In this document: one piece after another, positions 1 to 64,000 of the stretch
How positions within the stretch are numbered: the stretch's first letter is position 1
Layout: each line of letters opens with the position of its first letter
Assembly: GCA_031213475.1 (NCBI GenBank)
Contig: JARUPZ010000007.1
Span: forward strand, 9,784,458 to 9,848,457
Length of the DNA stretch: 64,000 nt
From: Nereocystis luetkeana
Lineage: Eukaryota; Sar; Phaeophyceae; Laminariales; Laminariaceae
Direction of reading: 5' to 3'
Translations under genes and position numbers: made by a program
The notes under the pieces: model-generated
Told to the model about the DNA's origin: nothing
Database searches by the model: none
Seen by the model: the letters and a program-made list of their open reading frames with translations, nothing else

Positions 1-249
1 CGGCGGACGCGCGTAACGTAAACTTCCAACGGATACAAGAAAATGAAAATGAGACCGTTGGCGGCGTGGCGCATAGTGGGACCAACAACACATGATGATG
101 AGTCATGCTAAGTTTTCTTAGTTTTCTATTCATAGCACCGGGAGCTCTATATGCCTCATTCGAAAACAGAAAATTCCCTCGAGGAAACAAATTGTTAGTG
201 TGATGATGAAGAAGACGGTGATGGTCGATGCGAGGTAAATTCATTTTTA

Positions 250-890
250 TCGAAAGGCTGCTGCGGACTAGCCGAAACATGGACGAGAGAACCGAGCAGA
301 AATAGGGCCTACTAATACTGCATTGATATTGCCCTCGATGAAATACATTCGAGCGCTGTTCTTAGTTTGCTTGCCTTTTTTTGTGAAGTGGCAGTTGGAG
401 TCGGTGCCAGCGTGGAGAGAGATCAGCCGGCACCGGCACAGACGGCGCCGAAACATGGACGAGAGAACCGCGCAGAAATATGGCCTACTAATACTGCATT
501 GATATTGTCCTCGATGAAATGCATTCGAGAGCTGTTCTCAGAGCGCTTGCCTTTTTTTATGTGAAGTGGCAGTTGGAGTCGGTGCGAGCGTGGAGAGAGA
601 TCAGTCGGCACCGGCACAGACGCACCCCAGCAGGCAGGGTTTGGCTCTCAGACTGAACGTCTGCTTTTCTTCCTTGAAAAACCAAGAACAAAGGGCTCGC
701 GCTTCACGCTCGCGCGCCTCATTGTAAAAGACGGATACCATATTACGGGGCAGAGTGGTATGCTCGTACAGCAGTACGATAGCACGGCGGGAGCAGGACG
801 CCCCACCCCCCAACATCCATCAATAGGTTGTGGTTTGCCTGGTCCATGCGGCGGTTATATATACGGGAAAACACGTCTGTTGCTTTTACT
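250..890. repeat. Dispersed repeat A, copy 1, with internal 176-bp tandem duplication
   Basis: GCCGAAACATGGACGAGAGA starts at 271 and again at 447. The right part (GGCTCTCAGACTGAACGTCT, then GGTTGTGGTTTGCCTGGTCC) recurs at 3,112-3,350. Confidence 0.75.
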
Positions 891-1093
891 CGTCGTCACA
901 TGGTCATCATGTCTACGTACCTGGTATGTATATACAAAGTCGGTGGGGATGGTGGAGGGTGGAGGTGGCGATATTTTCTTTCGAACGGCGAACTGACTGC
1001 TTGATTGTGAGCGAAGTAGATAGAATAGGACCTACGTAAGACCGACCAAAAGGAACGAGAAAATGTAAGAGTACGTAATCTCGAGTTGTTAGT

Positions 1094-1210
1094 ATTACGG
1101 GGGGTCATAGTTAATAGGGCCAAATATTGTTAGTAAAAATGAGTAAATACATACCTGGTAGGGTTTTGTGTGTACCGTAGGTCCTATTTACTATGTGGTC
1201 CCCCGTAATA
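1094..1210 (+). mobile_element. TA-flanked MITE, copy 1
   Basis: Inverted ends TATTACGGGGG(A)CC / GGTCCCCCGTAATA. Compared with other copies, it carries a clean 7-bp insertion CCTGGTA after a TA at about 1,152. Confidence 0.85.
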
Positions 1211-2084
1211 ATATTCAATAATAATAGTAGATATCTTGCACCGCAGGGGGGAAGGGATGAACAGACATACATCCATATAGCGCACGTTGCTGTGATGGTT
1301 TTGGTTGTTATTGTTTACGGTGTTGCAAAAGGCGTTGGTGATATTATACGTGGTGGTAGCAGTAGTGGCGGCGGTGGTTGTTGTTGTTGGTGATGATATG
1401 ATGGGTTTTTTTTCAACAATGCGTATTAATACCGGTACCTTCTTTTTAATAAACGAGGCAACAATATCATACTGTTGGCTCATCCTTGGATGCACGTATC
1501 AGCTTTTCGCGCTCGGAGCCTCTATTCTTACGTTCAATCATGATCAAGTAGTAGTGGGCAAAATAGTTTCGATCGGAAATGTTTTTGGCCATTTCTCCGA
1601 TGAAATATTTGAAATCCCATCCTAAAGAAAACGTCCATCCTAAACTTTATCTCGCAATGTTTAGTATAGATGACGGGCTCGAAGATATGAGGTACACATT
1701 CGACAGACTGGCATGTATTTTCAACTGCCAGGTTACTATTTGCGAGTACCGAAACATGCGATGAGGATCGCAAAACACAAAATAAAGGCGAAAAGTAGAA
1801 CGTAATGAATGTTTAAAAAGACCTACGATAGCATGCACTTTTTTTTGCCATTCGAGACGGATACAGCAGTAGGACTCGTAGATAATTTGCTGTGGCACAA
1901 AAAGTAACCCATTCCTTACTGTTGTTGTACTGTAAAAGACCTGCTATATATAGTATGCGATTGGAAGCGCGAAGTACACAAAGTCTTCTTTCAGCTCGTG
2001 CGACGATAGACGATAGACGCTCGATCTCGACAGAGACTGAGCCCACGCCCAACCCCCACTCGGTGGCGGGCAAGATCAACTAAT

Positions 2085-2215
2085 AATATAGATGACGAGC
2101 TCGAAGAAATGAGGTGGATGCATCCTCTAGGGGGCAAGAGCTTGCCGGCGACGTCCTACGGTATCCTCAAACACCTGAAAAAAAAATCATTTTTTTTCCA
2201 TTCGAGACGGATACA
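2085..2215 (-). repeat. Second copy of the 5.1-kb repeat, lacking the tRNA-like part
   Basis: Shares GATGACGAGCTCGAAGAAAT-like start, CTCTAGGGGGCAAGAGCTTG, and CCATTCGAGACGGATACAGC with 5,115-5,245. A third fragment is at 1,840-1,870. Confidence 0.6.
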
Positions 2216-2479
2216 GCAGTTACTGCTGTGAGTAGTAGTGCTCGTATCTATTGTTTTTCGTCTATTTTGAGCACACCAGCGGGCAACGCGCTGCACCATT
2301 GAGCGTAGGACCCAAGCGTCTGAGCCAACCCTGACTGCCTTTCTTTGATCTGGCGAACAGCAGTGCTCGACGTACATACTCTGTATTCATCGCCACCCTT
2401 GCACAACAACACCGCACTACATACAGCAGTAGCAGGCACCTGGTCTGGTGTTTAGACGTCTCCCCAACTCTGACTGCCT

Positions 2480-2930
2480 TACACGGTATGGGATACCTGG
2501 TATGGTATATGTTGGTGGTATATTGTATATTATGGGAATATGGGATATATGTTGGTAGTATGGTATATATATGGGAATATGGGAGAACCACCGTACCTGG
2601 TATGTGGTGTGGTATGTGTTGACGGTATGGTACGGGAAAAACACAGTATATGGTTTGGTACGTTTGCGGTATGGTACCCTGGTACGATGTCGTGGATATT
2701 TTTTACGGCTAAATTTACCTGGGGGTATGGTATGTTTTAGTATATAAGGTCCGTAAGGGTCAAACACGTCGTACGAATATCATCGGTAAAGCGCTTATAT
2801 ATCGGCCATTTGGAAAGTGTTCGAAAATATAAACCTTGCGGACAGACAGACAGACAGACAGATTTGCAGTTACCAAAACAGAGACTCAGTTCTACAAACT
2901 GAGATTACCACTCCGTCCCTAATCATTAGG
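2480..2930. repeat. Dispersed repeat B, copy 1
   Basis: A TATGG/GGTAT-rich head, then TATATCGGCCATTTGGAAAG, a (GACA)n tract of five units and CAAAACAGAGACTCAGTTCT. It carries TACCTGGTA at about 2,593 where copy 2 has TA. Confidence 0.75.
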
Positions 2931-2964
2931 ACGGTTTGTCCATCAATATACGATCAAAACGGTC

Positions 2965-3350
2965 TTTATCACTGTTATTGCCCTCGATGAAATGCATTCG
3001 AGCGCTGTTCTCACAGTTTGCTTGTACGTACTGGTATTTTTTTTGTGAAGTCGCAGTTGGAATTGGTGCGAGTGTGGAGAGAGACCAGTCGGCACCGATA
3101 CAGACGGCACCTTGGCTCTCAGACTGAACGTCTGCTTTTCTTCCTTGGAACCAAGAACAAAAAGCTCATGCTTCGCGCTCGCGCGCCTCATAGTAAAATA
3201 CGGTTACAATATTACGGGACAGAGTGGTATGCCAGTACAGCAGTACGATAGCACGGCGAGAGCAGGACGCCCCACCCCCCAACAGCCATCAAGAGGTTGT
3301 GGTTTGCCTGGTCCATACGGCGGTGATGTATACGGGAAAGCACGTCTTCT
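2965..3350. repeat. Dispersed repeat A, copy 2
   Basis: Matches 320-890 without the duplication. Where copy 1 reads GCTTGCCTTTTTTT this copy reads GCTTGTACGTACTGGTATTT, a further insertion rich in TA-bounded palindromes. Confidence 0.75.
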
Positions 3351-3897
3351 GCCGAGATCTGTTTGTCGCAGAATATCCCCTCTCGCCTCTAAGAAAAGCC
3401 CACACGGCTCAGCAGTTTAAACGTGACAAGCGCACTAAGACACTGAAAAATCTTTGAAATACTCCCTGTAAATAAATGTTGCAGCAGATGTTGACGTACC
3501 AGCACATACATGATGAGTACGTACGTACGTGTTTGATGGTGAGTCCCACTATATATAGTATGATATTCGTACATGTATGTTCTTGGCTTCTCTTCTGCTC
3601 TTGATATATATATGAAAAACGCAGTATGCACACACCTACCTGTAAGATTGCAGGGAGGGGTGGTCCAACAGCGCAGGGGGTGATACTCGTGATTTCTGTA
3701 GGCAGGCTAGCGAGCGGCGCATTGTGATCCTGCAGCTCTTTGTTTCTTAAATCGGGGGGACGGAATATACGAGGGTAACAAACAAAGTGATCGACACTGG
3801 GACGAACATACTACATGTCTGTACTACACAGAGGGTTGGAAAGTAAAAGCGAAGTACTTTTCGTCTTGAAGTTGATGCGAAATAGACTTTTACAGCA

Positions 3898-4022
3898 TAT
3901 TACTACAGGGGCCCATAGTAAATAGGACCAAGTATTGTTATTAATAGTAAAAATATAGGGAAATATATAGGCTTTTGTATCCACTGTATAGGTCCTGGTA
4001 TTGAATATGGTCCCCCGTAATA
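3898..4022 (+). mobile_element. TA-flanked MITE, copy 2
   Basis: Same inverted ends, left end diverged. It has a clean 6-bp insertion TTAATA after a TA (giving TATTAATA) at about 3,939. Confidence 0.8.
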
Positions 4023-5039
4023 GAAAAGTGGGAAAGACGAAGAAAGTGAAAGATCTATCTACCGTGATTGTCATTCCCATTGATTGGTGAAACAGCAGCA
4101 GCAGCAGTGGTCTGATGGGGGGTGCGTTTGTACGCACGACGGTTACAAAGTAATCAACCCGATACTCGTGGTCGTACTATAATAAATAATAGTAGAATAC
4201 TGCCGCGCTTTTGTTCTGGAGAGTTCTTCACTTTCTGTTATTATAGTCGTTTATTAGAACAACACTACACATTGTCGGATGGCAAGCATAATAATAATAA
4301 TAAATAATACCTCGTACCAGGTAACCGACAGCCTCTCGTATTATTAATAGTAACAAGTACCCTGGTACTCGTAAGCGAATTACTTTTTTTCGTCTTAAAG
4401 TTGATGCGAATTAGACTTTACAGTTTGTTGTCCAGTGAAAACCTTGTGGTGGGTTGTTCACACGTTCATACATCATTCGACAGATTGACATGTTTTTTCA
4501 ACTGCCGGGTTATTTACGAATACCGAAATACGACGAGGGTCGCAAGACATTAATATAGGCGAAGTAAAAAGTAATTCACTGCTGTGCTGTCCCCGTACCG
4601 CCGCTGTTTTTGTACCGCCGCTGTTTTCAGCTGCAGGCGGCGCAAATTTGTTTTTTCTCGTCGCAAAGTGTCAATACGCTGCTGGTGCAGATCAGCTCAT
4701 GCGACGATAGACGCTTGCTCTCGACATAGACTCAGCCCACGGCCAACCCGTTTCGTGGCGGGCAAGGACAATTATTAGTCTAGACGATTTTTATTTTTAT
4801 TTTAGTCATCACTTCTACTTTCCAGCCTTGCGTACTCGTGGGAGGTTTTACCCTCAACGAGCTTCTGGACAAGCCGTGGTTACAGGTGTCCACGCTTCTC
4901 TCCCCCGGTACGTGCCTTTATTTGTTTGTCGCGCATAGGGTTCAGCATTCCCACTGCTCGTCGATTTTCATCGAATGTAGCTAACTCACGCTCTCGCGCT
5001 TTCCGCTAATCAATTTCTTTTTTGCATGAAAAAGCCAGG

Positions 5040-5245
5040 AGCATGCACTCGGTGAGACTTGAACCCACGAAATTGATATTGATAGGCACGCGGACCACCC
5101 ACCAAGCCACCGGCGGGGACGATGGACTCGAAGAAATCAGGTCGATCGATGCTCTAGGGGGCAAGAGCTTGTCGGCGGCGTCCTGCGGTATCCTCCCAAA
5201 CCTGAAAAAAACTATTCTTCGCAATTCGAGACGGATACGTAGAGA
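5040..5245 (-). repeat. tRNA-like repeat (possible tRNA-derived SINE)
   Basis: The minus strand holds TGGCTTGGTGGG (like pol III A box) and, about 32 bp on, GGGTTCAAGTCTC (like B box), the spacing of a tRNA. No cloverleaf with CCA or anticodon stem is evident. The sequence to its right (GAGCTTGTCGG..., GAGACGGATAC) recurs at 2,085-2,215. Confidence 0.45.
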
Positions 5246-5704
5246 TTTTTTTCCATCCATCTCCCCGCATTGCCTCTACTTCCAGCACAATTTCATTTAA
5301 ATCAGCTCTCGTACTGCATTGCTACTATTGATACTACAGCTGCTACTACAACTACTACTGCTACTATTACAACAACTACCACTATTAATACGACAGCGGC
5401 CAATAGTTTTTTATCATACACCTGACCAGAGCCCGCCTCACGTCACCAGCCATTGTGTGTTGTAGTTGTTGCTCGTATTTACTGGGCGCGCACAGACGCG
5501 AGCAAACGCCGAGACAAACTCTCCTGTTGTTGTGGTCTGGTACCGCGAAGAGACGCGCTGGGTGCGCTGCACTGCGCGTAGGACCCAAGCGTCTGTGCCA
5601 TCTCTGATTGCATTTCTTTGGTCTGGCGGCGGAGAGACGTGCCGAGTCAACTCGTCCTGGTGCTTTGTACTTCACAATATGACTGACTGCTGCTGCTACT
5701 GGTG

Positions 5705-5985
5705 TTGATGCTGTGCCGCTCCTGCTGTGGTCTACGAGTACGTATCCACCGAGAGTTGCGCGCCGCGTGCGCTTCTCTTGGTAGCCAAACCCGCGCCAGC
5801 CGACTGTTGTAGTGGCCACAGAGAGATGCGCCTCCCGCTGACCGCTGCTGTGCCGCTGCTGCTGTAGTCTACGGGTACGTATCCACCGAGACGTGCGCGC
5901 CGCGTGCGCTTCTCTTGGTACCCAAACCCACGCCAGCCGACTGTTGTAGTGGCCACGGAGAGATGGTCCCCCCGCTGACCGCGCG
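5705..5985. repeat. Tandem duplication, 137-bp period
   Basis: CTGTGCCGCT starts at 5,711 and 5,848; the two units differ at about ten positions. Confidence 0.7.
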
Positions 5986-6119
5986 TCGGGCGGGAAGCAA
6001 CGACGCTAGATAGTATACAGTTTTTGTCACCATCCAACTCATAGATCGTTCTGCTACTGCTCGTTGTCAAGGAGAATATCTTGGGTTCAGAGAGCTTGCT
6101 CTTCTCGTGTACCTATTTG

Positions 6120-6481
6120 GTGTGATATCATAATATGTTGGTACATGGTATGAGGGCACTACGCGGCTTGATATATACTATATGGAACAAACACGGTATG
6201 GGATACGGGATATGTTGGTGATATGGTATATGGGAATATGGGAAAACCACCGTATGTGGTATGGACTGTGTTGACGGTATGGGACGGGAAAAACACAGTA
6301 TATGGTATGGTACGTTTGCGGTATGGTACCATGATACGATGTCGTGGATCTATTACAAGGCTAAAATTTGCCTGGTACTTCAGTATATAAGGTCTGTAAG
6401 GGTCGAATATGCTGTACGAATATCATCTGTAACGAGCTTATATATCGGCCATTGGAAAGTGTTCGAAAATTTAGGCCTTGC

Positions 6482-6520
<39 letters not shown>

Positions 6521-6570
6521 TTTGCATTTACCAAAACAGAGACTCAGTTCTACAAACTGAGAATTAGGGA
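6120..6570. repeat. Dispersed repeat B, copy 2
   Basis: As copy 1 but with eleven GACA units (6,481-6,521) and without the TACCTGGTA insertion at 6,254. Confidence 0.75.
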
Positions 6571-6749
6571 CAAAGAGGCATATATAACCTATGCTAGTGG
6601 GGTTAATCGGCATCAGCTGGCCATGATAGCGTACTTTATACTTTCACCAAATGCCCGACACGTTCTGTGATCGGGGGTACCAAATGTCTGCGAAGTTTAC
6701 TGACGATTATATTTAGCCTATCTACGCACCGTAGCAACGACCAGCATTC

Positions 6750-7045
6750 GCCTAACGTTATTGGCCTCCATGGTCTGAAAAAGAAAAAAGTACAAGTCTA
6801 ACCATCTGCAGTGTATATATACATTGTATGCAGCGTTGAACGAAATAAATCGACTAATGTTATTGGCCTCAATGGTCTGAGAAGGAAAAAAATACCATTG
6901 GCCTCAATGGTCTGAACAAGAAAAAAGTGCATCTGCATTGTATATATGCATTGTATGCAGCGTTGAATGAAATACAAAGGTGAGTTCGATCGGCGCGCGT
7001 CATCGTGCAGTATTAGCCTCAGTGGCGTAAGAGGCGAAAAAATGG
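6750..7045. repeat. Degenerate tandem repeat, three to four units
   Basis: Units share TTATTGGCCTCAATGGTCTG, then AAAAAG, and TATATACATTGTATGCAGCG. Confidence 0.6.
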
Positions 7046-9818
7046 TCGACCTTTCTGCCGTTTTGAACGAACGATCAGCAACATCATATCATCTCTCATT
7101 ATTTTGCTGACCCATCGCGACCCCCCGTTCGCCAACATAGCTACTCAGTTAATCTCAGGAGATATCCCCTCCTTAGTCACTGCGACAACAGCACTATTAA
7201 CAGTACTCTAACACTGACACCACAATGCCATGTACACTATCAGCACATCAACACATACGTAATACAGAACGTCGATACTACGATATGGAACACAGAACTT
7301 CGTTACAAACCACCTTGTAGTACTTCGTTACAAACTACCAGGTACTCGGTACAGCGCAGTACTTCGTTACTACCGTGGAATAGACACACACCTGGACTAC
7401 GTAGACACTACGGCATCAGGAGTATTACATACGTCACGGGTACCATCTAGGCGGTACTAACGGTTAATATCTGAGAACATATAGCGAAGCCCTCCCCCCC
7501 CCGCTGTGTGCCACAACCCCACAAAATGTGGCAGCAGTGAGCACCGGCTCCGACCTCGCCTTAGCACTACTCCCGAAAAACACTTACTCTACACACCTAT
7601 GCACATTCGTACATACAGCACAGACACATAAAATGCATTGCAATCAGCTTCGTAACGTAACGTTGTGTTTCGGTCCTTATGGATGAACTCACGGCTACTG
7701 CAATGCAGCCGACACGGCGTGTTTGCCATGAACAAAAAAAAACAAAAAATACTAACTGGTACTCTACAACCAACAAGGGCAGATCAAGAGCAGATGTACT
7801 ACTGCAGGCAAACAAGAGTATAGAGGTGCCACAACAGCGGCAGGCAGTATGCTCTATGCATCAATACGTACAGTATCCGATCATCCTGTCACGAGTACAG
7901 AGAGGTAAGTAGATTAGACTTGAGAATACAGGAATCAATGTATACTTACAACCACACCGAACAGCGGCACAAAACAGCAGCAGCAGAGCACTACAGTAGA
8001 CATGGTACAGAAAAAATGCTATGCACATTCCTGTCTACGGTACAGCAATACTGATGGGAACAACGAAGCTTATCGGCAAACACATCACAACATTCCAACG
8101 CACCCCCCCCACCACCCACCCCCCCAAAAAATCCGAGCCTATATCAGTCAAGGGACACTTACGATACTTTCACAACTGAAAGGGAAATACCAGGTACCTA
8201 CTATTATTAATAATACCATCACGATACGACAACCAAACCCACTAGACTAATAGTCGATCGTATCATACAGTATGAGTAGAATGAAAAAAATAAAACCGGC
8301 AGCGAAGCGAATGAAAAGCTAAAGCAAAAATAAAGCATCGCTAGTAATGACAGAATGGAAGTGGATGTGCTTTTCGCCCGCTAGCCGACTAAACTAAAAA
8401 CTAAAAAACCCCATCCCCTCTCTTCTTTTCCAAACAAAATCGTCCGCATGCATGCATCATTATTATGCGGCATGCTTAAACCGCGGACCGAAAAGAGCTC
8501 CCCCCCCCTCCCCTTCCCTCCCACGTATAAAGGGCTAACGTTTATGTTTCCCCTTTCTTGTTGCGCTATACACTCGCACTCTGTTCGGAGATATAAGCAC
8601 AATTTGAGCACCAATAAGAACACCCAAACAGTCCTTACATTTCCGGACAAACTAGTACCAAAGGTACCATTCTACTAGCTCGTTACCACAACAAAAAGCG
8701 ATCTGCATCGTTTTTCTTCGGCGTACCCGTTCAGTGGTTACGGTAGTGCTCTTAGGGAGGCCTGTAAAAGCCGAGGATGTGTGCCTATCAAGCAACCTCT
8801 TCTGAAACAAAAAAACGAGCCAGTAAATAAGAGTAACCGCTAATAACACATTATTACTACCAGAGTACCAGTACAACAGTATACCAGGTTCGGGGGTACA
8901 TATTTCCTCCCGAAACAAAACACAACAACCAAGACGAAATTTTGGGGAGGAAATAAAAAGCAAAACCTGTGTTTGGCTGCATCCCGATCGCCGCCCCCCT
9001 CCCCCCCCCCCCTACACCCCCTTACACTCTCCTCGTGAGAGGCGCCCACCGGTTTCAACCGGCAAGCAGGTACTAGTGGTACAGTAGCAGCAGCTGCTCT
9101 ACGATGGCAACAGCAACGACCAACCAACCATGGCAACAACACTACCACTCTGGTCGGAAATATAAGGCATATTTAGACATTAATACGAAGACAAAGCGGT
9201 CCTTATATTCACCGTCAAAGTGGGACGAGAAGAACGCGCATAACGCCACAATGGAGAGCTACACATAAAAAACAAAAAACGATCGTCCTGTGCGGACGGA
9301 CGGACGGTCGAACTGCCGTGGACGGATGTGGTATAACGTTAAAATCCTGTCGTTCGGTGTAGTATATATATGCTGTTCGTGGACGGCATTTGATTCGACA
9401 GCACATGCTGCAAAAAACGCCGTCAGACCGTGAAATGACCTTCCCAACACCCACACAACCACCCGTCTAACCATCCATCCATCCCCCTATCTACGCACCC
9501 ACCCATCCCGATCCCGCGACACTCGATCTAGGCACGCCTCCTCCCGGGCAAACTCTTGTCAGCAGGCGACAGAAAACAGAAGGACGACAACAATAAGGAA
9601 AAGAGAGATTCAACCAAACAGCTACCAGTAGGGTAGACTTTAGACTATAATACTGTATTTGCTGCGGTGTGTGCTATATATTGATACGTCTATCATAGGT
9701 TGTAGGATGTTTCTTCTCTCTCACTCCCTAGGGATGGATCGTGGTGCTGCTACCGGTGGTAGTGGTGGTGGTGGTAGTGGTGGTGGTGGTGGTGGTGGTG
9801 GTGGTGTCGGTGGTTGGA

Positions 9819-9923
9819 TCAATCGTCAATGGCGAGTAGGTCCAGTAGCATGCCTGCCACGGCCTTCATGGTGGGACGCATGCCGCGTTCCGTGGAGAGG
9901 CAGCGCCACAGCCACTCGCACAC
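9819..9923 (-). CDS. Kinase gene last exon: subdomain XI and stop
   Basis: Acceptor TTTGGGCAG/, then VCEWLWRCLSTERGMRPTM and KAVAGMLLDLLAIDD, stop TGA at 9819-9821. RGMRPTM is the subdomain XI arginine motif (C-W-x-x-x-x-x-R-P-T-M of TKL and receptor-like kinases). The reading frame ends about 15 residues after the last helix, as is usual for kinases without a C-terminal extension. A (GGT)n tract lies directly beyond the stop. Confidence 0.85.
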   Translation of the reverse strand: MCEWLWRCLSTERGMRPTMKAVAGMLLDLLAIDD

Positions 9924-12900
9924 CTGCCCAAAGGAAAGTTTCACGTAAAATATGTATCGGCACAACACGCAAGGCACAACAAGGTTACTTACAAAAGGGC
10001 TAGTATGCGCGGAGGCATTTTTCCGACACCGAACGAATCATTTCTGAGGGGAAGAAAGCTACGGTGCCATTCTGGTGGGAAATACAGGGTGCACTTACAT
10101 GGCCACAAAAAGGTCCGAATGCACTATTTTTTAACGATCAGACTGGAACTCGTGTGCATGTACTCTGCATTTCCCGGCACAAATCAATCGCCATCGCATT
10201 AGAACGGCCACAAGAAGAGCACAGCAGAACAGCTCACTATCAATGCCAATCACAATAATAGGGGCGAAACGAGAAATGTGACTCACGCGTGACTTGTTGG
10301 GCACCGAGTCGTCCAGCCTCTCCGGCAGCAGCATGATCTCGTCGAACGAGCCGTCATACATGCTCCTCTCCTTCACTGCGCACTGTTAAATTGTAGGAGT
10401 TGCAAGGCGGGTAGTATGGGTTCTGTGTGTTTTGTATGCGTTGTATGCGCGCAATGCGGGACTGTGTGTTTGTATGCATTGTATGCGCGTTGTATGAGAA
10501 TGTGTGCTAGTATGCGTTGCATGCGCACAGTATGAGCACTGTGTGAGTTTTTATTAGTAATATGCTCGTAGTATGAGCACTGTGCGTGTCTGTGGGCATG
10601 CACGTAGTATGAGCATCTCATTAGAATCATAATCGACACAGAAAGGCAAGGAGCACAACGAAAAATGACGAGATAACGCAATAAATAGAAGATAAACAAC
10701 GTGAAGGGGGGAGGGGGGGTGTACCCGATAGGAGTGATGGTACTCGATATCATGCATGGCCGTAGTCGTATGGCCATAGACCCTCGCATCCTCATTTTGC
10801 CGAGGCGGAGCGCGTCGGGTGTTCACCGACCAGGCAGACATTGCTTGTACCAAGCGCGAAGCGCCGTGAGGGGGCGAGTCGCATGAAGGGTCAGCTGCAT
10901 CCTACTAAGAACCGCTTGTGAGACGGACTTGCATAATGATGACAGCTTCAATTAGTTAAGTTAGTTTCCGGTGTCGCCACTTCCAGAGACAGCAATGGGA
11001 GTACTATGTAACTAACTGCCTCTTGGGTGCCTTACCATAAACACTACGTGATACGACCATGCCCCGAATGCGGACTAAAAGTTATTTACCTCGCACTTAT
11101 GATCACACTCGACCATCAGCTGTGACCGACCCACAAAAAACAAAAAGTACCCTGGTTGTCTAGCTCACGTAGTGAGCGGCATGTTTTACAGTGTCGTTGC
11201 CAACCGACGCCAACCCAACCTGCAGTATACCTGGTATATAATAGGGGAGGGGGGGGGGGGGCGTTCGTAGAAAGTGAGGGGGTGGAAGGGGAGAGAGGAG
11301 ACCTGACTGACGGTTTCATCGAGAAATGTATTATGCGGCATGTAGACTACTGTAAGTGCTGTACTCTGCACGACGAGAGCGCAAGAAACATCCTTTGGTT
11401 AATATAGCGGGATGAACTTTAGTCCGGTAATGGAAGGACCATTGGGATATGCATATTGTGACCCATACGGTCCTTACCTCTCAGCACATCATGATACCAG
11501 GTGGTAGAACTCACGTGCAACGAGTTCACGCGAACTAGACGCAGACCCGGCTAACTAGTATCATACGTACGTAAGGAAATGGAATATCCGATAACTTTTG
11601 GTTCCATATAAGCACAAAAAGAACGCGGGGATGATGCCAGGGGATGGAGGGCTATATGTAAATTCGGTCGATATTTCGATATATCGATACGTGTCTTCCT
11701 TCTTGTGGTTCCCCTCGGTTTTTCTCTTCCTTCGGGGAATGTTTATGAGTGGTCAACGTTCAAGATATTGTAGTCCAGAAGGCTACTGTAGTCCAATAGG
11801 CTAATGGAGTCCAATATTATACTGTGGTCCAATAGGATACCGTGGTCTGTTAATAGCCCAATAGTGTTTCTTCTTCTCTCGGGGAATGCAGGAGTGGTCA
11901 ACGTTGAAGCTTTTGTAGTCCAAAAGGCTACTGTGGTCCAATAGGCTACTGTAGTACTTCAACAGGCTACTGTGGTCTAATCCAAGAGGTTTTCTTCTTC
12001 TTTCGGGGAATGTTTATGAGTGGTCACCGTTTCAGCTCATCATTATGCTGCACATTTTAGGATGGCAAACGCAACAAATAAAAAGTCTTCCTAATAGTAC
12101 ATTAATACAACACGTGATGCAAATAAATAAAGTAACAAAACTTCCTGCTAGGTACACCATATGCAAAACAGCCAGTATATATGCTTGAAATAAATACTAG
12201 ACATACCTGAAAGTGGAAGATCTCTGACGCGTCCCCCCCATCATTGTATATTTCTTGTAGTTCCATCGGTTCTTGGTCTATCATGAGGAGCTGCTCACAT
12301 GAATATTGATATTACATAAAATAGCGGTCGCGCCAGAGAGCACGGGAAAGGGAAGGGAAGGGAAGGGAAGGGAAGGGAAGGGAAGGGAAGGGAAGGGAAG
12401 GGAAGGGAAGGAAACGTGAAACAGACGAATGTCAACATATTCTTGTTTTCATGCCAGACGACAATCAATGCGCAGTGTAAGCTTTGACGTCGATCACTCG
12501 CACAAAAAAGCGGGCATATCGACCACGAAGGGAAACCTTAAACCTTATTCGCGCATCGGACAGAGCATGTCCTAAACCAGCATGTACAGACAGACCATCT
12601 ACAGAAACATCTACAGATACATCGTCTACAGGTATGTCATCTACATAAAGTTCCTCTACAGATAGATCCTAAGCCGCCGTACCGTGTGAGTTGTTGCACA
12701 GGATATGTATATAGCGCAGATCCAATCCAGGAAACACGTTCTCGATCATACCGGAATACGGCTCCCATTCGGTAACATGAGCTAGATCATATAGATCATA
12801 CAGATCATACAGATCATTCATCTATTTGCCCTGAAATATCTCGATCACGAAGTAGGAATCGCCGATCTGTCCGACGTGTGAGCTTAGTGGACACGAAAAT

Positions 12901-15900
12901 CTTGTTTCACTTTCTAAAAGTTGCCTTCTACCTCCCAATTTCTCGAGTGCTTTTTACCTCCCGATTTCTTAATTATCACGGGCCACCAATTTCTTAAGCT
13001 GGTTTATAACTCCCAATTTCTTGAGTTTGTTTCCCATTCCCGACTTCTTAAGCTGCATACTAACTCCCAATTTCTCAAGTTGAATTACTAACTCTCAATT
13101 TCTCAAAGGTGCTTACCAACTGCCAACTTCTTAAGTTTTGTTCTAACTCCCAAATTCTTAGGTTACTAACTCCCGATGTCTTACGTCTTTGTCTCACTCC
13201 CAATCTATCACGTTGCTTTCTCGCACTGCACTGCTGTACAATTGTTCCTTCTTAATATTTTCGTAGAATTAATGGTTTCGTAGAACGTGTATGTCGTGCG
13301 TGTCGTATCCAGTAAGAGACATGGCATTGCGTTGTCTACTCTGCTTACGGCCAACGTAGTATCTCTGTGGCGTATGTTTGTGACCACTGAACTTGAAGCT
13401 CTCTAGGATTGAAGAATAGGCACGGACACTGGTTCTGCTGTATGTCGACGGGTAGAAAGAACGGTTTTATGTTAAGAACACACACCCAGATCTAGACTAC
13501 AGCAGCAGCAAGTGCTCTTTCTACTGCAGTCTACCTGGTATACTTGTATATTGCTGGACTGTTGCTCTCACCGTGTGCGCGAACATGTTGTTCTCCCTTA
13601 GCTCCCGCCGAAAGAAAACGTAGACCATCACAACGGCGAACGAAAAGACGTCGCCATCAGGGCCGGCATGAATTGCGCTGTTCAGATTTTCCACCGGGAT
13701 GTACCCGGGGCTCCCCGTTCTTGCCTCAGTATTCGCGCCGATGTCTATCAAAGTACAAGGTATTGCACAAGGTGTTTGCGCGGTATTTTGAGGCAGGGAA
13801 TCACGGGGGGGGCAGGCGCATGCATACATCATGCGGAAGGGGGTATCAGGGCGTCGGGGATCGGGGTCACGCTCGTTACTGCTGTGTGCTGTTGAAAACC
13901 TGCAGGACAGGGATAGGAGGTTGGGGGATCACGCCTTTCTCTTCTTGTTCGTTGCTGTTGATGTCTGGTGTGACATTTGCCTTTGGTATGTTCAGTATGT
14001 TTTCCTGATTTGTTCTCTCTTTAGTCTATACGTGTGCACGGAATATCAGCCTATTGATAGCCGAGTATCTTTTGTCTTTGAAAATAGTATAGTCATTCTG
14101 TCAATCTTCTTTTCCTTGCTCTTCTTGCTTGGAGCAGACTATTACCTGGTAAGTCCTACTATTCATAGTAGAAACGCCAATCAACAGTTTTTTCTAATCG
14201 CGCGCCATGCCGAATTCGCCAACCTTGGCAGTCAACATTGTCTCTTTCCCTCCTACTAACCAGTTAAGGACTGCACTCCCAACCTGGGGACAAATCACTT
14301 GTATTTAGAGTCCGATATATGCGTATAGTACAGTGCAGTAATAAAAGGGGTGGCTATACCGACACTGATGCTGCCCGCTTTTACATCCCTGTGGGCCTTT
14401 CCCTTGGCGTGCATGTGGTTCACCCCGCATGCGGTCTCGTGCAGGAGTCTGCAAGAGGGCACTGCACTTCTCTGTCCGTGCCTCTTTCGCAGGCTCGTGC
14501 ACGAGGGCGCATAATGCGCGCTGAGCCGCATGCACGACAACAAGAGAAGGCCACAGGGACATAGAAGCGCGCGTGTGTGCGTGTCGCGACATCACTGTTG
14601 TAGAAGGCGGCGACGAAACAACTTTTGACAGCTAAGGTCAAGGTCGCCGACTTCTTCGGCACTGCGTGCGAGCGATGAGAAAACAAATCACGCGCTTCAG
14701 AAGTGGCATCCCTTGTCGAACCCAACAAAAAAACAACAAAAAAGGCAGGGGGGGGGAAGGCAAATCATGACAAAGACCCCAAGACCAAAGATAAAGACTG
14801 CTGGTATAGACTAGTTTTCTATCATACTGTGTACCAAGTATAAACAACCTAAGAAGGCAAACGACACCAAGCTGGACAGACGAAAGACAAAGCACAAGAT
14901 ACCAAAAAGACAAAAGACACGCAAGACAACAAGCAACAGCGACACCGACAAGGAACCAAAACGTTGCGACCACCCGACCCCCGACCCCTGTCCTCGAGTC
15001 TTCAACCATAGAAGCACCGGAAAACGTTTTTTCTCTATGCTCATCTAAAATAACAGAAGGCGTGACCTCCCATCCCTGATCGTCTGGATACCCCCATCCG
15101 CATGTATGCATGCGCCTGCACCCCCCGTGATTCCCTGCCTCAAAATGCCGCGCAAACCTTGTGCAATACCTTGTACTTTGATAGACATCGGCGCGAATAC
15201 AGAGGCAAGAACGGGGAGCCTCAGGTACATCGCGGTGGAAAATCTGAACAGCGCGGTCGAGGCCGGCCCCGATGGCGACGTCTTTTAGTTCGCCGTTGTG
15301 ATGGTCTACGTTTCTTTCGGCCGGAGCCCAGGGAGAACAGCGTGTTGGTATTAACTCTCAACATGTTGTTCTCCCTCAGCTTCGGCCGGAAGCAAACGTA
15401 GACCATGAGAACGGTGGACGAAAAGACGTCGCCATCCGGACTAGCCTCGATCGCGCTGTTGAGATTTTCCACCGGGAGGTACCCGGAGCATCCCGCGCTC
15501 GCTTCCGTTCTCGCTCCGACGTCTATCAAAGTACAAGGTGTTATACAAGGTTTGCTGCGGCATTTTGAGGCCGGGAGACACGGGGGGGCGCAGGCGCACG
15601 TATACATGCGGATGAGGTAGGGGATCGGGGATGGGGGTTGGGGGGTCGCGCCTTCTGTAGTCATAGAGGAGCATATAAAAAAATAATCCGCTACTACTGC
15701 GTGAGTTAGCTTGAAATCTTCAGGACAGGGATCGGGGGTCGGGGGTCACGCTTTTTTCTTCGTCGTTGCCGTTGCTCCCGTTGTTGCTGTTGTTGTCACT
15801 ATCCTGCCTGTCTTCTGCGTATCTTGCCTTCTAGTCTATTTGTCTTTTTTTCTGCCCAGCTTTTTACCGTTTGTCTTCTAAGCTTCTACTTCGTACACGG

Positions 15901-18900
15901 TGGGATAGACTACGTACATAGTCTTTCATCGTTTGTTTTCAGATTTGATGTCAATAATTTTGGCATTTTCCCCCAACACTTGTTGTTCTTGTGGTTGGGT
16001 TCGATAGGGGATGCCCCTTCTTCAATGTCTCATCTTGTTTTTCTCATCGCACGCCATGGCAAAGAAATCGGCAAAACCTAAACCTTGGCAGTCAAAGTTG
16101 TCCCGTCCCCCTCCTCCACCTACAATGATGTCGCCCTCTTTCGCATCCCTGCGGGCCTTTCCCTTGGCTTGCACGCGGCTCAGCCCGCTTGTGGCCTCGT
16201 GCTGGGGTCCCCAAGAGGCATGGCAGACTGCCTAGAGGCAGGGCAGACTGCCTCTTGAGGGCTCCTGCTTGAGGCCGCACGCGAGGTGAGCCACATGCAC
16301 GCTCAGGAAAAAACGTATAGGGACGTGGAAGCAGGCAACGTCATTATCGTCGGAGAAGGAGGCGAGTGACAGCGTTGACTGCCAACGCTACACCGACTTC
16401 TTCGGCCTGGCGTGCGATGACGAAAACAAATAAAATCGATAAGACACGTTACACTACTCGTACAGCACATTTCAATGGTTTCCCTGATTACGTTAGCGTG
16501 ATACTTTCTGTCCGACGGGACTCCCTTTACCCAAAACTCGTGGGAGTTCCATTCTTATTTTTGCCAAATTGCAGTGTTCGTGCACCTAGGCTATAGGGCT
16601 ATTCATTTATCAACCATTGACTGGACTGTCATTTTTGCTAAAGTCAGTTTATGGGTGACTTCGAAATAAGAGCTCCTTAAGGGCAAGTGAGGAGCCTCAC
16701 AAAAAAATGGTGCACCTCTGCTCTACCTATGACCTCAGAACCGTTGGCTTCTCGCAGGGGTGTGTGCGATCGTTTTTCAGCGCTCTATCGCCAGAACGGG
16801 AAGGTTAAGGTTGCCAATATCACCGAACAGCACTGTGTTTTCGGAAAGATCCGTTCGAGAGCCTTCCGATTCTATAACGTACCTGGTACGACCTTCAGCA
16901 CCCTTACCGTTGTTGAGAAAACTACCAACAACGAGGAATAGAAGGCAGAAACGATGACAACTACACTAAAGACGAAAGGCAAAACGTTAGGCTATCATAC
17001 CGTGTACCTAGTATGTTACAGACTGAAAAGACACGAGGTACAAACACGGAACAAACAAACGTAAAGAGGGCCCAAAAGGCTAAAAAGACACAACACGACA
17101 ACAATCAGCAGCAAGAAAACAGCACCGTGATGAGCATTTACGTCTTGGTACTACAGTCGTAGCATAGATAGTTTGTGCTTCACATATCCCACCGCCTTGG
17201 GGGAGGCTGCCGACACCTACCACACACAGGAAGGTCCTTTTCGTTGCTCCTTTCTTTAGTACGCTCGGCGTAAATATAGCATACTCGTCCACGAGATGAG
17301 GGCGGAGTCTTCGAAAACGCGTGACGTTCTTAAGGTTGGCCATTGAACACATTGAACAGTAGTGACCAGACGTATGCTACGACAGGGATTGCAACATGGA
17401 GCACAGTACCTTTTTTTGTTGAATTTAGGGTACAAGTACCTTTTTCGTTATAATTAGGAGTGATGTACCTTTTTCTGGTTGAAATGATGTGTACTGTACC
17501 CTGGTTTGGCCTAACTATTAATGACCGACGGGGCTCCTAAACCGATAAATCATCCTACAGCAATATACCACTGGAATACTTTTATTAATAGTGTCCTATG
17601 TTCTACTGCATTGCTCATTGTACGCCTAGCCCGTGGGGTGATTGTCCATCTCGGGTTGTTGTCCATCTCTTTTTTTTCTTGATACGATACGATACCTTGT
17701 CTTTTCTTCTCTGTTTTTCCTACACGGGGCTTTTCTTTTCTTAAAACGATGCATCACGATATATACGTGTCTTTCCTTTTTGTTTTGTTTTCTTTTGTTT
17801 TCTCACCGCACGTCATACCGAAGTCGGCAACCTTGGCCGTCAAAGTCGTCTCGTCGCCTTCTCCCACGACGATGATGTTCCCCGCCTTGATGTCCCTGTG
17901 GACCTTCCCCTTGCCGTGCATGTGGCTCACCCCACACGCTGTCTCGTACAAGAGCCTACAATAAACGTGGAGGGCAAGGGACACGGGCAGAGCAGGACCG
18001 GAGCAAGCACACCATAGCATGTGTCGGTCGGAAAAATAATAACTTTGATCAGAAGGCGGCGCGCAAGCGATTTTCGTGAAGAGTTTACCTGGTGCTAGAT
18101 ACCTGGTATGTATGTAGATTACCACACTTCGAACAGATCATGATCTGAAACACATACCTGGTACCTTGGTAAGGTAGATCAACTTCATCATCTATTAATA
18201 CTAATGTAGATCCTACATTTCCATAGTTGCCGGATATGAAATGTTGCACAAAAAAAGCGATATCCTACAGATAGATCTCACCGGTCAACCATGTAGCACA
18301 AGAGTCATGCCATACACAGATCACACCCGGCAAGCGGGAGGATCTCAAAAGTAGATCATGCAAATCCTATAAATCAGGGACACACATACATACGTTTCTG
18401 CCCCCGCAATATTGATGTACATCATGAGATGAGGATCTGATTCGATTCGTGCGATGGATGATACTGGAGACTCCAACATCGATGATCAGGCAAGGTCGCG
18501 GGGACACTGTTTCTCCAAAGTCGAGCTGAATACGAACATACAGCAGTTGACGCCCGCCACCCTCAAGAAATACCTGGTACCAAGTAGCGGAGTCAAGACA
18601 TGTGGCTCGGCGATCACGAACAACCACAACGAATTTCGTGTGAGAAACACACATCAAGGTTGGGTGGACAACAAGATAACAACCAGGTACATAAAACACG
18701 GTGTGTAAGAAGCCGTTTCTCTAACGTCGAGCTGTATGAAATAATACGGGTACGATATGAAAACTTGTTTGTTGCGTCTGCCCGTTCGCCCCCTATTCCG
18801 CTCGCCCGAACTTGCCCCCCCCCCCTGGCGTAGGGCCTTAGTAATGAGGAAACCTCAGTGCCAATGGAGATATGGGGCACAATCATACCATATCATATCA

Positions 18901-21900
18901 TATTTAGTTGTATCACATCATGGCATAGCAAAGCATATCATACATTATCATATCATAAGTGGGAGCGTTTTTACTGTAGGAAACAAAACCCAAATACGTC
19001 AGCTGTGACACCAAAAAACAAAATCTAAAACCTTTGATACTCTCGTCTTCGAAACGCAAGGTGCGTGCGTGTGTATGTGATATGTAGATACCAGGTATGA
19101 CACTTCCGTTTCTTGGTACTCGACATCTACCGAACTCGCCTGATCTTAGCCGCCATGGATATATCAGCGTCATAAATGACGTCGAACATGTCCCTCGACC
19201 CAGCCTCCATCATAATGGGCATCGTGGGGAGCGTGGGGTCCATAGCCACCACACGGATAATGTTCGCGTGATCCGACACACTTCGCGGCAAGGGGCAAGC
19301 CACGCAAGGCAACATCCATTGCACGAGCAGAAATGGGAAACGCGTACGTGAGGGCCGGCGTGGGCGTGGACGTGAGCGTGGCGGGTGGAGGCGGGAGTGG
19401 GGTTGGGGGTGGCGGTACGGGTGCCGGTGGAGGCGGGGGTCGGGGCGGGGGGGGGGTACAGGTGGGGGGCATGTGCAAGAAAGAAGTGCCAATCAACATA
19501 GTGGGCGTTGCCCGCGTCTCAACACAAAGTGTGTCGGACCACGCCAGCATCATCCGAGTGGTGGCCATGGACCACACGCTCCCTAGCATGCTTATCATGA
19601 TAGAGGCTGGCTCCATATATATGCCAGCGTCACACATGATGTATGACGCTGGCATATCTATGGAGCCAGCCCCCATCATGATCGGCATGGTGGGGAGTGT
19701 GTGGTTCATGGTCATCACTCGGTTGATGCTGGGGTGGTCCCACACGCTTTGTAGTGAGACGCTAGGGAACATCGCCCGTAGAGAAAGGGGAAATGCGCCA
19801 AGACGCCATAAACTGCGCATGTGGGGGCGGGGGTTACCGAGGTATGGATGGAGTTTGGGGGTGGAGGTGGGGGTAGGAGAAAGAAGTACTAGAGCTGTAA
19901 CGTGGCAATCTCCGCAAACCTCCGAGGTGCATTTCTACGTATCGGTGCTACTGCTGTATGGTACGTAGCATGGATGCTTTAATTTAGAGCGGTGGTCAGG
20001 ACAGAAGTGTGGGTGGGGGGCGATCAACCACTACACTCCTTGCGCCGCAAAGACAATAAAAGGGTATTACGGTAGAGGGCGGTTGGTTGGGTGTGCTGAT
20101 TACATCACATTGAACAGGTTTCCACAAACAAGATGCGGTGATGATTTTACGACACCCACAATTATCCCTCCTTCACTCGTTCACACCACCCGACTTTTAC
20201 CAACTACACATCACCTTTCAGCAGCGCACACACTACTCACTGGTACCTCTCAACGAGAAATACCCTCGCAGGAAACGCATGCTGAAACTACAGTATAATT
20301 TCAGGGCTGCACGTCCAGCATTATCTGAGGCTCCTCAATTGATTGTACTGTATACTGTATGTAGCGTAGGAGCTCTCCTTCTCGACCAAAATCTGACGAA
20401 AACAAATCAAGGTTGACAACCCATGGCAAAAATCGGCAAGAAAGGCGCCGCGACAAATCTAAAAAACCATTAGGACAAAAATGGTCACCTCTGTCTTAGG
20501 GCGAGTCTAGAGACCGGCCACACACTAAACGTAGTGCGGAACACACTCTTAGCGAAAAAGAAGGTCTATAGCCTGGGCTGGTATCCCGTCTTTTTTACGA
20601 ACCCTTCTAAGGCAAACTGCAGTCCCGTTGTGGGGACGAAACACTCAAATTATGAGCAGTTCGTCCCCAAAACGGGACTACAGTTTGCCTTAGAAGCGTT
20701 GATAGAGGGCCGGTATCCCGGCTTCTTAAATGACCGCCGGTAGCCCGGTTCCCCAACAGAGGGCCGGTTCTGATACCGCGTATTCTCGTGGGACGGCTTC
20801 GTCCGATGCCATATTTACTAACTCGAAAAAAGCAACAGCTGTGAGACAGAGGACTTCGTCGACACCCATCTCCGCAAGCTGTGTGTGACACTTCGATCGT
20901 GCGTACGGCGGGTTTTGTATGGCCTCATGCAGGAACTACAGTCCGCATACGTATGAGGAAGACAAAATCTGAAGCTGCAGAATTCCAAGGAGTGGGAGTG
21001 TCTATCTATAGCACGCGCACTAGACGTGGCATCCTGTGAACGCAACTTCGTTCTCATGCATATTACCATGCACGCATAAGCATGCACACGCAACAGACTG
21101 GCATTGCTGCATTCGTCAAATACTTGAGGGGGTGACACGACACGTACCAAATACCAGCAGCTGCATCAATATTCTCACCTCAGTACTGTCTCCATTTCGT
21201 TGCGGGCGGACTGCTGTTCTTCCTCACCGGCCTCCTATAGCAGTAAAGGAACGAAATAGCGAGAAACGGGGGGGGGTAATACACGTCAAATCAGAGGCAA
21301 GACACACGCGGCATACCGCTAATACTTCACAGAACACAAAACAATATAACCTTCTATTAATAATCTATACCTGGTATATCTAATACCAAGTATAAATACT
21401 TACACGAGTGTACGTAGAAACAACGAAACCCTCACCTCGATAAGGCTCCTTCACAGCATAGCGCCCGAATTCGTGCAGAACGAGGGAAACGCGTCCGAAC
21501 TGCCCCTCGCCGAGGACCTCGTGCCATATCAGGTCCACGTTATCCTCGCACCGCGAAAGCGAGCAGTTCCGCGCGAGGTACTCCCCGGGGGCGGCCACCT
21601 GCGGGTCGTCGAGGCCGCGCAGAATCTCGACAAGCCGGGTAGTCATGCCCAAATGCTCTTCTTTAGTCGATATCCTCACGGCGGAGACCGGCAGCGCCAA
21701 GGAGTTGCCCAGCCCCTCCTCCTCCTCCTCCTCCTCCTCTCCCTCGTCCTCGCCCTCGTCTTCCTCTTCACCTTCGCTCGATTGAAAAAGGAAGCTGTCA
21801 GCCCCCGAACTGCCGGACCGAGCACAGCCGCCACCGCCACTGTCGCCGCCGCCGCTGCCGCCGCCGTGGACACCAAAGACACCGTCGCTTTCGTACGCGA

Positions 21901-22036
21901 CTATCTCGGGTTCTGCTCCGATAACCTCGTCTGCTAGACTGATGGAGTGAACTACCGCCGCCGAAGACGCCGCCGAAGCCCACGACGACGGCGGGAACGC
22001 GACCCCTAGGCTGAGCGGCGAGCTGCTTCTGCTGCC

Positions 22037-22079
<43 letters not shown>

Positions 22080-25000
22080 CCAATCTGCGAGAGGAAAAGC
22101 CCCAGCTCCTCCTCCTCTTCCTCATGCCCCTCCTGTTTCTCCTCGCTTACCAAGGACAGAGTCTGTAAAAACGTTGACCTCGCGGAAAACACCGGCGTCG
22201 ACGAAGCAATAGCGGGTGAGAAACCTGCCAGGATGGAGGACTGCGCCATATTGTCGCTGCCCATCATCATTTCTGGCGCTAGCCCTGCCAGGACGGAGGA
22301 CTCCACCGTGCAGTTAGTGTTAGTCGTTTCTGACGCAAACCCTGCCGGGATAAAGGACCCCGCCATGTCACCGTAGTTGTTATTCGTTGCGGCAGGCGAA
22401 CCCCCTGCTAGGATGGAGAACCCCGCCATGTCGCAACAGTTGCCCGTCGGTTCCGGCAAAGAAACTCCTGCCAGGATGGAGGACTCCGTGTCCATGTCGT
22501 TGCTGTTGTTGTCCGTCGCCGTTTCTGCTTGGGCGCGCCCGGTGTTCTCTTCCTTGGCCTTGAAGCTGTTGTGCGAGGCACCAGCGGCGGCAGCGTTGAC
22601 CGCGGATGGCGACGGAAGCAACAAGCACATGTCTTCTCCTTGTTGTTGTTGTTGTTGTTCTTCTTCTTCTATCACAGGGTGTGTGCGGCTGCTCTGGCTG
22701 GAGGGGCGGGCCACGTGATCGTCCAAGAAACGCTGTGGGGCGAAAAGCAAAAGGGGGTGGGAAGTGTCGAATCCGAATGGAGAGGAGAGGAGAGGAGAGG
22801 AGAGGAGAAGAGAGAAAAGAAAACGTACGCGGTGAAGCCGGCAGCAACGGAGTACAACACGAACGCCTCGATTTTGGAGGTACATTCACAGACTACTGCA
22901 GACTAAACTGGACTCTATGCTTACTGTAGTTAGGAATACGATTTTCAAATGCGTACATGTATGGGGTGTGAGTTGTATGTACTCTCCCCCTCTAGATCTG
23001 CCTCCACGTTGTGTACGGAACAATCTACTTCGGTTTGTGTGGGATAAGGTTTGCAGCAGTGACTTACATACAGTACAACAACACACACACCTGCGTTTCC
23101 GCCGGCATGTCACAATCCGCGATGCTCCCAAAGCAACAACCCTCCGCCTCGTCAGCACGAGCGGAGTCTTCATCTTCGTCCAAAGCGGGGGACGAACAAG
23201 GCGTTTTCCACCACGGCTCGCGGAAGCCTCGCACGCTGTTCTGAAGCACCTCGTCGACGCTCCGAGAGGAGGAAGGGCGGGGCCGGGGAGAGGCGAGGCT
23301 GGGTGCGTGAGGGGAGAGGGGGCTGGGCTGGGCGTTAGCCCCCCCAGTCTCGGCGTACTCGCCGCCTGCTCCGGGGTGGCTGCTGAGCCCGAACACCATC
23401 GTCTTCTCCCTGCGCTTCGCTCGAGACCCCGTCGATGTCCGCAGGCTCTGCCTGATGGTGACCGACGCAGCATACTGGAGGGAAACAAACTGCTCCTCGG
23501 ACGTGTTAATCAAGCATGGTTGGCTCTCGAGATCATCGAGAAGACCGGGGTCGAGCTCTCCTCCTGATGGTGACCGACGCAGCATACTGGAGGGAAACAA
23601 ACTGCTCCTCGGACGTGTTAATCAAGCATGGTTGGCTCTCGAGATCATCGAGAAGACCGGGGTCGAGCTCTCCTCCTCCTGCACACGATGATCCAGCGTC
23701 GCTAGAGTGACCGCTGCCGCCCTTCTTCTTTTTCCTGTTCTTCTTCCTCGTGTTCTTGTTCTTCAGTGAAAAAAAGCTGTACCCACCAATCGTTATTCCC
23801 TCCACTCCACGTCGGCCGGAGACCCACCACCTCCAAAAAGCCAGGAGAGCAAAGAAGAAGAGCAGCAAACAGTGGGGAACCTACCAGGTACATGGTATTG
23901 TGCCGTACATACAGACAGCCGAAGGAAACAGAGAAGGGCGCAATGGAAACGTTGAGTGAGTGAGTGAGTGCGTGAGTGAGTGAATGAGTGAGTGAGTGAG
24001 TGAATGAGTGAGTGAGTGAGTGAGTGAATGAGTGAGTGAGTGGGTGAGTGTCGCGGTGGTCATGAACGCGCGCGTGTGGACATTTGGGCATGTCTGCTGA
24101 TATTTCACCGTGCATCGCGAGTGCACTACGTACAGTAGGATAAGTCCTCATAAAACACCTGTGTGCATGCATGCCATCGAATATACAATATATCAACTTG
24201 CTACGAAAGACGCGGAACGTTTATATGCTATTAATATTATTACAGTATCTATATACTTCGAAGTAAAAACGAAGCCAATATATTGCGGGACGAATTACTG
24301 TAATATGAACGTTACTCCAAACCCGTTTTTCCCCCCCCAGGAACGACTTACCGGCGGGAACGCTAAGCGGAGAGCCACTTTGGACCCCTTACATGCAACT
24401 ATTACGGGGGACCATAGTTAATAGGACCGAATATTATTAGTAAAAAGGGTTAAATATATAGGTTTTTATGCATACCATAGGTCCTATTAACTATGGTCCC
24501 ACGTAATAGTTTTTTTTTGCGAAATGCTTGGCGGTTTCGTGAACGGAAAATGAGGCATTCTTGTTGGGGTGGTTGAACACATGCGTCCGCGCGCGAAGCA
24601 AACTAGCTGGTGTTCATGGTGCGATTCAATGGCGCCATAAAAAATGCGGTGAGTGATATGGGGTAAGTTGATTATGTTTTGATGATTGCCCATCGAACCT
24701 CATTTCATCGCCCGCTATTATGGTATATCAGCAGTCTCTACAATAGAGAGCTATTCACAGAGTACCACTCGATAACGCTCACAACTACAAAATAACGTCT
24801 CCTATATACATGCTTGCATTTCGCATGATCAGCTAGACCATCTTTATAGCACAGAGAAAAACTGTGCATCGAAGAAGTTCACTTCACTGCCCACTAAAAT
24901 CGCAGTATTATACCGGTGTATCGTAGAGAGCTACCTGGTACTAGTGATAATCCCTTTCGGCCTTAAGGACTGCACTCCCATCGTGGGGACAAAACCCTTG

Positions 25001-25446
25001 CAATAAGAGTCAGATTTAGGTACATGAGCAGCACTGCAGCACTAAACGCACCATTCGAGAATGTGCAAGCCAATCAGTATATACCGAAACATAACGACCG
25101 TTCGGTAATTGATATTCATACCAAACAGTCACTACATTTGTGGACAAAGTGATACATAATTACGTCTTGCACATGCGTATGTAAATTTTTGGATGAAAAA
25201 CACGACCACGCATATTATATTAGCACAGAGAAACAACCATCGAACGGGGGCGTAACAATCACGCTTCAGCATGGACACAGCTGGTCATCAGAGCTGTGCT
25301 TCCTATACGTGAACAGCAGCACCAGTTGCCCTCACCTGCCGGTTGGAAAAGAAGCTCCCGAAGCGGGACGGGGTCGAATCCTCCTCAAGCCGCGCCTGGC
25401 GAGACCTGTCGAAGGCCAGCATATACGGGAACATGTACATTTGCAT
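9819..25446 (-). CDS. Protein kinase gene, at least nine exons, with long low-complexity N-terminal region
   Basis: Exons recognised, 5' to 3' on the minus strand: 25446-25336, 23760-23091, 22732-21436, about 19280-19140, 17955-17807, 13744-13572, 12290-12207, 10370-10287, 9923-9819 (stop TGA). Phases agree across every junction except 21436/19280, where at least one exon (subdomain III, helix C Glu) is missing from my model. Seen: glycine loop GEGQFGRV, catalytic Lys in YAVKEP, HANIIRV and MPIMMEAG (subdomains IV-V), HRDIKAGN, ADFGMT, GYIPVE in place of APE, GDVFSFAVVM (subdomain IX) and a C-lobe RGMRPTM motif. The family signature is a eukaryotic protein kinase, most like TKL or receptor-like kinases; substrate unknown. 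Intron lengths reach 4 kb and carry pseudo-exons and MITEs. One exon carries a frame-breaking tandem duplication, so activity of this allele is uncertain. Confidence 0.82.
10287..10370 (-). CDS. Kinase gene exon, 28 residues, helix G region
   Basis: Phase 0 on both sides, donor TCACGC/GTGAGT. It reads ERSMYDGSFDEIMLLPERL then DDSVPNKSR. It joins in frame to the last exon, giving NKSR-VCEWLWRC, and corresponds to the variable region before subdomain XI. Confidence 0.65.
10705..11030 (-). mobile_element. SINE-like dispersed repeat, copy 1
   Basis: About 300 bp shared with copies at 37.4, 47.2 and 53.5 kb. On the minus strand it holds AACCGCTTGTGA-type hairpin sequence, GGCGCTTCGC, and GGTCTATGGCCATACGACTA, and ends CATGCATGATATCGAGTAC followed by a C-rich tract. 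No ORF in common. No clear tRNA or 5S head, so SINE status rests on length, 3' tail and dispersion. Confidence 0.6.
11100..11225. repeat. Dispersed repeat C, copy 1
   Basis: Shares CCCTGGTTGTCTAGCTCACG and TACAGTGTCGTTGCCAACCG with 48,910-49,044. Confidence 0.7.
11720..12050. repeat. Higher-order tandem repeat
   Basis: A short unit of about 19 bp (CTACTGTAGTCCAATAGG) is nested in a unit of about 130 bp that begins CTTTCGGGGAATGTTTATGA; three large units. Confidence 0.65.
12207..12290 (-). CDS. Kinase gene exon, 28 residues, C-lobe insert
   Basis: Acceptor GTGAGCAG/, donor TTTCAG/GTATGT, phase 0 on both sides. It reads LLMIDQEPMELQEIYNDGG then DASEIFHFQ. The acidic sequence sits where kinases vary between helices F and G. 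Phase, strand and strong splice sites support it; no motif is conserved enough for a homology claim. Confidence 0.6.
12345..12412. repeat. (GGGAA)n microsatellite
   Basis: About thirteen perfect pentamer units in a kinase intron. Confidence 0.9.
12575..12830. repeat. ATC(T)ACAGAT-type degenerate minisatellite
   Basis: Units of about 11 bp around ACAGATCATCT; a similar array is at 39,100-39,260. Confidence 0.55.
12920..13215. repeat. Minisatellite of about 33 bp, roughly nine units
   Basis: Core AACTCCCAATTTCTTAAGTT, strongly diverged between units. Confidence 0.65.
13373..13490. repeat. Dispersed repeat D, copy 1
   Basis: Shares GGACGGACACTGG-like and TAGAAAGAACG sequences with 55,818-55,955 and 57,829-57,955, same orientation. 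Confidence 0.55.
13572..13744 (-). CDS. Kinase gene exon: activation segment and subdomain IX
   Basis: Acceptor CTTTGATAG/AC, donor CACACG/GTGAGAG, phase 1 in and phase 0 out. It encodes DIGANTEARTGSPGYIPVE, then GPDGDVFSFAVVMVYVFF. GSPGYIPVE corresponds to the GTPGYMAPE of active kinases with Ala-Pro-Glu changed to Pro-Val-Glu. The GDVFSF strand supplies the conserved Asp of subdomain IX. Two related copies, inverted to each other, lie at 15.17-15.55 kb. Confidence 0.8.
14190..14450 (-). pseudogene. Degenerate copy of the HRD/DFG kinase exon, split by a MITE
   Basis: Minus-strand reading gives ETACGVNHMHAKGKAHRDVK, then, after a break of about 110 bp, TAKVGEFGMARD. Aspartate of DFG has become Glu. 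The break contains a TTAAGGACTGCACTCCC-type MITE fragment (14,262-14,345). Order and orientation match the intact exon at 17.8 kb. Confidence 0.7.
14262..14345. mobile_element. Fragment of a related MITE subfamily
   Basis: TTAAGGACTGCACTCCCA then TGGGGACAAA; the same head occurs at 24,962-25,050. It interrupts a kinase pseudo-exon. Confidence 0.55.
14505..14680 (+). pseudogene. Inverted degenerate copy of the HRD/DFG kinase exon
   Basis: On the plus strand, pieces of the exon are read in shifting frames: SRMHD, EGHRDIEA, VEGGDETTF and ADFFGTACER. It mirrors the minus-strand copy at 14.19-14.45 kb, the two meeting near 14,480, so together they form an imperfect palindrome. Confidence 0.6.
15165..15350 (+). 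pseudogene. Inverted copy of the activation-segment kinase exon
   Basis: On the plus strand the acceptor CTTTGATAG/AC is kept and the reading is DIGANTEARTGSLRYIAVE, then GPDGDVF followed by an in-frame stop and FAVVMVYV. It forms a palindrome with the next copy; the mirror point is near 15,350. Confidence 0.75.
15350..15545 (-). pseudogene. Second forward copy of the activation-segment kinase exon
   Basis: Minus-strand reading DVGARTEASAGCSGYLPVE, then SPDGDVFSSTVLMVYVCF is open and keeps the acceptor, but a deletion after AACATG has removed the donor that the intact exon uses at 13,572. It could in principle be an alternative exon; the missing donor and changed residues (C in place of P before GY) make a pseudo-exon more likely. 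Confidence 0.65.
16055..16215 (-). pseudogene. Degenerate forward copy of the HRD/DFG kinase exon
   Basis: Minus-strand fragments EATSGLSRVQAKGKARRDAK and ADFF with shifts of frame between; His of HRD is Arg. It lies 5' of the second activation-segment copy with the same order and spacing as in the 14.4/13.7 kb pair, so a unit of two exons plus its intron was copied. Confidence 0.6.
16262..16432 (+). pseudogene. Inverted degenerate copy of the HRD/DFG kinase exon
   Basis: Plus-strand reading EVSHMHAQEKTYRDVEAGNV, then IIVGEGGE and a stop. It mirrors the copy at 16.06-16.21 kb around a short hairpin near 16,230 (GCAGACTGCCT... repeated on both sides). Confidence 0.65.
17807..17955 (-). CDS. 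Kinase gene exon: catalytic loop HRD and DFG
   Basis: Bounded by TTTATTGTAG/G and TGCG/GTGAGAAA, phase 2 in and phase 1 out. It encodes LLYETACGVSHMHGKGK, HRDIKAGNIIVVGEG and TLTAKVADFGMT: catalytic Asp, Lys and Asn of subdomain VIb and the Mg-binding DFG of subdomain VII are intact. It is the only intact member of five related copies in this window; the others (14.2-16.4 kb) are damaged. Confidence 0.85.
19140..19280 (-). CDS. Kinase gene exon: subdomains IV-V, GC donor
   Basis: Reads VSDHANIIRVVAMDPTLP, MPIMMEAGSRDMFDVIYDA and ISMAAKI, the usual beta-4/beta-5 and hinge segment of a protein kinase (H-x-NI-x-R, then a hydrophobic strand and gatekeeper region). The only donor that keeps phase with the next exon is AAGATCAG/GCGAGT, a GC-AG type intron; it leaves phase 2, which the next exon requires. 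The acceptor is less certain (GCCGCGAAG/TGTGTC). Two degenerate copies lie just upstream at 19,505-19,770. Confidence 0.6.
19505..19770. pseudogene. Palindromic pair of copies of the subdomain IV-V kinase exon
   Basis: Plus-strand half (19,505-19,640): SVSDHASIIRVVAMDHTLPS, MLIMIEAGS. Minus-strand half (19,640-19,770): VWDHPSINRVMTMNHTLPT, MPIMMGAGS. The halves meet in a near-perfect hairpin (GGCTCCATA...TATGGAGCC) around 19,640. Together with the functional exon at 19,140-19,280 they form a forward-inverted-forward triplet. Confidence 0.7.
20602..20696. mobile_element. piggyBac-like MITE, copy 5, diverged
   Basis: CCCTTCTAAGGCAAACTGCA ... CAGTTTGCCTTAGAAG. Ends share an insertion GCAAA relative to the other copies on both arms, so the arms have evolved together. 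Confidence 0.7.
21436..22732 (-). CDS. Kinase gene exon 3: low-complexity region plus ATP-binding loop
   Basis: A 1,297-bp exon bounded by a GCCCCACAG acceptor and a CGAG/GTGAGGG donor (phase 0 in, phase 1 out). It encodes Glu/Gln runs, then five imperfect repeats of about 22 residues with core SSILAG (SSILAGVSLPE, FSILAGGSPA, SFIPAGFASE, SSVLAGLAPE, SSILAGFSPA), a poly-Ser run near 22,030-22,075, a Gly-rich stretch and a poly-Glu run near 21,720-21,745. It closes with the start of the kinase fold: LIWHEVLGEGQFGRV, then YAVKEPYR with the catalytic lysine. The kinase domain therefore begins roughly 400 residues into this exon; the front is likely disordered. Confidence 0.8.
23091..23760 (-). 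CDS. Kinase gene exon 2, frame broken by a 112-bp tandem duplication
   Basis: The exon follows a pyrimidine-rich acceptor (TTTTCACTGAAG/) and ends at CGCAG/GTGTGTG in phase 0. It begins with a Lys/Arg-rich stretch, then carries the block LDPGLLDDLESQP...SLQYAASVTIR twice, because a 112-bp segment (23452-23563, repeated 23564-23675) is exactly duplicated. As 112 is not a multiple of 3, the downstream copy is read in another frame and a stop follows. With one copy the frame is continuous into the Ser/Pro-rich part ending in IADCDMPAETQ. Either the allele is broken or the duplication is an assembly or haplotype artefact. Confidence 0.55.
23950..24055. repeat. (GAGT)n microsatellite
   Basis: About 25 tetramer units, some GAAT, in a kinase intron. 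Confidence 0.9.
24400..24508 (+). mobile_element. TA-flanked MITE, copy 3
   Basis: A near-consensus copy of 109 bp with inverted ends of about 28 bp (TTACGGGGGACCATAG core) and an AT-rich loop. No ORF. Confidence 0.9.
24962..25050. mobile_element. Second fragment of the TTAAGGACTGCACTCCC subfamily
   Basis: About 85 bp similar to 14,262-14,345, both starting at TTAA and running through AGAGTC to GCACTGCAGCA. Intron 1 of the kinase gene. Confidence 0.55.
25336..25446 (-). CDS. Probable first coding exon of the kinase gene
   Basis: Three in-frame ATGs (25446, 25440, 25434) follow an in-frame TAA directly upstream, so translation must begin at one of them. The exon reads on through MFPYMLAFDRSRQARLEED and FGSFFSNRQ to a consensus donor CAG/GTGAGG, ending in phase 0. 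The next exon on the strand (23760) begins in phase 0. Assignment to the kinase gene rests on strand, order and phase only; no domain is recognised. Confidence 0.5.
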
Positions 25447-25879
25447 TTACATGATATCATATGTTCGTGTTTCAACAGCAGCAGCAGCAGGAGTTCAGAA
25501 AAAGAGAGCCAATTGAGGATAATGCCGATCGCCGAATGCCAAGCAAATCGTCCTCAGAGCAGTCCATCGTGCGGACGTGTTTTCCATGCCACCCCGATCG
25601 ACGAGAGACAATGTCTATATACCGCTCCTGCTGCACAGAGCCGCGTTTAATCATCATCGTTTCGAGCCTAATTCTAGCAGCATCCTTCCCCCCCGACGAC
25701 GCGTGCGTGTTTGGAAACCGAGCAACACAGAAGAGACGTACCAGGTACGTCTGTTTGTGGTTCGAATTCCACAGCACGCTCCACGCACATACAACTCGCC
25801 CCGGTGGAACACAGGGTGGTGTCTGTCTGCATTATGCAAGAGCTTCTGCCCTAGGGCAGCAAAGAGTGCCGTTCTTCAA

Positions 25880-28185
25880 ACGTGGTGATTCCGGGGTAAC
25901 CCTCGACCGCAATACCGGGGGTACCGGTATCAGTTCGGTACGGCCTTCATACTCTACCGAACAATCCAGTATGATTCGGTACGAACTCGTTACAGGTGAC
26001 CGACACTGCGGTAGGTTCGATACACCCAGCCCAATATACCCCGGGTACCGGTATGCTCTCGACCGCAATACCGGGGGTATTTGGTCGGTACGGCCTCGAT
26101 ACCGGTACTCGACTCTTCTGTACGTAGGGTATTTTTTCCACACCGGTACCTGACTCTTCAATAAGTTCGGTATTTGTTCGATACCGGTACGGTAAGTTCG
26201 GTATTTCCTATTGGTGGTACCCGACACTTCGGTACCTTAGGCACTTTTCTAATACCGGTACCCGACAACTCGGTAAGTTCGGAACACCCACCCAAGTGTA
26301 CCCCGGATACCGATATACCCTCGAACACAACACTGGGTGTACTGGTATTTTTCCGGTACTCGGCTCGATATCCTACCGAACACTCCGGTATTTTTTTTCA
26401 ATACCGTTATCCGACACTCCGGTAAGTTCGGTACTTTTGCCATACCGGTACTGGACACTTCGGTGAGTTCGGTACCTTTTCAATACCGGTACCTGACACT
26501 TCGGTACGTCCACCAAAGATACCCCCGGTACCGGTATACACTACGAAACTCTCCCTCGGAAACTTCAGTAAGTTTTGTATGAATTCGATACCGGTACTCT
26601 GGGTACCGGTATGCCCTCGTCCGCAATACCGGGGGTACCAGTATCTGTTCAGTACATCCTTAGTACCATATCGAAAAATCCGCTATGATTCGGTACAAAG
26701 TCAATACCGGTACCCGATACTGCGGTAAGTTCGGTACGAACTCACTACCTGGTATATATCAGTACCCGTCACTGCGGTTAGTTCGGTATGAGTTCGATAC
26801 CGATGCCCCGGGTACTGGTATACCTTTCACCACAATACCGGGGGTATCGGTATTTTTTCGGTACGGCCTCAATACCATACCGACCACTCCATTATAATCG
26901 GAAGGTACGAATTTAATACCGGTACCCGACACTTCGGCAAGCTTGGCACGACCTGAGTACCGGTACTCGGCACTACCGTAAGTTCGGTACGCCGACAAAA
27001 ATCCCCCGGGTACCGGTTTACCCTACCGAAAATACCCTGTACCTTTGTATTTTCGACCGCGACCTCTCCCGCAGCATGGTCTGACAGACTACATGCGTAT
27101 CTGAGGACACCGAGTCGATACCAGTGGTACTTCGTGTGTATCATATGCATGTCACACCACAACTATGGCAGTATCGTTCCATACATCAGTTTTTCTGCTG
27201 CCCTTTCGTGCATGTTTTAGCACACACTACAGGAGGTAAACATCATGTGGCCATTGATATATACTATGGCGCCCCGGGCACTGGCAGGGCTGCACCGGCG
27301 CGTGCGTAGCCGCCACTGCCGCTGTGTATCATATGTATATACTATAGCCCCGTCCGTTTCCCGTATCGGGGTTGAGTAATCTCAGACAGAGCACAGGCGC
27401 GTCGAAGCTGCCTGTACGGACGGTTTCATATCCAAACAAATCGCCATACCATACAGTACGAAACCCAATATTCTATTGAGTCGTTCTTGCACTCTAGGTA
27501 CCCTACCGAAGTCCTTGGTCGGGTTCGGTACGGCCTCAGTACCCTACAGAACATTCCAGTAAGGTTCGGTACGAACTTGATACCGGTACTCAGCACTTCG
27601 GTGAGTTCGGTAGGACCTCAATACCGGTACCCGACACTTCTGTAAGTCCGATACGACTGCACTACCGGTACCCGACACTTAGGTAAGGGCATACGGCGGG
27701 TATTTGCCTGATCAAAAAGCGGTTCGGTACGGCCTCAATACCCTTCCGAACATTCCGGTATGGTTCCGTACAAACTCGATAATACCACTACCCGTTCGGT
27801 ACAAACTCGATAATACCAGGGCTTTTCGCGGGTCATGACCCGACCCGCCGGGTCGGGTCAGGGGGGTTTCAAAATGTCGCGGGTCGGGTCGGGTCGGGCC
27901 AATTTTTTCAAAATCTCGCGGGTCGGGTCGGGTCGGGTCGGGTCGGGTCGGGTCAAGAGGTTTTGAATCTCGCGGGTCGGGTCGGGTCGGGTCAAGAGGA
28001 TTTCAAAATCTCGCGGGTTGGGTCGGGTCAGGTCAACACACCTCAAAATTTTCGCGGGTACCCGTGAGGTTTGACCTGACCCGCGAAAAGCCCTGGATAA
28101 TACCGGTACCCGACACTTCGGTAAGTTCGGTACGCCCACCGAAAATACCCCGGGTACCGGAATACCTTACCGAACATACACTTGG
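25880..28185. repeat. Palindromic ACCGGTA-rich satellite
   Basis: Degenerate units of 50-110 bp built from AATACCGGTACCCGACACTT and CGGTAAGTTCGGTACG, in two blocks (25,880-27,030 and 27,490-28,185). Almost every unit contains self-complementary CCGGTACC or ACCGGT. The hAT element at 27,817 sits inside it. Confidence 0.75.
27817..28095. mobile_element. hAT-type non-autonomous element with a GGGTC-repeat core
   Basis: A 279-bp element with perfect ends CAGGGCTTTTCGCGGGTCA / TGACCCGCGAAAAGCCCTG and an exact 8-bp direct repeat GATAATAC at 27,809-27,816 and 28,096-28,103. Eight-base duplications with CAGGG ends are characteristic of hAT transposons. The interior is (GGGTC)n blocks separated by CTCGCGGGTCGGG and T-rich spacers. 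No ORF; needs a transposase from elsewhere. Confidence 0.85.
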
Positions 28186-29689
28186 TCGAGGCTTAGACAT
28201 TCGCCGTGCCAGCTGATTCACGGCACCGCGTTCAGCACAGACAGCTTTGCCGTTTCCGTTCCGAAACATTGTTGCGTGTTGCTGTTCTTGACGAAACATC
28301 GAAAATTCAAGCGCTCGAAAAACCGACTCGAGGAAAGTCGAAAGAGAGCCTCCGCATCCCGCTCGTTCCGCGTTTGCGATTGCGGTTGATGCCAACAAAT
28401 GTTGTAACAGGTGTAAACCAGGTACATGATAAATATATTACAGCGTAAAGCGCGGGTGATGGCACTCGACAGCCGTTGCTCTCTCATCCCTCTTGTTGCT
28501 CGCTGACCTCTCCATATACAAGGCAAAGAGAAAGGACATCATACAGCTGTAGTAGGTGAGAGATGAGTCTTTGACGATACTCTCGAGACGCAATATGCGG
28601 TGCAATCAATGTCAGCCAGAGCCAACCCGGCAACTGGGCAGCACGGCACTACTTGTACCACACGACACGCAACATCGGCACTCACCCGACATTCACTCCT
28701 TCCGGGTCCAGTGGTAGACCCCGTAGCCTTGGCGTCGATGGCTGGGAGCATCGGCGGTAGAGGCAAACCGAACGCGATGCGTGGACGAGGTTGGCCTACT
28801 GCTGCTGTACGTACTCGTACTCGTACCGGTATTTATAGACGGGGCAAACCCACGACACACAAGAACGAGCTGAAAGCATGACACCCTTCAGCGCGGGAGC
28901 AAAGATTCAGCAGTTGGGGGACGAGACAGGTGGAAGTCGCGGCGTGAGATGGTCGCCATAGGCACAGCAGGTCCTATCTGGAAGCGGGCACGGAGACTCC
29001 TTATTTAAATACGAGTGCGCTCCAAGCGTGCATGTCGGTCGGTCCACAAGCAAGCGTCGACCTCATTTCATTTACGATACGAGTAAAAAAACAAAGATTG
29101 GTTGACGGCCTAGCTGCTGTTTTGACCCGTCACAGGCGTCTTTTTTTTAACTCGGTACCATTTCCTAAATGTCCGTCCGTCAAGCGGCATGAGTGCCGTC
29201 AAGGCGACAAACGCCAATCCAATGTTCAGTATGTGGATTCTCATGACGACTGTCCGTCGGGAGGCAAGAATTCCGTCATTTCTGTCAACATGTCAAGGCC
29301 ATAAATCATTTGCGGCGTGTTTATTGGCCAATGGGGTTTGCACGTGCATTAAACTAAAACCAACAAACGATCGCCACCGTCCGCGTTTCGAGTTCCGTCG
29401 ATCGTCGTTTCTCTTCTCCCCATCCTCTTCCTTTTTACTTCGTTTGGTATACTCAACTGCACCCGGGTTTCGACATACCTGGTACCAGGTATGACTTAGG
29501 ATAATAATAGGATACGTTTTGAGAAACGCTGGAAGGGCTTTTCACACGGTTCTTCGATTGTTTCGTTGTCGTGCCTTTCTGGTGTTTGCCCATCCACCGC
29601 GCCGCCTCGGCGAGACAAAACGCACCCGCGCAAGCTACGAATCAGCCCTGTACTTCGCTGCTACATACACGGGTAGCTTCCGTACAGTA

Positions 29690-30050
29690 GTGTGGGCTCG
29701 TTCGCCTATACTACCCAGCGAGGCTACCGAGACTTTCCGGCCGGATTGAAACAAATCAGACGTAAACGAAATGACCTCCAGGGTCCCTGTACCCCACGAA
29801 ATCGAAACTTACCGCGGTCTTGAACACGAGCGAGCGCCCGACAGCCACACGCCCCCGCGGTTGAAAAACGCGACACACACATAGATACCTCCTCCGCGCC
29901 TACCTTCTCCGCCGCTGCGCCACCCACTCACCTGGAGGTTGCCGATCGACTCGCCGGTCGGACTGAAAACAAACACGCGTAAACGATGATGATCCCAGCC
30001 GTGTTTGTTCCACGAAGAACTCGAAAACAATTACTGCGGCGAACGCCCCA
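29690..30050 (-). other. Duplicated exon-like unit with one good small exon
   Basis: The 31-bp stretch 29,962-29,932 lies between GTTTGTTTTCAG/ and CTCCAG/GTGAGTGG and encodes PTGESIGNLQ, which resembles the E-S-I-G-N-L turn of plant-type leucine-rich repeats. A diverged copy of the same stretch lies at 29,690-29,760, and the segment before it (GACCGCG/GTAAGTTT, donor near 29,811) matches the segment at 30,002-30,050. So a unit of about 220 bp is duplicated. Fragment of an LRR gene or chance; too short to decide. Confidence 0.3.
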
Positions 30051-30698
30051 CCACCTATGCCCCCCCGACCATATGAACACACAACCCGTACACCGACACA
30101 GAGTATATACACACACATCAGCACCTTGTCTGCGGCGCGGCGGCTTCGATAGCGGAGGTTGCGATGGGGGTGATCGTCTCCTTCCATGGCCGAGTCGAGT
30201 TGGGCCGATCGTGTCGCCGTAAGACTTAAACGTCGTAGTAGTTGTGGTATTTGTGGGACGGTAGACGCGCGTGAAGGCGCGGTTTCGAACAGTCTCGGAG
30301 GCGCGACAGGTCGCCTTGTGTTCCTTGACCCTTGGCGTTGGCGCTTGGCGTCGGCGCAGGTAGATGGCTGAGTCGGTCTTCTTGCTAAGGAGGAAAAACT
30401 GGGAAAAGGTAAAGTGAACGAGGTGGGAGGGCGTCGAGCTGGGAGAACAAAATGCAAAAACATGGAACGAAGCGTTGATTGAGGATGTTGAACCGAGGAA
30501 CGGTGTAAACCCATTTTGGCCAATAATATCGTCGAGCATAAACGAATGAGGTTAGCTGACACGGCGGCGACTCACGGCAGTGATGCATTACCGGGGTTTG
30601 TCGTGACGCGTGATCGATTCGCGAATAATAATCGATTGAGCGGGGTCCGTCTTGATTCAGCACATCGCGTTGCTCCTCTATCAAGCATGATTGCCCTG

Positions 30699-30729
<31 letters not shown>

Positions 30730-31589
30730 TGTGTTCATTTTTCGCTTGCCGTCTGGCACTCAATGTGTACATACAGCACATACATGCATATCAGGTACGT
30801 TATAACGCCCATACATATTTTAGCCAGATATCATGAGTCGAGTCTCGAGTACTCTTTCTTGTATACGGCATCCCTTCTATCGCTCTTGCCCGCGCGTCTC
30901 CGAAAGTTACTGTACGTAACCCCCCCTACGAGTGATTGTCATCCCCCTGCACCACACTTCCTGCCGTGAGTTGTATTCTCTCAGTGTTTCGTGCTGATTT
31001 CCCAATGGTGACCCACTCATCATCGCACGATTGATACCATCCATGATGATGACATAAACATTGTGTTGCTCGTTTACTCTCTCTCGCTCCCAACGTCAAC
31101 ACGGCCACACTTGGTGGGCGAAGGGTATTACGACAGTTACGCCGCACCACACCAGCGTCGCCATCGTCAGGTGTGCATCTGGGCATTCACCGCGCCCATT
31201 GCCCAAAAATAGACATATATCTGATGCCGTCAGGTATGAAAAACGTAACCGAAGCAAGAGCGTACTCGTAGCATATTTGTTTAGCACCAAGTGTTTATCA
31301 TGACAGACTGTCGCCCCTCACAATTAATGTGAGTAAGCGTTCGATGCCAAAATGTACATACCTGTGGTATGCCTCTTCTCTGGAAAGGGCTACGTATGCT
31401 ACGAGCGAGTCGGAGTGGGAAGCACGTACAATTTATACTTATGTGTAGTCTGTTGCTATCATACAACCAGTTGGTGCGTGGCGTGGACTCGTGGAAAAGA
31501 GCCACCTAAAGCAAAGGGCACAGTAAACATCAATTATACCTCGGCAGTGGTACGCCTAATAGTAAAAGGGGAGATAAGCTGCCATTGTT

Positions 31590-31790
31590 TTTACCACAGG
31601 CAGCGAAACAGGAAGGGAATACGAATAGCAAAACGTTTCTACCCTGTATGTAATATATGGAAACTGCGTAGTGAGCGCCCAACTGTTGGAGACGTCACTT
31701 TAGGAGTAGGGACGTCCTCCGTCTCGAAAGGGATGTGGGGTCAATGATAAAATGACTAAGGCAAGCAACAAATGAGTACGCCCCCCACCC
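31590..31790 (+). mobile_element. LINE 3' end fragment ending in C-rich tract
   Basis: Matches the end of the 45-kb LINE: CAGGCAGCGAAACAGGAAGG onward to GCAAGCAACAAATGAGTACG and CCCCCCACCCC. Protein remnants KQEGN and SKTFL in shifting frames. Confidence 0.7.
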
Positions 31791-31959
31791 CTGTTCGATC
31801 ACATGGGGGGAGGGGGGGGGATTGTATGCGCGTTGGTAATACACCTGATTCCTGATACTTGGCATGCGTACCTGGTTCGAGTATACCGAAGGAAGTGTAT
31901 ACACTACATATGGTGACTCAAACCTGCTCTTGATTCTTCCGCGCCGTCAGAGCCAAGGG

Positions 31960-32340
31960 GGGGGGGGGGGGGGCGTACTCATTTGTTGCTTGCCTTAGTC
32001 ATTTGACCATTGACCACGCGTCCCTTTCGAGACGGAGCACCGTTCCTACTCCTAATAGAGACACCTCCAACAATTGGGCGCTCATTACGTTGTTTCCATA
32101 TATCACATAAAAACTTTTTGCTAATCTTATCCCCTTCCTGTTTGGCCGCCTGTGGCCACCATCTATCTCCTAGGATAGCGATCGTTTTCTCGCTGCTATC
32201 TAGTGTGTCAAACTCCTCCATGTCACATTCTTCTATTTTCCTCATCTCCTCTTCTAACACATCCCGTTCCTCGTCAGAGCCAAGGGGGCGACGTTTTCTC
32301 GTTGCTACTGTAGAATGCCTCTCTAAAACCACTTTGTAGG
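31960..32340 (-). mobile_element. LINE 3' end fragment, open reading frame of 117 codons
   Basis: Minus-strand reading SDEERDVLEEEMRKIEECDM, LGDRWWPQAAKQEGDKISK, FLCDIWKQRNERPIVGG and VVNGQMTKASNK: the C terminus of the LINE protein, less decayed than the copy at 45 kb. It then runs to GAGTACGCCCCCC. Tail-to-tail with the 31.6-kb fragment. Confidence 0.75.
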
Positions 32341-33270
32341 ACCTGTGCTTAAGTTGCTTGACTTTTGGATATGAATTTTTGTGTTACGGTGTTCAGGGGG
32401 GGAAAGACGTAAACATGCCCCCGCCCTGTGGTGCGATGAGTTTTAGTATACCTAGCATACTGTCCGTTATTTTTCGTGTTTGAAGTTTGGTTCTCGTGAT
32501 GAAAGGCTTCACATTCTGTGTGTACTGTATTTTTATTTCGTATAAAGTGCTATAACAGTAGAACTAGGATCATGTTCTGTTCGCCCCAGCCTCATTCCTG
32601 GGTCAACGTGGGTTACACTGGATGGGCACATCAGAAACCCCGATCGAGTACGAAAGCATTTTATGCCACGAAAAGAAACAACAAAAAACGAGCAGGCAGG
32701 GAAAACACGAGTAAATTATTGCGAGCATACGTATAGGAATATGGATAACCCCCCCTGAGGGACCATACAGAGTAGTCTCTAGGGAGGGAAATAAAAGTAC
32801 TGGACACCCACCCACCAAAAACAACAATTTTGGTTTGTTTGAACGTGATGAGAATAAGGATGAGAAGGGTTCGTTAAATCATTGACTTCAATGTTGTCAC
32901 GTAGCTCTGAATACGAACTCTCGCGAGCGAAAGAAAGAAACCCCCCCACAATGAATGCAACCATAGTGCCGCCGCATGCCCTCCGAGCCGATTTAGGATA
33001 TCACCAGACCTACGGACCGGGGGGAAACAAAGAACACGCCCCACGCCCCTCTATTCCGTCTGACCGCGTGGAAAAATGTACCAGGGTGTTGGTAAATAGG
33101 CTGCCGATTACTTGTCTTCCTCCTCTTTTCCTCTTTTTCTGCGGGCGCAGACGAAACAACCACACACACAAGCAGGCAGGCAAAAAAAGCAGATGCATGT
33201 TTTTACGTCAGAGGGACGCCTAAGGTCTCTGACGCTCCGATGTCTCGGCGAGCTCTCCTAGTACTATTAC

Positions 33271-33385
33271 TATTACGAGGGACCATAGAAAATAGGACCA
33301 ATTATTGTTAGTAAAAATGGTTAAATATATAGGTGTTTGTGTGTACCCTAGGTCCTACCGGTATTTAGTATGGTCCCCCGTAATA
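33271..33385 (+). mobile_element. TA-flanked MITE, copy 4
   Basis: As copy 3, but with a clean 6-bp insertion CCGGTA after a TA (giving TACCGGTA) near the right end, about 33,358. Confidence 0.85.
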
Positions 33386-33398
33386 GACCTCACCCCCT

Positions 33399-33655
33399 GT
33401 AGGGCTGGGCACTGCCACAGCAATAAGTACTGGCAGTACTATTCTACTGATTGGCCTGGCCAGTATGTTCGCCCAGTATATTTTATCTGACGTATGCCCA
33501 AGAAACAAGACGTATGATATATAGTACGGAAACCCACCAAAAAATGCGTTCCGGGAGGAGGAGATACAGTACGACACCGCTGCAATCCAGTATGCTGATT
33601 GATTTTGACGACAGCATAATCGCTACTGACTGGGGTCACCCAGTGCCCAGCCCTT
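33399..33655. mobile_element. Possible second inverted-repeat element (hAT-like ends)
   Basis: Ends AGGGCTGGGCACTG / CAGTGCCCAGCCCT are exact complements 257 bp apart. No 8-bp duplication is visible, so insertion is not proven. Confidence 0.45.
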
Positions 33656-34109
33656 CAAGTCCACGGCCGAGGCATACATGTGCACGATTGCGTATATACG
33701 CAAGGTGGTCCCACGGACACCGTTGGTTATTTCGCGGTGGGCGCGCAGTACCGTAAAATTTCAACGGATTGAAGGCGCACAATGAAACCAACGGCACACG
33801 GTGATGAGTCATACAAACCTTTTTCAGGTTTCTACGAATTAATAAATTAAATAGCACCAGAAGCTCTATACGAGTGTACTTCACTCAAAAATTGAAATTT
33901 CTATAGAGAAAAACAACTTGTTCGCGCCCTCCATAGCGCAAACCACGAAATAAACAGGAAACACACACAACATGGATTGCAAATACAGTAGGATTGCAAA
34001 TAGGATTGCAAATATATTGAGTAGTGCTTCGGTTGGGGGCTGAGCCCCCCCCGTCAGTCGCACGTAGGCAGAAAACACCGGTCCTAAAAGTACCACCTCT
34101 ACCGCACTG

Positions 34110-34480
34110 TAGCAGCCCTTCGACCACACGGTAGTAGCCTCTTTACCGCACTGTAGTAGCCTCTCTACCGCACTGTAGTAGCCTCTCTACCGCACTGTAG
34201 TACCCTCTCTACCGCACTGTAGTACCCCCTCTACCGCACTGTAGTAGCCTGTAGTACCCCCTCTACCGCACTGTAGTAGCCTGTAGTAACCCCTCTACCG
34301 CACTGTAGTAGCCCCTCTACCGCACTGTAGCAGCCCCTCTACCGCACTGTAGCAGCCCCTCTACCGCACTGTAGCAGCCCCTCTACCGCACTGTAGCAGC
34401 CCCTCTACCGCACTGTAGCAGCCCCTCTACCGCAATGTAGTACCCCTTCTACCGCACTGTAGCAAGTGCTCTACCTCGCT
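34110..34480. repeat. 22-bp minisatellite, about 16 units
   Basis: Unit CTCTACCGCACTGTAGCAGC plus CC, with variants GTAGTAGCCT and GTAGTACCCC grouped in neighbouring units. Confidence 0.85.
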
Positions 34481-36512
34481 GTAGTACGTAGCATGGCTCA
34501 CACCAAATTCGACCTGCCACGCCAAGCGAAAAACAAACGCCCCCCCTCCCTTTTAGCTTCTCCTCGTGCCACGAATATTTCGCACCGAAAACTGGAACCA
34601 AAACCGTTCCTGGGCGAAACCCTAAAGGAGGCATGTACCCCCCCCGCCCCCTCCCCTGGGGGAGCTGCCCCCCCCCCTCCCCGTCCCTGGTGACATTAAT
34701 AGTAGTGGTAATAGTAGGTAGCGATACCAATAGCAGTGATATCAACAGCAGAATCAATAGTAGATACATCAATATTAGCGACATCAATACCATCGAGTCA
34801 CGAGTACAGCCCTGAACTGGGCCACACAGGTCGTAAACAAGGCCAGAGCAGAACCCAGTCCGGCCAAAAGAGGATGAGGGAGAGAAACGAGAAAACACGG
34901 CTCGCACGAACGATCGGCCGCGCTTTTGATACGTCCGGTTTGCAGCAGAGCAACCACGGGCGGAGTACAGGTATACAGTTTGAACGTGAGACTTGCCTCG
35001 TTGGATCGTGCTCTCAAGAAAAAAGAGTGTGGTCACCGCTCCTCACAGCCATGTAAACAATCGCACTAGCACAACCATGCACCCACGCGACCGCGGCTGC
35101 ACAGCTAGCAAGCAAGCAAGCAGAGGCAAGCAAACAAGCGAAGCGCCCAGATCCGCACCGAGCGCCGGGCGTGGTCGGGGTCTAAATCACATGGGCCGTG
35201 ACTCTCTCATCGTGGACGGAAACGAGAGAGAAAGGCAAGAGAGAAAAACAAAAAGGCATCTACATCCCTGAAAAAAAAAAAAGGAAAAAGCTTAAAGCTA
35301 ATGCTCTACGTCAAGGCCAAGAGCAGAGCAGCTCGACACATAGTCTACCCCTGTCACTCCAACGAGAGCCAAACAAAAAAAGAAAAGAAAGCCGTGTCAA
35401 TAAACGGAGACCCCACCAAAGTCATTCACAATGAATAACTAGTGCAAACTTAAACTGATCCCGGCGACGACCAACCCATAAACAACACACACCCCTTCTC
35501 TCCCCCCCCACCCCCCCCACACACCCTCATGGCCCGCCACACCGACTCCCTGCCGACACAAATATCACCTCCTCCAACCCTCATCCGTGAATGCTACAAT
35601 AGGTAACACCTGGAAACCCTTGGTATAGGCCAAAAAGGTTAAATGATATACCACCGCTTCTACCTGCAGCATATACGCTCAAGTTATGAGTTCAACCCTC
35701 TTACGAACAAAAGCAATTTCCATTCCACACTACTTTCAAGTTTTTGCCCACGAGGCGGTGGTTTGGTTCTAGAGGGATCAAAGGTGGATCGCACCCGCCT
35801 CCCAACCCCCTACCCCAAACAACGCCTCATTTTAGTGCCTACCCCTCCCTGCGGCGCTGAAAAGGCCGCTCGGCTTTTCTTCGCCTGCTCGTTCTCAAAA
35901 ACAAATCTTGGTCAGAGGAGGATGGGAAAAGTACATATCCACGATTACCGTACGTCATACACGAACTGCATGATCAAAAACGCCTCCCTGTCAAAGCTCA
36001 AAGCTTAGTTCAAGTTCAAGAACTGAGCCTCACAACTTGAAGGTGGTGTTTTTAAATGTCAAAATAAATGAGGAGAGCCGGCCGACGAGAGCAAGCAAAA
36101 AAAAAACAGTCCAGTCCGGCCGGGCGTGACTTTTCACACAAAAAAAAAAAAAATGAAACAGCAACGACAAAACACAAAGCCAAGAAGATAATAGACATCA
36201 CTAATCACCAGCAATAGCTCAGCGCCTTTTTTTTATGCCTCTACCGTAGTGCTTCAGCGAAAATGAAACCGAAAACGAAACCGAAACAGACGTCGACCTC
36301 GACCTCGAAAACAAATCGGTTACCCTCGCTCGATCGAATCTGCCGACGAGAATCTACAAACTACGTGTTTTGCAGACAGGGGGGGGGGGGCGGGGCTTTG
36401 AATGCAACACCACACCCGTGCGCGCGCCCAATCAAAACCACTCCCGACGGGCTGTGTGAAGCAGCTAAACTCAAAACCGAAAATGCATCGCTCGACAAGA
36501 CAAGCGGTCGAA

Positions 36513-37355
36513 TCAAATAAGCTGTTTTTCGTCGTTCTCGACAATATCTGCGTCCTTCCCGCCGGCCTCGGTCCACTGGTCGTGCAGCAGGAGCAGTTGC
36601 ACCGGCATCGGTGACGAGGTTTCGAAACGCCTGACGCAAAGAGGGGGTAATAGGGAGGGGAGGGGGGACGGGGAAGGGGGAGGGCGGCGGCGGAGGGGTT
36701 GGACATTGAGGCTAAAACGCGCCAGATACGGATACCTTGAACCATGAAACTATATACAACGTTTTGTACGTAAGACAGAACTGTGGGCCCCCAAGTAAGA
36801 AAGCAAGCAAACAAGGCAAAAACATGGGCTCCGAAAAAAATCTCTTGGGCAGAATCACTGTTTATAATATACCAAAACAGTCCCGATGTACCAAAAACGA
36901 TCCGATTTACCAAAAAAAATCCCAAAAGCAAAGCCGACACCAACACAAAGGAGTGAACAGAGCAACCTCACAGCACACCCCCAACCCATGAACCAATGGA
37001 CTTCATTCACCCCCTCCAAACCCCCAACCATACCCATCCCACCACACCCGACCCAACCCAACCCAGCCCAAGACGAACCCATACAAGCAACCACAGCACA
37101 GAGCAGCAGACCAATCAACGACAGCAACAGCACGCACCTGCCGGCCTCCGCGATGGTGCTGCAAGCCCCGCGGCCCCCGCACAGCTCCCGGAACGGCATG
37201 TTGACCAGCTTGTGGATGAGCTCGCTGAAGCGAGTCTCCTTCTTTAGAGCGTCCCCGGCCCTCCGCAGGAGCTCCAAAAGAAACAGAAAGATGGGCGCCC
37301 ACTGCGACGCTGGGCTCGACGAATTTAAGAATATGCGGTCCCACAGCATCTTCAC
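36513..37355 (-). CDS. Last two exons of the TBC gene
   Basis: Exon 37355-37138 reads VKMLWDRIFLNSSS then FLFLLELLRRAGDALKK and LIHKLVNMPFREL, ending TIAEAG at GGCAG/GTGCGTG (phase 2). Exon 36630-36513 continues in phase with FETSSPMPVQLLLLHDQW and ends NDEKQLI, stop TGA at 36513-36515. The W-D-x-I-F element is the usual last conserved TBC motif. Confidence 0.75.
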
Positions 37356-40300
37356 CTGCATCATACCATCACACCACACCATCGGGGCGGGGCGAGGCGG
37401 GGCGGGGGGGGGCGGGGGGGGAGGGGGGGGTGTACTCGACGTCATGCATGGTCGTAATCGTAAGACCATAGACCCTCGGGGGTACTCGTGTGATGCATGG
37501 GCGAAGTCGTGTGACCATAGACCCTCGCATGCCATGAAGGAGCAGGCTGGGATTCACCGACCAGACAAGACACCGCTCGCACCAAAGCTTTGCGAAGCGC
37601 CGTGACGTGTTTCGGCGAGTCGCATGACGGGTGAGCTGCACCTTTATTGTTAAGAACCGCTTGTGAAGAAGACTTTTTGGCATATGGATGACAGCTTTCT
37701 CTTTTCTCGTCGGCACCAAAGCTTTGCGAAGCGCCGTGACGTGTTCCGGCGAGTCGCATGACGGGTGAGCTGCACCTTTATTGTTAAGAACCGCTTGTGA
37801 AGAAGACTTTTTGGCATATGGATGACAGCTTTCTCTTTTCTCGTCGGCTGGAGCCACCCTATACTCAATTCAATATATTAGTTATATACCAACTTCCACA
37901 CCTTCTGCCTTTGAATCAGGAGGGGGGGGGGGGGGGGGGGGGGGTAGACAGCAGCAGTATTACGGGGGACCATAGTTAATAGGACCTATGGTATACATAA
38001 AAACCTATATATTTCACCATTTTTACTAACAATATTTGGTCCTATTAACTATGGTCCCCCGTAATAGCAACGACGGCAGTATGATGAACACGGTAGGTAG
38101 ATTCGCCGCAGCGCAGCAGGAATCACGTATATAGGCTTGCCCTCCCAACCCGATGTGAGCAGGATAAAATGATACTGTGGCCTCCCCCCGTAGGCAGTGT
38201 GAGAGCACAAAAGTGTGCCGCGCAACTCCTTGTCTTGGGGTCGACCGACCAGCAACAACTTGGCGGTCCCGCAGCATCTTCACTCACAACACGTACGGAG
38301 GGGCACATAGTGTATGGAGGCATGCCACGAGTGCGGGAGGGGTGGGCCTAGAAAAAAATGAGGCTCCTTCTTGGTCACTCGGCTACCTCTATTGCACCCT
38401 ACCCAAAAGCCGACTGTTTATTAAAAGAAAAAAAACTGTACAACAATCTCATGGCCTAGGGGTTTATTTTTTTGTTAAAAACATTGAGAGAAAACACACA
38501 AAATCGGGATTCCGACGAGATTGCGTACTTACTTCAGTTGGGGAGTCTATTTGACAGTCAGACATAAACTATTAAGAGTCGGACAGAAATAAAAATGGTC
38601 GAAACGTGCACGCGTCCATGTGACACAAGCAAAACAGCAAGCGGGGAAGGCGGGGCGGTGGCGGCGGCGGCGGCGACGGTAGCGGCGGTGAGGGAGTAAT
38701 AACATCATGGCGAGCCACCCGTAGATTCACCGCAGCAGGAACGGCAGGCGGGGCGAAACGGGTAGGGGGTAGAGTGGACGACGACATCCGAGCGCCATGG
38801 GGCGTGGGACGGTGAGGCGGAGGTATCTGAAGGAGCTGAAATGACGGTTTCATATCACCAAAGGCAGCACACAGCAGCGGTATCCCCCCCCCCCGTACAG
38901 ATCGCATGAGCGTGCGTAACCTGATCTATCAATAGTGAGAGAGAAGCCCGCAAAAAAAAAAAAAAGCGCCCGCAAAGCCACAGAGCGCGCAAACACAAGC
39001 AAAACACAAAATACAAGTGTATCACGGCACGCACACAGCAACTGCGAGGCAACGCATCACTACACAACACGACACAACACCTCGGGCAGGTCATCCAAAG
39101 ATCATGTACAGATCGTCTACAGATAATATACAGATCATCAACACATCATCCACAAAAAATCTACAGGTAATTCACATATCATCCACAGATCATCTATAGA
39201 TCATCTACATAATATCTACAGATCATCTACAAATCATGCACAGATCATTCCCACTTCATATCTTGCTCTAGATATTTTAAGGCAGATATATCATCTATTC
39301 CCGATCTTCTATGATTTCCTGTAGCTCATGTAGCCGGGTCGGACCCAAAATAAATCCGCAGCGATCCAACACCATATTTCTTAGGCTGAATATGAACTCA
39401 TAACGCAGGTTCTGCACAGCCCATGACAAAATAGCACACGAGGAACCTACACGATCTACCCACAAGACCACGAGATGTCCTCGGAACTGTGACCAACTCC
39501 TACCTCGCCGTCCGGAAGCATCCCTCCGTCCGAGAGCAACGTGACAAACCAGCTGGTCGCGAAGAGGTTGGTCTGTACGCCGCAAGCCTCGAAGTGCTCG
39601 TAAAGGTCCGGAAGATGCCACATCATCAGTCTGTTCAGCTGGAAGAACCTGCGGGGGGCGGGGGGGGGGGGGGGGATGGGGGGGGGGGGGGGGGGGGGGC
39701 GGCGGCGAGCGACACGACACGAAGTGGCGCAAAGCAGAGCAGCACGGAACAAAAGGCGCCGCATGTTCATTTTTTTTTTAGAAAAAAAAAAAACGGGAAA
39801 AAATCACCCGATGAAGAATCGCGTGGGGTAGCTAGGTACCTTAAGGGGGTTGAACTCGCACAGGGGCGGGGGTCGATTTTCAACGCTCGTTTTTTGCAGA
39901 AGGAGAAAGGTTTGTCGATACCGACCGAACCCAGCTACATAACCCTTTTAGGACCGCAGTCCCGTTTTCGAAGACAAACCAGTCTAAATACAAATAGTTT
40001 GTCCCCAAAACGGGACTGCAGTCCTAAAAGGGTTTAACGTGTTCTCCCGTAAAGATCTCTGTTCGAGGAGAGACCTCCGCGAAAAAAAACACAATGCTCG
40101 ACTTTCGCACCATTGCCGATGGTAAAATAAAAAACCGAGCGCTTAATAAACGACCGCCTAACCTCTGTGCGCACTCAACGGTCTCTTTAACGGTACACCA
40201 CGAATCGTGGTTGTTTCTTAGTGCTGTCAATGCCCTCAATGAAACCTTTTGCTGTAGGACTGCACTCGGTTCCGTTTTGGGGTACAAACTACTTGTAGTT

Positions 40301-42129
40301 TGAGTGGTTCGTGCCGAAAACGGAAGTGGTTTGGGCTCATAACGGGCGTGGTTTGTGCCGAAGACTGGAGTGGTTTGATTTACGTGCCGAAAACGGGAGT
40401 GGTTTGTTGTGCCATAAACTGGAGTGGTTTGTTTTTTTGTGCCGAAAACGGGAGTGGTTTGTGCCAAAAACTGGAGTGGTTTGATTTACGTGCCGAAAAC
40501 GGGAGTGGTTTGGGCTCAAAACGGGCGTGGTTTGTGCCGAAGACTGAAGTGCTTTGTTATTGTTGGGCCGAAAACGGGAGTGGTTATTGCTCAGAACGGG
40601 CGTGGTTCGCGCCGAAAGCTGGAGTGGTTTGTTTTTTGTGCCGAATTCGGGAGTGGTTTGTGCCGAAATCAAGTTAAGGAGCCCCGTTTTTCAGAAAGAT
40701 TATGACCAAAAAAAAAGGTACAGTACCCCTATCGTAGCACGCTTCTTCACGAAACCTCAAATGCTGGGCATCACGAGAAACGCCCCCCCCACCTCCACCT
40801 CCTCTCCCGCCTCCGTCTCCAAAAGGATGGTCAAATGATTATTCATAGGGCAAGCAACAAATGAGTAGCCCCCCTGCCCCCCTCCCCCGTCCCTCCGATC
40901 AAGTCTCCTTGCTCTCCCTCCACCCCCCTCGATCCTTGCCCCTACCCCCCCCCATAACTACAGTAGCATCTCCCTCCATTTACCTGAGTCGGAGCAGGGG
41001 CATGCCGGGACAGTAGAGTTCTCGGAAGCCGAACCGCTGCAGCATTCCCACGAACACCCAAAACGCCTTCTCCTCGTCGTCGTACACCTGTAGCAGGCTC
41101 CTGCACACAAAGTTCATGCCCTGACGGTGGTGGTGGTGGTCGAGGACGAGGATGCGGCGTCAAAAAAAAGACGGCACGCAAAAAAAAAAAAGAAGAGAGG
41201 TTAAGACGCACCAACAAAAATCGTGAGACACAGTCGAAAAGGAGAAGACAAAAATACACAATAAATCATGCGACACATTATTGGGAAATGAAAGAAAAAA
41301 GAAGGGCGTATGACACAGAAAATCGTGCCATATGCCATACATACATCGGAAAGCGTAAGATAGACGACAATGGATGCTATTAATACCACGTACCAGTATA
41401 CGTTAGACGAGATGTAATGGTAATAGACAGAAAATTACACATCAATGCGTCGCCGATAAAGGAAACAGACAACGCTATTGTTGCTGTACATAACTACCGC
41501 AGGGTACGGTTATAGGGTTAAGACATACCACTCTGTCAAAAAATGTAAGGAACCTCTGGATTTAATAATATTATACACCTTTGGATTTAATAATATTATA
41601 CAATAAAAAAATGTAAGGAACCCTTGGATTTAATATTATTATACAATAAAAAAATGTAAGGAACCCTTGGATTTAATAATATTATACAATACAAAATGTA
41701 AGGAACCTTTGGAGTTAATAATATTATACAATATGTGCTTATGTTTTGCGACATAGTGATACCTCGTATCCAGTGCGTATATATTCCAGACATTTGCCCA
41801 ATAGACGCTATTACGGGGGACCATAGTAAATAGGACCTGCGATACGCACGAAAACATGTATATTTCCCTATTTTTACCAACAATATCTGGTCCTGTTTAC
41901 TACGGCCCCGCGTAATAGACAGTAGAGACGATGATAAAGGATACCCAAAAACAGTTTACAAAAGACATAAAGACATACACGAAGTACAAGGATGGACAGT
42001 GAAATTCAGACACTACCGTAGACGATAGAAAATAGACATCCACACACACCGTCAATACACAACAGACTGCATGCTAAATGTAGCAGACAAGATACATGAA
42101 ACACAACCTAGCAGACGGTAGACAGCAGC

Positions 42130-42210
<81 letters not shown>

Positions 42211-45200
42211 TAACTAAACACGAGAAACGAAACGAGTAAATACGAAAAAACGAGGCGCAAGCCTGGAAAATGACGAAGGAGAGTCGCGACACCACCCCCA
42301 CCACCAACACCATCATAACCACCACCACCACCACCACTTGCCTGCACGTAACCGACGTCCGGGACGAAGGTGGACGTGCACCGCAGCACGTTCCGGAGAG
42401 ACCTGACGTCCGTCATGCCAAGGGTCCGCTTCAGGTCCTGTCACAAAAACAAGCCAGCGAGCGGACCGAAGAACCAAAAGCGAGCGAGTAAAAAGAAGCA
42501 GGCGAGCTACAAGAAAGTAGAAACGGTCGAGGGAAATGCTCGTATATAGCAAGGCGAGAGCCTATACCATACCCCCCCCCTCCCTTTGCCCTCTCGAAGG
42601 AAGATCAAGGGGGTCGTTGACACCATTACCACCATCACCATCACCACCACAACAACCCCCCCCCCCCCCCCCTATGGCCATACGACTATGGCAAAATGCA
42701 TGACATGAGTACCCCCTCCCCCCCTTTCCGCCACTATATATACCGAACCTTCGCGCGTGCTCCCCTGGGTTGTGTTTATAATTCCACTGCTGAAACATGG
42801 AAGCCTGTTTTGTAACCACCGGCTAGATTGTGACCATACCCATGAGTCAAAGCGAAAAAAAACAACAATAACACCACTGCCTGCCACCCCATCGCCACCA
42901 CCACCATCACCAACACCACACCAACGCCAGCAACACTACGAACAACACCACCAACACCACCACCATCACCAACAAGGATAACAACAACTGCCCATCCCCC
43001 CACCCTATATACGTCGACGGAGAAGCTGTGTTTCAGCCCTCGACATCAGCACCACAAACAATAACACCAACACTAACACCACCACCACCACCGCCACCAC
43101 CACCAACACCAACACCACCGCCACCACCACCAACACCACCACCACCACCGCCACCAACACCAACACCAACACCATAAACGAGGATAACAACTACCCATCC
43201 TCCCACCTTCTCTATGTCGACGAAGCAACTCTGTTTCGGCCCTCGCACCCCCGTGATGTCGTTCTCATCCATGGCGTCGGCGCTGCTGAGGAGCGCCGCG
43301 TATAATCCCGGTACACGCTCTAACGGAGGCCCCCTGGAGATTTTCGGCGTTCGATGGGCCCGAAGCGAGAGGGATGCGCGTGCGGCCGTACGTACGTAAG
43401 CACAGGCATGGTGGTTATAAACAAACAAACAAACAAACAAGCAAGCGAAAGGGCGAGCACAAAAAAACAGCAAATCATTCAAAAACAAGACAACCAAAAA
43501 AACAAAAACACAGTAAAAAGACAAACCACAGCAAAACACGGAAAACAAAACAAAACAAACAGCAACCAACACCACCAACCATACCGACACAGAACCAAAC
43601 AGACCAACCGACCAAAAAAACACACACACAACCAGTCAAACAAAACACTTTTCAAACCAACAAAAACGGGCAAACAAACAACCCACGACAAACCCACCCA
43701 TCGTCTTGCCCGGTAGCGGTGTCTTGGTCTCCGGAGGCGTTCTTGTCGTCCGGGTTATTTTGGCGCTCGATTTCCGCCAAGCTCTTGTCGAAGAACCTGG
43801 AAGCGCGGAGCGCGTATCGGGGTGGGGTGGGGCGGGGGGTGGCGGTGGAGGATGGGGGTGGCGTGGGGGTGGGGCTGGTAGTGGGGGTGGGGTAGGGGGT
43901 GCGGTGGGTGGGGTTGGTGGTGGAGATGGGGGTGGGGGTGGGTGTAGGGGTAGATGTGGGTGTAGGAATATATGTGGGGGTGAGGGTGTTCGTGGAGGGT
44001 AGGGGTGTTGGTTGGGGGGGCGGGGGGGGGGGGGGGGGGGAGGGTGAGGGTAGCAATTAATCAGCAGGGGAGCTCTGCCCGCGACAATTTATTTGACCTC
44101 AAAAGTGCAACTCCTACCGCAGCCCCGGTCGAACACTGCAAAGGCAAACCACAAACCATAAAACCAAAACACAACACCACACCCCAACCAACACCACAAA
44201 AAGCGAACAGTTCCAAACACCGGGGGAAAAAAAACACACGAACCAACAATCGCAACCCGACCTACGCTACAGATACACCGACGAACACTCAAAAAACCGA
44301 CCCGCGCCACCCGCTCAAGCGCACGCAACCGACCGCGTGATCACTCACGAGATGGCGGCGGTAGTGGGGGAAGGGTTGTCTTCGGGCAGCGCACTCTTGG
44401 GCTTGATGTTGCGGGCGTAGCGAAGGCCGAATAACCGGCCTGCCACATGCGAAGAGGGGGGGGCAGAAGGGGACGGGGGGAGAGGGGGGGCGTACTCATT
44501 TGTTGCTTGCCTTAGTAATTTGATCATTGACCACGCACCCCTTTCGAGACGGAGCATGGGGGGGGGGGGGACTTTAACTCTACCGGGATGCGAACGCGGC
44601 ACTGTAGCAAGTACGCCAAGCTCTTTCACCCTAAACGGTCAAGCGTCCGCGACAATTGGGTAGGGCAAGAATCCGAGAAATCCCCCCAGAGCTCCCCCCC
44701 CCCACCAGTATACGTGCCTTGGCGTAGAGATCTCACACGACAGCTCTTGGGATACACATATAACAAAAGTAAAAGGAAAGGGAAAATCACACGTAGGCAA
44801 GATGGATGCGATCCTAACAGACTCGCACCATGACACTAGGATTAAGAGACGCATCCTGATGAATGTGATAGTACCAAAGCTAGAATATGCAGGAGAAGTA
44901 TGGGAAGGGAACGCGAAGTTCTTAAAACAGTTGGAAATAGTACAGACGACAGCAGCTACAAAAATCCCAAGATGCTCTAGTACGACTAGTGCTACAGCAC
45001 CAAGAGCAGAACTACAGTAGGAATGCACCCACTCAAGACAAACAGAGATATGAGAAAGTTGAAATAGAAACATAAAGTAAGAAACATGCCAAAAAAGAGG
45101 TTGCCAGCCATAGTCGATAGAGCTGTAGGGGAGAAAGAAGCAAAAGGGCGGGCTGGAATAAGGTGAGATAGCGTAGTTGAGAAAGTATGGAAGGATATAG

Positions 45201-47092
45201 GGGGGAACCAAGAAGAGGTGAGGTCCGCCGGGAAGTTAGGGAGGTACAAGGCAGAAGTAAAAGAAATGATAGAAAGAACGGAAAGGCTGGCGCTAAGAAA
45301 CAAGGGGGAATCGGAAAAAGACGCAAGAGATATACGGGGGAATTGGACGGAATAGATATGAAAACCTATTTGGACGGACCAGTGGACTTTGCAAAACGCT
45401 GACACTGCGTTTTCGTGTAGATAACCTGGACCTGCCAGAAAGAAGAGAGAGGTGTATCAGTAGCCAGGAGGAGGAGGAAATAGTGCACAGATGTGCCCGT
45501 GTGGCGAAGCAACAGAGTAGAAGTCACATAGTATGAGAATGTGAAATATACAAGGAGGAACGGGATGTGTTACAAGAGGAGATGAGGGAAATAGACGAAT
45601 GTGACACGGAGGAGCTTGATACACTACAGTAGATATCAACGAGAAAACAACATCTATCCTACGAGATAAATAGTGGCCACAGGCGGCCAAACAGGAAGGG
45701 GGTACGATTAGCAAAACGTTTCTATGTGATACATGGAAACAACGTAATGAAGCGCCCAATTGTAGGAGGTGTCTCTAATTGGAGTAGGAACGATGTTTCG
45801 TCCCGAAAGAGATGCGTGGTCAATGGTCAAATGACCAAAGCAAGCAACAAATGAGTAAGCCCCTCCCCCCCCCCCCCCCCCCCCCCCACCCGATCAGTAC
45901 ACTCTTATCTACCAGGTATACTCTACCAACGTTTTCTGCTCAACCCCAACCCACCCCCTCCGCTGTGGCTTTCGCTGTCCTCCGGAGCATACAAAACAGC
46001 AGCAACAACAACAACAACCACAAAACATCGACAGCAACATCGACGGTAACAACAACAGCACCGCAACCACCACTAGCACCACCACCCCCCCCCCCGACCC
46101 CCACCCCACCCCCACCCCCACCCCCACCCCACCCCCCACCCCCCACCAACACCAACACCCCCCCTACCCCCACCACCACCACCACCAACTAACAGCACAA
46201 ATCGCGCGAATAAGGTCTTGGTACTCGTAGCAACCACTACAGCAGTAACATCCTTCCTTGACGAACGCGGCAAAATCCCTCTCGCGCAACTTACCGTCCG
46301 ATCCCCGGCGATTGTGTTCAGACACGTCCGGCGTTGACCCTCTGTCGCGGAGCAGCAATCGCCGTCGTTTGCCGTCGTCGATGGTTGCAGCGGTTGAAAG
46401 ATGGGGAGGGAGGGGGAGATGGGCGGAAAGGGGCCGGGGGGGGGGGCAGAGGCGAAGACGGGGGAGGGGGGAGGGAGAGGAGGTGAAGGGGGGGGGGGGG
46501 GGCGGGGAAGGGTTGGCGGGGGGACGGGGGAGGGGAGGGGGGCATATTAGCGCGCGCGGGGGGCGGGGGGGGGGGGGGGAAGGGGGAGGAGGAATGGTAG
46601 GGTAGGGAGGAGAGGTAGAGTACTGCTACGCCAGACCAATCGATTGTGAAGCGACAGTGACTGATCCTCCCATTGAACAGCACGATGCCCGTGAGCACGC
46701 GCACGACGACAGTACTGTATTTTCACTCATGGCGCGTCGGAACACCGGAACCGTACGTAGACTGCAGCAGCGAAAAAAAAAAATGCACGAACAGGCCTAC
46801 TCGCCCTCTTTCTTCTTTCTGTTCTATACCATCGCTAGGGCTGACTCGTCATGCAACCACCTAACCAATCAATCGAAAAATAAATCAACCAACCGACCAA
46901 CCAGTAATCGACCAATGCTCCAGGCCATCACGGCCATCACGGACACTTCGATTCGCTTGACCCGACCCGACCCGACTCGACTCAGTCCAGTTCGGTTCGG
47001 CTCACCCCGATTCGGTGCGGGCTGAACACGATCCGGCGGTCGCTCCCGCCGCGGCAGACCCCGAACTCGCGGCAAAAGTGCTCGGCGATCTC
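36513..47092 (-). CDS. TBC-domain Rab GTPase-activating protein gene, ten exons
   Basis: Exons, 5' to 3': 47092-47006, about 46360-46295, 44439-44349, 43796-43698, 43333-43207, 42437-42342, 41120-40984, 39648-39504, 37355-37138, 36630-36513 (stop TGA). All junctions from 46295 onward agree in phase; the 47006/46360 junction does not, so an exon may be missing there. TBC motifs in order: GPPLERVPGLY (motif near R-x-x-W), IEKDLKRT (I-x-x-D-x-x-R arginine finger), VGYVQ-GMNF (glutamine finger), DDEEKAFWVFVGML, HLPDLYEHFEACGV, ATSWFVTLLSD, VKMLWDRIF. By family knowledge such proteins speed GTP hydrolysis by Rab GTPases on membranes. Introns hold MITEs, LINE and SINE-like fragments and simple repeats. 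Exons upstream to 62.8 kb may belong to the same gene. Confidence 0.85.
37385..37850 (-). mobile_element. SINE-like repeat, copy 2, with internal 134-bp tandem duplication
   Basis: Tail GACGTCGAGTACACCCCCC at about 37,440. The 5' part (GCACCAAAGCTTTGCGAAGC to TTTTCTCGTCGGC) is repeated in tandem, starts at 37,581 and 37,715, nearly identical. Part of the 3' region is also repeated (37,490-37,530). Confidence 0.65.
37958..38066 (-). mobile_element. TA-flanked MITE, copy 5
   Basis: A near-consensus copy in reverse orientation in a TBC intron, directly beside a 24-bp poly(G) tract. Confidence 0.9.
39095..39265. repeat. CAGATCATCTA-type minisatellite
   Basis: About fourteen diverged 11-13 bp units. 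Confidence 0.6.
39504..39648 (-). CDS. TBC exon, HLPDLYEHF and SWF motifs
   Basis: Reads FFQLNRLMMWHLPDLYEHFE then ATSWFVTLLSD, ending GGMLPDGE at GGCGAG/GTAGGA. It contains the conserved L-P-x-L-x-x-H-F and W-F motifs of the C-terminal half of TBC domains. The acceptor lies against a long poly(C)/poly(G) tract at 39,650-39,700. Confidence 0.85.
39943..40032. mobile_element. piggyBac-like MITE, copy 1
   Basis: Inverted ends of about 35 bp: CCCTTTTAGGACCGCAGTCC and its complement (GGACTGCAGTCCTAAAAGGG), flanks close to TTAA. The CCCTTT start with a TTAA target duplication is diagnostic of piggyBac-type elements. Confidence 0.8.
40250..40675. repeat. Minisatellite that starts inside a piggyBac-like MITE fragment
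   Basis: 40,252-40,310 is MITE-like (GTAGGACTGCACTCGGTTCC). It then passes into about fourteen units around GTGCCGAAAACGGGAGTGGT. Confidence 0.7.
40848..40900 (+). mobile_element. Minimal LINE 3' end
   Basis: Only GGGCAAGCAACAAATGAGTA followed by a C-rich tract of about 30 bases, showing extreme 5' truncation. Confidence 0.5.
40984..41120 (-). CDS. TBC exon, core helices
   Basis: Reads GMNFVCRSLLQVYDDEEKAF then WVFVGMLQRFGFRELY and LLRLR, a segment highly typical of TBC domains (D-E-E-x-A-F-W-x-F-V). Acceptor CACCGTCAG/, donor CTCAG/GTAAAT, phase 0 in and 2 out. Confidence 0.85.
41535..41740. repeat. Tandem repeat, about 53-bp unit, four copies
   Basis: AATGTAAGGAACCCTTGGAT and TTAATAATATTATACAATA; AT-rich, in a TBC intron. 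Confidence 0.8.
41809..41917 (-). mobile_element. TA-flanked MITE, copy 6
   Basis: Reverse orientation, in a TBC intron. Inverted ends mildly diverged. Confidence 0.9.
42126..42210. repeat. (CAA)n microsatellite
   Basis: 28 perfect units in a TBC intron, 130 bp from the GC-donor exon. Confidence 0.95.
42342..42437 (-). CDS. TBC exon with arginine finger and GC donor
   Basis: A 96-bp exon (32 codons) from GTGACAG/GAC to GTGCAG/GCAAGTGG. It reads DLKRTLGMTDVRSLRNVL to VPDVGYVQ. The donor is GC with an otherwise perfect consensus (CAG/GCAAGT); no GT alternative keeps the frame to the next exon, which begins GMNFVC. The Q is the catalytic glutamine finger. Confidence 0.85.
42655..42725 (+). mobile_element. 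SINE-like repeat, 3' fragment
   Basis: TATGGCCATACGACTATGGC ... ATGCATGACATGAGTACC then C-rich tract; 3' end only. Confidence 0.5.
42885..43175. repeat. (CAC/ACC)n-rich tract
   Basis: Two imperfect arrays around CACCACCACCAACACCA in a TBC intron. Confidence 0.8.
43207..43333 (-). CDS. TBC exon with the first half of the arginine-finger motif
   Basis: Acceptor ATCTCCAG/, donor GAGAAG/GTGGGAG. Reads PPLERVPGLYAALLSSADA and ends FVDIEK in phase 0. The next exon starts DLKRT, so the IxxDxxR motif is cut by an intron between K and D. Confidence 0.8.
43815..44045. repeat. (GGGGTG)n-like G-rich tract
   Basis: More than 200 bp of G-rich repeats ending in a run of 16 or more G, in a TBC intron; the C-rich strand is the transcribed sense. 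Confidence 0.8.
44478..44570 (-). mobile_element. Short LINE 3' end
   Basis: Minus strand: CCCTTTCGTGG-like region to GCAAGCAACAAATGAGTACG and a C-rich tail. About 80 bp, inserted 40 bp from a TBC exon acceptor. Confidence 0.65.
44770..45890 (+). mobile_element. LINE (non-LTR retrotransposon) 3' end, decayed
   Basis: The plus-strand frame reads RIKRRILMNVIVPKLEYAGE then VWEGN and LEIVQTTAATKI, the typical segment after the reverse-transcriptase core of non-LTR elements (V-x-P-x-L-E-Y-x-x-E-V-W, L-E-x-V-Q). Downstream, with stops and shifts, come CEIYKEERDVLQEEMREID and RPIVGGVSNWSRN, ending in GCAAGCAACAAATGAGTA then a C tract of more than 20 bases. It lies in a TBC intron on the opposite strand. 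No intact ORF. Confidence 0.75.
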
Positions 47093-47114
47093 CTGTAAAA
47101 CATAACGGGGCGGG

Positions 47115-47520
47115 GGGGGGGGGGGGAGGGGGTAAGTAAGTACGGGGAGGGTGTACTCACGTCATGCGTGGCCGTTGTCGCATGACCAGCCGGAGAGGGG
47201 GGGGGGGGGGGGGGGAGACGCTCGAATCCGGGCATGGCCGTAGTCGTATGACCATAGATAGACCCTCACATCCCTACTATGCCGGGACGGAGCACGTCGG
47301 GGTTTCACCGACCATGCAGACATTGCTTGCACCAAGCTTTGCGAAGCGCCGTGAGGTGTTCGGCGAGTCGCATGATGAGTGAGCTGCTTCCTACTAAGAA
47401 CCGCTCGCGAAGCGGACTTGCATATGGCCGACAGCGTCAATGATGTTAAATGTATTTTTCGGTGTGGCCCCTTCCAGAGAAAACAGTGGGGATACTATCT
47501 AACTGCCCTCGTGGGTGTTT
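47115..47520 (-). mobile_element. SINE-like repeat, copy 3, nested
   Basis: A full copy (47,215-47,520) with a C-tract tail abuts a second, 35-bp 3' fragment with its own tail (47,115-47,185), suggesting one inserted into the tail of the other. Confidence 0.6.
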
Positions 47521-47525
47521 CACCC

Positions 47526-47635
47526 TATTACGGGGGGGGCATAATTAATAGGACCTATGGTATACATAAAAACCTATATATTTCACCATTTTTACTGACA
47601 ATATTTGGTCCTATTAACTATGGTCCCCCGTCATA
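47526..47635 (-). mobile_element. TA-flanked MITE, copy 7
   Basis: Nearly identical in its loop to copy 5, hence a close relative. It sits at the end of the SINE-like copy at 47.2 kb. Confidence 0.9.
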
Positions 47636-47639
47636 GTTC

Positions 47640-48900
47640 AGCAGTCTAGCCCAAATCCTGTCAGACTGCCTCCTGCCGGCCGATTCCAGAGCACGGCCCA
47701 TGCCTTAAAGGTGGTGAATCCGTGGCGTTTGGGGTTTGGCACGCCGAACATGCGGAGTTCTCCGAACGCTCGCCCCTGGTCGCCGCCAACGGCTCTGGCC
47801 CGTCGGCTTACAAAAAAACTGTCGAGCCTGCTCGCGGCCCACTGGTCGTATGAGCTGGCCTCGGCAAGGTGTGTGGGTGCCTGTTGTCGCGAGCGCTCGT
47901 AGTAGCAGGTCCGGGTTTTTCGCAATTATTTGTCTAAAAAAATTGCGTTGAAAACGATGTAGTAGCGGTGTCGTTGGTTCGACCAGGAGCGCTGGGAACG
48001 ACACCGCTACGACATCCTTTTCAGACGAAAATTTGGATAAAACGTATAGCAAAATCCCGGACCTGCTGCTACGAGGGCTCGCGACAACAGGCACCCACAC
48101 GTCTTGCCGAGGCCGCCCCCACACGACCTGGCGGGCGCCGGTCCCACACGTCAAGAATCCTGAAGAGGCCCGTTCGAGTCGAGGGATACTTTCGTCTTTA
48201 GCACGGTTTACTTCGGTGTCCTTTTCGGCTCAGATGCTATCCATGGAAGAGAAGCTACCTTCCGACCGCTCCAGACGGGGTCTCCAAGCCCCGCGTCCCC
48301 GCCAAACGATGCCAAGCCCTGCCGGGGCCCCGACGAACATCACCGACCTCCCCCAGTATCCGCCGGGGGACCTCACAACCTATACGCCCTCGATTGCCTC
48401 CCGCCACCGAGTCTCCACCCTACCACGTAACCGCGCGTTCCAGAACCTCGAGGGCCTCGTTGACGACTTTCACGAAAGGCTCAACCCCGTCCGCCAAATA
48501 CACAGAGACAGGGTCCCCCTGGACATCCACGCCACGCGTACGAGCCCCCACGCGGACCCCTCCCCGTGTCCAGTGTAAAAGGCCGCCAAGCATTGGTGGG
48601 GCGCCTCATTGTGGGTATGTGGTAATTCACGCCCCCGTCGCTCAGATGGTGTCGGGTTCCCCGGTGCGCGGAGCCTGTATATGCGCATTTGTCGGTACGG
48701 CCGGTTCGTCTGCTGGTCTTGTTGCCCCGGTGTTCCGAACCAGCAGAGGAAGATGTGGCGTCGGGAGTGTTGAAGGTCGAGTTCACGTTTCCAAGAGGGG
48801 ATGAGAAGTCAGACCCAGTGAGTCTTGTGCAGGAATGACGCGGTGGCGATAAGGCGATGCGATCATTGTTGTTGTGCGGAGTTAAAGGTTCTCCACCGCG
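47640..48900. other. GC-rich unassigned segment with an inverted repeat
   Basis: Arms at about 47,857-47,925 and 48,045-48,112 (GGCAAGGTGTGTGGGTGCCT against its complement) form a palindrome of about 250 bp. To its right a minus-strand frame reads DPVSVYLADGVEPFVKVVNE, ALEVLERAVTW and reaches GTTACGTG/GTAGGG (about 48,426), an exon-like stretch. Could be a broken mobile element or an exon of the flanking gene; not recognised. Confidence 0.35.
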
Positions 48901-48904
48901 CACG

Positions 48905-49045
48905 AATGACCCATAGCTCGATCGCCAGCTGTAACCGACCGCCGAAAAAAAAAAGAAGGTACCCTGGTTGTCTAGCTCACGTATTACATAGCAAGCGGCA
49001 TGTATTACAGTGTCGTTGCCAACCGACGCCAACCCAACCCATAAA
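48905..49045. repeat. Dispersed repeat C, copy 2
   Basis: As copy 1, but has TTACATA inserted after GCTCACGTA (about 48,985), again at a TA. Confidence 0.7.
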
Positions 49046-50179
49046 TATGTATATACAAGGAGCTTCGCTCCGGGGGCGTCGCTCAGGAAGTAAAAAAGTA
49101 CATCGAATTATGCGAAGCGAACAGAGGTCCACGATTGAGTTTAGTGTTTTCAAGAATCGTAATTGCAAACCGGCGACTTGATAATGCCAAGAGTCCCGCC
49201 GCCATGCTTCAGGAAAAAACAGCTCCGATGTCAGCTTGAATGCCACATATACGCTTCGCGTCGCGGATGTCGTACGTACGTACATACACCCCAGGTAGGG
49301 TACTACTGTCTGTACTTATTTTCTTCTTTGGATATGCTCTATGTCTGTACTGTATGTACGAAGAAAGAGAAAGCACAGCACGGCACAGCAGCCAAAACAA
49401 TGAAAATGAAACCGTAAACTCGGAAAGGAAAAAAAATCCCCGTCCCCTCTCGTGTAATAATTTTCTGCCTGATTGGGTTACCTTGCACCCTGTCGAAAAG
49501 AAGAAAAAAAAAATCGCACAGAAGAGCTTCTCTCTCAGCCTCGTACGCCGCCCGCCCCTCTCGCGACCACCTCGCTACCGATTCGGTCCGGGTAAAGCTT
49601 TTATCACTCTCTGCCAAAATCAGCCCCGTCGCCCGCCCCGCGTGAAGCCCGGTGCTCACCGTGGCCGTCGTTCGCAAGCTCGATAACATTGGTGTTCAAA
49701 CTGCACACCTCCCTCTTTCAACTTCAGCTTGGTCACAAAAATAAGCACCGCTTGAATATTATCTTGCCCTCCCGAACGACATTTATAAGCTCGTGCATAC
49801 TCTATCAACAATCATAAATCGAAGCCAGACAACGCCCGTTCATGCATCCCTCGTGTCTCGAGGCACACGCGACGCCTAGGCACGAAAGCGGCGACCGGGC
49901 TCCTTACAATCCCCCCTCTATCCGCCAGCACCCGGTGACACCCGCAACGGTGCCGGGTCCTCCCGCGATGCCGTGCTCAGAGTACACGCACGCACACGAA
50001 ACGAAAGAAGAAAAGAAGAAGGAAGGACCGAGAAAACAAAGAACTGCTGGAAAGGTCCGGCAAGTAATGAAAGGAGGCGGTTTGGAAGTGGGAGCTCTGA
50101 GAGGCCAGGGATGCACCAACCGAGCACGCTCAGGGGTTGTGATCTAAGTATGTAGTTCTATACTACGTATATAGGGGGG

Positions 50180-50325
50180 GTAGGGAGGGGGGGGGGGGGT
50201 GCGTACTCATTTGTTGCTTGCCTTAGTCATTTCACCATTGACCACGCATCCCTAACGAGAAGGAGCACCGTTCCTACTCCTAAGAGAGACATCTCCAACC
50301 ATTGGGCGCTCATTACGTTGATAGG
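50180..50325 (-). mobile_element. Short LINE 3' end
   Basis: Minus strand from AACGTAATGAGCGCCCAATG to GCAAGCAACAAATGAGTACG, then C tract. The end motif is identical to the other copies. Confidence 0.65.
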
Positions 50326-50394
50326 GGGGGAGGGGGGGGGAGAGTGGAAGGTTCGAACGAATACGCGCAGGGGGGAGGGCGGGCGTGCGACAGC

Positions 50395-51195
50395 GGACAT
50401 CATCGTTGAGAGAGGACACAATGGTTGGGAACATGGAAGCCAGTTGAACACCATGGTCGGAAGCGAGTTGGACATCACGTAGTTCGGAGCAAGCGGCCAC
50501 CCCGATTGGGAAACGAGAGGACACCATGGCCGGGAGCGAGTGGAGAGACAACCACATGATCCAGACCAACTGGACACGGTGGATGGGAAGCGAAAAGTCG
50601 AGGCTGGGGGTCTCTCGAGCAGACACCATGGCTTGAAGTTCGGAAGCGAACGAACACCCACGACTGTTGCGAGCAAGCGATCACTATGTACCACTCCGGA
50701 CTGCAGCATAAGGACCGCTAGGGTTTAAACATGAGTAACCACGCAGTCCTCACATTTTCGTGCTGAGTGGTCAAGTTTGGACATAACTGTTAGATAGTCC
50801 AAACCAACTATTCCTTTCCGGAGAATTGCCCCAGGAGGTCGGCGTAAGGGTGATGGTTACAATGCTTGGAACAGTCAAGAATTTTCCAACCATTGTGCCG
50901 AACCTGAGCCCAAGTTGTTTACAGCCCTCCCATGGTTGGGAGCAAGCGTATACCAAGGTTGGGAGCAAGCGTATACCATGGCTTGGAGCGGGCGGAGCTG
51001 CGAGCTCGAGATCAGACGCCATGGTTGACAAGCGGGCGAACACTATGAGCTGCGAGCTCGAGAACAGACGCCATGGTTGAAAAGCGAGCGTGCACCATGA
51101 GTTGCGAGCGAGCTGACACAAATGGTTGGGAGCGAGCACACACCATGATTTGAAGCGAGCGCATAGAGACGATGGTTGGAAACGAGCGAAAATGC
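50395..51195. repeat. Degenerate minisatellite around CATGGTTGGGAGCGAGC
   Basis: Two blocks (50,395-50,700 and 50,880-51,195) of 25-40 bp units. A conspicuous open frame results only from the repeat. Confidence 0.6.
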
Positions 51196-51400
51196 AACCA
51201 TCATTGGGAGCTACGTACAAAACTAGCTGAAAATGGCGTGGGTACCACAACCAACCGCAACCCCCCAACCATCCCACCTGAAAAGACCGCTCGCCCAGCC
51301 CACAACCGACGAAGCGCCACCCGTCGCCGACGCGGACCCCCCCCCCACCCTTCCCCCACTCCCCCGCCTTCCCGCCCTTCCCCGCCCCCCCCCCCTCTAC

Positions 51401-52298
51401 CCGCCTCCGTCGCATCGGCGGCCGCCTCGGCAAGGCTAGCCGCCGCCTCCGCCGCCTCCGCCGCAGCCTCCACCGCCTCCGCCGCCGCAGCCGCGTGAGG
51501 CTCCGTGTTGTCCGACCCCCTCCGCCCCAGGGGGCGGATGCCCGCGAACGCCTCCGCTGCAAACGCAGCATCGGCAGCCTCGGCCGCCGCTTTCGCCATG
51601 GCCGCTATCGAGGCAGCCTCCGCCGCCGCCGCCGCCGCCTGCTCCGCTTCCGCCGCCGCCGCTGCCTGCTCGTCGGTGGGCGGGGGGGTAACCCGAGGGA
51701 GCGACAACGACGAGGATGACGATGACAACAACAGCGGGGGTGTTAAACTTCCGAGCGGCGACAGCGGCGAGGCCTTGCCGTGTTCCCCTCCCCCGAGCCC
51801 TCCCCATTCCTCCCACAACAACACGCTTTCCCCGCCCACGCTCTTCGCGTCCACACTTACACTTGCGTCGGTTGTGCTGGCGGCGCCCCCCCCCTCCTCC
51901 TCCTCCTCCTCCTCCTCCTCCTCCTCCTCCTCCTCCTCCTCCCCGGCGCTGGCGCTCCTGCCGTCGCCATCACGACCGCCGCCGCCGCCGCCTCCTCGTC
52001 GTCGTCGTCGTCCTCCCGCCGAGTCGCTCCCGCTGCCTCTGCCTCCCCCTCCACCTCTCCCTTTGCCACCTCTCCCGTTGCCGCCTCCCCCGCCACCACC
52101 GCCGTCGCTGTCGTCCCCGACACCGTCACCGTTATCGCTCTCATCGCTGACAACGACACCGCGTTCCCCGCTATCCCTCTCCGCATCGTCCCCTGATTTC
52201 GCGTCACCGCCACCATTAGCGGCACTGGCAGCTGCGGTGGCGTCGGCACCGGCACCGGCAGGAGCACCGGCAGCAGCGGCAGCAGCAGCAGAAGCGGT

Positions 52299-52347
<49 letters not shown>

Positions 52348-52442
52348 GAGCCCGCAGAGCCGGTGCACGGCCCAGGGCTCTCGGGGATCGCTTCCGGCTT
52401 GACGGGGCTGGCTGCGGAGATCGTCCCGTTCATCGCCCGGTG
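51401..52442 (-). CDS. Large low-complexity exon (Ala, Gly, Glu, Ser runs)
   Basis: An open frame from a GTGTAG acceptor through HRAMNGTISAASPVKPEAIP, then poly-Ala, an acidic Asp/Ser/Gly region, poly-Gly with Arg, a run of 18 or so Glu, a Ser/Leu/Pro segment and an Ala/Glu helix-like repeat (about AEAA). A donor GGCGG/GTAGAGG would end it in phase 1; that end is uncertain. Its start joins in phase 0 to the exon at 53,810 (EEQYDRL-HRAMNGT), so the ATG at 52,433 is probably internal. GC-biased triplet composition resembles other disordered regions here (kinase exon 3). Function unknown. Confidence 0.5.
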
Positions 52443-52504
52443 CTACACAATAGAGTACACAAAGACACGTGTCACACAGAGAAAAGTGTCACACATTCAA
52501 CACA

Positions 52505-52582
52505 TCGGACACATCAGATCAGATCAGACCAGATCAGATCAGATCAGACCAGACCAGATCAGATCAGATCAGATCAGATCAA
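52505..52582. repeat. (AGATC)n microsatellite
   Basis: About twelve AGATC/AGACC units upstream of the low-complexity exon. Confidence 0.85.
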
Positions 52583-53509
52583 ATTAGATCCTCATCTCGT
52601 GATCCAGATCTTATCTTCAGGGGGGCAGATAGATCCCTGATGATCTGCAAGATCTACTTCTGTAGATCAGGTTTGGCCACCATGATCGGATCTATCTGTA
52701 CGGATGAGACGGTTCTTTGCGTACAACTTGCCATTTCCAAGACGGGGTCTGCATGGTATTAAAAGGTTCTTGCACACTAACATGGCAAACACAAGGATCT
52801 AAATCATCTACCGTAGATCGCGATCTGTTCCAGATTCCCAAAGCTTCTAGGGGCGCGGCGTGTAAAGGGGGGGGGGGCGGGGGGGGGCTTGAGGATAAAT
52901 AGCAGGCGGGGGGGGGGGGGGGGGTTAGTCGCCTTGCAGCAGCACGCCGAGACCTGGGACGGCTCCTACGTCGGGCGAGTTGATCACGGCACGTGGGAGG
53001 GGCAAGCTAAACGACGACGCTCGCATGGCCAGGGAGAAACGAAAAACGAGAGAAAACAAAGGCTCCAGCGGCGGTGGAGTTCACGCGGCGGTGGCGGTGG
53101 CGGCGGTCACGCATGGCGGCCACCAACACCTCCGTGGCTCGGCCGTATCATACCGCCGACAGTTTCATGGGCACCTTCCTTTTTCGAAAAAAAGCCGCAC
53201 CCTATCTACACGCTATACAACTGGCCTTGCGCCAATTTTCGAAGCACGCACAGCAGGCTATGCACACATCAGGTCAGCACGTGCGTATTGTACACGACTT
53301 GACCCAGGCTACGACAAAAATGGTTGATAATCCACACTACCTTCCACGTTAACACCCTACTACATTCCGAGAAATTTCTTACGCGGTCGGGGTCAATCTT
53401 AATAGTAGGGTGAGGGTTCAAAGTCGAGCATATGTCAACCATTTGGTCAGAGCTGGGCCAAGTCGTAAACAGCCGCCCACCAGGTGGATGTGAGTGGGGG
53501 TCGGGGTTG

Positions 53510-53775
53510 CGCCAGGGGTGAGGGTGGGGAGGGGAGGTAGGCTGGGGGTACTCGATGTCATGCATGGCCGTAGTCGTATGACTATACACCCTCGCGTCCC
53601 TACACTGCCGAGACGGAGCACGTCCGGTTTTGACCGACCAGGCAGACAGACATTGCTTGCACGCACCAAGCCTCGCGAAGCGCGGTGAAGTGTGCAGCGA
53701 GTCGCACGAAGGGTAAGCTGCGCCCTGCTGAGAACTGCTTGTGAGGCGCACTTGCAATAAATTGCAAGCTTTGAA
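53510..53775 (-). mobile_element. SINE-like repeat, copy 4
   Basis: Same internal sequence, ending ATGACATCGAGTACCCCCAG on the minus strand. Just downstream of the 53,810 exon donor. Confidence 0.6.
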
Positions 53776-53809
53776 ATTGAGGGGGGGGGGGGGGGGGGGG
53801 CTGACTCAC

Positions 53810-53925
53810 CAGGCGGTCGTACTGCTCCTCCGGACTTTCCACCCGTTTCCGCATCACAACACCCAGAATACCCCTGGAGCGGACCTCCGCAGTGTCCATG
53901 CCCACCATGATGAGCCACATCAGAC
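53810..53925 (-). CDS. Exon of unknown domain in the minus-strand gene
   Basis: Acceptor GGCCATAG/GT preceded by a CTAATTG branch-like site, donor CGCCTG/GTGAGTC. In one frame it reads LMWLIMVGMDTAEVRSRGIL then VVMRKRVESPEEQYDRL; phase 1 in, phase 0 out. A second frame is also open but glycine/histidine rich and less protein-like. No family is recognised. Confidence 0.55.
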
Positions 53926-54085
53926 CTATGGCCGACACGCGCGGATGGTTTGGTTCGATTCAATTAGATTGGAGGAGCCAAGAGAGCGATGGATAGGACG
54001 GTCCAGGTAAGCGTCGTTGCAGGCATTTCATTATTAATAGTTACTGTAGCAGTGGTGCACGTCGTTCTAGTACTAGTCCTCTCAC

Positions 54086-54317
54086 TATCACCGGGGACCA
54101 TAGTAAATAGGACCAAATATTGTGAGTAAAAAAGGAAAATAGTGTTAGAGATCGGGAACCGATATGAAAATAATCTACAGTTTGTTGATGTAGAGAGAAT
54201 AAGGCGTTACGGTTCAAATTCTTCGGCCAAGTACGTATATGGTAGTACGTAGGTCAAAGGGAAATTTATAGGTTTTAGTGTGTACCGTAGGTCCTATTCA
54301 CTATGGCCCCCAGCAAT
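54086..54317 (+). mobile_element. TA-flanked MITE, copy 8, with a 110-bp insertion
   Basis: Both ends are diverged; the loop is split after GTGAGTAAAAAAGG by about 110 bp of unrelated DNA before TATAGGTTTTAGTGTG resumes. Confidence 0.75.
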
Positions 54318-54431
54318 GGTTAAAAGGGGTACAAAAAAACCCAACTAAAATTCCAAGCACTTTGTCGTAAAGGAGTCTTGCCACAAAATATGTCGTAATC
54401 GGCGAGCGAGTACGTTGTCGCGCCTGCTTAC

Positions 54432-54588
54432 CCAAAGTCGAATTCATCAGCACAGGACACCTAAATGAGAAAACGAGCCAGTAAGAAAGTATGGCTGAGA
54501 TTCGAAGGAAAAAAAGAAAAAAAAATCACGAGTCGTTCAAACCTGAAGATAGTGTAGAACGAACCCGTTCTCCAGCAACAGATCCAGC
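54432..54588 (-). CDS. Two micro-exons (46 and 29 bp)
   Basis: Exon 54588-54543 lies between GATGATCCAG/ and TTCAG/GTTTGA; exon 54460-54432 between TCATTTAG/ and TTTGG/GTAAGC. Their sum, 75 bp, keeps frame. Read in one frame they give LDLLLENGFVLHYLQ and VSCADEFDFG, which looks protein-like. The phases of the flanking exons would instead impose GWICCWRTGSF and CPVLMNSTL. The frame is unresolved; either an exon is missing or they are alternative. Confidence 0.4.
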
Positions 54589-55182
54589 CTGGATCATCTT
54601 TTCCCTGTTTCTTATTGCGTACCTGGTACCCGGTACGTATTTTGTACTCCCCTGTACTGCCTGTTTGTTGCGCGTACGCGAAACGCGACTTCACGCCCAC
54701 AAGACCTTATCAAAGCCTGTCGGTGTATGATGGCGTTGTTGACGCTCACCAGGCAAAAAAAAATATCCCACGAGGAGACCGCGGTCCGACCTCTCGACTG
54801 ATCGCCCCTTCATTAACCGTGGTAAAATAAGGCTAGAAGAGGTCTTGACGGAACCAAAAAGAACGGTCTCCTATCAATAGCGTTTTAGGTTATTTCCGAG
54901 AGTATGTACGTATACAGGTATCGTAGCCTCATCCCCAAGCACAACCCCCCCCCCCCGCCGGTCGAGTGGGAGCCTTATGCTTGGCTGGGTAAAAAAAGCA
55001 GCCGACGTAAGTCGTTGCCAAGTTGTACGAGTAGCAGCTTCCGCCCAAAACTACAGATGAACGACGGTGCCGCTATACGGGCATGCATGCGCGGAGCCAA
55101 GACGGGCGCCCGCCCGCCGCCGCGAAGCCCCCCGTGCATACTACTATTAATATTATTTGTACTACTACAGCAGCACAACTTC

Positions 55183-55291
55183 TATTACGGGGGACCATAG
55201 TTAATAGGACCAAATATTGTTAGTAAAAATGTTTAAATATATAGGTTTTTATGTACACCATAGGTCCTATTAACTATGGTCCCCCGTAATA
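55183..55291 (+). mobile_element. TA-flanked MITE, copy 9
   Basis: Near-consensus copy, 13 bp from copy 10 and in opposite orientation. The flank is a (TAC/TAT)n-like tract. Confidence 0.9.
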
Positions 55292-55304
55292 CTATTAATA
55301 CTAC

Positions 55305-55431
55305 TATTACGGGGGGCCACAGTAAATAGGACCTACAGTATAGACAAAAACCTACCAGGTATATATTTCCCTGTTTGTACTATTAATATTATAACAATAT
55401 TTGGTCCTATTTACTATGGTCCTCCGTAATA
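55305..55431 (-). mobile_element. TA-flanked MITE, copy 10
   Basis: Compared with copy 5 it carries two clean insertions at TA: CCAGGTA (about 55,350) and TTAATATTATA (about 55,380). Confidence 0.85.
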
Positions 55432-55633
55432 CCTGGTACTATTTCTGCTACTTCTATTACTACTACTGCTATTGCTACTGCTACTACTACTGCGACTACT
55501 ATTAATACTATTAATGCTACCAATACTATGTATACATACTACTACCGGGTACGATATTACTACCACTTTCGGTAAGAATATACCAGGTATAGCACATCAG
55601 CACAAAAACAGTAAAAATCAATGGTTGGCTCAC

Positions 55634-55731
55634 CTCGAGTGCCATCCGTGACACCCCCGGACTCGACGCAACGCACGATGACGTCGACATCATACGCCGC
55701 CCTCTTCAATCGCCGGCACACCCCGCTGTAC
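55634..55731 (-). CDS. Exon of unknown domain
   Basis: Acceptor TTGCGCCGCAG/, donor CTCGAG/GTGAGCC, phase 2 in and 1 out. It reads YSGVCRRLKRAAYDVDVIV then RCVESGGVTDGTR. The splice sites are good and the other two frames are closed. No family recognised. Confidence 0.55.
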
Positions 55732-55817
55732 CTGCGGCGCAACAAGTTTACAACACAACAGTAGGGTGACCTGACAGGTGACATGAACGATTCCATATTC
55801 CAACCTTCAGCTTTCTT

Positions 55818-55955
55818 CTCTGTCTCATAGTCCGCGTCCACAGAACTAGTTACCAGGGTATATCTCTCACGGAGAAGGAATCAGGACGGACACTGGGTGT
55901 ACTTATGATGAAGAAGGGTAGAAGTGAAGGTTTAACGTGCGGACAACACACACAG
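55818..55955. repeat. Dispersed repeat D, copy 2
   Basis: GAAGGAATCAGGACGGACAC and TGCGGACAACACAC match copy 3. Confidence 0.55.
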
Positions 55956-56513
55956 ATTGTGTACCTGGTATGAAGTACGTTTATTGAAGCAAAGCAACTA
56001 AAAAAATATCAAAATATCTCTTCATAATAACTGGTTTGTCGGAGTTTTGTACAACTGCAATTCTATCGGCAAACGGCAAACGAAACAACAGCAGCAATTG
56101 CTGCTTCTACAGAGCTTGATGTAGAACAAGGTATTTTCATGCATGTACACAAATACGTGGCACAACAGCAGTATAAATATATACATTGACGTCTGCAAGT
56201 GATCATGAGCGGTAGTGCAAAAAATCGCACGTATAGGTAGACAAAACAAATACGATGTACCGCGGTAGAGAAGAACATCGTTAAACGTGAAGAACGACAC
56301 AAAAAAAACGAAGCGGTGGTATCGAAAAGTTATTCAAAGCTCATATTTGCAAGCTTGGTGTGGTACTTCGATCGCGCGTTCTCGTACGGGGTGTGTAGGT
56401 TTTTACACATGAAATTGTTGCGAGACAGCGAGACTAAAGGATTAGCAGCAGAGGCTCACCCCCAACGGGAGTTCGAGGCATGCATTTACCCTCCTACTAA
56501 TAGTATTACGGGG

Positions 56514-56612
56514 GACCATAGTAAATAGGACCTACGGTACAGACAAAAACCAATATATTTACGCATTTTTACTAACACTATTTGGCCCTATTCGCTATGG
56601 TCCTCCGCAATA
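56514..56612 (-). mobile_element. TA-flanked MITE, copy 11
   Basis: Reverse orientation, several substitutions in the right arm. Confidence 0.85.
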
Positions 56613-57459
56613 GTGCACTGCTGCACTTAAATATATAAATCAATCTACAGTAATTCCAAGTGTTTTGACCCTACAACGGGAATGCGACCCTCTACGAGGC
56701 ATCATGCCTTAGGAAAGAAACAAAGTGCCTTTTACAAGAAAGGGACGACTCCTACAGCACACCCGACACAACAAAGCCGCCCGGGCTGCTGTGGTGCTGT
56801 GCGGTAGGGGGTGCGTCTTAAAGTACACCGGAACTTGTCCCACCCAGGAGAGGGTGTTATCCCATCACGCACACCCGTGTGATACGGCATACAAGGAGCG
56901 TCATCCACGTTGCTGCCTGCACGCTTGTCGTGCACCTTCTTTCGTAGAAATTCGGACACATCCCCTATCCCCCACAACAGCATCCCTCCTTATATAGTCC
57001 TTCGTGCGGCCGACGCTGCCATCGTCGTTTTCTTCGACACTTTTTTTCCTCCTCGGACAGAGGGGTGCGAATCGTTTTTTTGCGCTTTAGTTTTTTTTTT
57101 ATCGACAGCGGAAAAAATGGGAGGGCGCTCGTGCTGCTGTAGAGTTGAACATTATACTCCGTAATTTCGAATAGGCTCTCTCCCGACCAGATATTTCCGA
57201 AAAAAAAGCACCTTATTCGGTAATATTGGCAAGCTTAACCTTTCCCCCTCTGGGAAAATCGAGCGCCGAAAAACGATCGCGCACACCCCCGGTGAGAACT
57301 CAACGCCTCCTTACGGTAAACCCCCATCACTTCCATCACATTTTGCAGGGGGCGGCTCTGTCAGAGCTCTGACATCCACCCCAAGGAGGGTCAACCTTGG
57401 AGTTCCCAAAAATATTCTACGCAGGTGTGACCAACCTCTTTCGAGCGAGAAACCAGATA

Positions 57460-57954
57460 AGAATCTGGCCGGGAATACAACTCCCGTCTGATTTTCGTAT
57501 CAGAGCCCAGAACGGGGGTCATCATTCCCGGCCCAGAGTCCAAAAGGGCACTCTACTAATAAACACTGATAGACGCCCGGATCAAGAGTCCGAACGGAGA
57601 TTATTTTCCCAACTCAGAATCTAAACGGGGAATATGTTCCCGGCTCAGAGTACGTAACGGGGAATATATTGCCGGCTCAAAGTCCGAAACGGGGTTGTAA
57701 TCCCGGCTCAAGGCCCAAAATGGGATTATATTCCCGGCTAAAGAGTCCACACGGAGGCTGCTGTATATTCCCGGCTCACATTCCCCTTGCTTGACACTTG
57801 AATTTGCGTTTATTTTTTATTTTTTGGTCTTCCTCTGTCTCACAGTCTGTGACCACAGAATAGCTATTTCTCTAGGATAAGGAATCAGGACGGACACTGG
57901 GCGTACTGATGGAGCTGCGTAGAAAGGACGATTTAATGTGAGGACAACAACACC

Positions 57955-57989
<35 letters not shown>

Positions 57990-58125
57990 GAGTTTAAACG
58001 GGATTATATTCCCGGTTCAGAGTCCAAAACAGGATTATATTCCCGGTTCAGAGTCCAAAACAGGATCATATTCCAGGCTCAAAGTCCAAATCGGGGATTA
58101 TATTTTCGGCCAGACTAGTCCCCCT
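57460..58125. repeat. Hairpin-unit minisatellite split by dispersed repeat D
   Basis: Units of about 36 bp with GGGATTATATTCCCGGCTCA (the GGGAATATATTCCC part is self-complementary). About nine units at 57,460-57,790, then repeat D copy 3 (57,829-57,955) and a (CAA)n tract, then four more units to 58,125. Confidence 0.65.
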
Positions 58126-58570
58126 TCGGACTCCAGAGGGATAAGACGACAAAACCATGCAACAGAAAATTCGACGGTTACAGCATCGGCCAAACGAAGC
58201 AATGCTGGGTTAGTAGGACAGATTTGGAGGTGATTGTAGCGTCCGAACAATAACAAGCAAGGAGTTCGTACTTGTGAGAGGTGCGCACAACATGATCATC
58301 TGATATCACCGGGGAGTTGCATTTTTTCAGCCGTTTTTATTTTCTCTTTTTTCTCTGCTTTTTCTTGAGGAGGCAAAAAAAAAACGGCTGAAATTTCTTC
58401 AGATAGATACGGGAAGCCAACTCCAACTCTAACGTCGGCCGCCGATGCCACAGCATCACGAGCAATTGAGGATTCCAAAGAACGAAGAGTTCCTGCTTAT
58501 TTACTCAAACCCTGAATCGTTTCAGTACTGCACTGCTCTATTAACAGAATGAACGAAGAAACACACATAC

Positions 58571-58673
58571 CTGAACACGAGTACTGCTGTGCTACAGCAG
58601 CAGCAATAGCGCCACGCATTTCACATTCCACGGAGGAGCTCATGATGTTCACAGGCTTACGGAACGAGCCTTC
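58571..58673 (-). CDS. Exon of unknown domain, HEAT-like flavour
   Basis: Acceptor TTGCACGTAAG/, donor TGTTCAG/GTATGTG, phase 0 in and 1 out. It reads EGSFRKPVNIMSSSVECEM then RGAIAAAVAQQYSCSG. It joins in phase to the exon at 60,939 (WVMQ-EGSF). The Glu-Met-Arg-x-Ala-hydrophobic pattern is helical, as in HEAT repeats, but the match is weak. Confidence 0.45.
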
Positions 58674-58930
58674 CTTACGTGCAATCAGTGAGAGTCGTTC
58701 TCGACGACCCCCGCACACAACTCTAAGCTTTCCCAGAAATTTCGGCTTATACCGAAAAACAGAAAGAGGGGGTTTCTTCACACACACAAGACGAACGCGT
58801 AGCTCGTGCAAACAATCGTAAACCCGACATGGAACCGTCACCACACCAGCCGCGCTCGCGGAAATCGTGCGCATACATGGCGGCTCAACTGGAGTCGGCC
58901 TGGCTAGGAGGCAAGCGTTCGTCCCATAGA

Positions 58931-59049
58931 CCCGCGGTCCCGTTTTGGGGACAAAACCTGCTTAGAATCGGGGTAACCCTTAACCCTAGCCCTAATAATT
59001 TGAGTGACTTGTCCCCGCGACGGGACTGCAGTTTTTTGCCCTAAAAGGG
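58931..59049. mobile_element. piggyBac-like MITE, copy 3, with telomere-like insert in the loop
   Basis: Right end CTAAAAGGG-TTAA is intact, left end starts CCCGCGGTCCCG. The loop is about 27 bp longer than in copy 2 owing to GGGTAACCCTTAACCCTAGC at 58,970-58,989 and following bases. Confidence 0.8.
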
Positions 59050-59541
59050 TTAACATTAGAATCTATCAGCAACTCTTCGCGGAAAACGCACCAAGAAAAA
59101 GCGTCAAAATATCACCAGTTATTGCCGGCGGCGCTGCTCAGCGAGTTGGGTCGCCCGGCTATATATGTGGCTACGTCGTCTCTGTCGACTGGACGAAGAG
59201 AGCCCACAAATCCACCGCGATCGGCTCGGCTATGGCCTGTCATTACTAGCCGTTGGGAACGACCGTGGTCAGTCAGTCCTGTGCGTTCGCAAGTGGTGCC
59301 ACGGCTCAAACGGTGCGCTTGCGGTGCGGCTGCCCGTCTATCCACTCCCTTTCCTGTTTTTCCAAGAAATAGTTTGTTTTTTTTTCCCCTGTGCCAAGTT
59401 AGTCGGTTGTTACCAAAGATCCAGAAAAATATTCCTGTGGTTCAAGCTTGTCGGTTGTTAACCAAAGATTACTAAATATCATCATTGAAAACTGAAAAAA
59501 GACGAAATTTCGTTTCTTACCAAAATTAAAAGTTTTGTTAA

Positions 59542-59631
59542 CCCTCGTAGGACTGCAATCCCGTTTTGGGGACAAACTATTTAGAATTTGACTACTTTGT
59601 TCCCAAAAGCGGGACTGCAGTCCTAAAAGGG
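59542..59631. mobile_element. piggyBac-like MITE, copy 2, perfect TTAA on both sides
   Basis: CCCTCGTAGGACTGCAATCC ... GGACTGCAGTCCTAAAAGGG, with TTAA at 59,538-59,541 and 59,632-59,635. Best evidence for the target duplication. Confidence 0.88.
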
Positions 59632-59904
59632 TTAAGAACGACTCTTTAGGCAACAATTTTCTGGGAAAACTCTTAGTTTGCTTCCGGCTTGTAGCGAACT
59701 CTCATGTCTCTGGCAGAAAGAAGTCTGCGACAGTGATGTGTGCAGACACGATGAAGGCGCCTCTATCGGTCTTGAGGAAAACACAAATCATACCAGACAA
59801 AAGTATCGAATATATTGTGATTTCTTCGCCGGTTTTACGTTCTTTTGGATTTTTTCTTCTTTACGCAAAATCACGAGAAGGCGTCGACCCAACCCAATCC
59901 CCAT

Positions 59905-59990
59905 CTTAACCCTAACCTAACCCTAACCCTAACGCTAGCCCTAATCCTAACTCAAACCCAACCCTCACCCTAACCCCAACCCTAGTCCAG
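59905..59990. repeat. Interstitial telomere-like tract
   Basis: Degenerate CCCTAA units (CCTAACCTAACCCTAACCC and variants) over about 85 bp. Confidence 0.8.
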
Positions 59991-60765
59991 GCTAAAGGCT
60001 CGACCAGAGCGCGGCTTCGCCACGCGTTTTGAACAATTTGAAAAACAAAAAAATGTGCGGACGGACCACCACAAAAATCGGACCTGGTACCTGATACCAG
60101 GAAATATTTTTGGTATTTTATCTGGCACCTGGCACGTTCATGGGTCAGAATCTCGGCAAAGGCTACTGAGCGACTAAACCACAGCAATCCAAACTGCTTT
60201 AGGGGCAAAATATACAGCTGTTGTACCTAGAGCGCTGCTCCTAAACATCCTGGTCCCGCTTGTCATCGTGATCTCACCCGGACCTGAGCCTACCAAACTA
60301 CACCTGGAAATGTTCTTGCTTTAGCCGCCGTCAACAACAATAAGGCGCGGGAGCAGGGTTTTTGGTAGGCCCTGCCATCGGCTCAAGTACAAATCCAGAG
60401 GTCAAGTTTGGCGGGTCCAGGTCTGGGTGGGATCACGTCGCCGTGGGATCAGGTCTGGGTGGGATCAGGGGAGCAGGGTGTTGAGAAGCAGTGTTCCGGC
60501 ACACAGCAACAGAGTGCGTGGTCTTCATGTCAAATCGTTCTTTTTATCCAGCTTCATCATGGCTATAGGGTTCCGGTTACGGTTATTGTGCCCGTCCGTC
60601 CTGATTCGTCATCAGCATCAGTATGTATAGCTGCAAATTTAGTCGTTTCAGCACAAATATAATTGTTGCAAACTTCTGCCCATCGTATAAAAGTTCGGGA
60701 TTGTACTCGCGCTCTTAGCCGTCGGCGTGGGATCAGGGTGTCTGGTGGGCCCTGCTGGCGTTTGG

Positions 60766-60854
60766 CCCTTGTAGGACCGCAGTCCCGAATCCGGGACGAA
60801 CCCCTCAAACTTCAAGTAATTTGTCCCCAAAACGGGACTGCGGTCCTAAAAGGG
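60766..60854. mobile_element. piggyBac-like MITE, copy 4
   Basis: CCCTTGTAGGACCGCAGTCC ... CCTAAAAGGG followed by CTAA. Flanks degraded. Confidence 0.8.
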
Positions 60855-60938
60855 CTAACCACGAGGAAATAAATGCTCGTACGAGCACAGCCAGTAACGG
60901 CCCTCTCACAGGGAAACAAAAATCAGGGTCTTGCTTAC

Positions 60939-61063
60939 TTGCATAACCCACGAGCATGTGTGGGTGCGCGCGAAAAGCACACTTTCTTGTATTACCACTT
61001 CTTGCTCCGGGTCCCTGAGAAGATTTACGTACTGCTGCTGCAAAAGTTCTGATGTCACGCCGT
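60939..61063 (-). CDS. Exon with HEAT-like helix pair
   Basis: Acceptor TATATATAG/AC, donor ATGCAA/GTAAGC, phase 1 in and 0 out. It reads GVTSELLQQQYVNLLRDPEQ, then EVVIQESVLFARTHTCSW. L-L-x-D-P-x-x-E-V is the usual loop between HEAT helices. Family cannot be assigned beyond that. Confidence 0.5.
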
Positions 61064-61889
61064 CTATATATACATCAGGTGTGGGAATGGTGCCATATGG
61101 TGTCTTTCTTGGGCCCAGGTCAGCCGCAGGGAGGGATCAGCTTCCGCAGACTTGCCTAGGCACTGACTCTTAATATGCTGAGTTTTTATCATTATTTTAA
61201 AAGGCTGACTTTTTCCTGAGTTTTATCAGTACTTTTTATGAGCGCGCCGGTACTGCTTTACAGGTTCGGAGGGGTCAGATCCGGGCAACGGAAGAGCAGC
61301 GGCAGCACAGCAGTTCTGGTTCTGGTTCTGGTTTTGGTTCTCGAACGACTGCTGCTGGTAGAGGCTCGCGTTTGTTTAGGGAAACACGAGAAAAAAACAA
61401 AGAACAACTTCTTCATCAACCTCCACCAACGTCACGCACTACGTATACAGCTGTAGTACGTATGAGTATAGGTATGATACCCGGGTATACCATGAATACT
61501 ACCATGAATACTGCTGTAGGTGAACACAATGAGAGGCACAGCAGTAGTATATCGCAGCAGCATCACGCACGAGTGAGTCAGCGGTCTGCGGTTCATCTGT
61601 ATCGTCACTGACAGATTCATCGCAAGTCCCGGGGTACAGCAGCAGACAGCAGCAAGACAAGACTCCTGAAACTGCTGTCACGATTAATAGATAACAAATT
61701 ACTTGGAATTAGAGTACGATATTTTTTTGCACATGTTGGTACGATGGGTTAACAGTTTTTTTTAACGCCGCAACGTATGCCAACAGACCAACGGGCGAAC
61801 GAGGGGGGGGGGGAGGTCTTCCTTCATAAAGCAGGGAAGAGAGGAGGAAGCCATGGCGACAGCGAGCAACATTGTGAACAATAGAAAAA

Positions 61890-62064
61890 AACGCTGCCAT
61901 AGATGCATGGTATCGTACTCTTTGGTCTTGGGTATGCGCTCGGATGTACGTCGCGCATCCATCCCATGGTCAAATATATGCTGTATGGCATGCATGAGCT
62001 TCGAGCACTTGTCGCCTACCGGTATTTGGTAAACTTCTTCCGCATCTGTTCGATATTTACCGAC
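61890..62064 (-). CDS. RUN-domain-like exon
   Basis: After the acceptor GACGTTTCAG/ it reads VGKYRTDAEEVYQIPVGDK, then CSKLMHAIQHIFDHGMDARR and KTKEYDTMHLW. L-x-x-A-I-x-x-I-x-x-H-G is the signature of the first RUN-domain helix in RUN proteins that bind small GTPases of the Rab and Rap type. The downstream end is uncertain: I see no strong donor before the hydrophobic stretch encoded at about 61,870-61,840. Confidence 0.5.
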
Positions 62065-62249
62065 CTGAAACGTCTATACTAACTTTAGTATATAAAAGGA
62101 AATGTCAATGTTGGTTTCACAGGCAGATGTAAGATATTTTACGCCAACATTTCTCATAAAGAAAGAATTGTGGGAAAACTTTCGTCGGGTGAGAGAACCG
62201 CAAAAGCGCTTAGCGCACGAGGCCACTAAGACGCGGCCAAGCCAAATAC

Positions 62250-62771
62250 CCACCTCGCAAGGTCGTCCATGTTCAGAAAGGGCAGGAACGTGTGGTGCAG
62301 AAAGCCGTCGTCCTTGAGCAGCAAGCGTCGCATCCGGGCGTAGGCGACGCCATGGTTTCCCGGCTCTCGTCGGGTGGGACGGACGCTCCTGGGACTGCCT
62401 CCATCACCACCGCCGCTACTGTTGGCCAACCTCAGCTTTTCCTCCATCTCCTTCAGAGCGAGGCGCAGGAGGGCGTTCTCGGCTCTCAGAGTATCCATGT
62501 CGGTTGCCTCGGCTGCGGCGTCGCCTGCACCATTGTTGAGAGAAGGCGACCGGCCGAGCTGCTGCTGCGACGATGCATCCTCGGGAATGCTCGTACTTCC
62601 CGCGGAAATTTCGCGGTTAGACTCATCAACTTGTTGTCCACGCTCGCTTGCTAGACCCGAGCCGTCCACGGGGGCGGGAGCGCTGGACGATCGTAAATTT
62701 TCGCCAGCCATGTCATCTCTACTGGCATGGGCTCCGCCGCCCTGAGCTCCTTCGCCGCGATCGTCACCCAT
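62250..62771 (-). CDS. First coding exon of the RUN-like gene
   Basis: Starts ATG at 62,771 (MGDDRGEGAQGGGAHASRDD), with a disordered Ser/Glu-rich front, then a short coiled coil (MDTLRAENALLRLALKEMEE, heptad-like) and MRRLLLKDDGFLHHTFLPFL NMDDLARW (two segments). The donor TGG/GTATTT leaves phase 0, which joins to VGKYRTD of the next exon; the alternative donor GCGAG/GTGGGT is a better consensus but breaks the next frame. The start is backed by a divergent gene 176 bp upstream. Probably the N terminus of the large minus-strand gene. Confidence 0.65.
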
Positions 62772-62947
62772 CTCTTGATATTGATCTCGTTCTTGTTCTT
62801 TGCGTCGTCTGTTCCTGGGGGTGTTCGCAATACCAGCCCTGTCTAAGAACGTCCAATGCCCATCACGGAAACCCCAATTTGTAGTAAGCCGACTCGGACG
62901 GTAGGCGCTGTACTACAGAGGTCATCACCACCGGTTACCGGCTTACC
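62772..62947. promoter_or_regulatory. Shared upstream region between divergent genes
   Basis: Only 176 bp separate the two start codons. A CCAAT pentamer sits at 62,853-62,857; no TATA box is seen. Likely contains both 5' UTRs and a bidirectional promoter; inference from spacing. Confidence 0.4.
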
Positions 62948-63440
62948 ATGTCCGATTCCCGTCTACCTGGGCGCGGACGTCTGGCGATGAATCGGCGCCC
63001 AGGATTGATGCCTCTGGTGCTTGCACTCACGGCTTTGATGGGAGGAGTCCCCTTGCAGTCCTCGGTTGCTGTTGCCGCACAAGAGAGCGGTCAGTTGTTT
63101 CGGTGCGAGACGGAAGAGGATTTGGACGGCTCCGCTTGCAGGGTCGACATGCTCCCGGACTCCGCGCTCGCGGCGATGGTCTACGAGAGGTAAGCACTGG
63201 GGGTGTTGCCGTGGTGCGTGTGTGTAGTAGTGATAGTGTCGGGACGAGACAGAGGAGGTAGCGCATCTTCCGGATGAGCGCATTCCTACTGCTTCACCTG
63301 TGGAAGAGGGTCCTCTGTTGAAGGCTGCAACCTGTGAAGGCTGCAACCTGTGGGCACAGGTTCGGCTTCGTGCAAGGCACTCCAGGAGAAGGTCCTAAGA
63401 ATTGGAGGACGGGGAAATGGAACACGGCGGGCTGCCACGC
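62948..63440 (+). CDS. 5' part of a signal-peptide protein gene (two exons, end not resolved)
   Basis: Exon 1 is 62948-63189. Starts are ATG at 62,948 or 62,987; the second gives MNRRPGLMPLVLALTALMGG, a classic signal peptide with Arg-Arg n-region, hydrophobic core and likely cleavage near SVAVAA. The mature part starts QESGQLFRCETEEDLDGSAC. Donor GAGAG/GTAAGC, phase 2. Exon 2 starts at 63,360 after GGGCACAG/ and continues in phase: FGFVQGTPGEGPKNWRTGKW then NTAGCHASDF. Beyond that the frame runs into a Leu/Val stretch that is either a membrane segment or intron. Protein family not recognised. The gene runs away from the RUN-like gene. Confidence 0.6.
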
Positions 63441-63658
63441 CAGTGATTTCCTCGTGATGCTGGTGGTACTGGTTCTCCTGCTGCTGCTTTTCGCCCCTCT
63501 CGTGAAATGTGTGGCTTATGGTACGCATTTCTGCCGCTGCTTCGTATTGGTATATCAGGAGGTCTCCTCCTCGCATGACACGTGCCAGGAATTGCCTTTG
63601 CAGCGTACGATGCAATCGATACCCGAGCCGAGGGGAATTGCATGCACTCGTAGGTACG

Positions 63659-63659
<1 letters not shown>

Positions 63660-63696
<37 letters not shown>

Positions 63697-63698
63697 AT
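63660..63698. repeat. (CTG)n microsatellite
   Basis: Thirteen perfect units. A similar (CTG)n lies at 30,698-30,725. Confidence 0.9.
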
Positions 63699-63934
63699 GT
63701 ACTCCTGTACAGCAATCCCTGTACTGGTTACTCGTGCGGCTCTTCTACTGCTAATCGAAGATGGGTCACGTACAAACGTTGTGGGCCCACCATGGCCAGC
63801 AGGCAGCCATCCGGCCCGGTGGGTCTAACGGGGTATGCCTGCTTTCTGAGGGTTGTTTACCACTTACAGTATTCGATAAAATGATCAACCTGCAACACTC
63901 ACTGCTTGTGTACGAGGTACGAGACGAATATAAC

Positions 63935-64000
63935 TAACCCCAAGCCAATCAGAGCAACCCTGACCCTAACCGTAAGCCAATCAGACCAACCCTAACCCTG
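63935..64000. repeat. Telomere-like subrepeat at the window edge
   Basis: Two units of about 33 bp combining AAGCCAATCAGACCAACCC with CCTAACCC. It continues past the edge. Confidence 0.7.

Follow-up and report, generated by a model that had tools for sequence, protein, structure and literature searches.

Paramecium IESs are excised in a TA-bounded manner related to Tc1/mariner that leaves a single TA, and the Minos-type footprint is 4 nt. Excerpts of one report describe Sleeping Beauty and Frog Prince as leaving C(A/T)GTA through 2-3 nt 3' overhangs (PMC3878927), and those of another give footprints of 2-4 bp in the superfamily and, for ZB, a TA target with an AT-rich palindromic preference (PMC7913693). 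For rice Stowaway/mariner elements, the excerpted source records just two TSD copies left in only 8 of 94 excisions (PMC4423477). Within the window (the whole 64-kb stretch of kelp DNA analysed here) we observed many copies of a TA-bounded 9-bp palindrome, TACCWGGTA, in which 5 nt lie between the TAs, outside the range of 2-4 nt overhangs given in the excerpts of PMC7913693.

The sequence-only reading had claimed about 28 occurrences of this motif where about 0.5 would be expected, and both figures were reproduced: we counted 28 sites (18 TACCTGGTA and 10 TACCAGGTA), and 300 first-order simulations gave a mean of 0.48 and a maximum of 4. Markov expectations for the window were 0.48-0.66 (orders 1-3) and 1.1 (order 4), with the values of 4.6-26.9 for orders 5-7 inflated because the motif then defines its own expectation. 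Comparisons with other TA-bounded 9-mers and, genome-wide, with a control word gave the same picture. Among the window's TA-NNNNN-TA words the two forms ranked first and second, at 18 and 10 copies, with 6 for the next word, and the reversed word was observed 0 times. Five 10-kb pieces picked by position only contained 14 motif copies and 0 of the reversed word. Sequence totalling 195.6 kb with the window satellite masked, a set biased upward by contig C1 pieces fetched around scars (as we call the sites) or in a scar-rich cluster, held 102 copies against 2.06 expected, the highest of the TA-bounded palindromes tested. An unbiased count across the 465-Mb genome containing the window, that of a brown alga with kinship to Undaria, found 182,395 copies of the motif and 1,744 of the reversed word, an excess of approximately 100-fold and a density of about 1 per 2.55 kb. 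The excess of the motif is thus confirmed, at a scale far beyond what the window shows. A composition or sequencing artefact, for which no supporting point was found, deserves next to no credence given the roughly hundredfold ratio to the reversed word, and the presence of the motif in one independent assembly. Alga-like contigs from separate metagenome bins (L015, L020, L025) contain it too, and L015 matches G000 at 98% over 1,403 bases (1,404 on G000) spanning the three L015 scars.

All 27 positions reported earlier fall no more than 11 bp from a real site, and the 28th site lies at 29483. No strand is assigned to any of the sites. Those identified by motif count include TACCTGGTA at 918..926, 2494..2502, 13532..13540, 14143..14151, 16880..16888, 18100..18108, 18155..18163, 18571..18579, 24932..24940 and 55962..55970, as well as 21368..21376, directly downstream of a kinase-like ORF, and 11228..11236, where the paralogue comparison was ambiguous. 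By the same count TACCAGGTA was located at 4315..4323, 7336..7344, 8188..8196, 19089..19097, 23882..23890, 25739..25747, 45910..45918 and 55581..55589. Motif counting also identified a tandem double scar, TACCTGGTACCAGGTA, at 29476..29491 (29476 and 29483), a double whose second unit has a central C, TACCTGGTACCCGGTA, at 54620..54635, and a variant, TACCGGGTA, at 55543..55551.

Paralogues that carry the motif have 7 bp (CCWGGTA) more than those lacking it, added at a TA, as had been claimed for repeat B, for MITE copies and for one TACCGGTA copy, and the proposed alignment of paralogous repeats bore this out. In repeat B (2594 compared with 6197-6375), the TACCTGGTA scar at 2594..2602 faces a paralogue at 6197-6344 (88% identity) with TA only, a clean 7-bp difference. 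With the site collapsed to TA, the TACCTGGTA scar at 1152..1160, in the MITE copy of about 1093-1220, aligned gap-free to other MITE sequence in 25 of 37 cases, and the TACCAGGTA scar at 55353..55361, in the MITE copy of about 55296-55432, did so in 24 of 29. Because the empty form predominates in the MITE alignments, the motif was gained there. These two motifs occupy one and the same MITE position, and the insertions may be a single inherited event. The variant TACCGGTA at 33356..33363, also in a MITE copy, has paralogues of up to 89% identity with TA only. A weak empty-site case is TACCTGGTA at 55430..55438, at the TA bounding the MITE copy of about 55296-55432, where only the MITE side is covered by the match, and for TACCTGGTA at 26746..26754, inside the 41-bp satellite region, the paralogue alignments were gapped and not clean. 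A paralogue spans the site in 31 of 85 scars (variants included), and for 18 of these 31 at least one counterpart aligned without gaps in the 12 bp around the collapsed TA, although several of the 18 are weak. Clear cases of gain were repeat B (88%), C1_46694 (94% and 92%), the MITE copies, and positions 2712 and 7995 of C1_85904 (88-92% identity). What is observed here is insertion at TA with the TA duplicated, that is, the gain and not excision itself.

The central base was W in 102 copies and S in 2 (195.6 kb, window satellite masked), and the residual bases form a palindrome with one central A/T ambiguity. On contig C1, the first 100 sites included 8 doubles of the form TACCWGGTACCWGGTA; the 195.6 kb contained 5 same-centre and 3 mixed-centre doubles, some of which are paralogous copies of each other, and one contig C1 double, like the 29476 tandem, was wholly absent from a paralogue of 94% identity. 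The double TACCWGGTACCWGGTA also occurs at 9 viral loci, once in each, with one further copy in L002, which we took as chance. The host TAs prefer T-R-T adjoining the TA and A/T at +7. Relative to ordinary TAs, 138 flank sides showed T up and A down at +1 (p=1e-5), G and A up at +2 (p=1e-6), T up at +3 (p=6e-4), T up at +6 (p=3e-8) and A/T up at +7 (p=1e-15), a palindromic target preference in which the symmetry itself is assumed, since both flanks were pooled.

Decayed copies of the motif exist, with 61 one-mismatch copies observed against 37 expected under a second-order model (ten permuted palindromes gave 14-29, and the repeat word CTACWGTAG 70). Such decay, together with the clean 7-bp gain at TA in repeats and MITEs, counts against a functional palindrome (a binding or methylation site) spread and retained by selection; its palindromic form and high copy number are what such a site would offer, but selection on 182,000 sites seems implausible, and we regard this explanation as highly improbable. 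Between paralogues, 29 unshared scars were observed against 5,744 substitutions. Both this ratio and the one-mismatch excess (61 against 37) look like a historical record, which makes programmed elimination improbable as well, even though elements residing in the germ line, or in some other stage of the life cycle, but removed from the sequenced tissue, like TA-bounded ciliate IESs, would account for many scars and absent donors. Ciliate IES excision is normally scarless.

We consider that TACCWGGTA is probably the excision scar of a Tc1/mariner-like cut-and-paste transposon with CCWGG ends and 5-nt 3' overhangs. The element would integrate at TA, duplicating it, with ends of CCAGG or CCTGG, and upon excision its transposase would cut 5 nt inside each end, so that each broken flank would bear a 3' overhang consisting of the terminal 5 nt. 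Base pairing between these overhangs (CC with GG) would hold at all but the central one of the five positions, where repair would resolve an A:A or T:T mismatch to A or T, giving TA-CC(A/T)GG-TA; the single central mismatch would explain the W centre. We infer the donor element, its CCWGG ends and its 5-nt stagger, and the many scars would have come from repeated jumps of rather few element copies. The earlier proposal of a scar left by a TA-targeting transposon with CC...GG ends thus stands in part: gain and duplication of TA, the W centre, the target preference, the doubles and the decay agree with it, but no donor was found in 233 kb.

As a word, TACCGGTA showed no clear enrichment outside the 25.9-28.8 kb satellite, with 8 copies in the masked 195.6 kb and 7 of its reversed word in 165.6 kb, and two copies were demonstrated as insertions by paralogue comparison. 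It would be an expected repair variant, and its lack of clear enrichment speaks against the excision reading. The TACCGGTA array at 25.9-28.8 kb was taken as a component of the 41-bp satellite unit.

The full-length TA-CCWGG...CCWGG-TA element that had been proposed as a check was not found: a scan of 233,110 bases of this genome gave 35 TA-CCWGG / CCWGG-TA pairs with a spacing of 45-9,000 bp and no scar at either end, and 0 of them had matching ends, defined as at least 10 of the next 20 bases. The scan does work, because its GGWCC version finds inverted-repeat elements, though it would miss ends whose inverted repeats are as short as about 5 bp. Short spaced end pairs (5-35 bp apart, in a pattern omitting ends with T as the sixth base) were near chance genome-wide (392 against 345 for the control), and on this basis we rejected a 29-bp micro-element, TACCTGG...CCAGGTA, at position 2208 of C1_26150 and a 30-bp candidate in L071. 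Other candidates set aside were the MITE, whose TTACGGGGG ends are not CCWGG, and a large inverted repeat in L066 (4053-5623), which is a segmental palindrome. For the repeated half-site families TACCTGGGGTTAGTC..., TACCAGGCAGGAGC... and TACCTGGATGATGC..., paralogous blocks cross the TA, which is therefore not a boundary. Superfamily transposases were present, with 28 DDE_1 matches in the genome (15 without stops), including one ORF with DDE_1 at E=7.5e-27 and a Tc5-type HTH at 20.1 bits, below the 22.2 cut-off. DDE_1 elements insert at TA, and no CCWGG ends were observed where the surroundings of these transposases were read. DDE_3 matched 0 of 30 candidates, which counts against the excision reading, and Transposase_1 matched 0 of 3, a figure that carries no information because its control likewise had no match anywhere.

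The missing donor in the sequence read and the lack of excess short spaced pairs would suit direct micro-insertion, in which an enzyme adds CCWGG and TA at a TA and there never was a long element (for example an abortive transposase inserting its end), and so would scars that are very uniform and very numerous. The fixed letters CCWGG need a source, however, ordinary excision already yields the details, and we know of no process adding CCWGG and TA directly at TA sites; we judge micro-insertion unlikely.

What is new is the 5-nt scar and its scale. A wider statement is possible, if on balance doubtful: that a transposase directed at TA, with a 5-nt excision stagger for which there is no precedent (or an element-free micro-insertion), has long been writing the same 7-bp insertion, about once per 200 substitutions, leaving approximately 182,000 datable marks. 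On that view the scars, by creating TA-N5-TA, the spacing preferred as target, would promote renewed insertion where they lie. A uniform scar at about 1 per 2.55 kb is dense enough for transposition to be read from it across the whole genome, and could date activity, mark lineages, explain 7-bp indels between kelp strains and bring to light a cleavage geometry new to the Tc1/mariner group. Should there be no donor, the scar would represent an unnamed mutational process.

Among the titles and abstracts listed in literature searches there was no report of a TACCWGGTA scar, and among the matches listed for papers containing the string TACCTGGTA, none was on transposons by title. Like Paramecium IESs the kelp scar is TA-bounded, but it keeps extra bases, and no nuclear dimorphism is shown in kelp. 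In rice, Stowaway/mariner excisions likewise scar nuclear DNA where elements had inserted at TA, but in the excerpts of PMC4423477 most of these scars are irregular and contain deletions and fillers, whereas in the kelp one uniform product dominates among the scars that a motif search can detect, a search that irregular scars would escape. This uniformity is unusual beside the rice excisions and speaks against the excision reading. The target resembles the AT-rich palindromic TA preference of ZB, and overhang length varies in the superfamily (2-4 bp), both according to excerpts of PMC7913693. Minos-type 4-nt and mariner 2-3-nt footprints illustrate this variation, although the kelp overhang would be longer. 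The likeness to the TA-C(A/T)G-TA of Sleeping Beauty and Frog Prince (excerpts of PMC3878927) lies in a TA-bounded odd palindrome with a W centre, which would be explained by 3' overhangs that are self-complementary apart from one mismatched pair; this annealing argument is our own. The kelp differs from these in its 5 nt (CCWGG) in place of 3 nt (CWG), in favouring A/T at +7, in having about 182,000 copies in the genome and in a donor that we infer, and its scar is at most a variant of the Tc1/mariner footprint.

Copies of the palindrome TACCWGGTA (W = A/T; here called scars) numbered 28 in the window (18 TACCTGGTA and 10 TACCAGGTA), against a mean of 0.48 and a maximum of 4 in 300 first-order simulations, which bears out the excess claimed in the sequence-only reading; true sites lay within 11 bp of its coordinates. 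Expected numbers per window were 0.48-0.66 under Markov orders 1-3 and 1.1 under order 4. The reversed control word did not occur in the window, and two further variants with a central C or G were observed at 54627 and 55543. Across the whole assembly (G000, 465,085,209 bp, with the window at G000:C7:9784458-9848457) we counted 182,395 scars versus 1,744 reversed words, a density of one scar per 2.55 kb, and five 10-kb pieces chosen by position alone contained 14 scars (19.6 predicted from the genome average) versus 0 reversed words. Among TA-bounded palindromes with arms of 1-3 letters and a centre of W, S or none, TACCWGGTA ranked first, with 102 copies versus 2.06 expected in 195.6 kb (window satellite masked), a set partly biased because pieces of contig C1 were fetched around scars and regions L066-L068 came out of a cluster rich in scars, a bias that does not affect the genome-wide count. 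The S-centred form TACCSGGTA had 2 copies in the same set, TAGGWCCTA was also in excess (17 vs 0.59 expected, including MITE words), and several other enriched palindromes were AT-rich or TACG repeats. The enrichment of TACCWGGTA is real and extreme.

Alignment of paralogues identifies the scar as an insertion, a 7-bp gain at a TA. In 165.6 kb plus three alga-like metagenome contigs (L010, L011, L015), we collapsed 85 scars, variants counted, each to TA and aligned them to the same DNA. A paralogue spanned the site for 31 of the 85, and 18 of these 31 had at least one counterpart gap-free for 12 bp either side of the site, a test requiring absence of a gap and not presence of the TA itself; 55430, C1_82028 and C1_11089 were weak cases among the 18. 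The remaining 13 showed gapped alignments, a scar also in the paralogue or an unclear picture. The insertion described earlier in repeat B was a clear case (scar 2594 vs 6197-6344, 88% identity), as were C1_46694 (against two copies, 94% and 92%) and positions 2712 and 7995 of C1_85904 (88-92%). Insertions proposed for the MITE family were likewise clear in copies 1152, 55353 and 33356 (identities up to 87%, 80% and 89% among the alignments listed) and in L015:2762 (up to 92% among those listed); these alignments cover both strands because the MITE is a near-palindrome. The tandem double TACCTGGTACCAGGTA was wholly missing from a paralogue of 94% identity, and in C1_85904 TACCGGTA was gained at the TA of a pre-existing scar (3384) and was not in three paralogues. 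In L068, 25 upstream letters were identical between a double-bearing copy (5925) and a single-bearing copy (6529), and slippage of the 7-bp unit could be an alternative origin for this pair. C1_58040:3186 and its kin are repeats with the scar in all copies seen.

The MITEs are about 110-130 bp long with inverted repeats (TTACGGGGGACCATAG...) and TA at their ends, and lie at about 1093-1220, 3897-4025, 24399-24513, 33262-33387, 37956-38067, 41808-41919, 47525-47636, 54077-54320, 55181-55300, 55296-55432 and 56495-56614. A MITE-containing query returned 11,842 first-look genome candidates, 40 of them scored, and the family is evidently abundant genome-wide. A 41-bp satellite-like array rich in TACCGGTACC occupies 25900-28900, where the occurrences of TACCGGTA seem to belong to the satellite unit and not to be separate scars. 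An interstitial TAACCC-like repeat was observed at 59903-59988, and L066:4053-5623 is a large segmental palindrome (arms 91% identical) in which scars lie at the edges of a near-perfect core about 350 bp long.

The window comes from a brown alga. On the minus strand at 21380-22885, a kinase-like ORF matched models of Undaria pinnatifida (79% and 77%) as well as proteins of unstated organism (up to 100%), covering 73% of the searched stretch; this first exon has serine-, glutamine- and glutamate-rich stretches, and its Undaria relatives have protein-kinase Pfam domains. L010, L011 and L015 belong to bacterial bins (g2_MAG_00016, g3_MAG_00007, g3_MAG_00016) with algal-like, MITE-bearing sequence. 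L015, plainly an algal contig, carries three scars; its bases 1-1403 matched G000:C4 at 98% over 1,404 bases on the G000 side, and the near-equal lengths suggest that all three scars are in both.

Host TAs differed in base composition from ordinary TAs across 138 flank sides (neighbouring scars removed; sides within paralogous repeats non-independent; left and right pooled, so that target symmetry is assumed). We observed T up and A down at +1 (p 1e-5), G and A up at +2 (p 1e-6), T up at +3 (p 6e-4) and +6 (p 3e-8), and A/T up at +7 (p 1e-15); TA occupied +6/+7 in 27.5% of scar sides vs 7.6% around ordinary TAs. Scars are themselves a source of TA-N5-TA and therefore may account for the doubles. 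The first 100 C1 sites included 8 scar pairs spaced 7 nt, and 19 gaps were 200 bp or less vs 7.0 expected, a clustering that owes part to duplicated scars in local repeats.

In 165.6 kb (satellite masked) with 72 exact scars, we counted 61 one-mismatch neighbours where a second-order model predicts 37; ten permuted palindromes gave 14-29 and the repeat word CTACWGTAG 70. The excess over the model and the permuted palindromes indicates that decayed scars exist. In 98 paralogous blocks, with 5,744 substitutions over 62,060 aligned columns, 29 scars stood opposite a gap, 23.5 were shared and 21 were neither; this amounts to one unshared scar for some 200 substitutions, a rate only rough because the blocks overlap. 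Together, decayed and unshared scars suggest formation over a divergence on the order of 0.1 substitutions per site.

Our best reading is that TACCWGGTA sites are excision scars of a putative TA transposon whose cuts are offset by 5 nt. If such an element had CCWGG at its ends, excision with a 5-nt stagger would leave TA-CC(A/T)GG-TA, the overhangs annealing by four pairs with one central mismatch; the W:S ratio of 102 to 2 matches this prediction, and we infer both the stagger and the CCWGG-ended element. The full-length element with TA-CCWGG...CCWGG-TA ends envisaged in the sequence-only reading did not emerge from the 233,110 bases scanned in G000, which comprised the window, C1 pieces, regions L061-L068 and eight transposase loci (two extended): among 35 end pairs 45-9,000 bp apart, neither end itself a scar, 0 agreed at ≥10 of the 20 bases that follow, in agreement with earlier donor-end scans. 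GGWCC control ends matched in 5 of 18 pairs, picking up MITEs and other inverted repeats, and the scan was therefore able to detect elements; CGWCG (0/8) and GCWGC (0/29) gave no matching pairs. A micro-insertion process without any donor element is a possible alternative. Genome-wide, short spaced end pairs numbered 392 vs 345 for the control, by a pattern omitting ends with T as sixth base, and the 57 unscarred half-sites in 165.6 kb would be compatible with some thousands of elements.

For the transposase of such an element, DDE_3 matched 0 of 30 candidates, and Transposase_1 gave no match but its control was silent too, making the result uninformative. DDE_1 gave 28 matches (15 without stops; eight loci), including a 415-aa ORF at E=7.5e-27 whose Tc5-type HTH scored 20.1 bits, below the 22.2 cut-off. 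Five DDE_1 matches, each with three internal TAG codons, scored identically (G000:C2:7920664, C809, C872, C1099, C1378); four are on high-numbered contigs, and the five are recent copies or assembly duplicates. Ectocarpus is reported to have 17 Mariner-Tc1 families with almost 12,000 copies, mostly non-autonomous, in an account whose main text lacks the words "footprint" and "excision" (PMC12477816). Tc1/mariner elements are described as leaving 3' overhangs of 2-3 nt and scars like C(A/T)GTA (PMC3878927), with footprints of 2-4 bp (PMC7913693); compared with these, the length and copy number of the scars here are the new features.
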